Below are positions 1-64,000 of a stretch of DNA of 64,000 nt, one piece after another; within the stretch, counting starts at the first letter, position 1, and each line of letters begins with the position of its first letter. The DNA is from Apoderus coryli (lineage: Eukaryota; Arthropoda; Insecta; Coleoptera; Attelabidae): NCBI GenBank assembly GCA_911728435.2, contig OU452201.1, positions 12,958,001 through 13,022,000 on the forward strand, written 5' to 3'. The notes under the pieces were generated by a model. It saw nothing but the letters and a program-made list of their open reading frames with translations, had not been told where the DNA came from and did not search any database. The translations under genes and the position numbers were made by a program.

Positions 1-640
1 CCTCTTGTTATAGGAAAGTTGAAAGTAGATAATGTGTTTGTCGAATTTTTTAGTCTAAACATATTTTAATATTTTCGTTATACTGTTACATGTGTGTGGA
101 AACAGTTTATTCCAAAAATGTTGCAACAAAAGCAGTAAACAGAATCCTTTGAATATCCTCTTTGTTCGTGAATTTTCGCCCATCCTCATTTGTTGGAAAG
201 TCGTATTTTGATATTTGTCTAGGACCTCTTTCAACCAAAGCTTATATTTGTACACCACATACCTGGGTAGTTGGATATTAAAACTGAACACTCGCGATTC
301 GCAAGGCTGGGCACTAGGTAAAACGTGTATAGAAGTCAACCTGACTCCTGAAAGTACCTATCTAAAAGAATGGACAAATAAAGATTTGCTAATTTAGGCT
401 TTTTCCTCCTTGTCTCTTCTTCTAGTAAGAGGTGTGCTTTAATATACCGAAGTCGCACTGGCAATGGGCAATATTATATTAAGCTGTGCACGTTGAGGAT
501 TTTAAATAATAGAGTAATGGTTTTACATGTTATTTGAGTCGAATTCCTGAACCAACTAAGTCCATCGGGAACGGTTTTGCGAAAAATGCAAAAAACTTTT
601 AATTCAGTTCAGTTCAAGTAAGTTAAGCAATATATGATTT
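1..640. other. AT-rich sequence, no gene seen
   Basis: Open frames of 60 to 94 codons occur on both strands here, but none shows a domain, signal peptide or splice context that I recognise, and they overlap one another. I see no repeat structure. Treated as intergenic. Confidence 0.6.
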
Positions 641-721
641 CAGTTTTATTTGAATAAAACGACGTCTACTCCACAAAACGATCTATATATATATATATAC
701 GTTAAAACCTTGATTTTAACT

Positions 722-760
722 GCCACACATGTTTCGGACTACACGTCCATCATCAGTGGC
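722..760 (-). ncRNA. Hammerhead-like ribozyme motif, cleavage base changed to G
   Basis: Read on the minus strand the order is GCCA, CTGATGA, extra T, GGAC-loop-GTCC, GAAA, CATGT, G, TGGC. GCCA and TGGC form a 4-bp stem I, and GGAC/GTCC form helix II with loop GTGTA. The palindromic ACATGT would give a very short stem III or pair between two molecules. The base before TGGC, position 17 of the hammerhead numbering, is G. Established hammerheads need A, C or U there, so this copy is predicted not to self-cleave. Confidence 0.6.
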
Positions 761-1162
761 TTAAGGAACCTTATACAACATTGTTAGATGCGAGGGTCGT
801 ACTTCATACAAATATTAATAGAGAGATTTTTTTACATTGATGTAAACGTTTATACATATCACTTTGTTGGAAAAATTTGGTGATTCTTAAAACAGCCATA
901 CTGTTGTGCGCTCTTACCAGATTGTTTAAGTTGAATTTAATTTCCTTTAAAATGAGAAAAAGAAGAAAACGAAGAACGGAAGCAAGAATAATTGACAAAT
1001 TTTCAACCATTTAACTATATTTTTATTTTATTAATTTAACACTCAATTTTTTCCAACAAAGGGATATGTATAAACGTTTAAATCAATGTAAAAAAATCTC
1101 TCTATTAATATTTGTATGAAGTACGACCCTCCCATCTAACAATATTGTATAAGGTTCCTTAA

Positions 1163-1201
1163 GCCACTGATGATGGACGTGTAGTCCGAAACATGTCTGA
1201 C
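1163..1201 (+). ncRNA. Hammerhead-like ribozyme motif, stem I mismatch
   Basis: GCCA (1163-1166), CTGATGA (1167-1173), an extra T, the GGAC/GTCC hairpin, GAAA (1188-1191), CATGT and C17 (1197). The GUC cleavage triplet is present. The distal stem I strand is TGAC rather than TGGC, so stem I has one mismatch. It is the inverted partner of the motif at 722-760. Confidence 0.6.
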
Positions 1202-1245
1202 AGTTAAAAACAAGGTTTTAACGTATATAGATGGATTACTTCAGA

Positions 1246-2796
1246 AGATTATTTCAGTTTGTTTCAATCAAAAAATAGATTTTAGGAAATGACAAGCAAA
1301 AACACAACAATTAAATAAACTCGAAATTTCAAAAAAAACAAATGGACTTAGAGGGTATTGGAACTAATAATCGCACTTAATGGGTTTTGGAACTGAATTT
1401 AAACCACTCCAATTCATACAAAAATTGGCTTCTTTTGCATGTGTTTTCCTTTTGAGTCAAAATGAAAAATAAATTTTGTACCGGTCTATTCAAGTTATAA
1501 TAAGTTTACCTATATAAAAAAAAACATAATACTTTTAAATTTCGAAATAAAAAAAAATATAGATATTCTTCAGCCTATGCTTGAATTTCTTCAAAATCGT
1601 CAGCATCAGATGTCCATTATTAGCCATATCATTACATATTCTCAAGTACGTCCTTATTTATAATCTATGATTGATAAAGTTTTAACTTTATCATAAAGTT
1701 TTAACTTTATCAATCTTAAATTGTTTTAAGGGATTTCCTATTGCGATTCTTTCACGACTCAAAGATGCTGACGAATTTAAAAAATGAAAGAAACGCACAG
1801 ATCGATTCCTCGCATATTCATTACACAGAGTCGATTCAAAAATTATATTTTTGAAAAAAGGACTTAGGGGGTTTGGGAAATGGACAACTCATATATTGTG
1901 CAATATACTATCTTTTGTTTGGCCCTGTCCATGAGTTTAGATCATGGATTATCCTTGGTCTATTTAAAAGTAAGGTTTTTGTTTATTTTTGAAAGGTAAA
2001 AAAAAATTAAATTAATTTATTAAATATAAAATGTCTCAAATATCTAAACAATTTCAATAATATCATAGAATAAGATAACTGTGGCAATACTAATATCAAC
2101 AAAAAAATAACAATGTAGGTATTAATGCCCAAAGATGTTTACCTGTCATATTTCAATGAACATAAATTTTATACTGCTTACCCTGGGGAAAACCCACAAT
2201 ATAATATCTCATTTACTACAGGTAGTTCATACTATAAATATTAGTACACTTACAACCTGAACCTCGTTTCTTCAATAGTTTATCCCTGGAACTCAAAGTG
2301 TGAATGTTACAAGTGTGAGTTATTGAAGTAAACATCGAAAATTCGCGAGTGTTGGTCTATAGTTTTAAAACGGAACACCTGCAAAATAGAATAAAATTAT
2401 AAGTCAGTGGTGTGTGTAAATTCACTATGTCAGGAGATTTCTGTAAGTATTCACGAAATCAGTAGAATCCTTAAAAGCACTTGATTTTGATTAACTATTT
2501 GATGAAAAGCTAGAAGAAGTTGCTCTTTTTAAAAAAATAATAATTTAAAATAATGAAGCTTGTCAAAGCTGTCTTTAATTAATTAATGTGTAAAATTTAC
2601 CCAAATGCCCGCTATATCTACGCCAATGAACAGTTAATGAAAGCCAAAATAATGCAGATTATTTTAGGGTATCGGTTCTCAAATGCATGTAAAATTTTGT
2701 CAAAATCTGTGAGCTAGTTTTTGAGAAATGAACAAAAAAGTTAATTTGACCACTAAATTTGGACACCCTGTATCTCGATAACGAAGAATTTGCTGA
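1246..2796. other. Intergenic sequence upstream of vnd, no gene seen
   Basis: AT-rich. The block at about 2640-2780 looks like diverged insect repeat DNA and contains ACACCCTGTAT at 2763-2773, the reverse complement of the ACAGGGTG motif also present at 51.5 and 52.0 kb. Two NF-kB/Dorsal-like matches are listed separately. I see no coding signal. Confidence 0.5.
2186..2195 (+). promoter_or_regulatory. Dorsal/NF-kB-like site
   Basis: GGGAAAACCC is a symmetric match to the Rel-family consensus, 7.2 kb upstream of the vnd ATG. A second match, GGGATTTCC, lies at 1731-1739. In Drosophila, vnd is a Dorsal target in the neuroectoderm. Such short matches also arise by chance, and nothing else here marks an enhancer. 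Confidence 0.25.
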
Positions 2797-4131
2797 CATG
2801 GGTTCAATGGCAAAAAATGCTTAAATTACTTTCGGGAATCTCCAGTTTTCGTTTTTTGCAACCATAATAAGCTATTTGGGCAAATAAAACATAGGCTGGT
2901 TTACCAGCAACATGGGTTCATTAAGGGTCGTTCTACGGTGACCAATCTAACCACTTTCCTGCAGGATGTAATTCCGGCTGTCGGTCGAGGTTTGCAAGTC
3001 GACGCAATCTATACTGACTTTTCCAAGGCGTTCGATAAGATTGATCATTCCCTGATTCAACAGAAGATGTGCGACATTGGCTTCGGCAGGAATCTGATAT
3101 CTTTTTTTCAGTCCTATCTGGGAGCAAGGCAACAATTTGTTGAATACAATGGATTCAGTTCAAGTTCATTCACAGCCTCAAGTGGAACTCCGCAGGGCAG
3201 TACGTTGGCTCCTCTTCTCTTTGCAATATTCGTAAACGATATTGGCTCTGGTTTCAATAGCAATTATTTGTTGTTTGCGGATGATTTAAAATTGTATCGC
3301 ACTGTTGTTTGTGAGAACGATTGCGCACAGCTTCAAACAGATCTGTGTCGGCTTTCAGAATGGTGTGATCTAAATAGACTTCCTCTAAGCCTGAACAAAT
3401 GTAAGTCGGTGACGTTTACAAGACGTCAAGATCCGTTTGTGCGAAACTACACCATCGATAATTCAAATTTGGAACGCTGCGCTTTAATCAAAGATCTTGG
3501 TGTATACTTGGATGGTGATTTATCTTTCAACTACCACATTCAGCAAGTTTCTGCTAATGCTTTGCGAATTTTAGGATTTATTTTTAGACAGACCAGAGAA
3601 TTCAACAACATGGACTGCCTGAAAAGTCTCTATTTCGCCTTTGTTGTGTCTATTTTGGAATTCGCTACAATCATTTGGTCGCCCATCTACCGTGTTCATA
3701 TACAGAGATTGGAGAGTATCCAACGTAAGTTTTTAAAATATTTGTCATTTAAAATTGATGGATATTTTCCTCCTCGTGGGTGTGATCACGGTCTGATACT
3801 GGCAAGGTTTGGATTTCGGCCGTTGGCCGAGAGACGCATCTTCGCGTCTCAGATCTTTCTTTTTAAGTTGATCAACAATATGTTGGATTGTCCTCGGTTG
3901 CTTCAGCAGCTATGGTTTCGTGTCCCTAGGGTTCACTCTAGAAGCGCTAGTTTATTTTGGGTGCCACAGATTCGTTCTAATTATGAATCTAAAGCACCGC
4001 TATTGCGGGCTTGTAAGTACAGCAACCGATTAGTTATTAATGAAAACGTTGATTTTTTTAATGTATCGCTTGATTCTTTTAAGAAAAGTTTAGAGACATG
4101 TTTGCGGGCTACTGATTTGTATATGTTTTGA
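2797..4131 (+). CDS. Reverse transcriptase of a non-LTR retrotransposon, partial
   Basis: The frame is open from 2797, after a TGA at 2794, to the TGA at 4129-4131, about 444 codons. From about 2863 the reading is clearly RT: QHGFIKGRST, then motif A FSKAFDKIDHS with the first catalytic Asp, motif B SGTPQGSTLAPLLF, and motif C LLFADDLKLYR with the FADD pair. A thumb/connection region and a C-terminal segment typical of Jockey-type ORF2 follow. I see no RNase H domain and no C-terminal zinc knuckle. The first 20 codons look frameshifted relative to the usual NYRGIS motif, so the 5' edge is decayed. The RT core itself has no stop. A mobile-element gene, not a host gene. Confidence 0.85.
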   Translation, partial: HGFNGKKCLNYFRESPVFVFCNHNKLFGQIKHRLVYQQHGFIKGRSTVTNLTTFLQDVIPAVGRGLQVDAIYTDFSKAFDKIDHSLIQQKMCDIGFGRNLISFFQSYLGARQQFVEYNGFSSSSFTASSGTPQGSTLAPLLFAIFVNDIGSGFNSNYLLFADDLKLYRTVVCENDCAQLQTDLCRLSEWCDLNRLPLSLNKCKSVTFTRRQDPFVRNYTIDNSNLERCALIKDLGVYLDGDLSFNYHIQQVSANALRILGFIFRQTREFNNMDCLKSLYFAFVVSILEFATIIWSPIYRVHIQRLESIQRKFLKYLSFKIDGYFPPRGCDHGLILARFGFRPLAERRIFASQIFLFKLINNMLDCPRLLQQLWFRVPRVHSRSASLFWVPQIRSNYESKAPLLRACKYSNRLVINENVDFFNVSLDSFKKSLETCLRATDLYMF

Positions 4132-4385
4132 TGAATTATGTTCATGTGTTAATTATTTATTGATATTATTAATTGTTCTTGTAATCCTCTTAATATTCTT
4201 TCGTTTTGATGCGTGTATTTCCTTTTTTGTATTTTTCTATTTTTCAGTTAGTTTTAAGTTAGTTCTAAGTTGGGTATTTTTGTATGCTTATGCTAGGCCA
4301 TTGTTTTTGTTAATGTAAGATTTTGTCTTGTTATTGGATAGCAATACCTGTTAGACAATAAAGAGATTATTATTATTATTATTAT
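2797..4385 (+). mobile_element. 5'-truncated non-LTR retrotransposon (Jockey/CR1-like)
   Basis: A reverse transcriptase frame is followed by a 3' UTR of about 250 bp that ends with CAATAAAGAG (4357-4366) and an (ATT)n tail up to about 4385. Such short-repeat tails mark the 3' ends of many insect non-LTR elements. ORF1, the endonuclease and the N-terminal part of RT are missing, as expected from incomplete reverse transcription. I could not identify a target site duplication. Confidence 0.85.
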
Positions 4386-5507
4386 AATGAATCACCCTGT
4401 ATAAATATAGCTAAAATGCAGAAATAATGTATGTAACTGACTCCTTATTGGTGTTCAGAGTACCTAACACCAATAAAGAGTCATCTAGTCACCAGAAGTG
4501 GTCGATAAATCCGATGAATAGGTAAAGGCAGCAGTCAGGGCATATTACCAAAAATTGTTGAGGCAATACAAGTAACAAAATTCTACCAGGCAACCATTGT
4601 ATTTCATTGATAGCATTAGTGACATGGTGGATCAACAACGCGTCAATCCATAATCGCAGAGCATTGAGTCACCGGTCACAAAACGAAAAATAATTTGTGG
4701 CTGTATAACTCGAGATAGAAAGTATTTTGTACCTTTCGGGCAAAACTAAATTACGCCACTGGTCCTTTGGACCAGGTAAAAGAAGCGGAAATGGTCTTCC
4801 CAGACTGTATGTCGCCTTATTCTTTACGTTTAAACGTTTTTACTGTAGATATGTGGTGCGAGTTTATTATGTGTAGGACCACCCTAGCCGCGGGCTTTTA
4901 TCACAATAACTTTAGGAACTTTGTAGTAAAAATTATACCGCCAGACTTAGAGAGAGACCAGAAATTCTCTTTCATAATAGTTTTTGCTTTTCATTCATAA
5001 AACCGTTTAACTTGTTTATTTAAAGTGTTTGTACTTAAAAAGTTTGTTATTTGCTTTTAATACTTATATTTCGTATAATATTTGTTTGCCGGAAAAAGTG
5101 TTTAACAAAAAAGATTAGAAGGGTACATTTAAACATTTAAGCAATATTGATCCTGTTAAAATAAACGTGAAGTTATTATATTCTTTAATCTGTTTTAAAT
5201 CGTATTATCTTTAAGATGATTTGGCCACGTTTATGACGAATGAAATGCGGAATATTTTAGAGCCAAAACCAGTGGCTTTTCAAATATATATAGTTTTTAA
5301 GTGGGCTGTTTTACATATGTTGATGAAAATAGAAAATTCTGGAAAGATCCGACAACGATAAACAATTAAAACAATAAATAATCGTAAAGCAAATTTGACA
5401 TATGCGGAGCCCAATTTTTCGGACTGTTTTGAAAATGTAACAGATAAATCCGCTAAGCTGTATCCCTCTCAGCTTTGATTGTCCCGATAAACGGCATCAT
5501 GTTCCAA
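4386..5507. other. Intergenic sequence, no gene supported
   Basis: ATCACCCTGTATAAATA at 4390-4407 follows the non-LTR tail directly and is the reverse complement of a common insect repeat end (TATACAGGGTG). A 77-codon frame at 4767-5000 has no recognisable domain or splice context. The rest is AT-rich and unassigned. Confidence 0.5.
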
Positions 5508-5640
5508 CACTCTGTAGGCGGCAAAGCGATCCAGATATACTAGTTTCATCTTCGAATTTGGACTCTTCTGAAATCTGTATACCACTTCGTTAATACGATT
5601 AATTACCACTCTGAACGTTCTTCCTTTCATACTGGATTGT
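5508..5640 (-). pseudogene. Ty3/gypsy integrase C-terminal remnant
   Basis: One minus-strand frame reads through about 44 residues containing FRVVINRINEVVYRFQKSP and then VYLDRFAAYR. This resembles the GPY/F-type C-terminal module of Ty3/gypsy integrases, whose usual end is close to VHLDRLAPYR. Stops lie on both sides and no LTR is evident, so it is an old fragment. Its sequence differs from the intact gypsy element at 30.4-40.9 kb, so it belongs to another family. Confidence 0.5.
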
Positions 5641-6216
5641 AGAGCAATACTTTATGGTCTTCCATTACTATTACATCGTCGATAGTACCGTGTTTTCTAT
5701 CCTCTTCCATAGTCGTTTTCTTTCTTGGCTTCTTTCGTTTTATTTCTTAGCTTCACGTTGTTTTCTTGTTTCTCAGCTGCACGTTGTTTTTTCTCTTCTT
5801 TGGTTGGGTATTTTGTAATTACCGCATTAGTTCTTCTTTCTTAGCTTCAGGACGATAAAAATCTCGAGAACTGCCACTATAGTCGTGAAACCTCGGAATA
5901 TTTTATGTATACGACGAGAATATAGAAGAGCTAATGAAGAAAATGAACATTCGTAATTAGGAAAAACATTCCCTTCAACTAGCTTTAACCCAGGCATTTT
6001 GAACATACTTACCTACTCTCTGCCGTACCAACGTATGCTGACTTATCCTTGTTTAAAACTTTCTTATTATTTGTTCTTGAAATAAAAGTCAACCTCCACG
6101 AAACAAATTTAATAGATTTCTCTAAAAATCATCCAACCATGTTTCGGAGCACCAGGCTCCATCATCAGTGGTTAGTAAAATTACAAAAAGCTATTTCATC
6201 ATTATTTTTATAACTT
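5641..6216. other. Intergenic sequence with a Penelope-like terminal module
   Basis: About 400 bp show nothing recognisable. At 6079-6103 the sequence GAAATAAAAGTCAACCTCCAC is followed by GAAACAAATTTAATAG. It matches the terminal modules at 11661, 18490 and, inverted, 18660-18680, and it precedes the hammerhead-like motif at 6135-6173. Confidence 0.5.
6135..6173 (-). ncRNA. Hammerhead-like motif, cleavage region eroded
   Basis: On the minus strand: AACCA, CTGATGA, extra T, GGAGC-loop-GCTCC (5 bp), GAAAC, then ATGGTT. AACC and GGTT can form stem I. The usual ACATGT followed by H17 is reduced to ACAT, so the cleavage site is lost. The helix II bases differ from those at 722-760, yet the pairing is kept, which is covariation. 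Confidence 0.5.
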
Positions 6217-7195
6217 ATAAGGTCATTCAATAAGTCCTTAGGGTAAGTAAGAAAAAAACAAAAATTTGACAAAACTTGATTTGATTATTGAATATAGTTG
6301 CCTTCGAAGGCAATACAACGAGTATAGCAATTTTCCAACTGTTCGATATCACTTTTCTATAAAAGAGAACTGATTTCTCTTTCTCGTCAAGTCTCAGTTT
6401 CAGCGATTGCTTCATCATTGGACTTACATTTATTTCTAGCAAGCATTCTTTTGAGATCTGAAAATAGGAAAAAGTTACTGGGGGCTAAATCTGGAGAATA
6501 CGATGCGTGGGTAGGCAATTCGAAGCCCAATTCATTCACACAACACTTTTTTCTTTTGCAAATGTGGCCGTTTCTTTGGGATGTCAGGCCTCAATTGATC
6601 CAAAAGTGCACAGTAATAGTCGCTGTTGATGGTGGTTCCTTTTTGGAGGTAGTCCAGGAATATTATTCCGTTCGCATTCCAAAATACAGCCGCCATCACC
6701 TTACCGGCCGCCTGTTGCGTCTTTGCTCGCTTTGGATTCTGTTTGTCGATTACTGTCCACTCAGCTGACTGTCTTTTGGATTCTGGTGTGTAATAGTGAA
6801 GCCATGTTTCATCCATTGTCACATATCGACGATATAATTTCATTTTATTGCGGTTTAACAGCGCCAAACACTCTTCTGAATCATCAATTCATTATTGTTT
6901 TTGGTCGACTGTGAGCTCACGCGGCACCCACTTTGCACAGAGCTATCGAAGACCCAAATGTTCGTTTAAAATGGTAGAAACAATACCATCTGATATCTTT
7001 ACAATGTCAGCACCTTCAATTTGCCATTGTTCATACCCAATTTGTGATTTTTTTGACGTTTTTTTGAATAACAGCCTCATTTGGGCGGTCACTGCGCTCT
7101 GCATCATTTGTGCTGGTACGACCACGTTTAAATTCAACAATTCACTTCTCTACCATTCGTCTCGGTGGAGCAGAGTTCGGATAATGTTTTATTAA
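6217..7195 (-). mobile_element. Decayed mariner transposon
   Basis: The left edge, AAGGTCATTCAATAAGTCC at about 6219-6237, resembles a mariner inverted-repeat end next to a TA. Minus-strand coding blocks then run from C- to N-terminus with increasing coordinate. I find no matching right inverted repeat past about 7195, so the 5' end appears truncated. Confidence 0.75.
6292..7150 (-). pseudogene. Mariner transposase pseudogene
   Basis: Cut-and-paste transposase of the mariner family, broken into several frames. From high to low coordinate: an EFKRGRTSTNDAERS block (about 7085-7135), an HTH block VKISDGIVSTILNEHLGLR (about 6943-7000), and a 111-residue open segment at 6532-6867. That segment holds VTMDETWLHYYTPESKRQS, including the first catalytic Asp, and AGKVMAAVFW. 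A C-terminal block ending CIAFEGNYIQ and a stop lies near 6292-6350. Frameshifts and stops separate the blocks, so it cannot make an active enzyme. Confidence 0.8.
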
Positions 7196-7330
7196 TTATT
7201 ATTAATGTAATTAATGTATTAATTCATTACTTCATAATGGATTTTTTTCTCTTGGGATGAGGTTCTAATTAAAACACATTATAAGTGAAACCAAACTCCT
7301 GTTTCACATGTCAGACAACAACAACAACAA

Positions 7331-7364
7331 CAACGTTTCGGCAATGCAGAATTGCCTTCTTCAG
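7331..7364 (-). ncRNA. Hammerhead-like hairpin, GAAACGTTG subtype
   Basis: On the minus strand: CTGAAGA, extra A, GGCAAT-TCTGC-ATTGCC (6-bp helix), GAAACGTTG. It has the same layout as the GAAACATGT copies, but with A as the extra base and CGTTG after GAAA. An (ACA)n microsatellite (7315-7334) abuts it on the plus strand. No ACATGT-H cleavage region, so probably not self-cleaving as it stands. Confidence 0.4.
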
Positions 7365-7790
7365 GTACATTGAGTAAAAAGACATAAATTTACAGAAAAA
7401 TATAGACAAACATTACACCAACTATATAAATATGACAATAATTGCACATAAAGTTCTTTGTGTAAAACAACTTATACCAGATAATATGTTTATCTATTTT
7501 CTACGTATACTATGTATTATATTTATCTTTATAGTGTTTCTTATATCATTATTTGCAAAAATATACAGGTTTTGCAATTTTCCCTTACCTATATCGTCTC
7601 CTGTTCATCACAGGCTTTAAATTTTTCATACATTAAAATTAAAATTTCATTCATCAAATTCATTACGTAAAAAAATGTTTTTTGTTAAAATAAATCACAA
7701 ACCTATCCTTAATATTATGTTAAAAATTTTGTTTAACCATTAAAAGTTTTATTACTCCGCACTTCAATATGGACTACTTCTTTAATAGTA

Positions 7791-8336
7791 TATTGTGCAA
7801 CGAACATGAAATGACATATATTTCCTACGAGTATGAGCATGAGCCGCAGGCGAGTGCTGCAAATCATACGAGTAGGAAATGGTCATTTCATGTGAGTTTC
7901 ACACTACACTTTTTCTACGACTGTTTTAATGCTTTTGAATAAATTTAACATAATTTTTAGGAAAATATTTGTTTTCAAAACTTACCCCTGTTACTGTATA
8001 AGCCTAAATACACTGTTTTTGTGTTTTGAAATTAGCGAAATACTTAATTATAATAATTATTATTAATTATAAATACCTAAACTGTCAATTTGGTGTGTTT
8101 GTATTGTCGGCGTTGCTATGGTGATTTTTCATGGCGAAAGCTACTTTGTCATCACCAGGAAATTTACCCGTGCACAATATTTCACAATATATTTCCCACT
8201 AATTGCCTAGCAACTAGTGGGAAATATTTATTGTGCACGGGTAAATGAAAAGCAGCATTACAATGTACTACATTATCAAATCATGATTGAACATATAGGT
8301 AATAACCGCATTTAAAGACAGTCGTAGAAAAAATTA
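7791..8336. mobile_element. Palindromic MITE, copy 1
   Basis: A non-coding unit of about 545 bp repeated with high similarity at 45744-46320. It opens with a palindrome (arms about 7805-7835 and 7863-7892, around GCCGCAGGCGAGTGCTGC). A unit follows with inverted ends TTTTCTACGACTG (7911-7923) and CAGTCGTAGAAAAA (8319-8332). A second palindrome lies inside at 8162-8246. No transposase frame. The superfamily is not evident. Confidence 0.7.
8162..8246. repeat. Nested inverted repeat inside the MITE
   Basis: ATTTACCCGTGCACAA (8162-8177) is the exact inverse of 8231-8246, and inside it ATATTTCCCACTA (8189-8201) is the exact inverse of 8215-8227. The loop is short, so single-stranded DNA or RNA would fold into a long hairpin. 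The second MITE copy keeps this region only in damaged form. Confidence 0.75.
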
Positions 8337-8930
8337 ATTTCTTATTACTTTCTACTATACTTCTAACATGCTCTTTTAAAACATAAGTGGATTTTCGTTT
8401 TTAGCAACGCAATGTAACAAAAGTTTGCTAATTTGTAATTTTAATACAAATTCTCAAAAACTGAAACCAGATATGATATCTATCACGATTTGAAAGTAAG
8501 TAGCAACATAAAAACCAGAATCAGTTCAGAATCGATTTTTTACATAGGTACGTGCTTCTCGTTAAGTTACACGAATATTTTCAAGAGTCATTAACAGCTT
8601 CTTTTAATACCAATAATAAGTAGCTATTTAAATTTAACAATACCTATACATAAAGTTTTCCTAATCTCTTAGATGTGATAATGAAACAGATATTATACAA
8701 TGATACACAATTTTCTGAAATAGAATAACATACCTACCTACTTATTTATACCTGTATAATAATATCTGAGCTCCTGTAAAAAATATAAACACACAAAAGC
8801 TTCTTTCTTGTATTAATGATATACAATATATATATATATATATATTATGTAGAATAAAAGCTATATATAATAACAATATAAAAAAAAAGCAGAAAACTTA
8901 CCTCACATAATTTCGAGAGGCCTATCAACA
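8337..8930. other. AT-rich upstream region of vnd
   Basis: No coding signal or clear transposon. A (TA)n tract lies at 8827-8846. The base composition changes to GC-richer DNA after about 8900, where the likely vnd promoter begins. Confidence 0.5.
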
Positions 8931-8934
8931 GCAT

Positions 8935-9418
8935 ACTATTCATCCGATTGGCCTATTTCGACTCCACCCTTACAACTCGGCATGTGATTGGTGCGTCAAA
9001 AGAGCCTTTTTGTGTTGGAGTGCCCTTCAGTGAAGGGTGGGTTCTCCAAAAAGTTACAGTGGCTCTTAGGACAAACTCGAGTGTTTCGCGTGTCGATGCT
9101 AGGCGCACTTGACGACGGCAAGCTAACGAAAAACGGTGCTCGATATTACTTGTGATTTTTGATAATAATTATTTCAAGAACATTTGGTTGATAAATTTAC
9201 TTATAATAATATAAATATAAAAGTGAACAATTGTTTTTTAATCAAAATATGTACTATATTCATTATAATACGCTTAAATAAACCACCGTACAAAAATATC
9301 TTTCAATTTATACAGTTTAAAATTGACCTTTGTGGCTAATTATCTATAAACTGACATTAAAGTTGTAAAAGTGGCTGAGGATAAAGAAAAATCTCGCGAA
9401 TCTGACGATTCGGGAAAA
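8935..9418 (+). promoter_or_regulatory. Probable vnd promoter and 5' leader
   Basis: This block is GC-richer than its surroundings and lies directly upstream of the first vnd coding exon. It has two ATTGG (inverted CCAAT) boxes near 8948 and 8989, an initiator-like TTCAGTG near 9025, and no TATA box in a convincing position. CACTTGA at 9106-9112 is the reverse complement of TCAAGTG, the core site bound by NK-2 homeodomains, which would fit autoregulation as described for fly vnd. The leader would also hold a 19-codon upstream ORF. The transcription start is inferred. Confidence 0.5.
9096..9155 (+). other. Upstream ORF in the putative vnd leader
   Basis: ATG at 9096 opens 19 codons ending at TGA 9153-9155, about 260 nt before the main ATG. 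If the leader is transcribed as inferred, this uORF could lower translation of vnd. Its peptide (MLGALDDGKLTK...) has no known relative that I recognise. Confidence 0.3.
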
Positions 9419-9615
9419 ATGCCTCCAGCTAGTGCATCTGATGATACAGTCAGTCGGCCTGATTCTAGGGTGGCTACTAGTGTATCTTCGGCTAATAGTT
9501 CAGTGTCGGCGGCCGCTGCTCTTTTTGCGTGGCCGCCCTTTTTGTTGCATCCATGGACACCTGCTTTGTTACCGAGTGCTTGGTGCCGCTCAGCTATCAG
9601 ATCAGCATTGCCTGG
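9419..9615 (+). CDS. vnd: vnd coding exon 1
   Basis: Residues 1-65 plus two bases of Gly66. The chosen start ATG (9419) has A at -3. A serine-rich stretch and [16 protein letters not shown] lead into LPSAW...ALPG, a block also found N-terminal of the TN motif in fly Vnd. The donor is GTTCGT at 9616. It is non-consensus at +3 and +4, but it is the only GT in range that restores the frame and yields ALPG-LLDT, which parallels the fly protein. The reading frame stays open upstream to 9350 (KVKVAEDKEKSRESDDSGK), which may be leader or part of a longer exon. Confidence 0.85.
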
Positions 9616-12600
9616 GTTCGTATATTAAATTTTGTATTCCCAGTTTACAATATTTAGGATTATATTGATTGGCTTTTGACAATAATACAAATTCAAAATG
9701 TAAAATTATCATCTTTAAAGCCTGTATACCTATACTGTCAACTATATTAATTTTGCTAAATTTTCATGTATACCACGTTCACAAGTATTCTTTACCTTAA
9801 AAATATTACAGAAAAAGTCTCATAATGAATTGGACGAACTTTTGTTATTTTATCGGTACCTTTTATTCTCAGTTGTTTTCACTCACCTCACATAGGTATG
9901 AGCATAGATATATAAATTACAATAACACAACTCTTTAAATATATGAGGCAAATTTCACTTCACTGAATAAATTGACCTGCATGAGCTGCAAACATGAAAG
10001 AATATTTAACTTTTAGCACCAAAGACTGTTTTTGCAACTATTATTATGTAGAATGAAATTTTATACAAAATATAACGATATTTCTCTAAGAAATCTCGAG
10101 TTAGACTAAATGACTTGTTGGCTATACTTTTACTAACACACACTTTGTCAAACTACAATATCAAATTTCTAAAATAACTCTATCGTCAATAAATTTGTAC
10201 TATTTTGACGCTAATTTTGCATAAAAACGATTCTTGCTTCTACAGTTGATAATTTAGTTTAAAGTTATTACCTGATTTTTGAATTTTGTTGATGTATGTG
10301 ATACAAATCTGCATTGGCTCTCTAAGTGACACAAATACAGTAACAGTACAAAAAATTTCTTGAAAATACCATTAATAAAGCTTTTTCACGTAAAACCTAC
10401 AATATTAAATACAATAAATAAGTAACTCAATAATGCTTGTTGCAAATTATAGGTAATTAGTATAATTAAATACTTGTTTGAAGTTGAAGAACAAGTCTAA
10501 TTATCAGATCATGAAAGAACTAAAACAGTTTAAGTTCTTGCCATAGTGAGCTATCTTCTTTCTGTCCATTAAATAATATTTACTAACTCAAATCTCGATT
10601 ACCTAAACAATTTTAAAGAGGCAATACAAATTAGAATACCTTATAGTTATAAATAAAAATGTGATAATTTTATTATAGAGAAAATGTTGGTCTTGATACT
10701 TTTATAAGAAAATTTAAGCTCCAAAAATTTTGTATAGAAAAATGACTTCTAAAACATTCATTTTCTAAAAGCCTCTCTATTTCACATTTTCTCACGTTTA
10801 TCATTTACCTAAAGCCTAAAGAATGAGTGTCAATAGATCAAATCCTAAATAGATACCAGGGCAAAATAAAGACCTTAACGGATAATGCAGATAAATGCTA
10901 TTTCCGCTTTTTTGCGTTAAAATTACCACCTACTGACTTGTTCATGCTCATAGACGTAGACCTGAACAAAAAAAGATTTATGGGTTATTTTATTTTAAGT
11001 TTTTCCAATTTCGATTGATAATTTATTTTAAACGTTTGGAGTGCTGCAAAGATATAGGTAATGATTTAATATCAAATAAGCTAACTAAAACTACGTACTA
11101 TGGTACTAATGTCGCTGGGGTTCCGCATAAAAAAATATCATTTTTTAAAATACATCAACACATCACAGAACAGAATATTTCTAAAAATTTGGGTAGAATT
11201 TAAAAATATATTAATACATGCTTAAGTCTTATTTGATATAAGCAAGTAGACATCTATTTTCTGTAAAAATTAAATTAAGTTAAGATCTTCCGAGCTTTCT
11301 TATAGCTTCTAAATTATATTATGCTGATCATGGCGTTGTTAATTATTCAATTCTTAAAACCAGAAGATTATCACTATAGGACAAAAATAACTTAGGCTTC
11401 AGTCAACGTTTCGTCTATTAAAATAACATACATAAAATAATTTATTTTAGTGTTTCTGTGTTCTTAGACCGGAAGAAGGTTATGGTAAATAAATGAAACG
11501 TTGGCTATTATTTGCCTAAACTGACAATTTCCTGGTTTGAAGGACTTCTAAATTATAGTTTTTCCAATCTGTACCGTGAAGCTCTCTTCTTGATTGATAC
11601 TCATTACATTGTTTCAAAGTACCTTTATTCTACCTATTTGTTTCAATTTACACATATTTAATTGGAATGAAAGTCAATCATCCACGAAACAATCAAAAAT
11701 ATATTATTCATAGAGGATTGACTTTCATTCCCATTAAATAAATTTACGCCACTCCAGAATGGACTATACTTTTTTAAGATTTACAGATATAGATAAACAA
11801 AAAAAAAAACACTATTCCCTTATATCCCTTGTACGAATTATTTCAGCTACGTTAATGGTCCTTAAAATTCACACAATCTATAGACCGGAAAGTGGCAATT
11901 TTACCGTGTATACATAATATACAGGTAGATTCAATTTATGATACTTGAAGAACTCCATTCATGGAAAAAAGAAATAAAAACTAAAAGACCTGTGACTCTT
12001 AGCACTGTCTCTATGTGTATACCTTCTCAATAAAAATTTGTTATTCATCTTTTGATGTATCGGAGTCCTTTTTGGTTATATGAAAAAACAGGTGACAATC
12101 GCCGAAATCCGGTAAAACGTCGAAAAGTCACGTTTCGGTCGTAAACAGGTGTTTTTGAACACTTGTTTAGTGTCTTTATAATTTTTGAGTGTAGTTTTTA
12201 TTGCATTAGGTAAAATTATCACAAGTTTGGTACCTATAAATGAATTATTTAGCTATTCTGTGAATGTTAGATAATACAAAGAAATATTGGTTTTTTATTA
12301 ATTGCAACTGTTATATGCTGTTTTTTCCATGGGTTAGAAAATTTAACAATTAAATTAAAAATGAATGCAATTTTACGTTAAGGAAGTTTATACCTACAAG
12401 TTATATAGCGGTACTCACATAATTTATAAAAATAGGAACGTGTATGTTCTACTCAAATTTTATGTTGTTTGTTGTCCTCAACTATGAGAGTTCCTTCTTA
12501 TGGTTGGCCCCTCGAATTTGGTAACAAATTCTAAAACTGATTCATGCTATAGTAGTTAACATGATAATAATATCAAATTTGGTTTTGTGGCTAATTACAT

Positions 12601-15600
12601 AGAGCTACTTGATTTGCGAAATAAAACAATTGTCAAATAATGAAAACATTATAATATAGCCTTTTTTAATAATACAAGGTGGTAAAGTTAAAGCTCCATA
12701 TTTCTAGCAACATCGCTGGACTTAATTAAAAAAAACCGTTATTTACAAAAAAGCTTTAACACCGTGTGTTTTGGAAACAATACATTTCTGGACGTATGGT
12801 ATGGGAACTTTGAAAATACTGTAATGTATCCTTCAGATTCTTTATTATTTAATTATTAATATTATATTATAATATTAATATTATTTAATTTAAATAGATA
12901 ACAAATGTTAATACCTAAATCTATTTTAAATATACTACAAATACGTTTTCAAAAGAATGATTTTTTTAATATATCAAATGAAATTGAGTCTAAAATTCAT
13001 CTTATAAGTATTACCTAACCTAAAACATCTAAATTATTAATTTTCAGGTTATTAGATACCATGAAGATGACTTCAAGTATGGCAAATCAGAGACCTCCAG
13101 CTGGATTCGCTATTAGTGATATTTTAGAATTGAACAGTAATGCAGCTCCTCAACATTTGGAGCCACTCTCAGTGGAAAATCCTATGTACACTACCACCGA
13201 TCTTAGTTATATTCCGAGGCATTGGGCCCAAATGCAAGATCATGGTAAGTGCAGATATATGTAATATATTATTATACTTGTAATAATTTATTATATATCG
13301 TAAATATTTATCATTTGTTAAAATTTATTGACAATTTGAAAGTTGCATTTAAGTGCATGAATATTGTTAAAATCCCAATATTTCAAGTCGCACATACAAA
13401 AATTGTTTTAGCTTCTACAAAACATAAACAATAAACTTCAAATGATGAAAAATTGTTTAATTGAAATGGAATTTAAAGGAAAAAATTAATTGTCTATATA
13501 ATATTACTTTACTAACTCTTATACCACTAAACAGTTGAAGAAAAATTTTATATCTAATCATACCTAAGGAGCGATTTTATCCAATTCTAATATTTATGAT
13601 AAAATGCTTACACCTTATTATGGAATATTTTTGAGAGTTAAGCAGTTGATGAATTATTATTTACATTGTAGTTATTAACATTTTTCCTATAAAACAATTT
13701 TAACTTTTAACGTAGTTTTACCTTTCCTATCCAATATTCAGAATGTCATGTTGAACAAACATAAAACTTGTCTTTCAAAAATAAACAAGAAAAATGATTA
13801 ACAAACTATTATAATACAAAAATGATATTTTATCATGGAATATGTATTTATATTATAAGAAATTTATCATACATTTTTGGCGGAAGGCATTCTCGTGTTT
13901 GAGGGATGTTTGTATGACATGTACACGCAAGGAGATCCAAATTTTGTTTTTTGCTTCGTATAAATTGAAATATATGGTTTAAAAATAAAATATATATTAA
14001 TAGAATAAATTTTTGCAGTCACGAAAATATTTTATTGTAATATAATATACCGGAGCTACTATCATAAAATATTTATTTTATTATTTTTTGGTTTAAAACC
14101 TTTGGGCACCTAATTAGTATCTACACTCGACTATTAAGGATGAGTTTTTCCCACAATTACTTTGTTAAATAATTCTTATGGCCAAATAATATTTGAAGAA
14201 GAAGAAGAAGTGTATAGATAGGACACAAAATACATCTAACTCCGCACAAAATATTGCAACTATGCTCAAATAGGAGCATACTAGCCATATATGTTTCGGA
14301 TACAATGCCCCATCATCAGTATCACAAATTAATATTTTGAATAGATGTCCTGTAGATATAAGAAATTCTTGAGTTACAATACAATCAATTACATTTTTTC
14401 ACAATGATTTATTGTTATTTATTTCAACGAATAAAAATTAATTATATATTTTAATCCTTTTTTCGTTTAACCTTAAGTGTTTCTTGCTTGAATTCAAATA
14501 TGTTTTATTGAGTATAAAAAAATACAACTGAATATTATATAATAATAATAATAATAATAGTCTTTATTGATTGAGCAGTGTGTACAAACTTAAGATGATA
14601 CCTACATACAAGGAAAGATCTTCTGCACTCAGATTTAAAATATCACAATGAACTTGTTGTTGTATCTAAAAAGGCACTCATTTTAAATAAAGATGACATG
14701 GCATTTTCGTTCTTATGAGATATTTCAAATAGTTTTTTAAGAATGAATTTGTACGGTAAATAAACAAAACAAACTCAATGAGACTTGAATGTACTTAATA
14801 TATGCATTTGGTAATGTAAAATATTAACTATGTAGGATTTGTTATTATTTATGTCGAACAAAAGTTATGAAAAGTTCGGTGATAATATAACGAAGAGTGT
14901 TATTTGTGGCTATGGTCAAACAAAATAGTCATCCAATCAAACAATTACATAAACATACGACAGAAGCGAAGGCTTCTTCTAAACGAGGATTTTGAAGTGG
15001 ATATAATGACATTATCTCCCCAATATTTTATCACTCACGTTTTTGTACTGACATTGGAGATAAGAAACACAATAATTATTATAGTTAAAAATTTTGATAA
15101 AATTTTAAATTTTGATATGAACCAAAATTAAAAGTTTCATCAATTTAGTTTATCTTCTAGGTATTAATACGATATTCCTTCAACTGCTTTGCTGAAACAT
15201 AAATTAAACATTGCCATTTGTAATGTAATTTAAAAAGTTTAATAGCATTTTTTCGTATACAGTTGCACCTCCTCTATACAATTCTTATCACATGCAGCTG
15301 TCAATCTTGATTCTCGATGATATTCAACTTCACAATCCAGAGAGAGGCAGCTGGTCCCATTACCTGCTTCGACTTCATATTATTATGGGGCGTGAACTAT
15401 TTTCTTTATCAATACACTTTTTCTGTATACACCTATAGAAGCCAACCCTTGTTTTGTGGTTGGGAAACCAAAAAGCCTTAAAAGGAACCCCTCTTCTCTC
15501 TCATACCTATTGTATATACTATACCATACCTACCCTATATTAGGGGTGTCATAATGTATCTTTGAGCGTTAAATAATTACCGTTGCCTTGATTCGTAATT

Positions 15601-18600
15601 TAGTAGTACAGGAACGGACTGGGAGCATGTGATTTTAAAGGGTTTTATCCGTATGAACCGTTAAACTAAAACTTGTATCTGACTTAGTATATGAGCACGT
15701 AAGAAATGTGATGTAATTAATTAAAAAACAGTTTTACTTTGCCAAAACATTTTTCATGCTCTACCTTTCATTTTAATCTGCTCAGGGAAAATTAAAATTG
15801 GACTTAAAGAGAGGCCCACATAGTTGTGAAATTCTGCCGGGAATATTTAGTAGAATTTGTATGTGGCCAACTCATATCAAAATACTGCTAATATTCTCGT
15901 TCTTAATTCAGAATTCCACAGCAATTCATTTAAGTCAATATTTTAAAAATATTCACGGTTATGTTTACATAATTTTTTAATAGTTTTTTTATTGTTATGA
16001 ACCATTACTAGAACAGGTATTTGACTTACCAGAGAAATTATTATTATTATTTTTAAATATCAATGATTCTTATTTAAACAAATTATTATATGTCAATTTG
16101 AGTGTACTTTTCCTTTGTTTTAAAACAACTGTTTCTTACAAACTATTTTACTTATCTGCACGATAATTATTATCAAACTGCTGGTAATATTTGAAATCAC
16201 ATATCCACATACGGTTTGCGTTTTAACTTTGAGACTGATATATCAAAAATAGGAATCTCCTAAATGTTGTACTTTAGACCTCAACCCGGTTATCTTTATA
16301 GAATTGACCGTCAAAGAACTAACTTCATATGTTACTAGTAATACCTATTATATACTACTGCGGGAGTTTCTAATTTGTTTCTTGAGAAACATTATTTCTA
16401 ACAGACCTGGGCAGTACTTAAGTACAGCATTGTACTTAAGTACATGTACTTATAAGTACATTTTGTTTTGTGTACTTAAGTACCTGTACTTGTAATTATT
16501 TTGATGTACTTGAAATGTACTTAAAATGTACCTGAAGAATATCCGTATACGCTATATTCTATTACTGTTGTCGTGTTAAGAATACAAGTATGATTGATGC
16601 TTGTGCTAGTGAGGAACATGACCGTTTCTCCACTGCTGAGGATCCAGAATACGTTCCTCCTAAGAGGAAAAGACAGATAAAAGAATGTCGCAATGTTGCT
16701 TCTACAAGTTCTACAGCCAGTGACACTGGAGAGCAATTTTCAAATATGGCAATAATTTTAGATGGAAAGTTTTTTAAAATAACTCAAATAGACGACAATT
16801 AAACGATCAGTTTCTATAAGAACAAATTTTCTAAAACATTTAAAAAGGGGTCACACGAGTGCGTACAGTGACTATTTATTATATAACCAAAATAAAAAGC
16901 TAAAGAAAATGTCAAATATGAATATTCAACTGGAACAAGATGATAAAATAAAAAGATGCTAAGTGAGCATACAATTTCTCGTAGAAAAAAGTACTACCGG
17001 AGCAGGTGCAGTTTTACATAAAGACTTACTTGCAGTCTGCTGTCGACAAACACATATTTGAGTGCCATAGAATATACAATAGCTACATTGCAATATTTTG
17101 ACTTTTTCTCTCTAGCCTCTACAATTCTACACACTCTACGGACCTTATGTAGTAATGTACTTGTGATGTACTTAGAATTTATCTTTCATAAGTACTTATG
17201 TACTTAAAATAATAAGTACTTCTGAATCGGTACTCTAAGTACATTTAGAATGTACTTGTACTTGAATATTTTAAGTACAATTGTGCTGTACTTGGCCCAG
17301 GTCTGTTTCTAAATAGTTCATTAAGAAACATCAACTTTCAACAACAATATAGACATACGTAAATACATGTTGGATGAATGTGGCAAATTATCTCTAATTT
17401 ATTAAATATATTAATTGAATAATCTTTAATCCAACCCTGACAACACACTTTTATGTAACTTACATTAGGCAAGTTTTATTTTATATAGGGGTTGTAATTT
17501 CGCACGTATCGATGTCACCGTATTTAATTTTTACAATGTAGTTGTCGTGTCCCTCCTTTTTATTAAGCTTGTCTGTCTCTCTCACTTATTGTCACCCTGA
17601 CAATCAATTAGACCCCTACCCCCTTGTGTATAAAAAGCTGCAGAGATTGATCGCTGTGTGAATAATTTTAAATGAATGTTTGGTTGTGACTGTTTTCTAG
17701 AGATTTTGTTCAAATTTTGTGTTAAATAGGTAATATTGTTATATTAAGTACTCAGTCAAAAAATGGTCTTTAGGCTGCTAATAATATAATATACCTAATA
17801 TTGTCTTGATAGTACCTACCACCAAAGATACAACAACATTTTTTCCTGACAACAAACTTTTTTGTAATTTCAGTAGTTATCTATTTTCTGTAAGTTTATT
17901 ATTTAATTATGCTGGCACAAATAAATAATCTCTTTTATAAAAAAAGTGAAGTTGAGCCGCCATTTTGACCTAAAGATGCAATAGAAACAAATTAAGATAT
18001 ATAGTCAAAATTTTGCCGTATTCCTTGAGAGGGATGGCTATTTTTCCGTGGTCGACTCATTCTTGATATATGTGTATTATTTTACTTTTGTGGGTTTTTG
18101 AAATTAGGAATGTTGTTGAGTAATAATTTCAATTCTCAGTAGGTACTAGTAATATCTTGGTTCATTTCGTAATTGAGAATTCGACTTCCAAGATTTCAGT
18201 CAATTATAAAAAATGTTGTGGCCTTATATAAACGATCCGAGATATGCATAATAATATACACGTAGAAAAGGATCTGATAAATACTATTCAAACATTTCAG
18301 GTTTTATCATTGACACAAATAGGAGTAAAGCACATTTTTGTATCAAATATATGTTTATATTGACACAAATATAAGTTATTTTACACAAATAACAGGTTGT
18401 TTACATTTTGAGAAGAATGGGAAAATATATCAGTTTTACGTGTATAAAAATATATTTATCCATTAATAAATAATTTAGAATATATTCTTGAAATAGAAGT
18501 CTACCTCCACACAATAAATAAAAACATGTAATAATAATAAGATATACCTAGCTTTTCGTAAGAATTTTTTGATATCCACTGTTGATGGTGCTGCGAAACA

Positions 18601-21600
18601 TGTTTGGTAATTATCGACATATGTAATTTTATTGAAGATATCTATTAAAATTTATTGTGTGGAGGTAGACTTTTATTTCAAGAATATATAATTATTCTAC
18701 TCCACTTCGACATGGACTACTTCTTTAGAATGAATAATTTAGAATTTTAGTTTAGAAAAAAAAAACTAAATGTTAGTTTTTCTAAATCAAGCGCATTTTT
18801 GTCAACCCCTATAACCCTTGATATATTAACATATTATATGACCTGATATTTTGTTTGAAATGACCCCGTATCCCTTGTTTTTTTGGATTCTTTAATTTTT
18901 TTATTTAAAATAGTCCTTTCTCTGAGAAATAATTTGAGCCTAGTGAAAATGCGTCACACCTTGTTACGAGCTATAACCCTTGATATATTAACATATTTTG
19001 TTTGAAACGACCCCCGTATCCCCTGTTTTTTTGAATTCTTTATTTTTTTTTTGTAATAGTCCTATCTTTGAGACATAATCTGAGCCTGGTAAGAATGCTT
19101 CACGCCTTATAAATAAATAAATACGGGGAGTTATATAGCTAAACTATAGAAATTAAGATGAAAAACAACTATCAAATTGATAAAACGTTTTAATAAAGTT
19201 ATTTGCTAAACAGAAAATGTTTACAGTATTGGTATATCTACTTAATTCACGATATCAAGATTTTTAAGTGTATAACAACTAAAATTGGTAAATTGTCAAC
19301 AGTTTTAAGTGGCGTCTTTTAGTACAATAAAATAACCCTCTCTGGCATTCATAAGAAAATTTAGCACTTGTATTTTATTTAGTTTTTCGCATATCAACTT
19401 ACTCTTATCAGGCAATTTAATGAACATCGTGGTCTAAAATGAAGAATGTCATTATAGAGATGCTATTTTTTCCTGAAACAAAAATGCATCGGATTTATTT
19501 GTTTGTTATAGGTATCCAAATAAATCACCAACACCATTTATCAACGCATCGACAACCTCCTCAATTAAGTCCGGACAGTACGAGTCCTCCTATTTCGGAA
19601 CATTCTAGCGTAGAACCTGGTACAACTTTAGGTGAAGCTTCACTACCACCTTTGACTTTACCTCAATCCGCTATTCACGGTAATGGATCCATCAGCGAGA
19701 ATGAGGTTGATGATGATCCGGTAAGTTATGAACTAATTGAATTATAAAAAAAATAAGAAAAACATTTTTATAGCCTGTGTCTATTTGATATTTGTTCTTA
19801 ATTCAGGAGGATCTTAAGGATGACTCCCAACTTGACCACAACGAAAACCAAGGTCAAGGCCACAAAAAACGTAAGCGACGCGTATTGTTTTCAAAGCAAC
19901 AAACGTTTGAACTAGAGCGACGTTTCAGACAGCAGCGTTATCTTTCTGCACCTGAACGAGAACATTTAGCTAGCCTAATACGATTAACGCCGACACAAGT
20001 CAAGATATGGTTCCAAAATCACAGGTAAATTTCTAAATAATTGGTTTAAAGAGGGTTATAAATGAATTATTATTATTTTTATTGTTATTGTATCATAATA
20101 ATATATATTATGATTGCACTTCAGGAAGCTTTTCAAAGTACTCAACTCTCTAATCCATTTTTGTAGGTATATTTATTTTATTTACAACTCACGTTTTATT
20201 GAGCATGTTATATAAGAGTTTAGTATACGTAGTAATGTTATTATTTTATTCTGTCGAAAATATGCTGCTTTATGATGGAATATACAGTGTGTGGCAATGC
20301 CTATCTCAAAGTTTTCCACATGATTACATATACACTTTTTTAAAAGCTTTTAAGCACATATAGTGAAAAAGCACTATTATAGGTTCTCGTACTTTTAGAA
20401 TTTGACTGATCTTACACATTAATATTTTTGATTCTTTCAATTTTTAACTTTATCATGAATATAGGAATCTATTTATAGAATTGCAAATAATATAGTTTTC
20501 TACAAAAGAAAGAAACAAGAAGATATGAATTTTTTTATATTTAAAAATTAAACTATCAAACTAAATAACTTAATTATGTGTTCTTTATTGCGTCCAAAAA
20601 AGTGAGATTAATAATTTATTTTACAATACTAGGAACTAACAGAGATACTTTATTCTAATTTATTTATGACTCATTAACTTTTTGCATAGAATAAAATTAA
20701 AAGGAAAGTTTTATGACTTCGCCAGAACACAATTAAAAGAGATTTTAATTCTGAGTGTGCTAAGTTAGTGCAATTTTCGAATTAAAATAGGAGTTTTGGT
20801 GATGACTATAGGATATTGAAATTACCACCTAGATACTTATTTTAATTTCGACACTGATGTTAGCTTCTTCATAGGATAATTATTATTATAACTAAATTCA
20901 ACTCCTTGGATTATACAGCTTTATAATGTATTATATGATCTGTCTGCACTGTCATTGCTCGAAAAACAATCAATAGAAATTTTTTTTGGGTAGTGTTCTC
21001 ACTTCGTTTCAAAAATTACTAAATAATTTCTGATTACCATTATATATAACATTCAGTGAAGTAGCTTTTCAACCAGCAAATAAAGCTCACCTAGCAAAAT
21101 AATCAACTTAATTAAGAAGATTGAGCTGCTAGCTAGATGAAATATGAATCATACTATAAAGATAGTATTTATATCTGGTATAATATGGACACACTGTGTA
21201 TAGATAAAACCTATTAATCATGGAATAATATTTTTAAAGCCGATAAGTATTATAAAATATGATACCTACTCGTACAGGCACTTACTGGTTCTGTTGGTTG
21301 TGGGATTATTATTTCATAAACTGATAAATAAATTATTGTTTATACAGATACCTAAAGATTTTTTATCACTAACTGCATTTTCTTAATTAATCGATGGTGA
21401 AAGTTTAAATTTGTTTAGGTTAAAATATAAAACTATTTTATATAAGACATATATTATGGTAATTTGAGACTCCAAAGATCTCGGAGTCATGGGCTTCTCA
21501 CACAAATTGTAATACATCGAATACTGAGTCTACTATACTCATTTTTTCTATTAATATACGTCACTAATCTGTCATTATTTCCACACATTTCTCTCGATCA

Positions 21601-21972
21601 GCTAACCCAGTAGTGCTCTTAGCTCATATATTAACTAATACCTTATTATAATATATTCATTGTATGCTGCATACTCCTATTGTACGATCAAGGTATTTAC
21701 TCTTTCCTTTCCGTTTTTGTTTCAGGTATAAAACAAAAAGGGCGCAACATGAAAAAGGCATGCACGACCAACAGACAAATAATCCCTTACCGTCTCCCAG
21801 ACGTGTTGCTGTTCCTGTACTAGTCCGTGATGGTAAACCCTGCATGGGCAATCAATCTAAACCGGGAGATATCATTCAAATGCCAGGCACAAATCCCATG
21901 GGACCTATAATAGGTAACCATCCACATCCGTCTCACATGCTCTATGGACAACCACCTCGGCTATGGTGGTGA
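9419..21972 (+). CDS. vnd: Ventral nervous system defective (NK-2 class homeodomain protein), five coding exons
   Basis: Vnd/Nkx2.2 proteins are nuclear transcription factors that specify the ventral column of the insect neuroectoderm and repress the neighbouring column genes. The coding exons join(9419-9615, 13048-13244, 19512-19720, 19807-20024, 21726-21972) total 1,068 nt with no frame break: 355 residues plus stop. In order: a Trp/Pro-rich segment (about 35-66) conserved with fly Vnd, the TN motif [10 protein letters not shown] (85-94) for Groucho recruitment, a SPDSTSP block (151-157), an acidic stretch (about 194-207), the homeodomain (222-281, with Trp48, Asn51 and the NK-2 hallmark Tyr54), and the NK2-specific domain [13 protein letters not shown] (301-313). 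KTKRAQ after the recognition helix points to Vnd rather than scarecrow/Nkx2.1. At 355 residues it is about half the fly length. The start is not certain: the frame is open without an ATG upstream to 9350, so an upstream exon is possible. Confidence 0.93.
11408..11511. repeat. Degenerate GAAACGTTG hairpin element
   Basis: CAACGTTTCG on the plus strand (11408-11417) faces GAAACGTTGG (11500-11509) with GGAAGAAGG upstream of it (11472-11480). This looks like an eroded inverted pair of the hammerhead-like subtype seen at 7331 and 45120, with helix II no longer paired. Confidence 0.3.
11655..11780. mobile_element. Small fold-back with Penelope-type terminal modules
   Basis: GGAATGAAAGTCAAT (about 11663-11677) is inverted at about 11711-11725 as ATTGACTTTCATTCC, leaving a loop of about 35 bp with TCCACGAAACAA. 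CTCCAGAATGGACTATACTT follows (11752-11771), the variant here of the CTCC...ATGGAYTACTTC tail found next to the fold-backs at 1.2, 7.8, 18.7 and 57.6 kb. It probably derives from the same family, with the hammerhead part deleted. Confidence 0.45.
13048..13244 (+). CDS. vnd: vnd coding exon 2 (TN motif)
   Basis: Acceptor TTTTCAG at 13041-13047, donor GTAAGT at 13245. It completes Gly66 and encodes residues 67-131 plus the first base of Gly132. It contains [10 protein letters not shown], the TN/eh1-like motif that binds the co-repressor Groucho in NK-2 proteins. The ATG at 13061 lies inside the exon and could start a shorter isoform, but the frame is open through the acceptor and matches the exon 1 phase. 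Confidence 0.93.
14285..14322 (-). ncRNA. Hammerhead-like motif, weak helix II
   Basis: On the minus strand CTGATGA (14319-14313), an extra T, then GGGG...TCC and GAAACATAT. Only about three base pairs remain in helix II and the ACATGT is changed to ACATAT. The CTGATGA and GAAA core is intact but stem I is not evident. A degenerate copy. Confidence 0.4.
14539..14660 (-). mobile_element. 3' end of a minus-strand non-LTR element
   Basis: (ATA)n at about 14540-14559 followed by TAGTCTTTATTGATTG reads on the minus strand as CAATCAATAAAGACTA plus (TAT)n. This is the polyadenylation signal plus short-repeat tail pattern seen on the plus strand at 4357-4385. The upstream limit is unclear and no coding remains. 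Confidence 0.5.
15250..15560. promoter_or_regulatory. Candidate intronic enhancer of vnd
   Basis: A block within intron 2 that is less AT-rich and free of visible transposon signatures. It has two CAGCTG E-boxes 53 bp apart and a TTGGGAAACC sequence near 15460. Proneural bHLH proteins bind such E-boxes. This is a position and composition argument only. Confidence 0.25.
16402..17305. mobile_element. Non-autonomous hAT-type transposon
   Basis: The ends CAGACCTGGGC (16402-16412) and GCCCAGGTCTG (17295-17305) are exact inverted repeats. They are flanked by the direct repeat TTTCTAA (16395-16401 and 17306-17312); hAT elements make 8-bp duplications, so one base may have changed. The subterminal regions are dense in AAGTAC/GTACTT repeats on both sides, as in many insect hATs. 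An internal frame at 16590-16802 is not a recognisable transposase. Length 904 bp. Confidence 0.8.
16590..16802 (+). other. 70-codon open frame inside the hAT element
   Basis: ATG at 16590 to TAA at 16802. The peptide is Ser/Thr- and charge-rich with a basic PPKRKRQIK run. It may be a leftover piece of the parent element's coding region, but I recognise no domain and no RNase-H-like transposase motif. Probably not functional. Confidence 0.3.
18481..18725. mobile_element. Fold-back element with central hammerhead-like motif
   Basis: The 39-bp inverted ends, 18481-18519 and 18650-18688, differ at one position and contain GAAATAGAAGTCTACCTCCAC and its inverse. Between them lies the hammerhead-like motif at 18576-18607. 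Just outside the right arm is CTCCACTTCGACATGGACTA followed by CTTC (18699-18722), the shared tail motif of this family. No coding capacity. Confidence 0.65.
18576..18607 (+). ncRNA. Hammerhead-like motif, short helix II
   Basis: CCA (18576-18578), CTGTTGA (18579-18585, N7 is T, which the core allows), T, an 8-nt GGTGCTGC with little pairing, GAAA (18595-18598), CATGT, T17, TGG (18605-18607). CCA and TGG pair as stem I, and GUU is an allowed cleavage triplet. Helix II is too short for efficient folding. Confidence 0.45.
18808..19110. repeat. Two-copy tandem duplication, period about 162 bp
   Basis: CTATAACCCTTGATATATTA recurs at 18808 and about 18970, and the following sequence (through GTATCCC, a T-run, GAGCCT and GTGAAAATGCGTCAC/GGTAAGAATGCTTCAC) is repeated with about 15 percent divergence. 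Non-coding. Confidence 0.65.
19512..19720 (+). CDS. vnd: vnd coding exon 3
   Basis: Acceptor TTATAG at 19506-19511, donor GTAAGT at 19721. It completes Gly132 and encodes residues 133-201, ending at a codon boundary. The sequence is His/Gln/Pro-rich with [13 protein letters not shown], a block matching fly Vnd upstream of its homeodomain, and ends in the acidic ENEVDDDP. Confidence 0.92.
19807..20024 (+). CDS. vnd: vnd coding exon 4 (most of the homeodomain)
   Basis: Separated from exon 3 by an 86-bp intron (19721-19806). Acceptor TTCAG at 19802-19806, donor GTAAAT at 20025. It encodes residues 202-273 plus two bases of Arg274. It carries [20 protein letters not shown] through KIWFQNH, that is, helices 1 and 2 and most of recognition helix 3 with Trp48 and Asn51. 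The intron after this exon splits the codon for homeodomain residue 53. Confidence 0.96.
20025..21725 (+). other. vnd intron 4 (1.7 kb)
   Basis: AT-rich, starts GTAAAT and ends TTTCAG (21720-21725). I see no transposon ends, open frames of note or RNA genes in it. Confidence 0.75.
21726..21972 (+). CDS. vnd: vnd coding exon 5 (homeodomain end, NK2-specific domain, stop)
   Basis: The first base completes Arg274; then Tyr54 of the homeodomain and [30 protein letters not shown] is the NK2-specific domain (core 301-313). The tail is Gly/Pro/His/Met-rich and ends RLWW before TGA (21970-21972). The double tryptophan near the C-terminus also occurs in fly Vnd. Confidence 0.96.
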
Positions 21973-23940
21973 TGTAATTGCTAATTTTAACAAGTATGCA
22001 AACTGTTCCTGTAAAATGTCGAGAAAAAAAAATAAGGGGAAACTGTTTTGTCAAAAAATTAAAGATTTGAAAATCTTCACGGAATAAAAAATGATATTAT
22101 TTTAGGGAGTTTAAAGTATAAAAAAAGAGTCAAAGTGCGATGAAAAATTTATTTGTATTTTCCTGGTCTCATCAACGTGAGTGGGCCATAAATAAAAATA
22201 CCAGAAATACCTAATTTTCAAGTGAGTTAGCAATTTAATTGTAAGCAAATTAAAGTACGTATATTACTAAATTAAGATACACCAATATTTCATTTCTTAT
22301 TTTTTGACAAAAGAAGACTCTTAACGTAAACTTGTGTGGAATATTTAAAAGGACTTATTTATCACATATTAGGTATCACATTGTGTTATGGCTATATTTT
22401 TTCTCCTCGAAGATATTATTTCTGAAGCTTGCATCCACAATTAATATCTTGAAATTAACTATTCCGGGAATGCTAATGTTTTTTGTTGTTTCTGTTGCTT
22501 AAGCATACAACAAAAAGTAATAAAATATCAATTAAACTGATGCGGTTACACTGCAATTTTGATAAGAGATCATTTAATATTAGATTTTGCATTCACAATA
22601 AACTAACTATACAATAATTGATTGACGTAAATTTGTTTTTGCTCGTATAACTAATATAATAAATTGTCTTATCATTTTCTAATAAAATTCAATAAAATTA
22701 TTGAAAGCTAATTTGTAGATATTTTATCAAACACAGTACATAGTTGTACAAGTCTACAATATACTTGCGTCAATAAATTTTAGTTCTATTACAACACGAA
22801 TGCCTATATATTTTTATAAAAAATTAAATCACATTAAATATAAATTATAAAAATTTAAATATGAAAAGTATCTTATTATTGATAACTTATCTCAAAAACA
22901 AATCGTTATTGTTAGCTAAAAATATGTGATACCTAACACAAGGGAGATACAAATATTTTTTTCTAAATTTAAAGAGACACTAAGTGATTGCGTGCTTAAA
23001 TATTTTAGGCAAAAAATATTTATTATACAGGATTTCCGCAGAAGTATTACGAAAAATTGACTTAAACCAACATATTTCTTAAATACGCATTTAAGATCCT
23101 TATTATCATTGCTGGATTTTTTAAATTAACCTGTTTTAAGGTACATTATCGCAACAACTCAGTGTAATCCCTTGTAGTAAGTTCGGCCCACTGTATTGTC
23201 ACAGCATAATATATCTTTATGCTGTGGTATTGTATTAGCAACGTTACCTCACTTCTTTCAGTCTCCGATTTTCACTAATTGACAGGTTCCGTGTATAACT
23301 ATGCGCACGGGTGTGCTCTTGGCTCATGCACAGTTACCATTGGTGTCGTAAGAACTCGCGAAACTATAGTTACCCAGTAGACGGCCTTTGCGGAATTTAT
23401 ACTAAATTAAATATGTTTTATTACTAGGTGGAGACGCTGTATTAATTTATGTTTTGTTGACATATCGCATGGTTAAGGCAATCTAGTTAGTATATAATGA
23501 TGTATTCTGATTTTATTAATTATTCTTATGCGGACATCCTGTATATTAAATAAAATGAAGTACAATAATTTTTGTCGATTAATACTGGCAAAAATTCGAC
23601 CTTGAATTTTACCAAATATTGTTCATGTACTCAACTGAGATTTGGTTCAAACAGGTAATATCAGGTCATAAATATTAATTGAACGTTCTAGTCAATCTTA
23701 AAAATAAATAAATATTTAATTTAATTTTTAAAGCAATTTTTATTTTGTAGAATAAATTGGAGAGTCCCGTACGGTGCAATTTTTAAAAAAGAGACGATTT
23801 TATAAATTATGATACTTATCTAAACTGAGTTAAATATTTTAAAAAATTGTACCGTACTTTATTGTAAAATACTTTTTTTAACTTGTTATCTTATGTTTTG
23901 TACAAAACCTTGTAAATAAACAATTTGAAACTTATATCCT
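21973..23940 (+). other. Probable vnd 3' UTR and downstream sequence
   Basis: AT-rich with several AATAAA hexamers (for example about 22083 and 22189). The last good one is at 23915-23920, overlapping TGTAAATA (23911-23918), a canonical Pumilio-type element. The true cleavage site is not determined. A strong hairpin lies at 23200-23226. Confidence 0.4.
23200..23226 (+). other. Perfect 10-bp hairpin in the putative 3' UTR
   Basis: CACAGCATAA (23200-23209), loop TATATCT, then TTATGCTGTG (23217-23226), an exact inverse. It lies in a locally GC-richer block at about 23160-23400 that looks less random than its surroundings. It is too short for a microRNA precursor, so it might be a protein-binding RNA element or chance. 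Confidence 0.45.
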
Positions 23941-24424
23941 GTTTTTAATTTTAAACATCATTAAATAATCTATGTAGTGTAACATTTAAAAGACGTAAGT
24001 ATATAATATACTGCCAGTAGCAGTAGCAATACTATAGTACATTGTACTTTCAGTGCAATTCAAATGTGGAAATGGACTCGTTCACTCAAAGGAAGAAAGA
24101 TATTAAAGTATTATTATTAATGATCACAAATACCCCAATCGTGTTTTTTATAGTCAAAATTTTTATTCCTAATATTCATTATCGTCATGTGTAAACTGAT
24201 AAAGTGCGAAAAGGCAGTTATCTCTAGAATCTCTGAAAATAACCAAACGGTGATTTACGAAATTGAACAACATCCTGGAAGAATATCGTGGAACAACTAA
24301 AACGTCAATATTTGACAAACATTTTTTAGAGTGATTATTTCTTTGTTATATTCATATCATATTATTTATCCGAAGTTGATAGTAGCTAGTTAATTGTACG
24401 GGAATCTGCTACAGTAACAGTAAA
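23941..24424. other. Intergenic, no feature seen
   Basis: AT-rich, with no open frame, repeat ends or RNA gene recognised. Confidence 0.55.
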
Positions 24425-24727
24425 GCCATGAGTGAGCGAGAAGTAGCATCCTACGAAGGCGTGAAATCAAGTGAAATTTAAACAATATTTGGGGCAGAAT
24501 TGTTAATGTCACTTTAAGCAAGACTAAATGTTTGATTGGTCCAGAAAGTTTCGTGAAGCTCGAATAATGAAAGTTAGAAACGGCATTCTGCACCAAGCAC
24601 CTATGAAAACAATATTCGAGCTTGTTGAGGTCGATCGTTACGTTACTATAACCGAGATTTTGTCAGTGGTGATCATTACGCTGTATATCATAACAAAATA
24701 CTCAGCCAATTACATCGGAAAAAACTT
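24425..24727 (+). pseudogene. Mariner-type transposase N-terminal fragment
   Basis: The 73-codon frame at 24528-24749 reads VFDW-like MFDWSRKFREARI, then after a gap TIFELVEVDRYVTITEIL. This is the order of the mariner linker (normally VFDWYRKFREGR) and second HTH (normally DRRVTVTEI). The preceding 100 bp keep weak similarity to the first HTH in other frames with a stop. No catalytic domain follows. An old fragment. Confidence 0.5.
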
Positions 24728-26129
24728 AAACAACCAGCTTATAGTCTAGACATGGTTCCATGTGTTGGGTCCATTGAAGGAGTCATTAAGAGGGCAACCG
24801 GTTTTCTTCCTATCCGATTGACTAAACGTCTTTTTAGTGAAGAGAATTTCGAATTAAATTTGATTTCCAAAGGGTTTATTAGTGCGTAGTAGTATTGTGT
24901 GCGGATTAAAATCCTTATAACCGAAAGTAGAACTCACTGACAACCAATTTATTCAATCATCAACCACTTCAAGGACATTCTTACATAATATGCTTCTAGA
25001 ACAACCTATGAAGATGTTTAGATAGTAATAAGATATCATATGTGGTAAATCCATAATGGTCCACCAGCATATTTCAGTGTTATGGTTTGCAATTTCGACT
25101 AATTTCCCCAACCAATTTTTTTATTCCCAAACTCTTTTGTTTCATAATTTTGCTGGATCCAGCTACATTACTACCTATTTCAAAAAATAAAATAGTTACA
25201 CAATTGATTGCAAATTTTAATTTGATTGTGCTTTGAGTGGATGTCAAAAAAGCAAGCAAAGTTGGCCAATTGAAAAAGTGACTCCATCCAACTTTATTTC
25301 TTTGAAATTAATTTTCATGCCATTAGTTGCAGCAATAAGTGAAGGAACACAAATTGTACCTATATAAACACGCGATGTCGTCAGGGTGTCTGCGGTACTT
25401 TGTGATTCAAAGGAAGCTAAAATAAATGATTAGCATAGTAGAGTCTGAAACAAAACATAAAAAGCTCAGAAAGCACAAAACTTCTAAAGTATGTGTGTTA
25501 TGAAAATCAACCTTTGATATGCTCTGGATGCATCCCACTAAATGTCTGTGAATTTGATGGGATACTCATAATTTGTATTGAAATCTGGTACGATTTTGAT
25601 ATGGCTAACCATTCCTATATAAACATCTGTTAAAGTGTTCTTTCTATGTTCAAAAAATAATTAAAACAAATCGATTAAACAATAAGTTCACAATTATGCA
25701 TTTCTTATACCTTTGCATTTGGGGTCTGATCAAACAGCCTGAAGTCAACTAGGTATTTTAAAATTTATAAAAGAGAGAGATTTTAAAGATTGGCTTAAGA
25801 TCCATTAGTTGTGTTAACTTTTGTACTATAAATAAAATATCGTATCGTATCGTATCGAAAACCCTACCTTAAATTTTTTCATGTCGTACCTTGCAAAACG
25901 TCAGCTTGTCAAATGGTCCGAACAAGTTCGAATCGGAGATATAGGGAGTGTTACAAGATGCAATCTTAACGCCAATATTATTCCTAATCCACATTTCAAA
26001 CATAGAAAAATATGTAAAAGTTATGTTTTCAAAAAATTTTTAATGACTGACCTCAAGTTTTTTTACAAAGTGTATTGTATACATGTTTGAATCCATTTTA
26101 TAACTTAGACGGTGAGATTAATTATTAAT
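24728..26129. other. Intergenic sequence with a possible non-LTR tail
   Basis: Mostly unassigned. At 25827-25857 TATAAATAAAATATCG is followed by three TATCG units. A polyadenylation-like hexamer with a short tandem tail is how many non-LTR elements end, but no coding part is visible upstream. A 69-codon frame at 25881-26090 has no support. Confidence 0.4.
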
Positions 26130-26220
26130 GCCACTGAAGATGGAACAGTAAGTTCCGAAACATGATTGGCTAATTCGAACATCTATATAATGATATTTTG
26201 TGGAGTAGACGCTTTTGATT
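26130..26220 (+). ncRNA. Hammerhead-like motif with terminal module
   Basis: GCCA (26130-26133), CTGAAGA (26134-26140), T, GGAAC-AGTAA-GTTCC (5 bp), GAAA (26157-26160), CATGAT, TGGC (26167-26170). Stem I GCCA/TGGC is perfect, and helix II covaries with the other copies. U16.1 is replaced by A, so the GUH triplet is lost. At 26200-26220 TTTTGTGGAGTAGACGCTTT repeats the family's terminal module, placing the motif near an element end. Confidence 0.55.
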
Positions 26221-28897
26221 TACAAAATATGTAAAATTACTTTATGCATGGAAATCTGTTTATCCGGATCTTAAAAACTACTTACATATCGGGCTGAATG
26301 ACTTGGTTAAATTTGTTTCCACTGTTGCAAAAACACTTGAGATATTTGTTGCTTTTTGCGAATTTTTTTATTGCTAACATAAATTAATTATTGGTTTGGA
26401 CCAAAACATGACAATCAGCAAATATACCTATTTTTGACCACGCATCATTTGATACGAGAAAAATGATCCCCAAGCAAGCTGAGAGTGTATCTGTATATAC
26501 TCGGAAGTGATGACTATTACATGTTTCACAATCATTGAACACCAAACTCACCCTTTCACTTCATGTAACAGCATATGCTTATAAAATTATTGGGGTGGAT
26601 TTTTTTCGTTGACTCTCTACCCTTATTGTAGTGCTAAATCATTTATGATGAATTTGTATCGTCCTTGTGTTATTATCTATATGATAAAAGTAAGTTGAAT
26701 CAAAATGAAAAAAAAATGTGTTTTTGAATAGTTAGCATTAGTAATATTGTGGTATCACAAATTATGTTTTTTTTTTTGATAAAAAGTGATAAAATATATA
26801 TAGTTTACGATATCTCTCGCATATAACCTTAGCCCAAATCAAATTATGCATCATAGGTACAAAAGCGAAGCTACTCAAAGAGTCCTAATGTTAAATCAAA
26901 ATGTTTCTTTTTTACTTCAGTTTAGTGGTCCTTATGTTCTCCAATAACTTGGGCAATCAAAAAGATAGAATATAGGTATAAATACTATCCATGTGGATAA
27001 CCATTGGTTAAGTTAAACTCTATAGTTAAAGTTAAAAAAATTGTTTAGGTATATTTTAATAAATAATTCTCATATTATAATACACAAAATAGACAGCTAA
27101 TATGTTTCACAAAATAAATGACATAAAAACAACAGTATTTTTTGGCTATTTCCATATTTTTTTATTTAAAACATACTATACCAAAACATACGTTTTTCGT
27201 TTTATCTCTCAGTTTCGGGTTCAATAAACATGAACAGACGTAAAACCGGGCTAATATGATGAATGGACCAAAGGCAAATGGTCCTTTCTCGCTCTTTAAC
27301 ACACGCTTTTATAAATGGTTATGTTCTAACACAAAAACCAAGCTTCTATCATTTTATTATTATATGCCACAGATATATTCATAGTCGTACGCCAGACATT
27401 TGCTCAGTGCACTTTTAGTCGTTAAACGATTAGTGTCTAATGTCTAATGCATTTTAAGTTTTGATTCAAAGAGTTATTTAGAATTTATCAAATCCTTAGC
27501 TACAAAAACTATTTGTATTAGCCAGTTTTGAGTGAAAACCATAAGTATAGAAAGTTTGGAAATTATTAAGGAGTTAAAATTTTTCTCAATTCATTGGTTG
27601 TTAAACGTTCGGTTTATAAATTGAAAAAGTTAGCTAAAAAATTACTTTTTCATCACTTTCAGTTTTTAAGTAATATATAGGATTGTTTTTTTATCCAACT
27701 TTTGAAAAATATGAATGAAATTAAGAGCACTGAACATAACTGTAATAAAATAATATTTGGAAAGTCGATTTCGCATTGGAATCTATTCTCTCTCATAGAG
27801 TAAATATAGACTTTTATATTGATATGGATAATTGGTATTGACAATAGACAATAATTAACATTCAGTTTAACAATTTCAATTTCATAAATTTCAATTCAAC
27901 AAAATGGATTCAAGTTAAAAAACGCAAATACAAACATTATTTTTTCTAGAACTGTTATATTTGAGATTTTCTCTAAACTTTGTTAATTAATTCAAATTTC
28001 CAACATTCCAACAAAAAACGCAAAAGCGGAACTATACTAATTATTATTACCTTTGAAATCGTCAGCATTACACATTTCTTTTCTCTAAAATGTTTGCGTT
28101 AGACAATAAATAAGGCAGAATTGATGTGACAGATGGGATAGTCTAACAGAACCAGGTGCTATGTTTATATGTTTTCAATTTTTAGAAAAGTTGGGACTAA
28201 AAAGATTGCAGGTTGTTGTAGGGTTGAAACTTCCAATTTACTAATTCATCGTACATTGAATTGCACAAAAATGTCTTAATTCTTTTTAAGTAATGTCAAA
28301 AAGCTTCGTTCTGCATCTGCGGTGGTGATCGGAGTAGTAAGAATTATTTTCAAAAGTTTAATTACTTCTTTAAAAGGTTCTTCCAAATTATTATTCATTC
28401 AAAATTGAATTGCGAGAGAAACAAGCTTCATCGGTGAACAATATTCAACATAGGTACGAACTCTGGATTTCTTAGGCAAATCTCTGGGCAATAGAGCTCG
28501 TCTCTGATTCAGTTCTTCAGCTATTTTATTATATAAATAGTATGCAATCAAAAAAAACTTACTGCTGCACACTCTCATTAGCATTATTTATAATATTTAT
28601 ATTTAAATGTTGATTGTTCGATATCTATTATTTCTCAAGTTCTATTGCTTTAAATGATGCTTAAATTTTTACCGATATTCTACGCTTATGTTAAATATGA
28701 AATGCACTGTCATGTCCAGGCCATTGAGTTCCTTATCACACGTAATACTGCTGATGCACGTCTACTGCCCTCTTGATGTGGAATAGACTTGTTCCGTTTG
28801 ATTTTACGACAATCTGATATAATGGGTATTATATATAGGAAATCCTTCTTAACCTAAAATAAAGATATGAGAATTAGGGAGGAAAAATTACATACAA
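26221..28897. other. Long AT-rich intergenic region, nothing assigned
   Basis: Open frames of 61 codons at 27659-27844 and 28399-28584 (minus) have no recognised domains. No inverted repeats, RNA genes or transposon ends stand out. Confidence 0.55.
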
Positions 28898-30396
28898 CTA
28901 GCTGTTGCCCTCGAGGCACGAATAGCTCTCCATATTTAAGTGTAAAAGTAATAATTTTATGACCTTTTTGTCATTTATCTAAATTTAATAAATTTTTGTT
29001 TTGTTTTAGACATCAGCTATTTATTTTTTAAGTATCGGGTTTTGTGCCTTTTTCTTCTCTTTGGAGGCACTATTTATACGCAGATATTTTATATTTCAGA
29101 TCTAGGCCAAGTTCTTGAACGCAAATTAATTGATTTTTTTTAGTTTTATTATAAATATTATTTTGCCCCCTTTTCTACTATTTACGAACGCCTATGTAAA
29201 CAAAATTGTTATGCTGCATGTTGTAGGTTATCCGTTAAGTGGTTTTTGAGTTATCACGGATACAAATTTTTTCTGACCCTTTTATAGCATTTTCACGGAC
29301 GCCTATGGAACATTAATTTTTGTAGTGTATTTTTAACACCAATTCAACTAGTTAAATATAAAATTTTTTAGATTTTAATTTTTTTTTATTTTACCCCTTT
29401 TTTTACTATTTACGAACGCCTATGTAAATAAAAATTTTATGCTGCATTTTTTATGTTATCTTATATGAAAGCTATATATAATTTGCCAATTTTTCTGGTA
29501 TATTTGGGAAACATTCTTTTTTCGTTTTTGACCCTTTTTTAAGACTATTTTCGAACGCCTGTGTGAACTAATTCTTTAATGTAACATTTTGTAGGTTATA
29601 TTCTATCACAACAATAAAAAATTATTCAATATTTCGGATTAGTTTAAGAACTATGATTTTTTAAATTTTTGAACCCTATTTTAAACCCCTTGCCTACGCT
29701 CAATGTTAATCACCACCTATAAATAGCCTGTAGTATTTTCGTACCAAATGTGGTTAAAATCCGTTAAGTGGTTTTTGAGTTATCACGGATACAAATTTTT
29801 TCTGACTCTTTTATAGAATTTTCACGGACGCCTATGGAACATTAATTTTTGTCGTGTATTTTTAACACCAACTCAACTAGTTAAATATAAAAATTTTTAC
29901 ATTTTAATTTTTTTTATTTTACCACTTTTTCTACTATTTACGAACGCCTATGTAAATAAAAATTTTATGCTGCATTTTTTAGGTTATCTTATATGAAAGC
30001 TATATATAATTAGCCAATTTTTCTGGTATATTTGGGAAACATTTTTTTTTTCGTTTTGACCCTTTTTTAACACTATTTTCGAACGCCTGTGTGAACTAAT
30101 TCTTTTATGTAACATTTTTTAGGTTATATTCTATCACACCTATAAAAAATTATTCAATATTTCGGATAAGTTTAAGAACTATAATTTTTTTAATTTTTGA
30201 ACCCTCTTTTAAACCCCTTGCCTACGCTCAATGTTAATCACCACCTATAAATAGCCTGTAGTATTTTCGTACCAAATGTGGTTAAAATCCGTTAAGTGGT
30301 TTTTGAGTTATCACGGATACAAATTTTTTCTGACCCTTTTATAGAATTTTCACGGACGCCTATGGAACATTAATTTTTGTCGTGTATTTTTAACAC

Positions 30397-30400
30397 CAAC
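30397..30400. repeat. Target site duplication CAAC (left)
   Basis: CAAC precedes the left LTR and follows the right LTR at 40890-40893. Removing the element and one copy restores the host phrase AACACCAAC-TCAACTAG, which occurs uninterrupted elsewhere in the same tandem repeat (about 29867-29884). Confidence 0.95.
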
Positions 30401-33109
30401 TGTGGCGATTACTTTTAACTCTGATAATCGGAAGTTTTGGTTGAGTCAAGGTTCACCGGAATCAATAACCAGCCTGATAAGTAAATACGGAACCGGCCGC
30501 CAGCTTAACAGTGGTGAGAGGGCGTGGGATTACTTTATTATAACAGGGCGCCACATAGTTTTCGATACCGCATTGACGTCAGACCGATCCCAATGAAAAA
30601 CTATGAAATCACTTGGACTCCGGTCACCCTTGACTCGAAAACCTAACGCTGGCAGAAATAAATAAAACGCAGTGCTTAAAAGGAAATGAATTTGAAAATG
30701 TATTACGAGATTTCGAATAAAAAGGAAAAATACATATAGTGTACTGTGCACAGGAATTATTCCTTATGCAAAACAAAAATAAAGTTCAAAAATGAATGAT
30801 TGAATTTGTAAGTAAAAACAAAAATTAACTAAGGTAAGTTCAAAAATTTACTGAAGCTATACTCTTTTTTAAATATTTTACTAATCACTAATATAGCAAT
30901 TTTATTGCGCAGTCGTGTACACGAGTGGCTCACAAATGTTACTACAATTTGTATTCAGGCCTACTTAAGTAACAAAAAAAACTACATGGCTAATTACGAA
31001 ACATACTAATATCTTTAGCAGAAGCACTACGGGAATTTTCAAACAATAGATACAACTTACTACAGAAAATAAGGAAAAAAATAATATAAATTACTTGACT
31101 AACATCTATTTTGACAGGTTTTTCCTTAAAAAAAAAAATAGAAAAGGCACAGAGAAAATTTTTAGTATTTGACAGGTCTTTATCCACACACACTTCGTCG
31201 CAGATCCTTGAAATTTGTATAAAACCGGCGAGTAACCAATGATAGGATTTGCACTTACCGATCGGCCCTGGTAAATTTTGTCAAGCTTACCAAACCCGGT
31301 GTGGATAACGCCTCGACTACGATTAATCAGGAGGACTGAACTGAGATAATTCTTCAGTAGTTTGTGTAACACACCACCTCTAATAAAAACCCTAAAATAA
31401 TCGTTTAGTTTAACTTTTGAGAAGATTACCAACGGAAAATAGAACCACATACCTCTTAAGAGGGTCTTTTCGGATTTATTTGTCTTCCTTATTTGGAGTA
31501 GAAACTATCCCGATAGAAATGATTGGATTCAAATGAAAAACGTGTTTGGTGATTATGGCGTCTATATCCTGCTCCGCAGAAATGAAATTTTCAAAGAAAA
31601 ATAACGTTCTAGAACCGTAGAATTATTCACAAAATATATCTACGTATATCTTGACATCAAACACATAGAAAATTTCAAAATATTCACTATTGACGACTGA
31701 ATTACTCCCCAAAGTCGGAAAATTATAATTCAAAATAATTTTTACTATACCTCAGTCGACAACTTTCACACCAATAATGGAGACTGATAACGCATATCGC
31801 ACTCACATCCAATTTTTTTAGTAACCACCGAATATTCGAGAACAATTTTATATTGCTGTCACTTTCCAATACATTCAGTTCCCACCGAAAAATACGTTGC
31901 AAAGTCTAGCAGAAAAAAACGGCAGCACCTTACGGACTACCAACTGAGAACCCGCGAAAATATTAACACCTATCAACAACAGCTGACATCAATGCCTTAA
32001 ACTTCAAACCTTGACGCGTGGTACGTGACCCGAGTATCCTGAAGATAGATGATATTGTTAACAGGACTAACACAACACATTCATAAACCCGGGAAAAAAG
32101 ATATATATTTTTTTATTGGAACTATTTAAACTGAGTAATAGTTGCTTGAAATCCTGTAAATCCTTTAATTGCCATTGTCCTCCTCCCCTCAGTCACTACT
32201 CACGTACCTAGCATTCGAACTATTTGATCATCTAGTTTCAGTAGCTCCAATGCAACTGACTAAATGTCAATGCCAATATAAAACAAGAAAAGTCAGAACG
32301 CCAATAAAAGAACTAATCACATTTGTGAATCGAGAGAAACCAAAATATTACGCAATACATTGTGTCTCACGATATATTATCCAACAACAAGTAAGAATGG
32401 TGCGCGTAAAGCTTCCTTACGTAATAAACGATGCACCAACTTCAACATAACCCCACTTTATATGAATGTATATTTGGGTTTGTTTACTTCTGAACACGCA
32501 CTAAGTGTGAGGCGTCTTTCAACTCGTAATCAGCGGAATGATCGCCAGGAACAGTAATACTATTGAGGAAAATCTTTAAGAAACAAAGTGAAATAACTGT
32601 GGACCGCAAGAAAGTACAAGTGATGTCCCAATTTCGGGTTGAAACCGTGGCAATATGAATGGGAACTTCTATAAGCAACATAACTGAAGAAAGGTAAGAA
32701 TATTTATTATATAATCATATCAACGAACATCTTAGGACATGAACTATATTTCAGAGAAGAAAACAAAGACAAACCATCACTATAGATACCAGAAAACAAA
32801 AGATAAGATCAGCAATCAGAACGATGTTAACAGCGAGGTAAAAATGGATCTAACAACAGCCAATTCAAGAAAGTGTGTAGTGTACAAGCTTTATTACGCG
32901 TGTGATATAATATAAATATTATGATTTTAACAAAGTGGCAAAGAATTGTTCATATTTTGTCAAAAAAATAAATATTCAAGTAAGTAGAACATAGTACTTA
33001 TGTTTAAATTATTACACCTAGCAACAAACTAACTCTTAATAACTATCATGTGCACTAGCTTCCCCTGTACACATCAGAAACAAATGTTTTGAAATATTTA
33101 CACGTAACA
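30401..33109 (-). repeat. 3' LTR (left copy), 2,709 bp
   Basis: In element sense it starts TGTTACGTG (33109 downward) and ends CGCCACA (30401), directly after the polypurine tract. The plus-strand open frames of 64-93 codons in it recur unchanged in the other LTR and show no domain; they are incidental. At 2.7 kb the LTR is long for Ty3/gypsy, where a few hundred bp is usual. Confidence 0.97.
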
Positions 33110-33120
33110 TTTCCCCCCCT
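33110..33120 (-). other. Polypurine tract
   Basis: In element sense AGGGGGGGAAA lies directly before the 3' LTR. This is the expected position and composition for the plus-strand DNA primer of an LTR retrotransposon. Confidence 0.93.
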
Positions 33121-33131
33121 TGCCTGAAAAA

Positions 33132-33153
33132 GATTGACCGAAATCGGTCAATC
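33132..33153 (-). other. Perfect hairpin across the pol stop codon
   Basis: GATTGACCG (33132-33140), AAAT, CGGTCAATC (33145-33153): a 9-bp exact inverted repeat with a 4-nt loop. The Pol stop codon (33148-33150) lies within one arm, about 12 nt upstream of the polypurine tract in element sense. Role unknown; RNA stability, export or packaging are possibilities. Confidence 0.6.
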
Positions 33154-36100
33154 TTCACACAACTCATCGTCATTAACTAGAGGTTTCAAATCCTTGGTAT
33201 GCCAGTTTCCCAATGAGCACCCAGATTCATCCTCTAACTCATACACCCATGGCGATATTTTTTTCCGAATTTTGAAAGGGCCAACATAAGCTGGGGCCAA
33301 CTTTTTGGAAAAAGATTTAGTTTTATCAGACTTTACATAGTTTTTCCTCCAAACCTGCTCTCCGACCGCGTATTTAATGTCTCTTCTACGCAGATTATAT
33401 CGATTACAAGCTCTGGTTCCACATTTCTCCAAACGCGATTTTACCGTGTTAAAAATGTCTCTGAAAATTTCATTTTTAGAGGCTTCTTGAGTCTGTGTAC
33501 CGTCTTCAATTTGAGGGATAGTCTTATAATCCTCGCCTGATAAGATCATTGTACGACCGAAGTTCACAAAAAAAGGAGTAAGATTTGTCGTCTCGTGCCT
33601 GGATGTTCGTATGGCACAGGCGATTTCGTCCAAATTAGTATCCCAATTTCGGTGTTTCCCATTCACGTACATGCGTATCATAGTTTTAATTGTTCGATTG
33701 ACGCGCTCGGTAGGATTCGAGCGAGGGTTATAATACGCACTATACTTTATCTCTGACTTATATTTAGCTGCCAGCCTTTGAAATTCCTTACTTTTATATT
33801 GAGGCCCATTATCACAGATTATTATACGAGGAACGCCAAAAAGTAGAAATACACCAGATTCAATTCGTCGAACTATGGTCGAGGAAAGTGCTTTTCTCAG
33901 TGGAAACAGTAGGGAACATTTACTTAGATAGTCAGTGACCACTAAAATATACTCGTTACCACTACTGGAACGCGGCAAAGGACCAATCAAGTCAGTGGAA
34001 ATCATTTCCCACGGACGTTCAACCTTTGGATGGGAAACCATTTTATTAGACGGCTTACCAATAGGCAATTTGTGCGCCGCACAAGTTCTACAGCGAGAAA
34101 CAAATTTGGCAACGTCGGCCCGCATTTTCGGCCAGAAATACAAATCGGTTAACCGGTGGTAAGTTTTAAACACACCCGTGTGCGCTGAGGTCGGAGGTTC
34201 ATGAGCTTTGCGTATAATTAGATATCTCTCGTCCTTTGGTATGACCATCTTCCAACGGTCCGAAGAGGGACTAAGTTGCGAAAACGAAGTCTTAACATAT
34301 TTCCAGAGGCGACCATTCTCCTCACGCCAATTTCCAAAGCGTAAGGGATATTTTCTTACCCTGTCCAACATACTATTATACCACTTGTCATTTAAACTCC
34401 CCGACGGTTCCGGATCTCCTTCTGCATCTACACTGTCGATAATCGGAACAGATCTGCTTAGCATGTCAGGCACCACGTGCTCCTTTCCCTTACGATGAAT
34501 GATTTTCATATCATATTGTTGCAGACGTACCGCCCAACGAGCTAGGCGTCCATTGGGGTCTTTAAGTCCCTGCAGCCAGACCAAACTGTAGTGATCAGTC
34601 ACTACGGTAAAGTGAAGACCTTCAATATAGGGTCTTAGTTTTTCGACGCTCCACAATACGGCCAAACATTCCCGTTCCGTTGTTGTATATTGGCGCTCTT
34701 GACGGCTCAAGGATCTGCTTAAAAAACAAACAACTTTGTCACCGTCTGGGTGAGGCTGAGAAAGAACAGCGCCGATACCATAACCAGAGGCATCACACTG
34801 TACAACAAACGGTAGTGAATAATTTGGGCAAGATAAAACAGGAGCTGCCACCAGTCGTTCTCTAATTTTTCGAAATGCTTCATCACACTGTGGAGTCCAT
34901 TCAAATTTTCTTGCCTTACGGAGGAGAGAAGTGATGGGTGCCACAATTGAAGAAAAATCGTGAACAAAACGACGATACCAACTAAATGTACCTAATATAC
35001 GTCGGACCTCTGTTATGTTGCGTGGAACAGGAAGCTCGAGCATAGCTCTTACTTTATCCGGGTCGACATGCAGGCCATTTCTGTCAATTATATAACCTAG
35101 ATATTTCAGTCTTGGTAGGCAAAACTGGCATTTCTCTATCCCAATTGTAACATTTGCTCTCCGTAGACGTTTAAATACTTCTTCTAAAATTTCAAGGTGT
35201 TTATCAAAAGTACTAGTTACGATCACAACGTCGTCCAAGTAGACAAACACATACGGCTCCAGATCCGCTCCTAAGACTGTATCCATTAATCTGGACCAAG
35301 TCGCAGGCGCATTGTGCAGCCCAAAAGGCATGCGGCGGAACTGATACAAGCCTCGGTTTGGAACAGTAAACGCCGTAAAGGGTCGAGAACTCTCAGCTAC
35401 GGATACCTGATAATAGGCGCTTTTGACGTCAAGACTAGATATGTAGTGGGCATTACGCAGTTTGTCCAGTGTGTCGGAGACCATGGGGAGCGGGTAACTA
35501 TCCCTTTCAGTAACCGCATTTAATTTTCGGTAATCCACACACAGGCGATACGAAACTTCATCATCGGGATTAAGCTTTTTCTTCTTCACCATCAGAATGG
35601 GTGAGGCCCACGGGCTGTTCGAGGGTTCGATAATACCTTCAGATAGTAATTTGTTCAGCTCTTTGTCGATGTGCTCTTGCATTACAGGTGAGACGCGGTA
35701 ATACCGTTGTTTGATAGGCCTAGCATCACAAACAATGACGTGTTCTACAAGATTTGTACACCCTAATTCGCCACCCATAAGGGATACATTTTTATCAATA
35801 ATCTGCTGCAATATATGCTGTTGCTCTGGGGTAAGAATTGTCTGATTATCGGACACAGACACATCACAAACCTCTGCGCTCGAACCAGAAAAATGCCACT
35901 CGTTATGGCGGAGGTCCGGGACTATACCCATAATTTTCCAGAAGTCCAGCCCTAAAATAAGCACATGAGAGAGTTCTGGGACAACCAGAGCATCTATAAT
36001 TTTAACCCTATCCCTCAACCTCATGGGAATGCTACAAATGCCTATTGACGCCACTCGCTGACCATTTGCAACGGTACAAGTTGTACTTCGACTTCTATCC

Positions 36101-36339
36101 AACGGCAAATCGAGATCTGCGATCACCTTCCAGCCATTACCTCCCAGAATCGTGCAGGAAGCTCCGGAGTCTAATAACCCTAAGACTTTACGTCCAAGAA
36201 TATCAATGCGCAGGTAGGGACGCTCATCATTTTGAGCATTTTGGAGGATATAATCTAAAAGAAATCTTACTTTAGCTGTCGCAGGGGTCTCTTCAGCATT
36301 CCTATCGCGACCATCTAGGAACGCCGGTTGCCGTTTCCC
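33148..36339 (-). CDS. Gypsy Pol polyprotein (protease, RT, RNase H, integrase), made by -1 frameshift
   Basis: In the -1 frame relative to Gag, open from the slippery site (36339) to TGA at 33150-33148, about 1,060 codons. Protease: LLDSGAS active site (codons near 36171-36157) and a later LILGLDF. Counting from the Val at 36126: RT has LDVKSAYYQ (Asp 233) and YLDD (296-299). RNase H has CDASG (Asp 445), TERE (Glu 484) and TDH (Asp 511). Integrase has the HHCC finger (His 642 and 649, Cys 679 and 682) and the DD35E triad Asp 712, Asp 772 and Glu 807. A GPF-type module follows near the C-terminus. The order protease-RT-RNase H-integrase defines Ty3/gypsy. No stop or frameshift interrupts it and every catalytic residue I can check is present. 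Confidence 0.95.
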   Translation of the reverse strand, partial: GKRQPAFLDGRDRNAEETPATAKVRFLLDYILQNAQNDERPYLRIDILGRKVLGLLDSGASCTILGGNGWKVIADLDLPLDRSRSTTCTVANGQRVASIGICSIPMRLRDRVKIIDALVVPELSHVLILGLDFWKIMGIVPDLRHNEWHFSGSSAEVCDVSVSDNQTILTPEQQHILQQIIDKNVSLMGGELGCTNLVEHVIVCDARPIKQRYYRVSPVMQEHIDKELNKLLSEGIIEPSNSPWASPILMVKKKKLNPDDEVSYRLCVDYRKLNAVTERDSYPLPMVSDTLDKLRNAHYISSLDVKSAYYQVSVAESSRPFTAFTVPNRGLYQFRRMPFGLHNAPATWSRLMDTVLGADLEPYVFVYLDDVVIVTSTFDKHLEILEEVFKRLRRANVTIGIEKCQFCLPRLKYLGYIIDRNGLHVDPDKVRAMLELPVPRNITEVRRILGTFSWYRRFVHDFSSIVAPITSLLRKARKFEWTPQCDEAFRKIRERLVAAPVLSCPNYSLPFVVQCDASGYGIGAVLSQPHPDGDKVVCFLSRSLSRQERQYTTTERECLAVLWSVEKLRPYIEGLHFTVVTDHYSLVWLQGLKDPNGRLARWAVRLQQYDMKIIHRKGKEHVVPDMLSRSVPIIDSVDAEGDPEPSGSLNDKWYNSMLDRVRKYPLRFGNWREENGRLWKYVKTSFSQLSPSSDRWKMVIPKDERYLIIRKAHEPPTSAHTGVFKTYHRLTDLYFWPKMRADVAKFVSRCRTCAAHKLPIGKPSNKMVSHPKVERPWEMISTDLIGPLPRSSSGNEYILVVTDYLSKCSLLFPLRKALSSTIVRRIESGVFLLFGVPRIIICDNGPQYKSKEFQRLAAKYKSEIKYSAYYNPRSNPTERVNRTIKTMIRMYVNGKHRNWDTNLDEIACAIRTSRHETTNLTPFFVNFGRTMILSGEDYKTIPQIEDGTQTQEASKNEIFRDIFNTVKSRLEKCGTRACNRYNLRRRDIKYAVGEQVWRKNYVKSDKTKSFSKKLAPAYVGPFKIRKKISPWVYELEDESGCSLGNWHTKDLKPLVNDDELCED
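36278..36339 (-). promoter_or_regulatory. -1 ribosomal frameshift signal (GGGAAAC plus pseudoknot)
   Basis: In Gag sense the heptamer GGGAAAC (36339-36333) sits as G GGA AAC in the Gag frame, 15 nt before the Gag TAG (36317-36315). Slipping back one base enters the Pol frame. After an 8-nt spacer, GCGTTCCTA (36324-36316) pairs with TAGGAATGC (36304-36296), 9 bp with one G-U. The loop GTCGC (36311-36307) pairs with downstream GCGAC (36282-36278), 5 bp. This is an H-type pseudoknot with loops of 4, 2 and 13 nt. Heptamer, spacing and knot match the known architecture of -1 frameshift sites. Confidence 0.88.
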
Positions 36340-37676
36340 GTTTGCCTACAGTTTGGACACGTCCTTATAGTTACATTTTCCTTCTTACAACGAAAACAGA
36401 ATTTTTTCTTTGAAACAGCGCAACCAATAGCGCGATGACCAGGCTGATTACATCTATAACACACAACCGCCTTGCTGGTACTTGGCGATACTGTTGCCGT
36501 CTCTGTGACCGACGCAATCTGCAAAGACTCCATGCTAGCCTGTATATACGCTAAGTCAGGCTCAAGCAAACCAGACCGTCTAGAGGGTGCACAATAACTA
36601 TCCCGCGCCTTCCTCTTAGCCTCAATCCGTTTTCCTATATCTTTCAGCTGTTTAATAGTAGTGATGTCTTCGGTGGCAGGGATTTGGTCCTGGTAATACG
36701 GGGACAAGTTCCTACACAGGATTTTTAACTTAGCAAGTTCCGAAATGGGACAAGTAAGTCGTTTAAAGTAAGCGGCCATGACTGCCAAATAAGTACCGAT
36801 TGATTCATCCGGCCCCTGTGTCCTACGCTTAATTTCGTCGAGGAGTTCCTCAGTATAATCACTGCTTTGGTACTCCTCTCGTAATAGCTGCACGAACTCA
36901 TCCCAGGTCGATACCATGTCACGATTGGCCGCATAAAATTGATATGCACGCCCAGAGAAAAGATCTATTCCAGATTCCAACAAAATCTCTTTGGTGACTC
37001 GGCGAGCCTTTCTGAGCTCATCAACCCTCTCGAGAAAAGCACTTACAGACATCCCCTTTTTCTCCCCAGAGAATTTCAGATTCCACTTGTCGGGCATGAT
37101 TGGTTTAATGTTTATCACGGCAGATTCGGCAGGGGTTGTTTCCTTGGCTGCTCCGACAATAGAAGACCGAGGCACGCCCCCAATATTTAAATGAAAACTA
37201 GACTCATCCCCAGTGTCCTCAAGCACGCTCACCGCAGGGGGTACTTCACGATTAGTTTTCTCAAATTGTTCCGCTTTACAAGTTAAAGTGTCCATCAACG
37301 ACAAAGTTGTCGCTAACAATTCCGACCTCTGACTGAGCTTCTCCTTCTCATCTCCAGCCTCCATATGATCGATTCGATTAAGAACATGGCAAAGTTTCGT
37401 CTGGAGTTTGAGAAAAGCCGAACTTTTGCTAGAATTAGCAAAGTCATGGACCTTTTGCGACAAGTCCCCAAGTTTTTCCGTCACTACCGTAACATCCTCT
37501 TCGAAAACAAAAGGGTATTTGGGGTAATTTAAACTTTCACCCGTTTTCTCAAACTGCAACGCAAGAGCAAGCCTATGACGCATTTGTTCCACAGTACCCG
37601 TACCTATCCCTCTGTACGCGAGCTCATAAGTAAGCTCCTCCTGGCTAAGACGCACAATCTGCATTTTACGTGACAT
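36315..37676 (-). CDS. Gypsy Gag protein, 453 residues
   Basis: ATG at 37676 to TAG at 36315. It forms the particle that packages the element RNA. The N-terminal third is helical and charged. A retrotransposon Gag capsid-type region follows (about 200-370, including FSGEKKGMSVSAFLERVDEL and WDEFVQLLREEYQ). Near the C-terminus, knuckle 1 is CYRCNQPGHRAIGC (406-419), a standard CX2CX4HX4C. Knuckle 2 is CFRCKKENVTIRTC (427-440), where Val replaces the zinc-binding His. The ATG is the first in frame after the leader. Confidence 0.92.
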   Translation of the reverse strand: MSRKMQIVRLSQEELTYELAYRGIGTGTVEQMRHRLALALQFEKTGESLNYPKYPFVFEEDVTVVTEKLGDLSQKVHDFANSSKSSAFLKLQTKLCHVLNRIDHMEAGDEKEKLSQRSELLATTLSLMDTLTCKAEQFEKTNREVPPAVSVLEDTGDESSFHLNIGGVPRSSIVGAAKETTPAESAVINIKPIMPDKWNLKFSGEKKGMSVSAFLERVDELRKARRVTKEILLESGIDLFSGRAYQFYAANRDMVSTWDEFVQLLREEYQSSDYTEELLDEIKRRTQGPDESIGTYLAVMAAYFKRLTCPISELAKLKILCRNLSPYYQDQIPATEDITTIKQLKDIGKRIEAKRKARDSYCAPSRRSGLLEPDLAYIQASMESLQIASVTETATVSPSTSKAVVCYRCNQPGHRAIGCAVSKKKFCFRCKKENVTIRTCPNCRQTGNGNRRS

Positions 37677-38159
37677 ATTTCTAAAAATATTTTATGTTTA
37701 CCCTGTATATATATCTATAAATATACGCCGCGCCGTGCAAATAAAAATAAAGTCTGAAAGAAACAGTTAATTGCAAATACAATGCAACTACCAATTATTA
37801 TCAACGCAAAGTGCAATAAATTAGCTACAAAAAAAAAAAATGTGCTTTAACCGTAAAGCACACTATGTTCAGTACGCAGCAATTTCTAAATAAACCAAAA
37901 ATATGAACAATCTACGCGCACAAAAAAATTATATTACTCTTGCACCATACAGTGAAAAGAGGAGAAAAAAAAAATCAACCTGTCAAATTCCGACAAAGAA
38001 AAAAACTACTTGTCAAAATTTCTATCTATACCTGTCAAAATCATATATGAAATTTCACCTGTCAACACAAAAAAAAACTATCAAATTAATGACACCTGTC
38101 AAATTAAAAAAAAAATGACACCTGTCAAATTAAAACAATGACACCTGTCAAAGTGACAG
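37677..38159 (-). other. Gypsy untranslated leader with TGACAGGTGTCA-type repeats
   Basis: Between the PBS and Gag. On the plus strand CCTGTCAA recurs at 37979, 38031, 38058, 38095, 38121 and 38143, with a TTGTCAAAA variant at 38011. The last copies extend to TGACACCTGTCAAA. In element sense these are TTTGACAGGTGTCA. The core has a TGACAG (TALE-homeobox type) and a CAGGTG E-box. The array sits where Drosophila gypsy has its insulator array, but the sequence is different. Confidence 0.7.
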
Positions 38160-38177
38160 GCCCCACGTTGGGCGCCA
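38160..38177 (-). other. Primer binding site
   Basis: In element sense TGGCGCCCAACGTGGGGC begins three bases after the 5' LTR end. It starts TGG, complementary to the CCA end of a tRNA. I cannot name the tRNA with certainty. Confidence 0.88.
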
Positions 38178-38180
38178 AAA

Positions 38181-40889
38181 TGTGGCGATTACTTTTAACT
38201 CTGATAATCGGAAGTTTTGGTTGAGTCAAGGTTCACCGGAATCAATAACCAGCCTGATAAGTAAATACGGAACCGGCCGCCAGCTTAACAGTGGTGAGAG
38301 GGCGTGGGATTACTTTATTATAACAGGGCGCCACATAGTTTTCGATACCGCATTGACGTCAGACCGATCCCAATGAAAAACTATGAAATCACTTGGACTC
38401 CGGTCACCCTTGACTCGAAAACCTAACGCTGGCAGAAATAAATAAAACGCAGTGCTTAAAAGGAAATGAATTTGAAAATGTATTACGAGATTTCGAATAA
38501 AAAGGAAAAATACATATAGTGTACTGTGCACAGGAATTATTCCTTATGCAAAACAAAAATAAAGTTCAAAAATGAATGATTGAATTTGTAAGTAAAAACA
38601 AAAATTAACTAAGGTAAGTTCAAAAATTTACTGAAGCTATACTCTTTTTTAAATATTTTACTAATCACTAATATAGCAATTTTATTGCGCAGTCGTGTAC
38701 ACGAGTGGCTCACAAATGTTACTACAATTTGTATTCAGGCCTACTTAAGTAACAAAAAAAACTACATGGCTAATTACGAAACATACTAATATCTTTAGCA
38801 GAAGCACTACGGGAATTTTCAAACAATAGATACAACTTACTACAGAAAATAAGGAAAAAAATAATATAAATTACTTGACTAACATCTATTTTGACAGGTT
38901 TTTCCTTAAAAAAAAAAATAGAAAAGGCACAGAGAAAATTTTTAGTATTTGACAGGTCTTTATCCACACACACTTCGTCGCAGATCCTTGAAATTTGTAT
39001 AAAACCGGCGAGTAACCAATGATAGGATTTGCACTTACCGATCGGCCCTGGTAAATTTTGTCAAGCTTACCAAACCCGGTGTGGATAACGCCTCGACTAC
39101 GATTAATCAGGAGGACTGAACTGAGATAATTCTTCAGTAGTTTGTGTAACACACCACCTCTAATAAAAACCCTAAAATAATCGTTTAGTTTAACTTTTGA
39201 GAAGATTACCAACGGAAAATAGAACCACATACCTCTTAAGAGGGTCTTTTCGGATTTATTTGTCTTCCTTATTTGGAGTAGAAACTATCCCGATAGAAAT
39301 GATTGGATTCAAATGAAAAACGTGTTTGGTGATTATGGCGTCTATATCCTGCTCCGCAGAAATGAAATTTTCAAAGAAAAATAACGTTCTAGAACCGTAG
39401 AATTATTCACAAAATATATCTACGTATATCTTGACATCAAACACATAGAAAATTTCAAAATATTCACTATTGACGACTGAATTACTCCCCAAAGTCGGAA
39501 AATTATAATTCAAAATAATTTTTACTATACCTCAGTCGACAACTTTCACACCAATAATGGAGACTGATAACGCATATCGCACTCACATCCAATTTTTTTA
39601 GTAACCACCGAATATTCGAGAACAATTTTATATTGCTGTCACTTTCCAATACATTCAGTTCCCACCGAAAAATACGTTGCAAAGTCTAGCAGAAAAAAAC
39701 GGCAGCACCTTACGGACTACCAACTGAGAACCCGCGAAAATATTAACACCTATCAACAACAGCTGACATCAATGCCTTAAACTTCAAACCTTGACGCGTG
39801 GTACGTGACCCGAGTATCCTGAAGATAGATGATATTGTTAACAGGACTAACACAACACATTCATAAACCCGGGAAAAAAGATATATATTTTTTTATTGGA
39901 ACTATTTAAACTGAGTAATAGTTGCTTGAAATCCTGTAAATCCTTTAATTGCCATTGTCCTCCTCCCCTCAGTCACTACTCACGTACCTAGCATTCGAAC
40001 TATTTGATCATCTAGTTTCAGTAGCTCCAATGCAACTGACTAAATGTCAATGCCAATATAAAACAAGAAAAGTCAGAACGCCAATAAAAGAACTAATCAC
40101 ATTTGTGAATCGAGAGAAACCAAAATATTACGCAATACATTGTGTCTCACGATATATTATCCAACAACAAGTAAGAATGGTGCGCGTAAAGCTTCCTTAC
40201 GTAATAAACGATGCACCAACTTCAACATAACCCCACTTTATATGAATGTATATTTGGGTTTGTTTACTTCTGAACACGCACTAAGTGTGAGGCGTCTTTC
40301 AACTCGTAATCAGCGGAATGATCGCCAGGAACAGTAATACTATTGAGGAAAATCTTTAAGAAACAAAGTGAAATAACTGTGGACCGCAAGAAAGTACAAG
40401 TGATGTCCCAATTTCGGGTTGAAACCGTGGCAATATGAATGGGAACTTCTATAAGCAACATAACTGAAGAAAGGTAAGAATATTTATTATATAATCATAT
40501 CAACGAACATCTTAGGACATGAACTATATTTCAGAGAAGAAAACAAAGACAAACCATCACTATAGATACCAGAAAACAAAAGATAAGATCAGCAATCAGA
40601 ACGATGTTAACAGCGAGGTAAAAATGGATCTAACAACAGCCAATTCAAGAAAGTGTGTAGTGTACAAGCTTTATTACGCGTGTGATATAATATAAATATT
40701 ATGATTTTAACAAAGTGGCAAAGAATTGTTCATATTTTGTCAAAAAAATAAATATTCAAGTAAGTAGAACATAGTACTTATGTTTAAATTATTACACCTA
40801 GCGACAAACTAACTCTTAATAACTATCATGTGCACTAGCTTCCCCTGTACACATCAGAAACAAATGTTTTGAAATATTTACACGTAACA
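38181..40889 (-). repeat. 5' LTR (right copy), 2,709 bp
   Basis: Same length and, as far as I can read, the same sequence as the left LTR except one base (40803 versus 33023). It would hold the promoter and RNA start of the element. Two TTTGACAGG matches inside each LTR (right copy near 38890 and 38947) echo the repeats of the leader. Confidence 0.97.
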
Positions 40890-42310
40890 CAACTCAACTA
40901 GTTAAATATAAAAATTTTTACATTTTAATTTTTTTTATTTTACCACTTTTTCTACTATTTACGAACGCCTATGTAAATAAAAATTTTATGCTGCATTTTT
41001 TAGGTTATCTTATATCAAAGCTATATATAATTAGCCAATTTTTCTGGTATATTTGGGAAACATTTATTTTTCGTTTTGACCCTTTTTTAACACTATTTTC
41101 GAACGCCTGTGTGAACTAATTCTTTTATGTAACATTTTTTAGGTTATATTCTATCACAACTATAAAAAATTATTCAATATTTCGGATAAGTTTAAGAACT
41201 ATGATTTTTTAAATTTTTGAAACCTCTTTTAAACCCGTTGCCTACGCTCAATGTTAATCACCACCTAAAATTATCCTGTAGTATTTTCGTACCAACTGTG
41301 GTTAAAATCCGTTAAGTGGTTTTTGAGTTATCACGGATACAAATTTTTTCTGACCCTTTTATAGAATTTTTACGGACGCCTATGGTACATTAATTTTTGT
41401 CGTGTATTTTTAACACCAATTCATCTAGTTAAATATAAAAATTTTTACATTTTAATTTTTTTTTATTTTACCCCTTTTTCTACTATTTACGAACGCCTAT
41501 GTGAATAAAAATTTTATGCTGCATTTTTTAGGTTATCTTATATCAAAGCTATATATAATTAGCCAATTTTTCTGGTATATTTGGGAAACGTTTTTTTTTT
41601 TCGTTTTTGACCCTTTTTTTAAACTATTTTCGAACGCCTGTGTGAACCAATTCTTTTATGGAATATTTTTTAGCTTATATTGTATCACAACTATGAAAAA
41701 TTATTCCATATTTCGAATAAGTTTAGGAAATATATGTTTTTTATGTTTTGACCCCTTTTCCACTATTTACGAACGCCTATGAAAGTAAGTTATTCATGAC
41801 ACATTTTATAGGTTATATTCTATCAAAACTATCAATAACTAGTTAATATTTCTGCTATTTTTAAGAAATACGTTTTTTTTTAATCTTTTTTACACTATTT
41901 TCGAACGCCAATGTGGTCTAATATTTTATGTTCAATATTTTAGGTTATATTCAATTAAATGCGTAAAAAATTATGCAGTATTTCGGATAAGTTTAAGAAC
42001 TATGAATTTTTTTAATTTTTGAACCCTCTTTTAAACCCTTTGCCTACGCCCAATGTTTCCCAAAATCTAATCAGCTCCTTGCCATGTCCAATAGTATTTT
42101 TGTACTAAATTTGGTTAAAATCTGTTAAGCGGTTTTTGCGTTTTCGTTACAGACAGACAGACAGACAGACAGACATTTTTTTAAAACTACTTATTTATGT
42201 ATAAAATGACCAAAAAGAAGTATTTCCGGTGAAATTAAAAAATTTTTTTTTTTTCATGAAACTAATAGTCTCCATATATACATATATTACATATATGATA
42301 TGGAGAGCTA

Positions 42311-43540
42311 AAAATATATTAATATACAAAACGCAGGGAAATTCTAAATTCTGTAATTAGAGAAGAAATTTTTCCTCGACGTCTAGAGTTACTTTTTGAG
42401 AGGGATTATATTTTAGACCGATTTAGAAGTTTGCAACAAGTACTTTCGCGTTAGTCATCAAACAACAATTAAGTTGAATGTTTCTCAGACAGCTCAAATA
42501 TAAACCAATTTATAAATTAATAATTATTGCAGGAAATTCCGAGAAAAAAATTAAAATTCTGCTTCCAAAACAGATAAAGATTGTTATTAAATCAATCTTG
42601 ACTAAATCAAACAGCTATCTACCTACACTTAAATAAACAGCAAATGTGTAGTAATCATGACAAAGCTCATTTGTTATCTGCTAATAGAGCTTTAAAACAA
42701 TGTGAAATGAAACATATGCTCTTCAACAATAAAGGGGATGATGATAGCGAACATTTAACATAGGCTCATCCACCCTCGTTTAGTTTTACTTTATAATCGC
42801 TTTTATACGCTAGTTTACAAGGTATTTAGTTGGTTATAAATAATAATATTAGAGCCAGCTGATTTTTTACCAATATATTTAATCGAGGTGTATTAATTCT
42901 GATATTCTGATGAAGCCTAACACCTGCCCGTATTGTAATTGGGGGAGATTTTGTTTTTTCCATCGAATATTCGTCATAGACTAAAAATAATGTGCGCAGA
43001 GTCATGTACTTGTAACGAGTTGTGTCTGTAATTTTATTGTATTTGTTTATGTTTATGTTGGTTAATATCAAACAAAAATTGTCTTTCTATACAGCAACCA
43101 TGTTATGCTATTTTTGCTAAGTAAGTCAATATTCTCTTTTCAAAAGGGAGTTTTTTTGTATTTTATATTCATTGTATATAGAAAACTTATTTAGGAAAAG
43201 AAAGTAAAAATCTAAATACCCGCCATTGTAACTGTGACAAAAGCTTTAACATATACAAGACGTAAATTTAATATTCAAAATTGGCAAAATAAAAACTTTT
43301 TACTCTTATTTTCTGTAGCATATTTTCCCCATGATACTCAGTCGTTACTTAAAATAACAGTCAGAAAGATTATCCATTCGCAATTATCGCAAAAGACGAA
43401 TATTCAATGGATGATCATGAATCAACGACCCGCTTTGTTTTTTAAATATTTGCCAAATAAAACTTTCGCTTTTAAAAGTGATAAATGTTTTGGTGTTAAA
43501 ACAAGTAAAGAAAGGTCAATCATTCTCGAAAAAAATGGCC
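42311..43540. other. Intergenic, no gene seen
   Basis: AT-rich. The 81-codon (42826-43071, minus) and 105-codon (43234-43551, plus) frames lack domains; the second overlaps the edge of a transposase remnant. Confidence 0.5.
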
Positions 43541-44090
43541 CTCCAGCGTGAACAGCACACCATGCAGTCACTTTGAGCGGGTGTAATTGCTCCTCGTGCA
43601 TCACTGGTGGATTTTCGGTGCCCCAGAAGCGATAGCTTTGCTTGTTCACGTACCCGCTGAGGTGGAAATGAGCCCCATCGCTCATTATGATTTTGGTCGA
43701 GAAATCGTCCACTTCTTCCTCGAGATTGAGGATGGTTTGGGCGTAGGTTACGCGCGTTTAGCGGTCGGCAGGTAGCAGCTGATGCACGGACTGGACTTTG
43801 TACGGGAACATGTATTTGACAAAAATTCGCCTTAGGGACGTCCGGCTGATGGCTAATTGCGTGGCACGGCGTCTGGTTGATTTTCCGGCGAGAACTCGAC
43901 ATCCTCGGCAATATTCTCGGCAGAACGCGCGCTCCGGGGCCGGCCACTCTTGGGGAGTGTATCGCTCCATGGCTTGTTCACTTGTATTCTGCATCTGTCT
44001 AGTCCACAAATGTCAAAACAGATTTGACATTGGCGGCCATTTGCAAAAATGAGAGCATCTTCCAATAGGGTGATTTCTTTTGGCCCACCT
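43540..44090 (-). pseudogene. Tc1/mariner transposase fragment
   Basis: Minus-strand blocks in shifting frames: a linker with SGRPRSARSAENIA (about 43905-43945), an HTH block LAISRTSLRRIF (about 43828-43863), then IIMSDGAHFHLSGYVNKQSY with the first catalytic Asp and WGTENPPVMHEEQLHP (about 43600-43690). The conserved EAHFHL appears as GAHFHL. The sequence stops being transposase near 43545, so the second and third catalytic residues are gone. GGTGATTTCTTTTGGCCCAC at 44069-44088 may be the 5' inverted repeat. Confidence 0.7.
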
Positions 44091-45743
44091 AGTAGAATAG
44101 AGGTTCGACTGTATTTTCTAGTATCCGTAACCCTATTTTAGTCGCTACTGCTCACTAGAAATTTAGCCACCAAAGTATAATATATTTACACGAAAAACAT
44201 GCAACTAAAGTGTCGGTATATAAATTTGTTGACAAAACCAGATATTAGTTAACAGAATCTACACCACACTTCAATGAGTTGTAGGTATTTTAGTCCTCAT
44301 AAACGTAAAGTATTTCAGTTAATATTTATAACACTTCATTTGAGAGTTTTATGTGATTGTCCTCTTCAAAGTTAATCCTTTCCTAATTACTACTGTGTCA
44401 ATATCACTTTTATTTCATTAATACTAATACTACTATATCTGGCTATAATTAATATATTACCATAACTTAAAGTGATTTTTTTTATCAACGTTATAGAGTA
44501 GATACATTTTGAAAATATTATTTCATTCAGTGCCACTTAGCATATTAGCTGTCTGTACTTAATAATTCCACTGATATTGCAAATGTTCAAAATTTTGTTC
44601 TGTCACTTAATTAAAATATTGAAAACTACCCAGCGTAGAAAAATTGATTTTACATTTAAGAAAAAATTTAACGATGCCCATCCTTAAATTTAAAAAAATA
44701 AATAAAAAAGATTGTATATTTATATTTCAAATAGCCCCTCATATCATAAGTTACACTTGGCTGGTTCAAATCCCTATAATCCAGAGAGGCAAAATTTAAA
44801 AAATATTTTTAGTACAATGCAATAAAAAGCATATAGGAACGAGACGGATCACAACACCACGAAATGTATTTTTTTTAGAAAAATAAATACCCCTAAAATA
44901 GTAACTTGTCCAATTTTTACAATCACTTTCTAACTTTGAATTAAAACTGTTTACTCATACTGCAACTAATATTATGGAACTGTTGGATATGGATGTCATC
45001 TGTCTTTTCCAAGTTGAGACACTCTAGGGAGAGACCAAAAAGAATTCAGCTCTGACATGACAGATCGCTTTCAGTTACTCTGAAAACTTTACGTGAACGC
45101 GGTTAAACTTCAAGTCGCTCTGAAGAAGCTGATCGGCTGACCAGCGAAACGTTAGCTGGACGCGGGATTGATACAGAAGTATTGTTTCTATAAGTTTAGT
45201 TGCCTGTGGAAGTTTTCTGTCTAAAATATCCTGATATAATTTTAAGAGTTTGCATAGGTACTCAACAACATAAATATCGGCAGAAAACTCCGAAATTACA
45301 CCGGCTATTGAAATTGCTCAGCTTTCAGTAAAGCACAACTTCACTATTTCTAAAAAACCTCTGTTCAAACCAAAAGTGTATTTGATGGGGAATATTATAA
45401 TATTGGACACATAGTATACATATGTAACTATCGCATTTGAACATAAGTTACGAAAAAAAAAGCTACTGATATAACATTTTTGGAAAACATTTAGAACATA
45501 ATGGAGATGATATAGTTTGATAAATAACAGTAGAAAAAAGTGGTTATCGTTTATAACATGTTTTGTTTAGTATTATCTTTGTTTAAATAATATTTTTATC
45601 AATGTTACTATAATTTATATTTACGCGTGGCAATATATTGATGGTTATTGAAAATGATTTTTATTAGATATCTCTACATTAAATAATGATATTATACCGA
45701 AAGTCTTTTATACATACTAATAATTACTAATAATATAATAATA
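44091..45743. other. Intergenic with one hammerhead-like hairpin
   Basis: No coding signal. The hairpin at 45120-45155 is listed separately. The rest is AT-rich, with no repeat ends recognised. Confidence 0.5.
45120..45155 (+). ncRNA. Hammerhead-like hairpin, GAAACGTT subtype
   Basis: CTGAAGA (45120-45126), extra A, GCTG...CAGC (4-bp helix II with a 10-nt loop), GAAA (45146-45149), CGTTAGCTGG. Same plan as 7331-7364. There is no ACATGT-H cleavage segment, so activity is unlikely. Confidence 0.4.
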
Positions 45744-46320
45744 TATTGTGCAACGAACATGAAATGACATATATTTCCTACGAGTAGGTATGATCGTTTG
45801 CAGCATGAGCCGCAGGCGAGTGCTGCAAATCATACGAGTCGGAAATGGTCATTTCATGTGAGTTTCACACTATACTTTTTCTACGACTGTTTTAATGCTT
45901 TTGAATAAATTTAACATAATTTGTAGGAAAATATTTGTTTTTCGAAACTTACCCCTGTTAACGTATAAGCCTAAATACGATAAATTAGAAGTATTAAATT
46001 GACTAGGTGGTGTTAAACTATATTCACTATCACTGTTTATGTGTTTTGAAATTAGCGAAATACTTAATTATAATTATTATTAATTATAAATACCAAAACT
46101 GTCAATTTGGTGTTTGTATTTTCGGCGTTGCTATGGTGATTTTTCATGCCCGCCGCTACTTTTCGTCATTACCAAGAACTTTTATCCGTGCGTAACAATA
46201 TTTCCCACTAGTTGCTAGTTGGTAGTTGCTAGTAAATCATAAACAGCATTACAATGTACTACATTTTCAAATCATGATTGAACATATAATAAAGGCATTT
46301 AAAGACAGTGGTAGAAAAAG
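45744..46320. mobile_element. Palindromic MITE, copy 2
   Basis: Closely matches 7791-8336 over its length: same opening palindrome, the TTTTCTACGACTG end, and a CAGTGGTAGAAAAA end near 46304-46317. It differs by an insertion of about 50 bp near 45980-46030 and by loss of the outer arm of the nested palindrome. Same orientation as copy 1. Confidence 0.7.
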
Positions 46321-47408
46321 TCATTTTTACATTCTTTTTATATCTTATAATGCTAGAATAGTAACTTGATATTAGGAATGACAGTAATTTAAATATTACT
46401 TCTTAGTCTGTATAAATACAAAGCTAAGAAAGAAAATTTTGTGTCGAACAATGATAAACCTCCACCAGATGAGATGGTGGGTTATAACATTAACGTTTTT
46501 GGAAGTTTCATTTCTTAAATTATTTTATTGCTAGTTTGATTATGACACATATTATTTTATAATTTAGTTCCCGTTTGGAAACCTTCATGGAAGCCTTTTG
46601 GACTCTTATTTTTAGTTCTCCATACCATATCCATATGTCATACCTACATACACTTGTTTTGATTCTAACACTTGCCATTCAGAATAATCCATCACCTGAA
46701 GCAGACACGATTTTCGGCAAAACCAGGTTGATTTTGGGAACTTGAAAATCATTGTTGCTCCAATTTTGTGTTCCACCCCTTAAACTGGGGGACTCCAATT
46801 TTATAATTTTAAATGTCATCCTCTGTCTTGTGAGACATCATTTTAAGCAGCTTAAGAGGGGGATTCGAATACAATCAAATTGCAGTTAGTTCTAAAACAG
46901 AGTTAAAAAACAGCAAATTTCGGCTTTGCAGACATATTTTTGCGCATGGAAATCTCTACTAATACGTATCTGGTAGCAAAAATTATTCTCGCAAAATAGA
47001 AATATTACATTTTAGTGCCACTATGTATTAGTTTTTGGCGACACCTACTGAGGAGAAGAATATATTAAAATATTCAAGAAAATTACTCTAAGTTAGAGAC
47101 TCTAATATTTAAATAAATATATTTATGTAGAGATTCACTAGAACCACCCGTTTCTGGGTTAAGCATGAAAAGCATAGTAAACAACGGAATAAAACACCAA
47201 ACAAATAAGTATAAAACGCTGATAAACACCTTTATTATTAATTATTGTTTTATTAATACAATAATAAAGAGTTCTTCATAAATACACGTTGGATAAGAGA
47301 ACAGCGATATTCTACATTTACTTCCTAAATATAGATTAAAGCTTCTACATTTTCAGATCGTCTTCACACTCTTGTTCGATGAGTATCTGGATGAAACCCA
47401 AACCTGGA
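46321..47408. other. Intergenic, nothing assigned
   Basis: A slightly GC-richer stretch at about 46560-46870 has no open frame of note. No RNA gene or repeat end recognised. Confidence 0.5.
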
Positions 47409-47840
47409 TTAATATGTAAACAAAACTGTAGCCCAATTATGATATTCTGCACACCAATGGAATCTTGCAGTGCGATTGCCTCTCAAAAGAAGTGCACATC
47501 TGATGGGTCGTCGATTGAAGAGGGATTGGCTTAGTGAAGACAATTTCTCACAGTCTCTCGGCCAATGGTTACGGTGTCCACCCTTTATATCCGTGACCAA
47601 TTCTGCTGCTGTAATTGTATGTTGCTTTCTAGCAATTAATAATCTTGGGCTGGAGTTGTAGAGCGTCCATGTCCTATATGTTGCTCGTATGACTACCAGT
47701 TTTCCTTAAACGTGTCCATAGTTGATTTATGGAACTTTGAGAAACATCAATTCGCTCAGCTGCTTCAGCATGTCGCATGCAAGCTTGAAGAAGGCGTTCC
47801 ACTCGATTTTCGTCTAAAGTCAAATGTTGTTCCATGGTAT
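47409..47840 (-). pseudogene. Tc1-like transposase N-terminal fragment
   Basis: Read on minus from about 47835: an HTH start resembling LTLDENRVERLLQACMRHAE, then SQSSINQLWTRLRKTGS, the paired-like domain of Tc1 transposases, which often reads VVHRLWERFQETGS. The 63-codon frame at 47409-47600 carries FNRRPIRCALLLRGNRTARF and HWCAEYHNW, the region just before the first catalytic Asp. Stops and frame changes separate the blocks and the catalytic domain is absent. Confidence 0.6.
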
Positions 47841-48930
47841 GACACACTTTATTAACAAGAACTCTATAGGAGCACTGAATTTGAAACTATAGATAAGGGT
47901 AGGATTTCTACTTTTTTCAACTTTCATGGTTATCAACTTTTTTGCTTTTTGGTAAAACCTCTACACTTACCGCATTGTTTCTACTTTCTGCAAGTGCAGA
48001 ATGGCAGGCGCAAGCAAAACGCCGCATCTAAGGCTTACTTAGCGGAAACGCGGCAAATTCGATTTAGATACTGCGTTTTTAATAATAAGACAGCATCAGA
48101 TACTGCATTTATGCTGCTAAGCTATCATGTAATATTTTGTAAAAGTGGCAAAAATATATTATGAATTTTTGGCTTTCCAAAACCTTTACAAAAGTTCTGT
48201 CAGCAATCTATTTTGCCTTAAAACCAGAATGTGTGTAATATTTCTTGTTTGTATGCATATTGTCTGATCTATGGATGTTTATCACCATAAAAGTTTTTTC
48301 GTGCACACTTTTATTAAAATTCCCGTAAAACATTTCAATGTATGTTCACGCCTCTAATCAAAAAGAATACATGTTTAGATATATTTTTCAAATATTTTGG
48401 TTTTTGGGCATTCCACGCCTACAAAATATCTGTTTACTGTAGAATTTGTTCCATAACCACAATACAATGAAATCTATTGTGGACACTTAAGAAATGTCAC
48501 TCAAATTCATTGATAGAGGTTATTGAAAAAATTAACTGTATCTGTATATACTTCTGACTAGGGCACTGATATAAACATAGTTCAGTATATACAGGGACTT
48601 TCAATGAGTGCGACTGAGTTTGAAATAAAAATAATATTTTCTATTGATTCTACACTCACTTGTGTTGTACGTACATATTATTTACACGCCCCATTATCAT
48701 TTATATTATTGAAAAATATCTGTTTCGGTTCGAAATCAAATCCACATTTCAACTGCGGCGCGTTTCTCTTTTTACGCTTATACTGTCATCTTTAGTTTCT
48801 ACTAAAAACTGTGTTTTGCTAAGGAAAACTTGTGGCCTCCGATAATATGTTGATATAATAACCATTTTTCAACTTATAGCACTAGTAATTAAATCTGGCC
48901 CAGTTCTCGAAGAGGTTTGTCAATTACATG
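47841..48930. other. Intergenic, nothing assigned
   Basis: Short frames (62-71 codons) at 47949-48164 and 48604-48845 overlap in different frames and show no domain. AT-rich. Confidence 0.5.
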
Positions 48931-49072
48931 CAATGAAAACCTTCCAGTCAATACCTCGTATTTATTTATACATTTTAACATGTCTGCTGATGCTTGTATA
49001 AGGCGAAACATGTCATAAAGGTTAAAATTGATAAATGAATACGAAGTCTTGACGGGAAGTTTTAGGTATTAA
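48931..49072. mobile_element. Fold-back element with hammerhead-like centre
   Basis: Imperfect inverted arms of about 48 bp (about 48931-48980 and 49024-49072) include TCGTATTTATTTAT and ATAAATGAATACGA. Between them, plus strand: CTGATGC (48987-48993), a hairpin, GAAA (49005-49008), CATGTC. A9 of the core is C, so catalysis should be lost, while the ACATGTC segment is kept. Confidence 0.5.
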
Positions 49073-49549
49073 TGACCATCGATGGGATCATCGTTTGGCA
49101 TGATAGTCCAACCCTTCATCATCAGCAAACTCTAATTTTTAACGTTTTGAATAGCACTGTATATACTCAGTATTGTACCTTTTTTCTATGAATTGAAAAA
49201 GGCTCTATTATAATGCCACCCACACGTGAAATCTATGAATGGATTTATTTGCTGTATTTACTACAAATTTTCCGTGTTAAATGGATACCATTTAAGAGGA
49301 ACTTAATAATAATAGTAAATGTGTATAATAATATTTTTTTACCAGTAACCCAAATAGAAAATATTTTATTGAATCTACTCTAAGCTAGAGTAACATTATA
49401 CTCCATCTAGTAAACTGGTTAATATAATAAACACCCAGATACTTTCATATAAAATCTAAAAGGTTTTGATGACGTCTTCCTAGAAGTAGATAGGTTCTAT
49501 TTAATTTATTTAAAGGATGACTGCACAAGATTAATTTAATAAAATCAAT
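49073..49549. other. Intergenic, nothing assigned
   Basis: AT-rich with no open frame, RNA gene or repeat end recognised. Confidence 0.5.
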
Positions 49550-49610
49550 ATTTGACGTACATTGACAAATAAATGTAGTGGACTTGTGGACAAAAATTCT
49601 TAAAAATTAT

Positions 49611-49647
49611 ACATGTTTCGGGACTCTAGATCCCATCATGAGTGGAT
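49611..49647 (-). ncRNA. Hammerhead-like motif, core mutated
   Basis: On the minus strand: CCA, CTCATGA (49642-49636), extra T, GGGAT-CTAGA-GTCCC (5 bp with one U-G), GAAACATGT. G5 of the core is C, a change expected to abolish cleavage. Helix II again keeps its pairing with a different sequence. Confidence 0.5.
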
Positions 49648-49719
49648 TAATTAATGTATTCAAATGTTTTTTTTATTATTATAATGGACATTGTGTTTTA
49701 AATTAAATAATTGAGAATA

Positions 49720-49856
49720 CCTTGAGCAGAGAGTTGAGTGTGAGTTTCCTCGGAAAACAGATCGTCAGATCGAATTTTAGCAACGTTCGCATTATCGCAC
49801 TTGATGGAACCTGCATAAATTTGGACAAATCCAGGTTCACCGAGAGCACCAACCAT
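49720..49856 (-). CDS. Candidate small coding exon, unknown protein
   Basis: Minus-strand ATG at 49856 in a strong context (GCAAAATGG) opens about 50 codons with codon use more like a gene than its surroundings. The peptide starts MVGALGEPGFVQIYAGSIKC and continues with NVAKIRSDDLFSEETHTQLSAQ before a possible donor (AAG-GTATTC) near 49722. I recognise no family. It could be a retroposed or transposon-borne fragment, a first exon, or chance. Confidence 0.2.
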
Positions 49857-50059
49857 TTTGCGAGTTATAATCTTTGCTATCTTGCTGCTTTGTTATAATC
49901 TTTGCTGCGTGATGATGATAGATCAAATTCCGACTGGTATAACTACTTATCCTAGTCATAGTAGCGAACTACAAAAACTTCAGAACGTCTTGCATCCAAA
50001 AATCCGTAACCTGCGACCTTCTCCAAGTAGAAGAAGAAATAAGAAACTTAAATGAAAAT

Positions 50060-52470
50060 AATCTCTTATAAGAATTTTCTAATTATTTGATTAATGGGTT
50101 AAAAATAAATCCATGTAGTGACTTGACTAATGCCTACGTATATAGTTGTCCATTAGGTCTGTCAAACTGTTAGTGAAAGAAATTTCGAAGTTTTGTGATG
50201 AACTTGAATTGGAAACACAATTGAGTAAAGGCAGCGGGAGATGACACACGCGTTCGACTTTATCAATTCAACAACAAATTGTTGGTCAGTTTGGAAAAGT
50301 TAAGGGCATATATTAAGAGCAGATGTTTTTGATAGACACACGTTTATTATATTGGCAGTATAATTATAACGGTAAAAGGCGTTAGTATATAGATACTATG
50401 GTATTATGTTCAGTAGAAGCAAATTGTTGAAGCTTTTATTTATAGATTTAGTTGGAGGAAATATTTTATGACTTACATAATTTCGTACCTAGTAGTACAA
50501 TACCAAAATGCAAGGGATCTTTCTAACCACCGCGCCGGCGCCGCTATCGATTATTTATAGCGGAGAGCTGAGAATATAGGTTAGGTTCTAAAATGTAGAA
50601 TGTTTGGTAATAAGAATATTTGAATCCAATATTATGAAAAATACTTAACTTCCACAATTCTTAATATTCTAATATTATTAAGGCCGTTTTGATTCCGAAA
50701 ATGCCATAGAAGTATCAAATCTCATATCCTTGTATAAGCAAGGCTATGCTTATTACCCCCTTGTTCAAATTGCAAATATCCGAGTAATAAAATAATCCTG
50801 TAATCCTAATAGTAAGTACAATATGTAGAAATGTCAAATCCTTTTATAGAAATTGGAATGGTTTCCGGAAAAAAGTCCAAATCGTGTAATGTAACGTAAA
50901 AAAAGATACGGGAGCTCCCGATCTGCTGATTTATGTTTCTTTTATATTATTATCATTATTGTTTGTCGTCTTCATGATAGCTGACCCTACACTCCGTATG
51001 TTTTTTATGTTTTTGTGATTCTTTTTTACATGAAAGAAAGTATACAATAGAACTTTGGATGGCCTGTAAGTTCATACATTTTCGGTTATATGTACATTAT
51101 CTACATGGTTTTGGAAAATTTTTGGACAAAAATGTATTTTATGAATTACTTCACTAAATATTCAAATGAGTTCCTGAAATAATTAGTAGGATTAAAGAAG
51201 GTATATTGAAGACAAAGCAAAACAAATCCTATAATGAGATAAAAACATTCATTTATCTAAATCTATTATCAAATCAATCAATGATATTTCATGAGGATAT
51301 GCGAGTTTTTTATTGAAAACCAGAATTCAGCATTTAAAATTTGATTATGATTTGAAGCTATTAAACTATACTATGCTCGAAATATATTAAACTATTTGGA
51401 AGCATTCCTTCTGTATTCGAATTTGAAAAATAATATAGTATGATAGGTATTCACCAATAACATAAAAAGCTACCTTGTAACCATCTAGGTGTTGTATATT
51501 TATACAGGGTGTCGCAGTCCGTCGGTAAATTTTTGCAAATTTCGATGTGCAATATACAAGTTTTTTTTTAAATGGGCCACCTTATATTTGATACCTTTTT
51601 GTGCAATGCAGTAGAAATTTTAATGCTTTTGCATGATTGAATGGCATAAGCTAAATATTGCAATACTTATTATGGTAAGTTTACTAAAAACGTAATCGAC
51701 TATTATTGCAAATTTAATTTTGTATAAAAAAATTGGATATCTAAAAGTTACTGTAGTACTTTGCTTTCTCCCAATTTGTCCTTTCAAGTCCATTTCACGC
51801 CCTCGCCCAGTTTAATGTTATATACAGAATAAATCTAAAAAAAGAAGTAGCAAGAAAGAAGAAAAAACTGTCCACCGGATGAAATTAAGTTGGATTAAGC
51901 ATCCCTAAAAAAACTTCTAGAAACGGAAAAATAGAATAGCTTTAGTCTGAAGTAAACATAAGAAAATAAATCAGTATTCTATTATTTTCACTACTGAAGA
52001 GATAAATCTGTCTTTCACAATTTTTTATACAGGGTGTCCCAGAATATGTGGGCAATCTCTCGGATTTGGGTAGATTGTGAAAAAGAAGGTTATAGAGGTT
52101 CATATAAAGTTTTGTCGAATCGGACTTCGCTGCAAAGTTATGAGCCCTAGAGTAGACCTAAAATTCAGTTTTTTAATGATAATTATTGAATCGCCTCGGA
52201 TAAATTAATTCAATTTCAGTATAATTTACCTCAGATAGGGACTCCAGTAACCTCATATAAAAGAATGGCATTGTAACCCCCTTTTTTAATGCGTCTTGGT
52301 ACTAAGATTTTGAAGCAGTTTTTGAATAGCTTAAACATTTTGGTATAAAAATTGTACTCTTGTTCGATATGCAAACCCGAATGGACCCAAAAACCTCAAT
52401 AGTGTAATTGAATAGCTGGAGCACAAATCAGAAACACCACGACTTTATGTAGAACGGAAATGGAACAACA
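50060..52470. other. Intergenic with repeat fragments
   Basis: TATACAGGGTGTCGC at 51502-51516 and TATACAGGGTGTCCC at 52027-52041 are insect repeat signatures, also seen inverted at 2763 and 4390; their class is not evident. A GC-rich inverted repeat, CCGCTAT (50541-50547) and ATAGCGG (50557-50563), stands out in AT-rich DNA. No gene. Confidence 0.45.
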
Positions 52471-52794
52471 ATGACGTTCTCTCAAAAACATTACAGACAT
52501 TTCGAAAGACTTGTGGTGAAAAATACTGAAGAAACGCCGAGCGAGAACTATAAAAACACTTCCATCCATATTAATAGTAACTCAGCCTTCGCTAACCATA
52601 TAGTCAATAATGGACATAATTTTGATATCCTTACAGGGTTTACACCTCTACATATCTGCAATAAGGGTATAAAATTAAATAACCTCGAATGTCTCGAAAT
52701 TTTCAAACACACTAAATACCACAAGGATGACTGCCTCAATGAGCAAATTGAATTTGATTGCTTCCCGTTTTACAGCTCTCTGAAATTTGTCTAA
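52471..52794 (+). pseudogene. Penelope-like element, GIY-YIG endonuclease C-terminal remnant
   Basis: The 107-codon frame contains NSAFANHIVNNGHNFD, then LHICNKGIKLNNLECLEIFK and a LNEQIEF block. This spacing of a His-containing helix, the NK(G)xKLNxLExxEI helix and LNxQ is that of the C-terminal half of Penelope-like GIY-YIG endonucleases, which nick target DNA for retrotransposition. The GIY and YIG strands and the RT domain are not readable upstream. A hammerhead-like motif lies about 540 bp downstream on the same strand, as in the terminal repeats of Penelope-like elements. Confidence 0.75.
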
Positions 52795-53333
52795 TTCATA
52801 CCAGATGTAAGAAATCCTAACCTCAAAATAAAAATAAATACCTTCCTCTTGTCCCTTTATTTTAACACCAACATAACTGTCTAGACGTTATAATAACCAA
52901 CACGACGCTATTGACACAATTCCAGACTTGCGCAATTTGTCGAACAACAACTCTTCTTCCCATACATGGCTGTGGCTGGTTTGACTGATATCACTAACTT
53001 CAAACAATTGAATGATTGACAGTACTTGACCTTCCCTCTCATTTCTATTTGTTGTGTGTTCATAATAACACGTTTAGAAATAAAAATTAATAATTCATCC
53101 ATGATTTATAAAAAGAAATCAAACAATATGTACAATGTAACTGATCGGTTTCCTTCAGAAACCCTCAGACTAACTAATTAAGATCGCTCATAAAATGTAG
53201 TTTGATTTTCGGTTAGAAAAATTTTTATATTTTTTATGTTTTTTCTTTCCACTAAGGTAAGATTATAGCTACAACATATTGTGTAATATTGATACATTCA
53301 AATAATTTTTCCCTTTATAGTTGTTATAATAGT
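52795..53333 (+). other. Probable 3' region of the Penelope-like remnant
   Basis: Non-coding sequence between the endonuclease remnant and the hammerhead-like motif at 53334. The 64-codon minus frame at 52908-53102 has no support. I infer it belongs to the same element. Confidence 0.4.
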
Positions 53334-53377
53334 TTCAACTGATGATGACCCTTACTAGGGCCGAAACATGTATTGAA
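53334..53377 (+). ncRNA. Hammerhead-like ribozyme motif next to a Penelope-like remnant
   Basis: TTCAA (53334-53338), CTGATGA (53339-53345), extra T, GACCC-TTACTA-GGGCC (G-C, A-C mismatch, three C-G), GAAA (53363-53366), CATGT, A17 (53372), TTGAA (53373-53377). Stem I is 5 bp and perfect, the core bases are intact and GUA is an allowed cleavage triplet. At 53415-53439 GTGGATGCGACAGC and ATTTTATTTC repeat the family's terminal module. With 57285 and 57518, one of the best-preserved copies. Confidence 0.65.
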
Positions 53378-54359
53378 TGACTGGTTCGTTGGAGAAACCT
53401 GTTAATAAACAATTTAGTGGATGCGACAGCATTTTATTTCCTAACTTCCATCAGATGTTAGAAGCGGATTTAACGAACTCAAGCAGTTTGGCGCCAGTGG
53501 ATGTTTTTTGTAATAGAGCGATTAGTCTATACTCCGATCAACACGGAAGAGAGGAACTCATTGACGTCATCGAGCTGTGAAGCTTTAGAAAAACAAAGCA
53601 ACAACCGTAATAAATTGATTCACTTTTAAATAATCATTAATAAGAAGTAACCTATTACCATGCTAGCGCTGTGCGCTGGTTGGAACCCGTTCAGTGATTT
53701 TCTGAAATTCTTCACTAAGGTCATTTAACTAATGCAAGTTGCTATTATCTCTTACTAAAAATGGAAAATAATAACCAGGACAACAAACTACTGTAATCTT
53801 CAAATGGAAATGCGATAATAAAAGTATTATAACATTTCTCTATAAAATTTTTAGTGGTCTAACAGGCGTATAAAAACGACATCATAATCGAAACCCTTTT
53901 AAGTATACAAATCATAACCCTCCTTCCTGTTCCGTCAATTAGCCGGGTGGAAAGAAGAATTTTTAGGAGTGGGACGGCGGCGGCGTCCTCCTGACGTTGC
54001 TGCTCTTTATTTGGACGTCGGCTCGAATTTCCTGCTTCCTGTCGGGCGGGACGTCGGAACAAGACTTTACACTCTGATGATATTCACGATTTAAACCCTC
54101 AGTATATGGTAGAGTTTTATACAAGGAAATAAATAAATAAAATAGACAGACGTTGTTTACATCAGGTATGATTAATTAATTTAGGTTGTCTATTGATTTC
54201 TTTTTGAAATTTAATTTAGTCGTGACATACTCTATGACCCATCATTAGTATAAATATGAGGTTTTGTCATATTCAGTTCAATTTTGAACTATCCTCGATC
54301 AAGCAACTCAATCGGGAAGAAAAGAAAAGTCAAGAAGAAAATAGTTCAAACTGTTCAAA
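53378..54359. other. Intergenic with a GC-rich patch
   Basis: The 67-codon frame at 53377-53580 begins inside the hammerhead-like stem I and runs through the terminal module, so I do not take it as a gene. A GC-rich patch at about 53940-54060 contains GGGACGGCGGCGGCGTCC, partly self-complementary, and a 67-codon minus frame rich in Arg and Gln with no domain. Confidence 0.4.
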
Positions 54360-54480
54360 CCATTATGGAGCACATCCCAACGGTTTACGGGGAATCCTGC
54401 ACAGGAAAAACAATTGTTTATACAAGTGGCATGGACTTTTTAGGCATGGTGGGGCATAAATCGCTGAGGTATCCAATAAA
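54360..54480 (+). pseudogene. Mariner-type HTH fragment, copy A
   Basis: GTTTACGGGGAATCCTG opens VYGESC; after a frame change LYKWHGLFRHGG follows. This is the mariner HTH2/linker order (VYG..C...VYKW..F..G). It is closely related at the nucleotide level to the minus-strand fragment at 60420-60560. Frameshifted, with no catalytic part. Confidence 0.45.
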
Positions 54481-54839
54481 ATAATTAAAATAATAAAACC
54501 GCGCGTCGAATGTTCTAGTACGTTTTTGGAACTGTAGATATCGATTATGGGAAGCCCTACAGTTACGTTTATTAACGTGACTTCTAAAGAGTTAGTGAGC
54601 TTAGTTCAAGGGTTAGTGAAAATTGATGTTATAAATTTCAAATGGGCATTGTGAAGCTTTATAAGCAATTAATCTTTCAATAGTGTTCAAATGTATTATT
54701 CTATGACGAGTTTTGGGCGTTTTGGTCTTCCGGCATACTTCGCAACAGTAGATGTTCGTTTATCTGATGATCCTTAACTTTGACAGAGTTTCTGAAACCC
54801 AGGCATTACTTTGGAAATAAGCTTTAAATATATCCCAGT

Positions 54840-54965
54840 GTTTAGTTCTAGATTATTGCAAAAGCTGCACGTAAGGTCTCCGTCAAACAAGCCAATTATA
54901 TACAGGAATTCTGTTACTGTTATATGGCCTCGTGAATCCTGTCCTGATAGTATAAGCTAGTTGCT
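54840..54965 (-). pseudogene. Possible non-LTR ORF2 C-terminal scrap
   Basis: A minus-strand frame reads FLYIIGLFDGDLTCSFC with LSGQDSRGH upstream, recalling the end of the RNase H region and the following CxxC (GL...D..CRFC) in R1/Jockey-type ORF2. Short and diverged; no other part is recognisable. Confidence 0.25.
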
Positions 54966-57215
54966 CTATGGGGACACGGTATTCTTATCAAATTTTACCC
55001 GTGTTCCTGGCTGGGTATGTCGTCTCATTAATCCTTGTGTTTTTCAAGGGTCAATTCATGTACTATTCTAGTCCTGCGGTTTCTATTAACCCCTGTCTTG
55101 CAAGTAGAATAGCCTCCTCATTTTCAGATCTAGGTATAAACTGCGTAAGAATAGTCACAGGAAACATTTTTTAGAAATGCAAACGCAATTATTTTTTGAG
55201 AAACGTAAACAATTAATTTTCATCAAAGCTCTACCAAACCAACAGAATAATATATGTGTAGCATAAAAGCTGATGGGGTTGAGAAAGGCTCATAATACAT
55301 TTACGTGTTCATTAATCATGATTTTTTTTATTGTTAAATGCGTGTGTCAGGAAAAAGCAAATAAATCCAAAGTACATTAGCTATTAGGTGTAGATAAATA
55401 TAACGTTTGTATGTCATGCAAGGTTACAGATATGCACAATATGAAGAAACTATACGAATAAGGGATTTGTTAAAATTGGAAGTTCAAAGTTTTTTTTATC
55501 TATTAGAATACTTGGTGTATCTAAAAAATATATTGTAAATTTAATAATCAAACCGGAAAATTCGCTTTTTAAAAAACTTTATTTTTAACAAAATAGCAAT
55601 CATTTTGTGGCTTAGCCACAGTTTAAGTTAATATTCGGTTAATATTCGATGGCTTAGCGGACCAATTACTGCAGGCAGGAGCAAAGATAAAAATAATATA
55701 AAATATACAAAAATAGGTCAAACACAAAAGCTGATGGGGTTGCTAATGGAAGCAAAGTTGTCCGTATAGGTACAACCAGGAGTCATTTGCCACTAAGGCA
55801 CAAAATTATTTCTATTTTATTATATTTGCGAACACAAATTCCTTTTGTAATTTATTTTTAACGGTGTTAAATTTTGAAATAGTTTTCTGAAGTTTATAAT
55901 AAGATATGTTGCAATTGCTACTGTCTAAAAAAAAAGAAGCAGACGTAATTAGGATAAAAAATATGAATAAGCAGTAAAACTGTGAATCTAGGAGTTCATC
56001 AGAAACTTAGAACGTCTTCACATTACATGTTTAGCTACTACTAATACTTATTTTCTCTCTTTATGTTACTATTTTTTTAAACTAATTTTTTGAATTCTAT
56101 AGATTTAACTCATGAGCTTGAAAGTTTTTAAAATAATGAAGATATAGTAGCAACAGTAGTAGCCGGCTCTCTATGAATTTTTCGTATACATCATACAGAC
56201 GTTCATTTATCCCTGTCAGGAGATAGGACAGTATAAGGCAGGTTATTTATTGTTGCAAATATCAATGTCGCCCAGGATTCTGCTCCTGCTCTTCTCCGTA
56301 TGTTTCTGGCATGCTTTTAACAATATTGTATAATCTGTATGTAGTTCATCTAGATCTCTTCAAGTGTACATTTATTTTTATTTATACTGGAATCCTTATT
56401 ATTATTTTCAAGGTTAAAATTATTTAAATTGGGAAATTAAAGTATAGTTTGGGTACGTAATTTTATTTATTGCGGCTTTGTACTCTATTTCACAACATTC
56501 GTCTCTTCTGGATTTATTATCAATCTTCTGATGAACAAAAAATCACTTGTTCGACAAAAGTTCACTCGTTATAGATATTTATTTGAGATTAAATATCACA
56601 GAAAAAATTAATTTTGTAGTTAATATTTTCATTGTTCCATTTCTGTCACTTTGATATTGAGTTCTGTTTGTTGTTACCGACAGATTCAAAATCAAAAATG
56701 TTTTTGTTCACCTAGGCAGAGAAATATTACTTTTCATTAGATGAATGAGGTTAATAATGTTGACTTACCAGATTAGTAGTGAAAAGACGTTGTTATTATG
56801 TTAATAAACAATTATTATTATAATAAATGCTACATCAGTAATAGGCTAAACTTTAGCTTCAAAAATGTTAACAGATAATATTTTGGGATTGTTAAATTAC
56901 ATTAAAATTTAGTACAAAAATAGTATGAGGGCAATTCTTGATGTAGATCGAAGAACTCCCATGTAATACATGTTGCGATCTTTGGAATGATTTTTTGCAT
57001 CTGAGTATTTAAAATTTAGGACTCTTACACTGATCCATAAAATGAAATTTGGTTTGACGCCAGGTTATCTGACATCTAAATTGTTTGTAAATTCGTCTAC
57101 GACACAATAACAAGAAATAATTTTAGTTTTTTTCAGTTTATTTTTCTTGCGGTGTTCAGTCTTTATAAAAAATTATTTTACAAAACTTTTTTAGATAAAG
57201 ACAACATCCATTTTT
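54966..57215. other. Intergenic, nothing assigned
   Basis: A 17-bp direct repeat, AAAAGCTGATGGGGTTG, occurs at 55265-55281 and 55726-55742. A local GTTAATATTCG doublet lies near 55627-55649. No gene, RNA gene or transposon end. The 68-codon frame at 54968-55174 is not supported. Confidence 0.5.
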
Positions 57216-57284
57216 ATTATTTGAATAAAACGACGTCTACTCTACAAAATGATCTTTATATATACGTTGAAATTCTTATTAGTT

Positions 57285-57323
57285 GCCAGACATGTTTCGG
57301 ACTACACGTCCATCATCAGTGGC
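57285..57323 (-). ncRNA. Hammerhead-like ribozyme motif, best-preserved copy
   Basis: On the minus strand: GCCA, CTGATGA, extra T, GGAC-GTGTA-GTCC, GAAA, CATGT, C17, TGGC. Stem I GCCA/TGGC is perfect, all conserved core bases are present, and the GUC cleavage triplet is intact. ACATGT is a palindrome, so stem III is either a minimal hairpin or forms between two RNAs, as in dimeric hammerheads with short stem III. The only departure from consensus is the unpaired T before helix II. Confidence 0.68.
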
Positions 57324-57517
57324 TAAGGAACCTTGATCTACAAAGTCAAATAATTTAAATCCATTTTATTTTTATTTTTCATTTTATTAATTTAACACTA
57401 ACTTTCCAAAAAGTGATATTGTATAAACGTTCAAAACAAAAACCAATATAAAATCTCTATGTTAATTTCATATGAAGTGTAACCCTCACATTTAACTATA
57501 TTATACAAGGTTCCTTA

Positions 57518-57556
57518 GCCACTGATGATGGACGTGTAGTCCGAAATATGTCTGGC
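57518..57556 (+). ncRNA. Hammerhead-like ribozyme motif, inverted partner
   Basis: GCCA (57518-57521), CTGATGA (57522-57528), T, GGAC (57530-57533), GTGTA, GTCC (57539-57542), GAAA (57543-57546), TATGT, C17 (57552), TGGC (57553-57556). It differs from its inverted partner by C to T in ACATGT, which weakens the stem III palindrome. Transcription through the whole element would place both motifs in one long fold-back RNA, but only this one in sense on the plus strand. Confidence 0.65.
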
Positions 57557-57660
57557 AACTAATAAAAATTTCAACGTATATATAAAGATCATTTTGTGGA
57601 GTAGACGTCGTTTTATTCAAATAATAACATTCACTCCTCGATAAATGGATTACTTCAGAA

Positions 57661-59150
57661 AAAAAAATCCATTTTTATTTTCGTCAAATAAATAATAAAC
57701 TAAATAAAATGACAACGACCTTTCATTACTAATTAGTAACTTCTTCCGGTTGAACACGTTTTTCTAACACAAATTCCATTTCACAATAAGCCCATGAGGC
57801 TGCAGTGAAACCGGGGACTTGTGTCGAACGGAGTCTTTAAAAAAAACACAAATTCCAACACGTCAATATCAAAATAATTTTAAAGTTACAATAAAAAATG
57901 CTCCGAACATTATTTCGTAAAGGCCTTGTAAAGTATAATAAATTAGACGTGTCTGTGAAGGACTGCACTACCACTACCACTACCAAAAAAAATTGGCTTT
58001 GTTTCTAAAGGGGGAACAGTAGGCTGTTAGTCTGTCGTTTGTGTTTGTAATTATTTTGTTCTGTTTTCTAATAGTGTTTTTATTATTTGCAAATGTAATT
58101 ATATTTTTGTTTTGTTTTATACATCAATGTTAAAATAGCATAAAAGAGCGTATTATTAGTACAGTATGTAATGCTTTTTCTCGTATTTAAGATGATGCTG
58201 ATTTTTATCGAGTGATCTAATTGTAAATACTAAGAGTCTAGAAATATGTTTGTTATTTAAATTAAGTCTACGTCTTATTTATTTTTGTCAGAGTGTAACT
58301 GATGACTGATGTTGCCTAATCCTGCATTAATAATCCCAAAAAGGGAAAAACCAGTTGCACATTTACAGTCTATACTACAAAACTTTTGATTAATTATTTT
58401 ATATAAAAGCCCGTCTTAAAAAAAAAAAGAGAAGAGAAAAAAATTAAAACGTAGATGTTGATGCATCAAAAATATAATATTTCAAAATACAATTTGAAAA
58501 GCATCGGACACTTTGAATGCCATATAAATTTATCAAGTATATTATAAAGAAGCTGGCTACTACCTATATGCTTCTTATCGAAGTGAAGCAGTGAAAGAAT
58601 AAAATAATAAAGATGGTTCAACTCGTTTAAATGTATTCATTTTTTGAATATTGTCTATAGAACAGACGTAGAAGTTAGACGGTATATAGGTACCTCTTTT
58701 ATCTTGGATATAATATAATCATACATCTTATTATATTCTAAATGACTACACATTAGTGACTTCAGATTCGGTCAATAGAAGATAGTTGGGATTGGTAAAA
58801 AATACATATAATTAATAACTAAATCCATTTATTTCTATGTTTTGGTTGAAATGATTTGTGACATTTGTGTGGATAGCCATATTTCTTAATTTTTTTAATA
58901 TAGGTACAAGCATAACACTTTTGTTGGATTTATGTATTTCAATGGTTTATAAGCCAATGGTCCAACAATCATCAACTAATCCTTTACAATACTGGAACCT
59001 ATGTATATTAAGATTGATAACGTAGATGTGGCATTTACACGAGTTGTTTACAGAATACGCCGTCACCAAGAAAATTCTATGCTGCACTAAATCCAATAGC
59101 GTAGCCACACTGAAATATTATCAAAATAAGGATATTTGACACAACAACAT
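57661..59150. other. Intergenic, nothing assigned
   Basis: AT-rich. A short GC-richer stretch near 57785-57835 and an (ACTACC)n-like run near 57964-57985 have no coding sense. No gene. Confidence 0.5.
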
Positions 59151-59154
59151 CTTC

Positions 59155-59350
59155 ATTACAGCGCTCCTTTGCGGAGAGCAATCGTGCCGATGCAGGCGTC
59201 GAACGATGACGGACTGGCGGAAGACAAGACAAATCTCTGTATTTATAACAAAAGTGCCGAAGATTAGCGTTTTCTTTAGGAAAAATCTACGGTTTTTGCG
59301 CCTTTTTAAAATCTTGCACCCGCCACGCCACCCCTAAACCCTGGCACAAT
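59155..59350. other. GC-rich island of unknown nature
   Basis: About 200 bp clearly richer in G and C than the flanks, including GCGGAGAGCAATCGTGCC and CACCCGCCACGCCACCCC. No open frame longer than about 30 codons and no repeat ends. It could be a conserved regulatory element, a piece of an unseen exon, or an old insertion. Confidence 0.3.
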
Positions 59351-59920
59351 TGTACGCTCATAGAAACGTTTTATATAAAGATCTAAAACTTTACTTTAAT
59401 TGGAACAATGTAATCGCAAAATAGTAACAATATAAAACTAATGGAAAACGAATGAAACAATAAAGCAATAGCTGTCAAATTTCCGAAAGAAATTAAATTT
59501 TTATAGAGCGTTCTTCATTTTCCTCTACTTCTGTTTGGCCTGTCTATATATGAGAGAATTCACTTAGCAAAAACAGTCATTTTTAATTTAGCTGAAAACG
59601 ACTTCATTTCAAATTATCGATCACTTTCCATCAGTATATTTTACAGGCAGCAATTTCCTTGAACTTTACATTACCCTCAACGGGTAGTATCTGATTAACT
59701 TCCAAATTTATTGCGAAACTTTCAGCATTCCTTTTTAGAAACTCTAATAAGATCTTTATTAACGTGCTGCCTTTTATGTCTATATAACATAGGGGTGGAG
59801 TTTGCTTTTATACTTTCGTTCTTTTTCTTTTCTCACAAGAAATAAAATAAGTCTAACTAATATATAAAGCAATATCCGGCAACTTTTGACTCATAGCAGC
59901 ATGTTGTAAAGAAAGTTCAT

Positions 59921-59935
59921 GTTGCCCGTGGCAAC
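59921..59935 (+). promoter_or_regulatory. Palindromic X-box (RFX site)
   Basis: GTTGCC-CGT-GGCAAC is a perfect inverted repeat with a 3-nt spacer, matching the RFX X-box, which marks promoters of ciliary genes in animals. It lies in a GC-richer patch (59900-60040) with a TATATAATA at about 60035 some 100 bp downstream. No downstream coding exon is recognisable in the window, so a target gene is unproven. Confidence 0.4.
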
Positions 59936-60039
59936 AACGCGTTATAGAAACTCCAACGGGATTGGTTTGTGTTGTGGTTAAACGAGGTTGTGTGCCCGGG
60001 CGGAAGGAAGGAAACGCGGAGTTAGCTCCACCTTTATAT

Positions 60040-60419
60040 AATAATATATTGCCCTTCTAGGTATAGTGGCTTTTAGTGAAAATTACGCTCTATTAGAATT
60101 TTTAGATGTAAGAGTAGTTATCACAGGTTTTGTAGCATAGTAGTGATCGTATGAAGCATTTAATTATATTGAATGTTTCCATATTATCAGAAATAATAAT
60201 AATTTATCAACATGAATCATATAATCAGAACAGCATAAATGCGAAACTAGTCCTTCAGCAATAACTAATTTGACAACGAGGGATAAAGGAAGAAAATAAA
60301 AATACGATATTGTTTTTCTTATATTCATTTGCAACCCTAATACATTTTTCAATTCTATTATTTAATTGGTTTATATTCCTTAAAAAAAATACGCTGAAAC
60401 TGCTTTATTCACCATTTCT
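60040..60419. other. Intergenic, nothing assigned
   Basis: AT-rich sequence downstream of the X-box. A 62-codon minus frame at 60164-60352 is unsupported. Confidence 0.45.
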
Positions 60420-60560
60420 GCGACTTGTTTCTTCTTCAGCCGCCCTGGATGAGGCTCGTCTTCTAGTGATTCCCTACCATGGTTAAAAACCCATGCCACT
60501 TGTAAACCATTGTTTTTTCTGGGGAACAGTTCCCGTAAACCAATGACATCTCTTCCATAA
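60420..60560 (-). pseudogene. Mariner-type HTH fragment, copy B
   Basis: On minus: VYGNCSPEKTMVYKWHGF and, after a frame change, GRESLEDEPHPGR followed by KKKQVAEMVNKAV. This is the mariner linker (GRESLEDEPRPGRP-like) with a Lys-rich oddity. Related to 54360-54480 but in the opposite orientation. No catalytic domain. Confidence 0.55.
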
Positions 60561-61203
60561 TCGTTTAAACAGACTTATCTTGCTTAATCAGAAGCTTAAT
60601 AATGGCGCGGTGTTTGGTTTTTGTACATATCTTTACTTTTCTTCCCGACTGAGTTGCTTGATCCCCGATAGGTCAAATATTAATGGCCTGAGTAAGAAAA
60701 AACTTGTTATTTATAGTAACTTTGTCATAGAACATATCATGCCTAAAAATATCCGCACAACTAATTATTAGAAAGCAAGACTGCTTTAGATTTGATATAT
60801 TAGATGGAAGTCATTCTTAAATATAGGGAAAACTGAACTTCGATGATGAAAGGTATATTGAGAATTTGGCTAAAACAGCATACTTCCATCTGATACTCAC
60901 CTCGTCGGGTCGATCCAGGACTTATCAGTGGTGCTGAGTAGGTGTGTGAGACACTCCCAAATTTCTACAGCGCTTATGTTTGTAAAGCAACTTGTAAATG
61001 AACGAAGAATACGGTGAAATGTAGTTGTCAAGTTGAACAAGCAATATGCCCGGTTAAATAAAGTTGCTTTATTTAGAACCATTTCTTATAACTTTATGTT
61101 ATTTAATATTAAGAGCCCAATTTAATTTAAACAAAATTCTTTTTTAGTTAAAACCAATAATGTTGTTTGATATTAAGAAAGGAAATTTAAAATTTATATA
61201 TAT
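60561..61203. other. Intergenic, nothing assigned
   Basis: Short frames at 60580-60771 (plus) and 60897-61082 (minus) show no domain. No repeat ends. Confidence 0.45.
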
Positions 61204-61525
61204 TGTGATGAATATGAAAATGTACACCTGTTGGCAACACCGCTACGCGTCTAGTTAAACTCGAGCTGGTTGTATCATGGACGGTCATAGAATAGAATGG
61301 AAGAGACTGGACAGGTCCAGAACGTTCGCTCGTGATGTGGAGAGCGACATATGTATATAAAGACAGAGATCTATTGAGAACAGTGTTCTGACATATAAAT
61401 AAATAAGTCATATTAGTGCATTAATGATATTAGTTTGTTTAAGTGTTTAGTTAATAAGTGTAAATAAATTAGTTTGAATTAAAGTTGGTTATTATTTCAC
61501 ACTACGAACTGCGAAAAACGTTACA
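61204..61525 (+). mobile_element. Probable solo LTR (322 bp)
   Basis: Begins TGTGATGAAT and ends GTTACA, flanked by ATAT (61200-61203 and 61526-61529), the 4-bp duplication size of Ty3/gypsy. Inside, TATATAA at 61354-61360 and AATAAA at 61398-61403 are in promoter-then-polyadenylation order, as in an LTR read on plus. No PBS, polypurine tract or coding region follows. The ATAT flanks lie in AT-rich DNA and so are weak evidence alone. Confidence 0.6.
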
Positions 61526-63460
61526 ATATATTATATATACGTAGCGATCAAAACAAACCAACTACTCCCCTGGCTAGTACGATAACTGACATTGAATTAG
61601 ATAAATCAACGTTAATTTAGTTAAATAAATTTGGAAATAACTATTAGACACATTTGCTATATTTCTACAAACACGTTTAGTATTGTGTTTTCGATTGAGC
61701 AAGTTAAATGTTTTATTTTTCTTCACTCAACCTACTCACAGAAACCTAAATATCACTATAAGCTCTAATCGTAATCCTGTACAAAAATGTTCACACATGG
61801 CTGTCGATCTTTCCTTTGTCACAGGCATTAAATAAATACATAGGCACCTAATATTATAGTGATTTCCAAATATTTTTGGACCAAATCCTGTTTGTTACAA
61901 ATACAGTATATTATCTTCTATATGTTCCCTTTTTTTAAATTATAAAAGGTAGTAGTAAAAAGGGAGCTTTGATTGTTTATTTTATCATGCCACAAATGCT
62001 TAAGGATTACGTATAGGTATATCTGTTTCACTACAAATCAAAATTATAGAATAACATATTTTTCGAAAAGTAACATGATTTCTGAAATTTCACTAAATCT
62101 TTTTTTTTTTTATTTTTTGAGTCTGATTACTGGATTGAATTTTTCGTTTCTTTTTTTTTTTTAATATCATAAAATCAAAATGGAACGTAGTGCTCCAAAT
62201 TAGAGCCTTTAACTTTGACCAAAGACACTTTCCGATTGATTAACAAACATCAACTCGAAAACATCGTGTAAATATTACATTTTTATTTTCGAAATATTTT
62301 GATTTGAGATAAAACGGCAAATTTAGTGTGATATATTAATGTGTATCTGCACTTTTTTAAGACAATACTGTGATTAAATGGAAAAAAATAAGCAATAGAT
62401 AAAATTGTGACATGATATAATCAACCTTGTTTTAATTATAAACAAATCGTTTTATATTTTTGCTTCTACTTAAAAAGAAAAATTCCACATAGAAACAATA
62501 TTTTCAATCATGATAAGGTCATCGGATTTATATCAGGACTGTGTTAGGGCTCGCATAAAATTCGACAAGGCAGGTGACGGACTTCAATAGTGTCAGTTAC
62601 CAATTTTTACTTTCGATACCAAAATATTTTAGTTTAGCTACAAGAGTTTATGGTTAACTTAGTCCTTAGACATATCTATCAGTGTTAGAACAACATCTTT
62701 CTTTTGATCCAATTGTCTCAAAATATTATCAGATACATTTAAAAGTGCTGATGTTGTGCTGTATCCACTTCGAAAGTCAGATTGATTTTCTGGAAATAAT
62801 TTATTATTTGAAAACTATTGAATTTTTTTTTTATTTCAAATTTTTTAAGAAAGTAGTTAGTTTGTTAGGTTAGTTTATTGGAACTAATAAAATTATAATA
62901 ATAATTATTATTAAAATTCTGTTTCGTTACGCAGGACATATATTTTAGATCATATTTTATCTTCCCGGGAAAGTTTTTTATATATTAGTTTATCATTTTA
63001 CTGCAAAATCCAAAAAAAAAAATCTAGCGCTTTAAAATAATTGAAGAACATCAGCTCACAAACATGTTTAATAAACAGGAACAGATAATAAGGAATAACC
63101 TAATTATGTAGATATACCTAGTCTTGACAGAACCAATTGTTCTATTTCATATTATCTACGACTAATTTCAGTCCATGACAATCAGCCAAGAATCACTTCC
63201 TTTCTAAATGTTCACATAATAAAACTTTGAAGTTTCCAAAACAAAATTAACCAAAATTGAGCCCCAGAAACTTTTACTTTTAAAAGTTACTGTTGTTATT
63301 GGACCGCAAGTTCACAGTTATTGAATTTGATAACCAATCTAGGTACATTTTTTAATGTTTGTTGTTTTTTTTTCTTTTAATTTAATTATTGATACATTAA
63401 TAAAGTTGTTTTTGGCATTTCGAAGAATATTTTTTATGCGAACCTTTGAGGAAGTGACTG
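61526..63460. other. Intergenic, nothing assigned
   Basis: AT-rich with T-runs near 62101-62165 and an (ATA)n-like stretch near 62888-62915. Short frames only. Confidence 0.5.
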
Positions 63461-63465
63461 TTGGC

Positions 63466-63560
63466 TGATGATTGATGATGGTCATAGACCGAAACTATTA
63501 TCAGTTTGTAAGTAATAGAAAAAAAAAAGTAGTGTAAAGACGTGGAGTTTCATTGAATTC
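63466..63560 (+). ncRNA. Hammerhead-like motif, diverged
   Basis: TTGATGA (63472-63478, C3 changed to T), extra T, GGTC-ATA-GACC (4 bp perfect), GAAA (63491-63494), then no ACATGT. Downstream AGACGTGGAGTTTCATTGAA (63538-63557) is a variant of the family's terminal module. Helix II is kept although the catalytic core is not. Confidence 0.4.
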
Positions 63561-64000
63561 TCCTTGATTTATCATTTTGCACCGATTATAATTTTGTAAA
63601 GTATTTTTTACGGCTATACTTTAATTGACTTATTAGATATTCACTACTGGTACTTTAATGAGAGTCACTATGATTTAGATTTTCATTATGTTACCGATTC
63701 ATCCAATACACATACAAGGTTTAGGGTGGGTTCATTGATGAACCCACCCTTAGACTAATTTGTATCATGTATACTTGACGTGTTTCTCAAAATGATAAAA
63801 ATATTTATCTAATTTGATATTTGGTTATTTCTATAATAGTCAATATATTCATAAATATATTTTTTCAACCCTTTCGAACTCAAATATGATTAATTCCCTC
63901 ACAAAGTCTGAAACGAGAATTTTGAATTGAGTTTTAATAAAAGTTCTCGCATTATTTTAACCTGTACTACTTAATATAACATTATTTAATTTTTCAAAAT
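63561..64000. other. Window end, nothing assigned
   Basis: GGTGGGTTCA (63725-63734) and TGAACCCACC (63738-63747) form a short perfect hairpin (10 bp with a TTGA... loop), otherwise AT-rich. No gene. Confidence 0.45.

Follow-up and report, generated by a model that had tools for sequence, protein, structure and literature searches.

Probable Penelope-like element hammerheads of the minimal type I in a 64-kb window of the Apoderus coryli genome

Hammerhead motifs dispersed over a 64-kb stretch of Apoderus coryli DNA (the window, taken at its full length) very probably come from Penelope-like elements (PLEs) and are of the minimal type I. Traced copies mark the ends of elements that are short or decayed; cleavage as dimers through the self-complementary ACAUGU or ACGU is predicted. 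The motif class is already in print, as minimal type I PLE hammerheads lacking helix III (Cervera and de la Pena 2014; Lunse et al. 2017; through PMC7761336 and, for 2017, the title). An earlier note on this DNA needs correction: a palindrome takes the place of a helix III hairpin, the copies fall into two lineages, and at half of the sites a core or UH letter is gone.

Hammerhead copies in the window

The window was scanned for CTGANGA N{8,30} GAAAC, and 13 matches were found (0.40 expected, maximum 2, in 100 dinucleotide shuffles). Ten of these are sites of the earlier note (731-, 1167+, 6141-, 7335-, 14293-, 26134+, 45120+, 53339+, 57294- and 63465+); the remaining matches, 1768+, 49744- and 54764+, gave no covariance-model match at E <= 10. 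The covariance model was made from 60 copies on contig C1, the window itself lying on contig C10. Sites are given below with strand and model E value.

718..764, minus: hammerhead copy, E = 6.6e-13, cleavage triplet GUG
1159..1205, plus: hammerhead copy, E = 2.2e-13, core intact, stem I with one mismatch
6128..6176, minus: hammerhead copy, E = 7.3e-11, U16.1 gone
7335..7364, minus: second-lineage hammerhead (CTGAAGA A ... GAAACGTT), stem I weak (2/4 pairs), no lineage 1 model match
14280..14327, minus: hammerhead copy, E = 9.7e-7, core intact, both stems and helix III weakened
18571..18612, plus: hammerhead copy, E = 9.6e-7, A6 changed, helix II gone
26126..26174, plus: hammerhead copy, E = 3.5e-10, U16.1 gone
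45120..45150, plus: second-lineage hammerhead, core, ACGU palindrome and UH kept, stem I 3/4 pairs, no lineage 1 model match
48976..49022, plus: weak hammerhead-like copy, E = 0.0017, A9 changed, within palindromic repeat 48937-49063
49602..49650, minus: hammerhead copy, E = 6.4e-9, G5 changed, stem I gone
53331..53380, plus: hammerhead copy, E = 6e-14, core intact, stem I 4/4, GUA, helix II with one mismatch
57281..57327, minus: hammerhead copy, E = 5.1e-14, every checked letter and stem intact, GUC
57514..57560, plus: hammerhead copy, E = 2.1e-11, C15.2 changed to U, otherwise intact
63464..63505, plus: last site of the earlier note, unsupported as a family member, E = 2.5

The earlier note had listed thirteen sites and a weaker one. 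The model recovered 11 of these 14, including the weak copy at 48976+ (E 5e-14 to 0.0017), and 7335- and 45120+ fit a second lineage with the pattern CTGANGA A ... GAAACGT. The site at 63466 is not supported (E = 2.5); its hairpin one base after the core exists only in the register TTGATGA at 63472, where stem I is ATGA/TCAG with 3/4 pairs. CTGANGA and GAAAC stood at the ten scan matches listed above, and 3 of the 13 main sites depart from the letters given in the earlier note (18579+, CTGTTGA; 49615-, CTCATGA; 57522+, GAAAT). The GCCA/TGGC stem I, ascribed to many copies, was present at 4/14 sites, and the NUH triplet was lost at 731- (GUG), 6141- (GGU) and 26134+ (GAU). Owing to its GUG triplet, the copy at 718..764 is likely inactive.

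The core and UH letters checked were intact at 7/14 sites, and at the other 7 a core or UH letter was lost. CUGANGA was kept at 10/14; GAA was present at 14/14, but the script required it. UH preceded the cleavage site at 11/14, and alignment A1 gives no independent test of UH because it was set there by the search pattern. Rfam scans of the window and of six motif-bearing loci were empty of hammerheads at E <= 10, and since loci with motif copies were also missed, this result is weak evidence. As to the density that the earlier note called striking, exact patterns matched 7 times for lineage 1 (one being the unsupported 63465) and twice for lineage 2; the genome average would give 1.2 and 0.6, and the window is therefore enriched.

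Abundance, covariation and the helix III palindrome

Genome-wide, the exact lineage 1 pattern had 8322 matches vs 6 for its reversal, lineage 2 had 3863 vs 2, and a further pattern had 7636 vs 0; an exact 26-mer occurred 463 times. Thousands of matching copies indicate that selection has preserved the shape of the motif. The same motif was found in a contig of another assembly (L001, model E = 1e-8), the one locus given by a search of genome contigs; a separate search of genome contigs gave no locus. Two IMG/VR searches gave no loci, and a third gave two at chance level (model E = 4.2 and 3.7). The model scored 18 sources, namely L001-L003 and 15 of at least 120 IMG/VR loci.

Stems I and II of lineage 1 covaried across 60 helix II types (score 0.627 vs 0.202 shuffled; reached by 0/500 shuffles), with 82.8% of cells paired vs 59.2% shuffled, and slid versions of the alignment scored at most 0.196. 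The earlier note had proposed a covarying helix II and named its absence among genome copies as a refutation; in these 60 genome copies covariation is present. The closing pair G10.1-C11.1 was G-C in 59/60 rows, its C being fixed by the search pattern, and stem II pairs 2-5 covaried. Stem I changed on both sides at all five pairs (75.7% of cells paired) and reached at least 4 bp in 33/68 copies, vs 15.8 with shuffled partners (maximum 24). For lineage 2, with 77 distinct helix II strings from 100 listed places among the 3863 matches, helix II pairs 2-4 were 84.0% paired vs 49.4% shuffled (maximum 58.0%). In A1, pairs changed on both sides numbered 9, hardly above the shuffle value of 8.1. The 60 rows of A1 were chosen by the letters CTGATGA...CGAAACATGTH, so that letter conservation there is by construction; the rows are also kin by descent, and shuffle counts therefore overstate independence.

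Helix III is the self-complementary ACAUGU or ACGU, which leaves no room for a stable hairpin; the canonical hairpin form is thus absent, as fits the minimal PLE variant. Among 49 distinct, doubly changed ACNNGT variants, 38 were strictly palindromic, 5 wobble-paired and 6 unpaired. Variants that keep the palindrome fit cleavage as dimers, and pairing of two copies would likely let the motif cleave itself. Nearest-neighbour folding of monomers and dimers was unable to represent a hammerhead dimer and so was not used.

Connection to Penelope-like elements

The following PLE-derived features were located in the window.

647..1250, plus: E1, short PLE-derived element, inverted ends with one hammerhead per end
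18482..18732, plus: E3, PLE-derived element, short inverted left end without hammerhead
52570..52788, plus: C-terminal remnant of a PLE protein, tblastn E = 2e-18
57219..57660, plus: E2, short PLE-derived element, inverted ends with one hammerhead per end

The right end of E1 bears the tail ATGGATTACTTCAGAA at 1231-1246, with the promoter-like part of the right arm deleted, and a target duplication ATTTCAGTTT flanks the element (637-646 and 1251-1260). The right-end tail of E2 terminates in ATGGATTACTTCAGAA, and its duplication is ATCCATTTTTATT (57206-57218 and 57667-57679). The tail of E3, ATGGACTACTTCTTTAGAATG (18712-18732), is the PLE frame start MDYFFRM of L233, and its duplication, read by eye, is AATAATTTAGAAT (18469-18481 and 18733-18745). 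That TATA and the GTGGAGTAGACG stretch form a promoter is only a guess. PLE protein in the window is limited to the C-terminal remnant, which shares 55% identity over 73 aa with the GIY-YIG-bearing frame of L139, lies about 550 nt upstream of the 53339 hammerhead and does not itself match GIY-YIG in Pfam. For most single sites in the window neither a tail nor a duplication nor a PLE frame was traced, and the tie to PLEs is the motif alone.

Fetched relatives carry the corresponding proteins. GIY-YIG (PF01541) lies between paired hammerheads in L139 and L132 (24.0 and 23.0 bits; Pfam cut-off 22.6), and L163 has RVT_1 (PF00078) with hammerheads on both sides; its C-terminal half is GIY-YIG-like by eye, without a Pfam match at E <= 0.01. 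The longest open frame was 887 aa (106 scored matches). The L139 frame had no database match at E <= 0.001 (54 candidates), nor did L163 match any solved structure at E <= 0.01. In fetched long-frame copies the PLE frame is followed, after about 580 nt, by the hammerhead, and the first codons of a PLE frame come about 100 nt from the hammerhead start. A hammerhead with the strict motif stood downstream of the PLE frame in 19/20 loci of L212-L231, some of which overlap; in L232-L241 the strict motif failed in 10/10. Three of the latter were inspected letter by letter: GCUGU precedes GAAAC in L236 and L240, L233 has GAAU, and L233 and L236 keep open frames of at least 863 aa despite the altered motifs.

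As in PLEs, the relatives have pseudo-LTRs, inverted or tandem, with an optional tail at one end; this tail is the start of the PLE frame and ends about 15-20 nt into it. Among the matches listed, neighbouring copies at most 2.5 kb apart stood in minus-then-plus order in 18/19 cases (26-mer) and 9/13 (lineage 2). Target duplications of 9-15 nt flanked 18/19 elements, with a mean over all 19 of 11.6 vs 6.0 for mismatched partners, 18/342 of which reached 9. With these RT and GIY-YIG frames, the tails and the remnant upstream of 53339, the link to PLE terminal repeats that the earlier note had pointed to was upheld. In a one-template test of element arms (16 elements; L140, L145 and E1 left out), the partner was strictly nearest for 13/32 arms and another element for 12, with 7 ties; a star phylogeny could give such counts.

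Insertions that end a few codons into the PLE frame, forming the tail, and are flanked by target duplications are the anatomy observed. Target-primed reverse transcription would leave such ends and, judging from the literature, is the probable process. Read-through RNA of tandem units would carry several same-sense hammerheads, and pairing between two of them may reduce the RNA to unit length. Each tail has an uncut hammerhead upstream of it, so that RNA copied into the genome was likely not cut at its last hammerhead; this agrees with the anole PLE of PMC11167929. The hammerhead of that PLE cleaved only with protein and was dispensable for insertion in vitro, which counts against the reading preferred here.

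Alternative explanations and known systems

Metazoan retrozymes are small non-autonomous elements with canonical hammerheads and circular RNAs of about 170-400 nt. Short non-coding type I hammerhead elements do exist here (E1, E2), and retrozyme-like repeats are reported from insects among others (PMC7229834, in part). An origin as retrozymes is nevertheless very unlikely: copies in the window are either dispersed or paired in inverted order, none lies in a tandem array found there, and the direct tandem repeats typical of retrozymes, 150-450 bp long and with canonical hammerheads, were not seen in the window. Helix III also forms no hairpin, and the tails and open frames are those of PLEs. 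Inverted ends with flanking target duplications would suit terminal hairpins of DNA transposons (inverted-repeat or Helitron-like) that merely resemble hammerheads and act as DNA. Such an account is extremely improbable given the conserved unpaired CUGANGA and GAA beside covarying stems, the first codons of a PLE frame at one end, and the RT and GIY-YIG within longer copies.

A loss of cleavage throughout the genome, with ancestral sequence alone remaining, would explain the seven broken window sites and the motif changes in some long-frame PLE copies; the 463 exact 26-mers and the strict motif kept downstream of the frame in L212-L231 speak against it, and we consider it unlikely. There is also a slim chance that ACAUGU and ACGU are kept less for cleavage than for bringing two RNAs of PLEs together, in the manner of a retroviral dimer signal. 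Both target strands would then be primed on the paired templates, giving head-to-head elements with a hammerhead per end, and cleavage would act as a release switch.

The preferred assignment to minimal type I PLE hammerheads fits what PMC7761336 gives in part. Common to both are a conserved core with short stems I and II, the lack of a hairpin at helix III, a PLE pseudo-LTR site, thousands of dispersed copies in animal genomes and possible dimer cleavage; no categorical difference was found against that partial account. Here, two lineages (ACAUGU, ACGU) and palindrome-preserving changes (ACUAGU, ACCGGU) occur within one genome. With the anole PLE PAc, on the portion of PMC11167929 used, are shared a pseudo-LTR with hammerhead, tandem copies, a GIY-YIG protein and a tail made of the template sequence between two RT start sites. 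The PAc frame starts at hammerhead stem II, whereas here it starts about 100 nt from the hammerhead start, and RT in PAc commonly starts 111-118 bp into the frame, whereas the tail here ends after about 15-20 nt. Penelope families of Adineta vaga, as far as the main text of PMC3846280 bears on them, likewise have inverted pLTRs, most often head-to-head, an optional one-end tail, target duplications (8-10 bp there), TATATATA in the pLTR and captured foreign sequence. Their copy number is very low, in contrast to the thousands of motif copies here; the words hammerhead, ribozyme and HHR are absent from that main text.

One genome thus combines about 12,000 matches (8322 + 3863), two lineages, many helix II and III variants and relatives with open frames. 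This is strong comparative evidence for the preservation of both stems and of the self-complementary helix III, and intact copies with broken counterparts are at hand in the genome for a test of cleavage and insertion.

Motif copies and covariation of their stems

The window (C10:12958001-13022000, within a 428 Mb assembly) was scanned with the CTGANGA...GAAAC pattern, giving 13 matches vs. 0.40 from shuffling. Ten of these 13 coincided with sites at which an earlier note had placed hammerhead-like motifs; the other 3 did not. The note's 14 sites, named here by position and strand, were inspected with their flanks. The CUGANGA core was unbroken in 10, U16.1 and H17 were retained in 11, and both held together in 7 (1167+, 7335-, 14293-, 45120+, 53339+, 57294-, 57522+). 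The top copies were 57294- and 53339+; C15.2 was altered in 57522+, and 45120+ belonged to lineage 2 (ACGU type).

Loci on C1, another contig of this genome, were fetched from listed pattern matches, picked for differing helix II letters. Together with previously fetched pairs, they yielded 110 copies under a strict pattern, 68 of them distinct in the stems. The alignment comprised 60 rows, one per helix II string and all from C1; rows were selected on core letters, not pairing, and poorly stemmed rows were retained. Stem I and II cells were paired in 82.8% of cases vs. 59.2% when shuffled. The covariation score for both stems was 0.627 (shuffled 0.202, slid alignments ≤0.196), so that the covarying helix II claimed in the note was borne out on genome copies. 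Two-sided changes occurred in 9 of 10 stem pairs vs. 8.1 when shuffled, a count which by itself is no evidence. Helix II covaried in lineage 2 too, for which the pattern CTGANGA A ... GAAACGTH had 3863 genome matches vs. 2 reversed.

A covariance model derived from the 60-row C1 alignment recovered 11 of the note's 14 sites and missed 3. It also matched a bacterial MAG contig (L001, WRIF01000209.1; PLE-type hammerhead at 54-104, E 1e-8), the first part of which may be animal DNA in a chimeric contig; we take its isolate name to be a termite-gut one. A further match (L006, 2950-3100, - strand, E 9e-6) lay in IMG/VR contig IMGVR_UViG_3300034084_000080, filed as viral, its hammerhead-like sequence being CTGATGATGGGCGAAAATAAGCCCGAAACGTTTAA.

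The window DNA is eukaryotic and most likely animal, given a homeodomain exon, a Gypsy-type element, and RT and mariner-type transposase fragments.

Other features of the window
19789-20025: homeodomain exon
21652-21969: frame downstream of the homeodomain exon, no Pfam match
30398-33109 and 38178-40889: repeats of 2.7 kb in direct orientation (99.93% identity)
33151-36345 (-): Gypsy-type pol, between the direct repeats
36318-37691 (-): Gypsy-type gag, between the direct repeats
29136-30458 and 40885-42145: repeat arrays (unit ~140 nt) with ACTATTTACGAACGCC, either side of the putative LTR element

The stretch 30398-40889 appears to be a young LTR element whose LTRs are long. The first two features resemble, we presume, one NK2-type gene.

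Association with Penelope-like elements

The suggested link to Penelope-like elements (PLEs) was supported by coding domains between paired hammerheads, by element tails and by a PLE remnant (52570-52788) upstream of the hammerhead at 53339. Two longer copies (L132, L139) carried a GIY-YIG domain between both hammerheads, and a third (L163) an RT and a GIY-YIG-like part, of which RVT_1 alone passed. In long-frame copies the protein started with MDYFF, and the hammerhead lay ~580 nt downstream of the frame (L215, L219) or ~890 nt (L233). 3' of this hammerhead the frame's first codons were repeated, ATGGACTACTTT, as the element end, and the tail of the short elements E1 (647..1250), E2 (57219..57660) and E3 (18482..18732) is thus the PLE coding start. 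This tail was absent from the sequences read out for L236 and L240. PLE protein matches were also found within arrays, - copies then + copies (e.g. C32, C15). At most other single window sites a tail, duplication or frame was not traced, and the motif alone ties them to PLEs, which slightly lowers the otherwise high confidence in the PLE reading.

A PLE-tail-like ATGGACTACTTCTTTAATAG at 7769-7780 bordered a two-copy repeat (7766-8340 / 45719-46327); a hammerhead was not seen in the 130 nt preceding it. In L139 an inverted repeat in the PLE 3' part (~2430-2510) carried CTGAGGAAGGC...GCCGAAACGTTG, a lineage-2-like motif within a lineage-1 (ACAUGU type) element.

Inverted pairs and the helix III palindrome

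Copies of the commonest motif were often paired in inverted order, hammerheads outward. Among its first 100 matches listed, neighbors ≤2.5 kb apart were - then + in 18 cases and + then - in 1; among listed lineage 2 matches, 9 of 13 such neighbors were - then + (2 - -, 1 + +, 1 + -). Typically, one end of a paired element terminated after TTTTATTCAAAT and the other extended 38 nt more to ...ATGGATTACTTCAGAA. Flanking repeats of 9-15 nt were found at 18 of 19 elements (17 fetched pairs, E1 and E2, none left out), all but L145, which is duplicated and entered the comparison without its outer left end. In the window, E1 and E2 were of the inverted-pair type, and E3 was a relative with a single degenerate hammerhead. 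A 7.4 kb near-palindrome lay between outward-facing hammerheads in L204 (C1:4100243-4108071), each of its strands carrying a 293-aa frame (no Pfam match) that may be captured non-PLE sequence.

The helix III position was occupied by ACAUGU or ACGU, with ACAUGU in 76 of 100 lineage 1 matches listed (counted by eye). Were the segment a tiny hairpin, its two loop bases would be unconstrained; should one copy pair with another there, the two inner bases would have to remain self-complementary. Variants with both inner bases altered numbered 767 genome-wide vs. 2 reversed. Among 100 listed, 49 strings were distinct: 38 strict palindromes (16.3 expected, were the nine allowed doublets equally frequent), 5 wobble-paired and 6 unpaired. 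As the strings share descent, these sequence counts support, and do not prove, pairing of the segment between two hammerhead copies. A transcript across tandem units would carry several same-sense hammerheads.

Tailed insertions retain sequence 3' of an uncut hammerhead, so the copied RNA was presumably uncut there. The anole PLE is alike: its catalytic mutants still insert, and hammerhead cleavage is protein-dependent (PMC11167929). The anole protein is also reported to cleave and extend either strand, which, with the outward-facing pairs, suggested that the palindrome joins two template RNAs so that each strand can be primed; we regard this as very improbable. In a comparison of 16 elements for one or two templates (L140, L145 and E1 excluded), 13 of 32 arms were strictly closest to their own partner, 12 to a different element and 7 tied, a pattern compatible with a star phylogeny. 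Among listed matches, 10 of 11 - then + neighbors ≤1.3 kb apart had a common helix II family (by eye; 2739163/2740135 differed), and this sharing lends two-template priming no special support since the palindrome is common to many families.

Relation to known hammerheads

Neither palindrome switching nor the ACGU lineage was met in the literature excerpts, which did not cover the primary descriptions, and novelty is not claimed. Thousands of minimal type I hammerheads without helix III are described as dispersed across many animal genomes, some in PLE pseudo-LTRs (pLTRs) (PMC7761336); variants of this minimal sort are noted for PLEs as well as Terminons, with >6000 type I motifs of minimal or canonical form counted in a coral (PMC7229834); and rotifer Penelope has inverted pLTRs, tails and target duplications (PMC3846280). 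On these descriptions, the hammerheads here belong to an already known kind.
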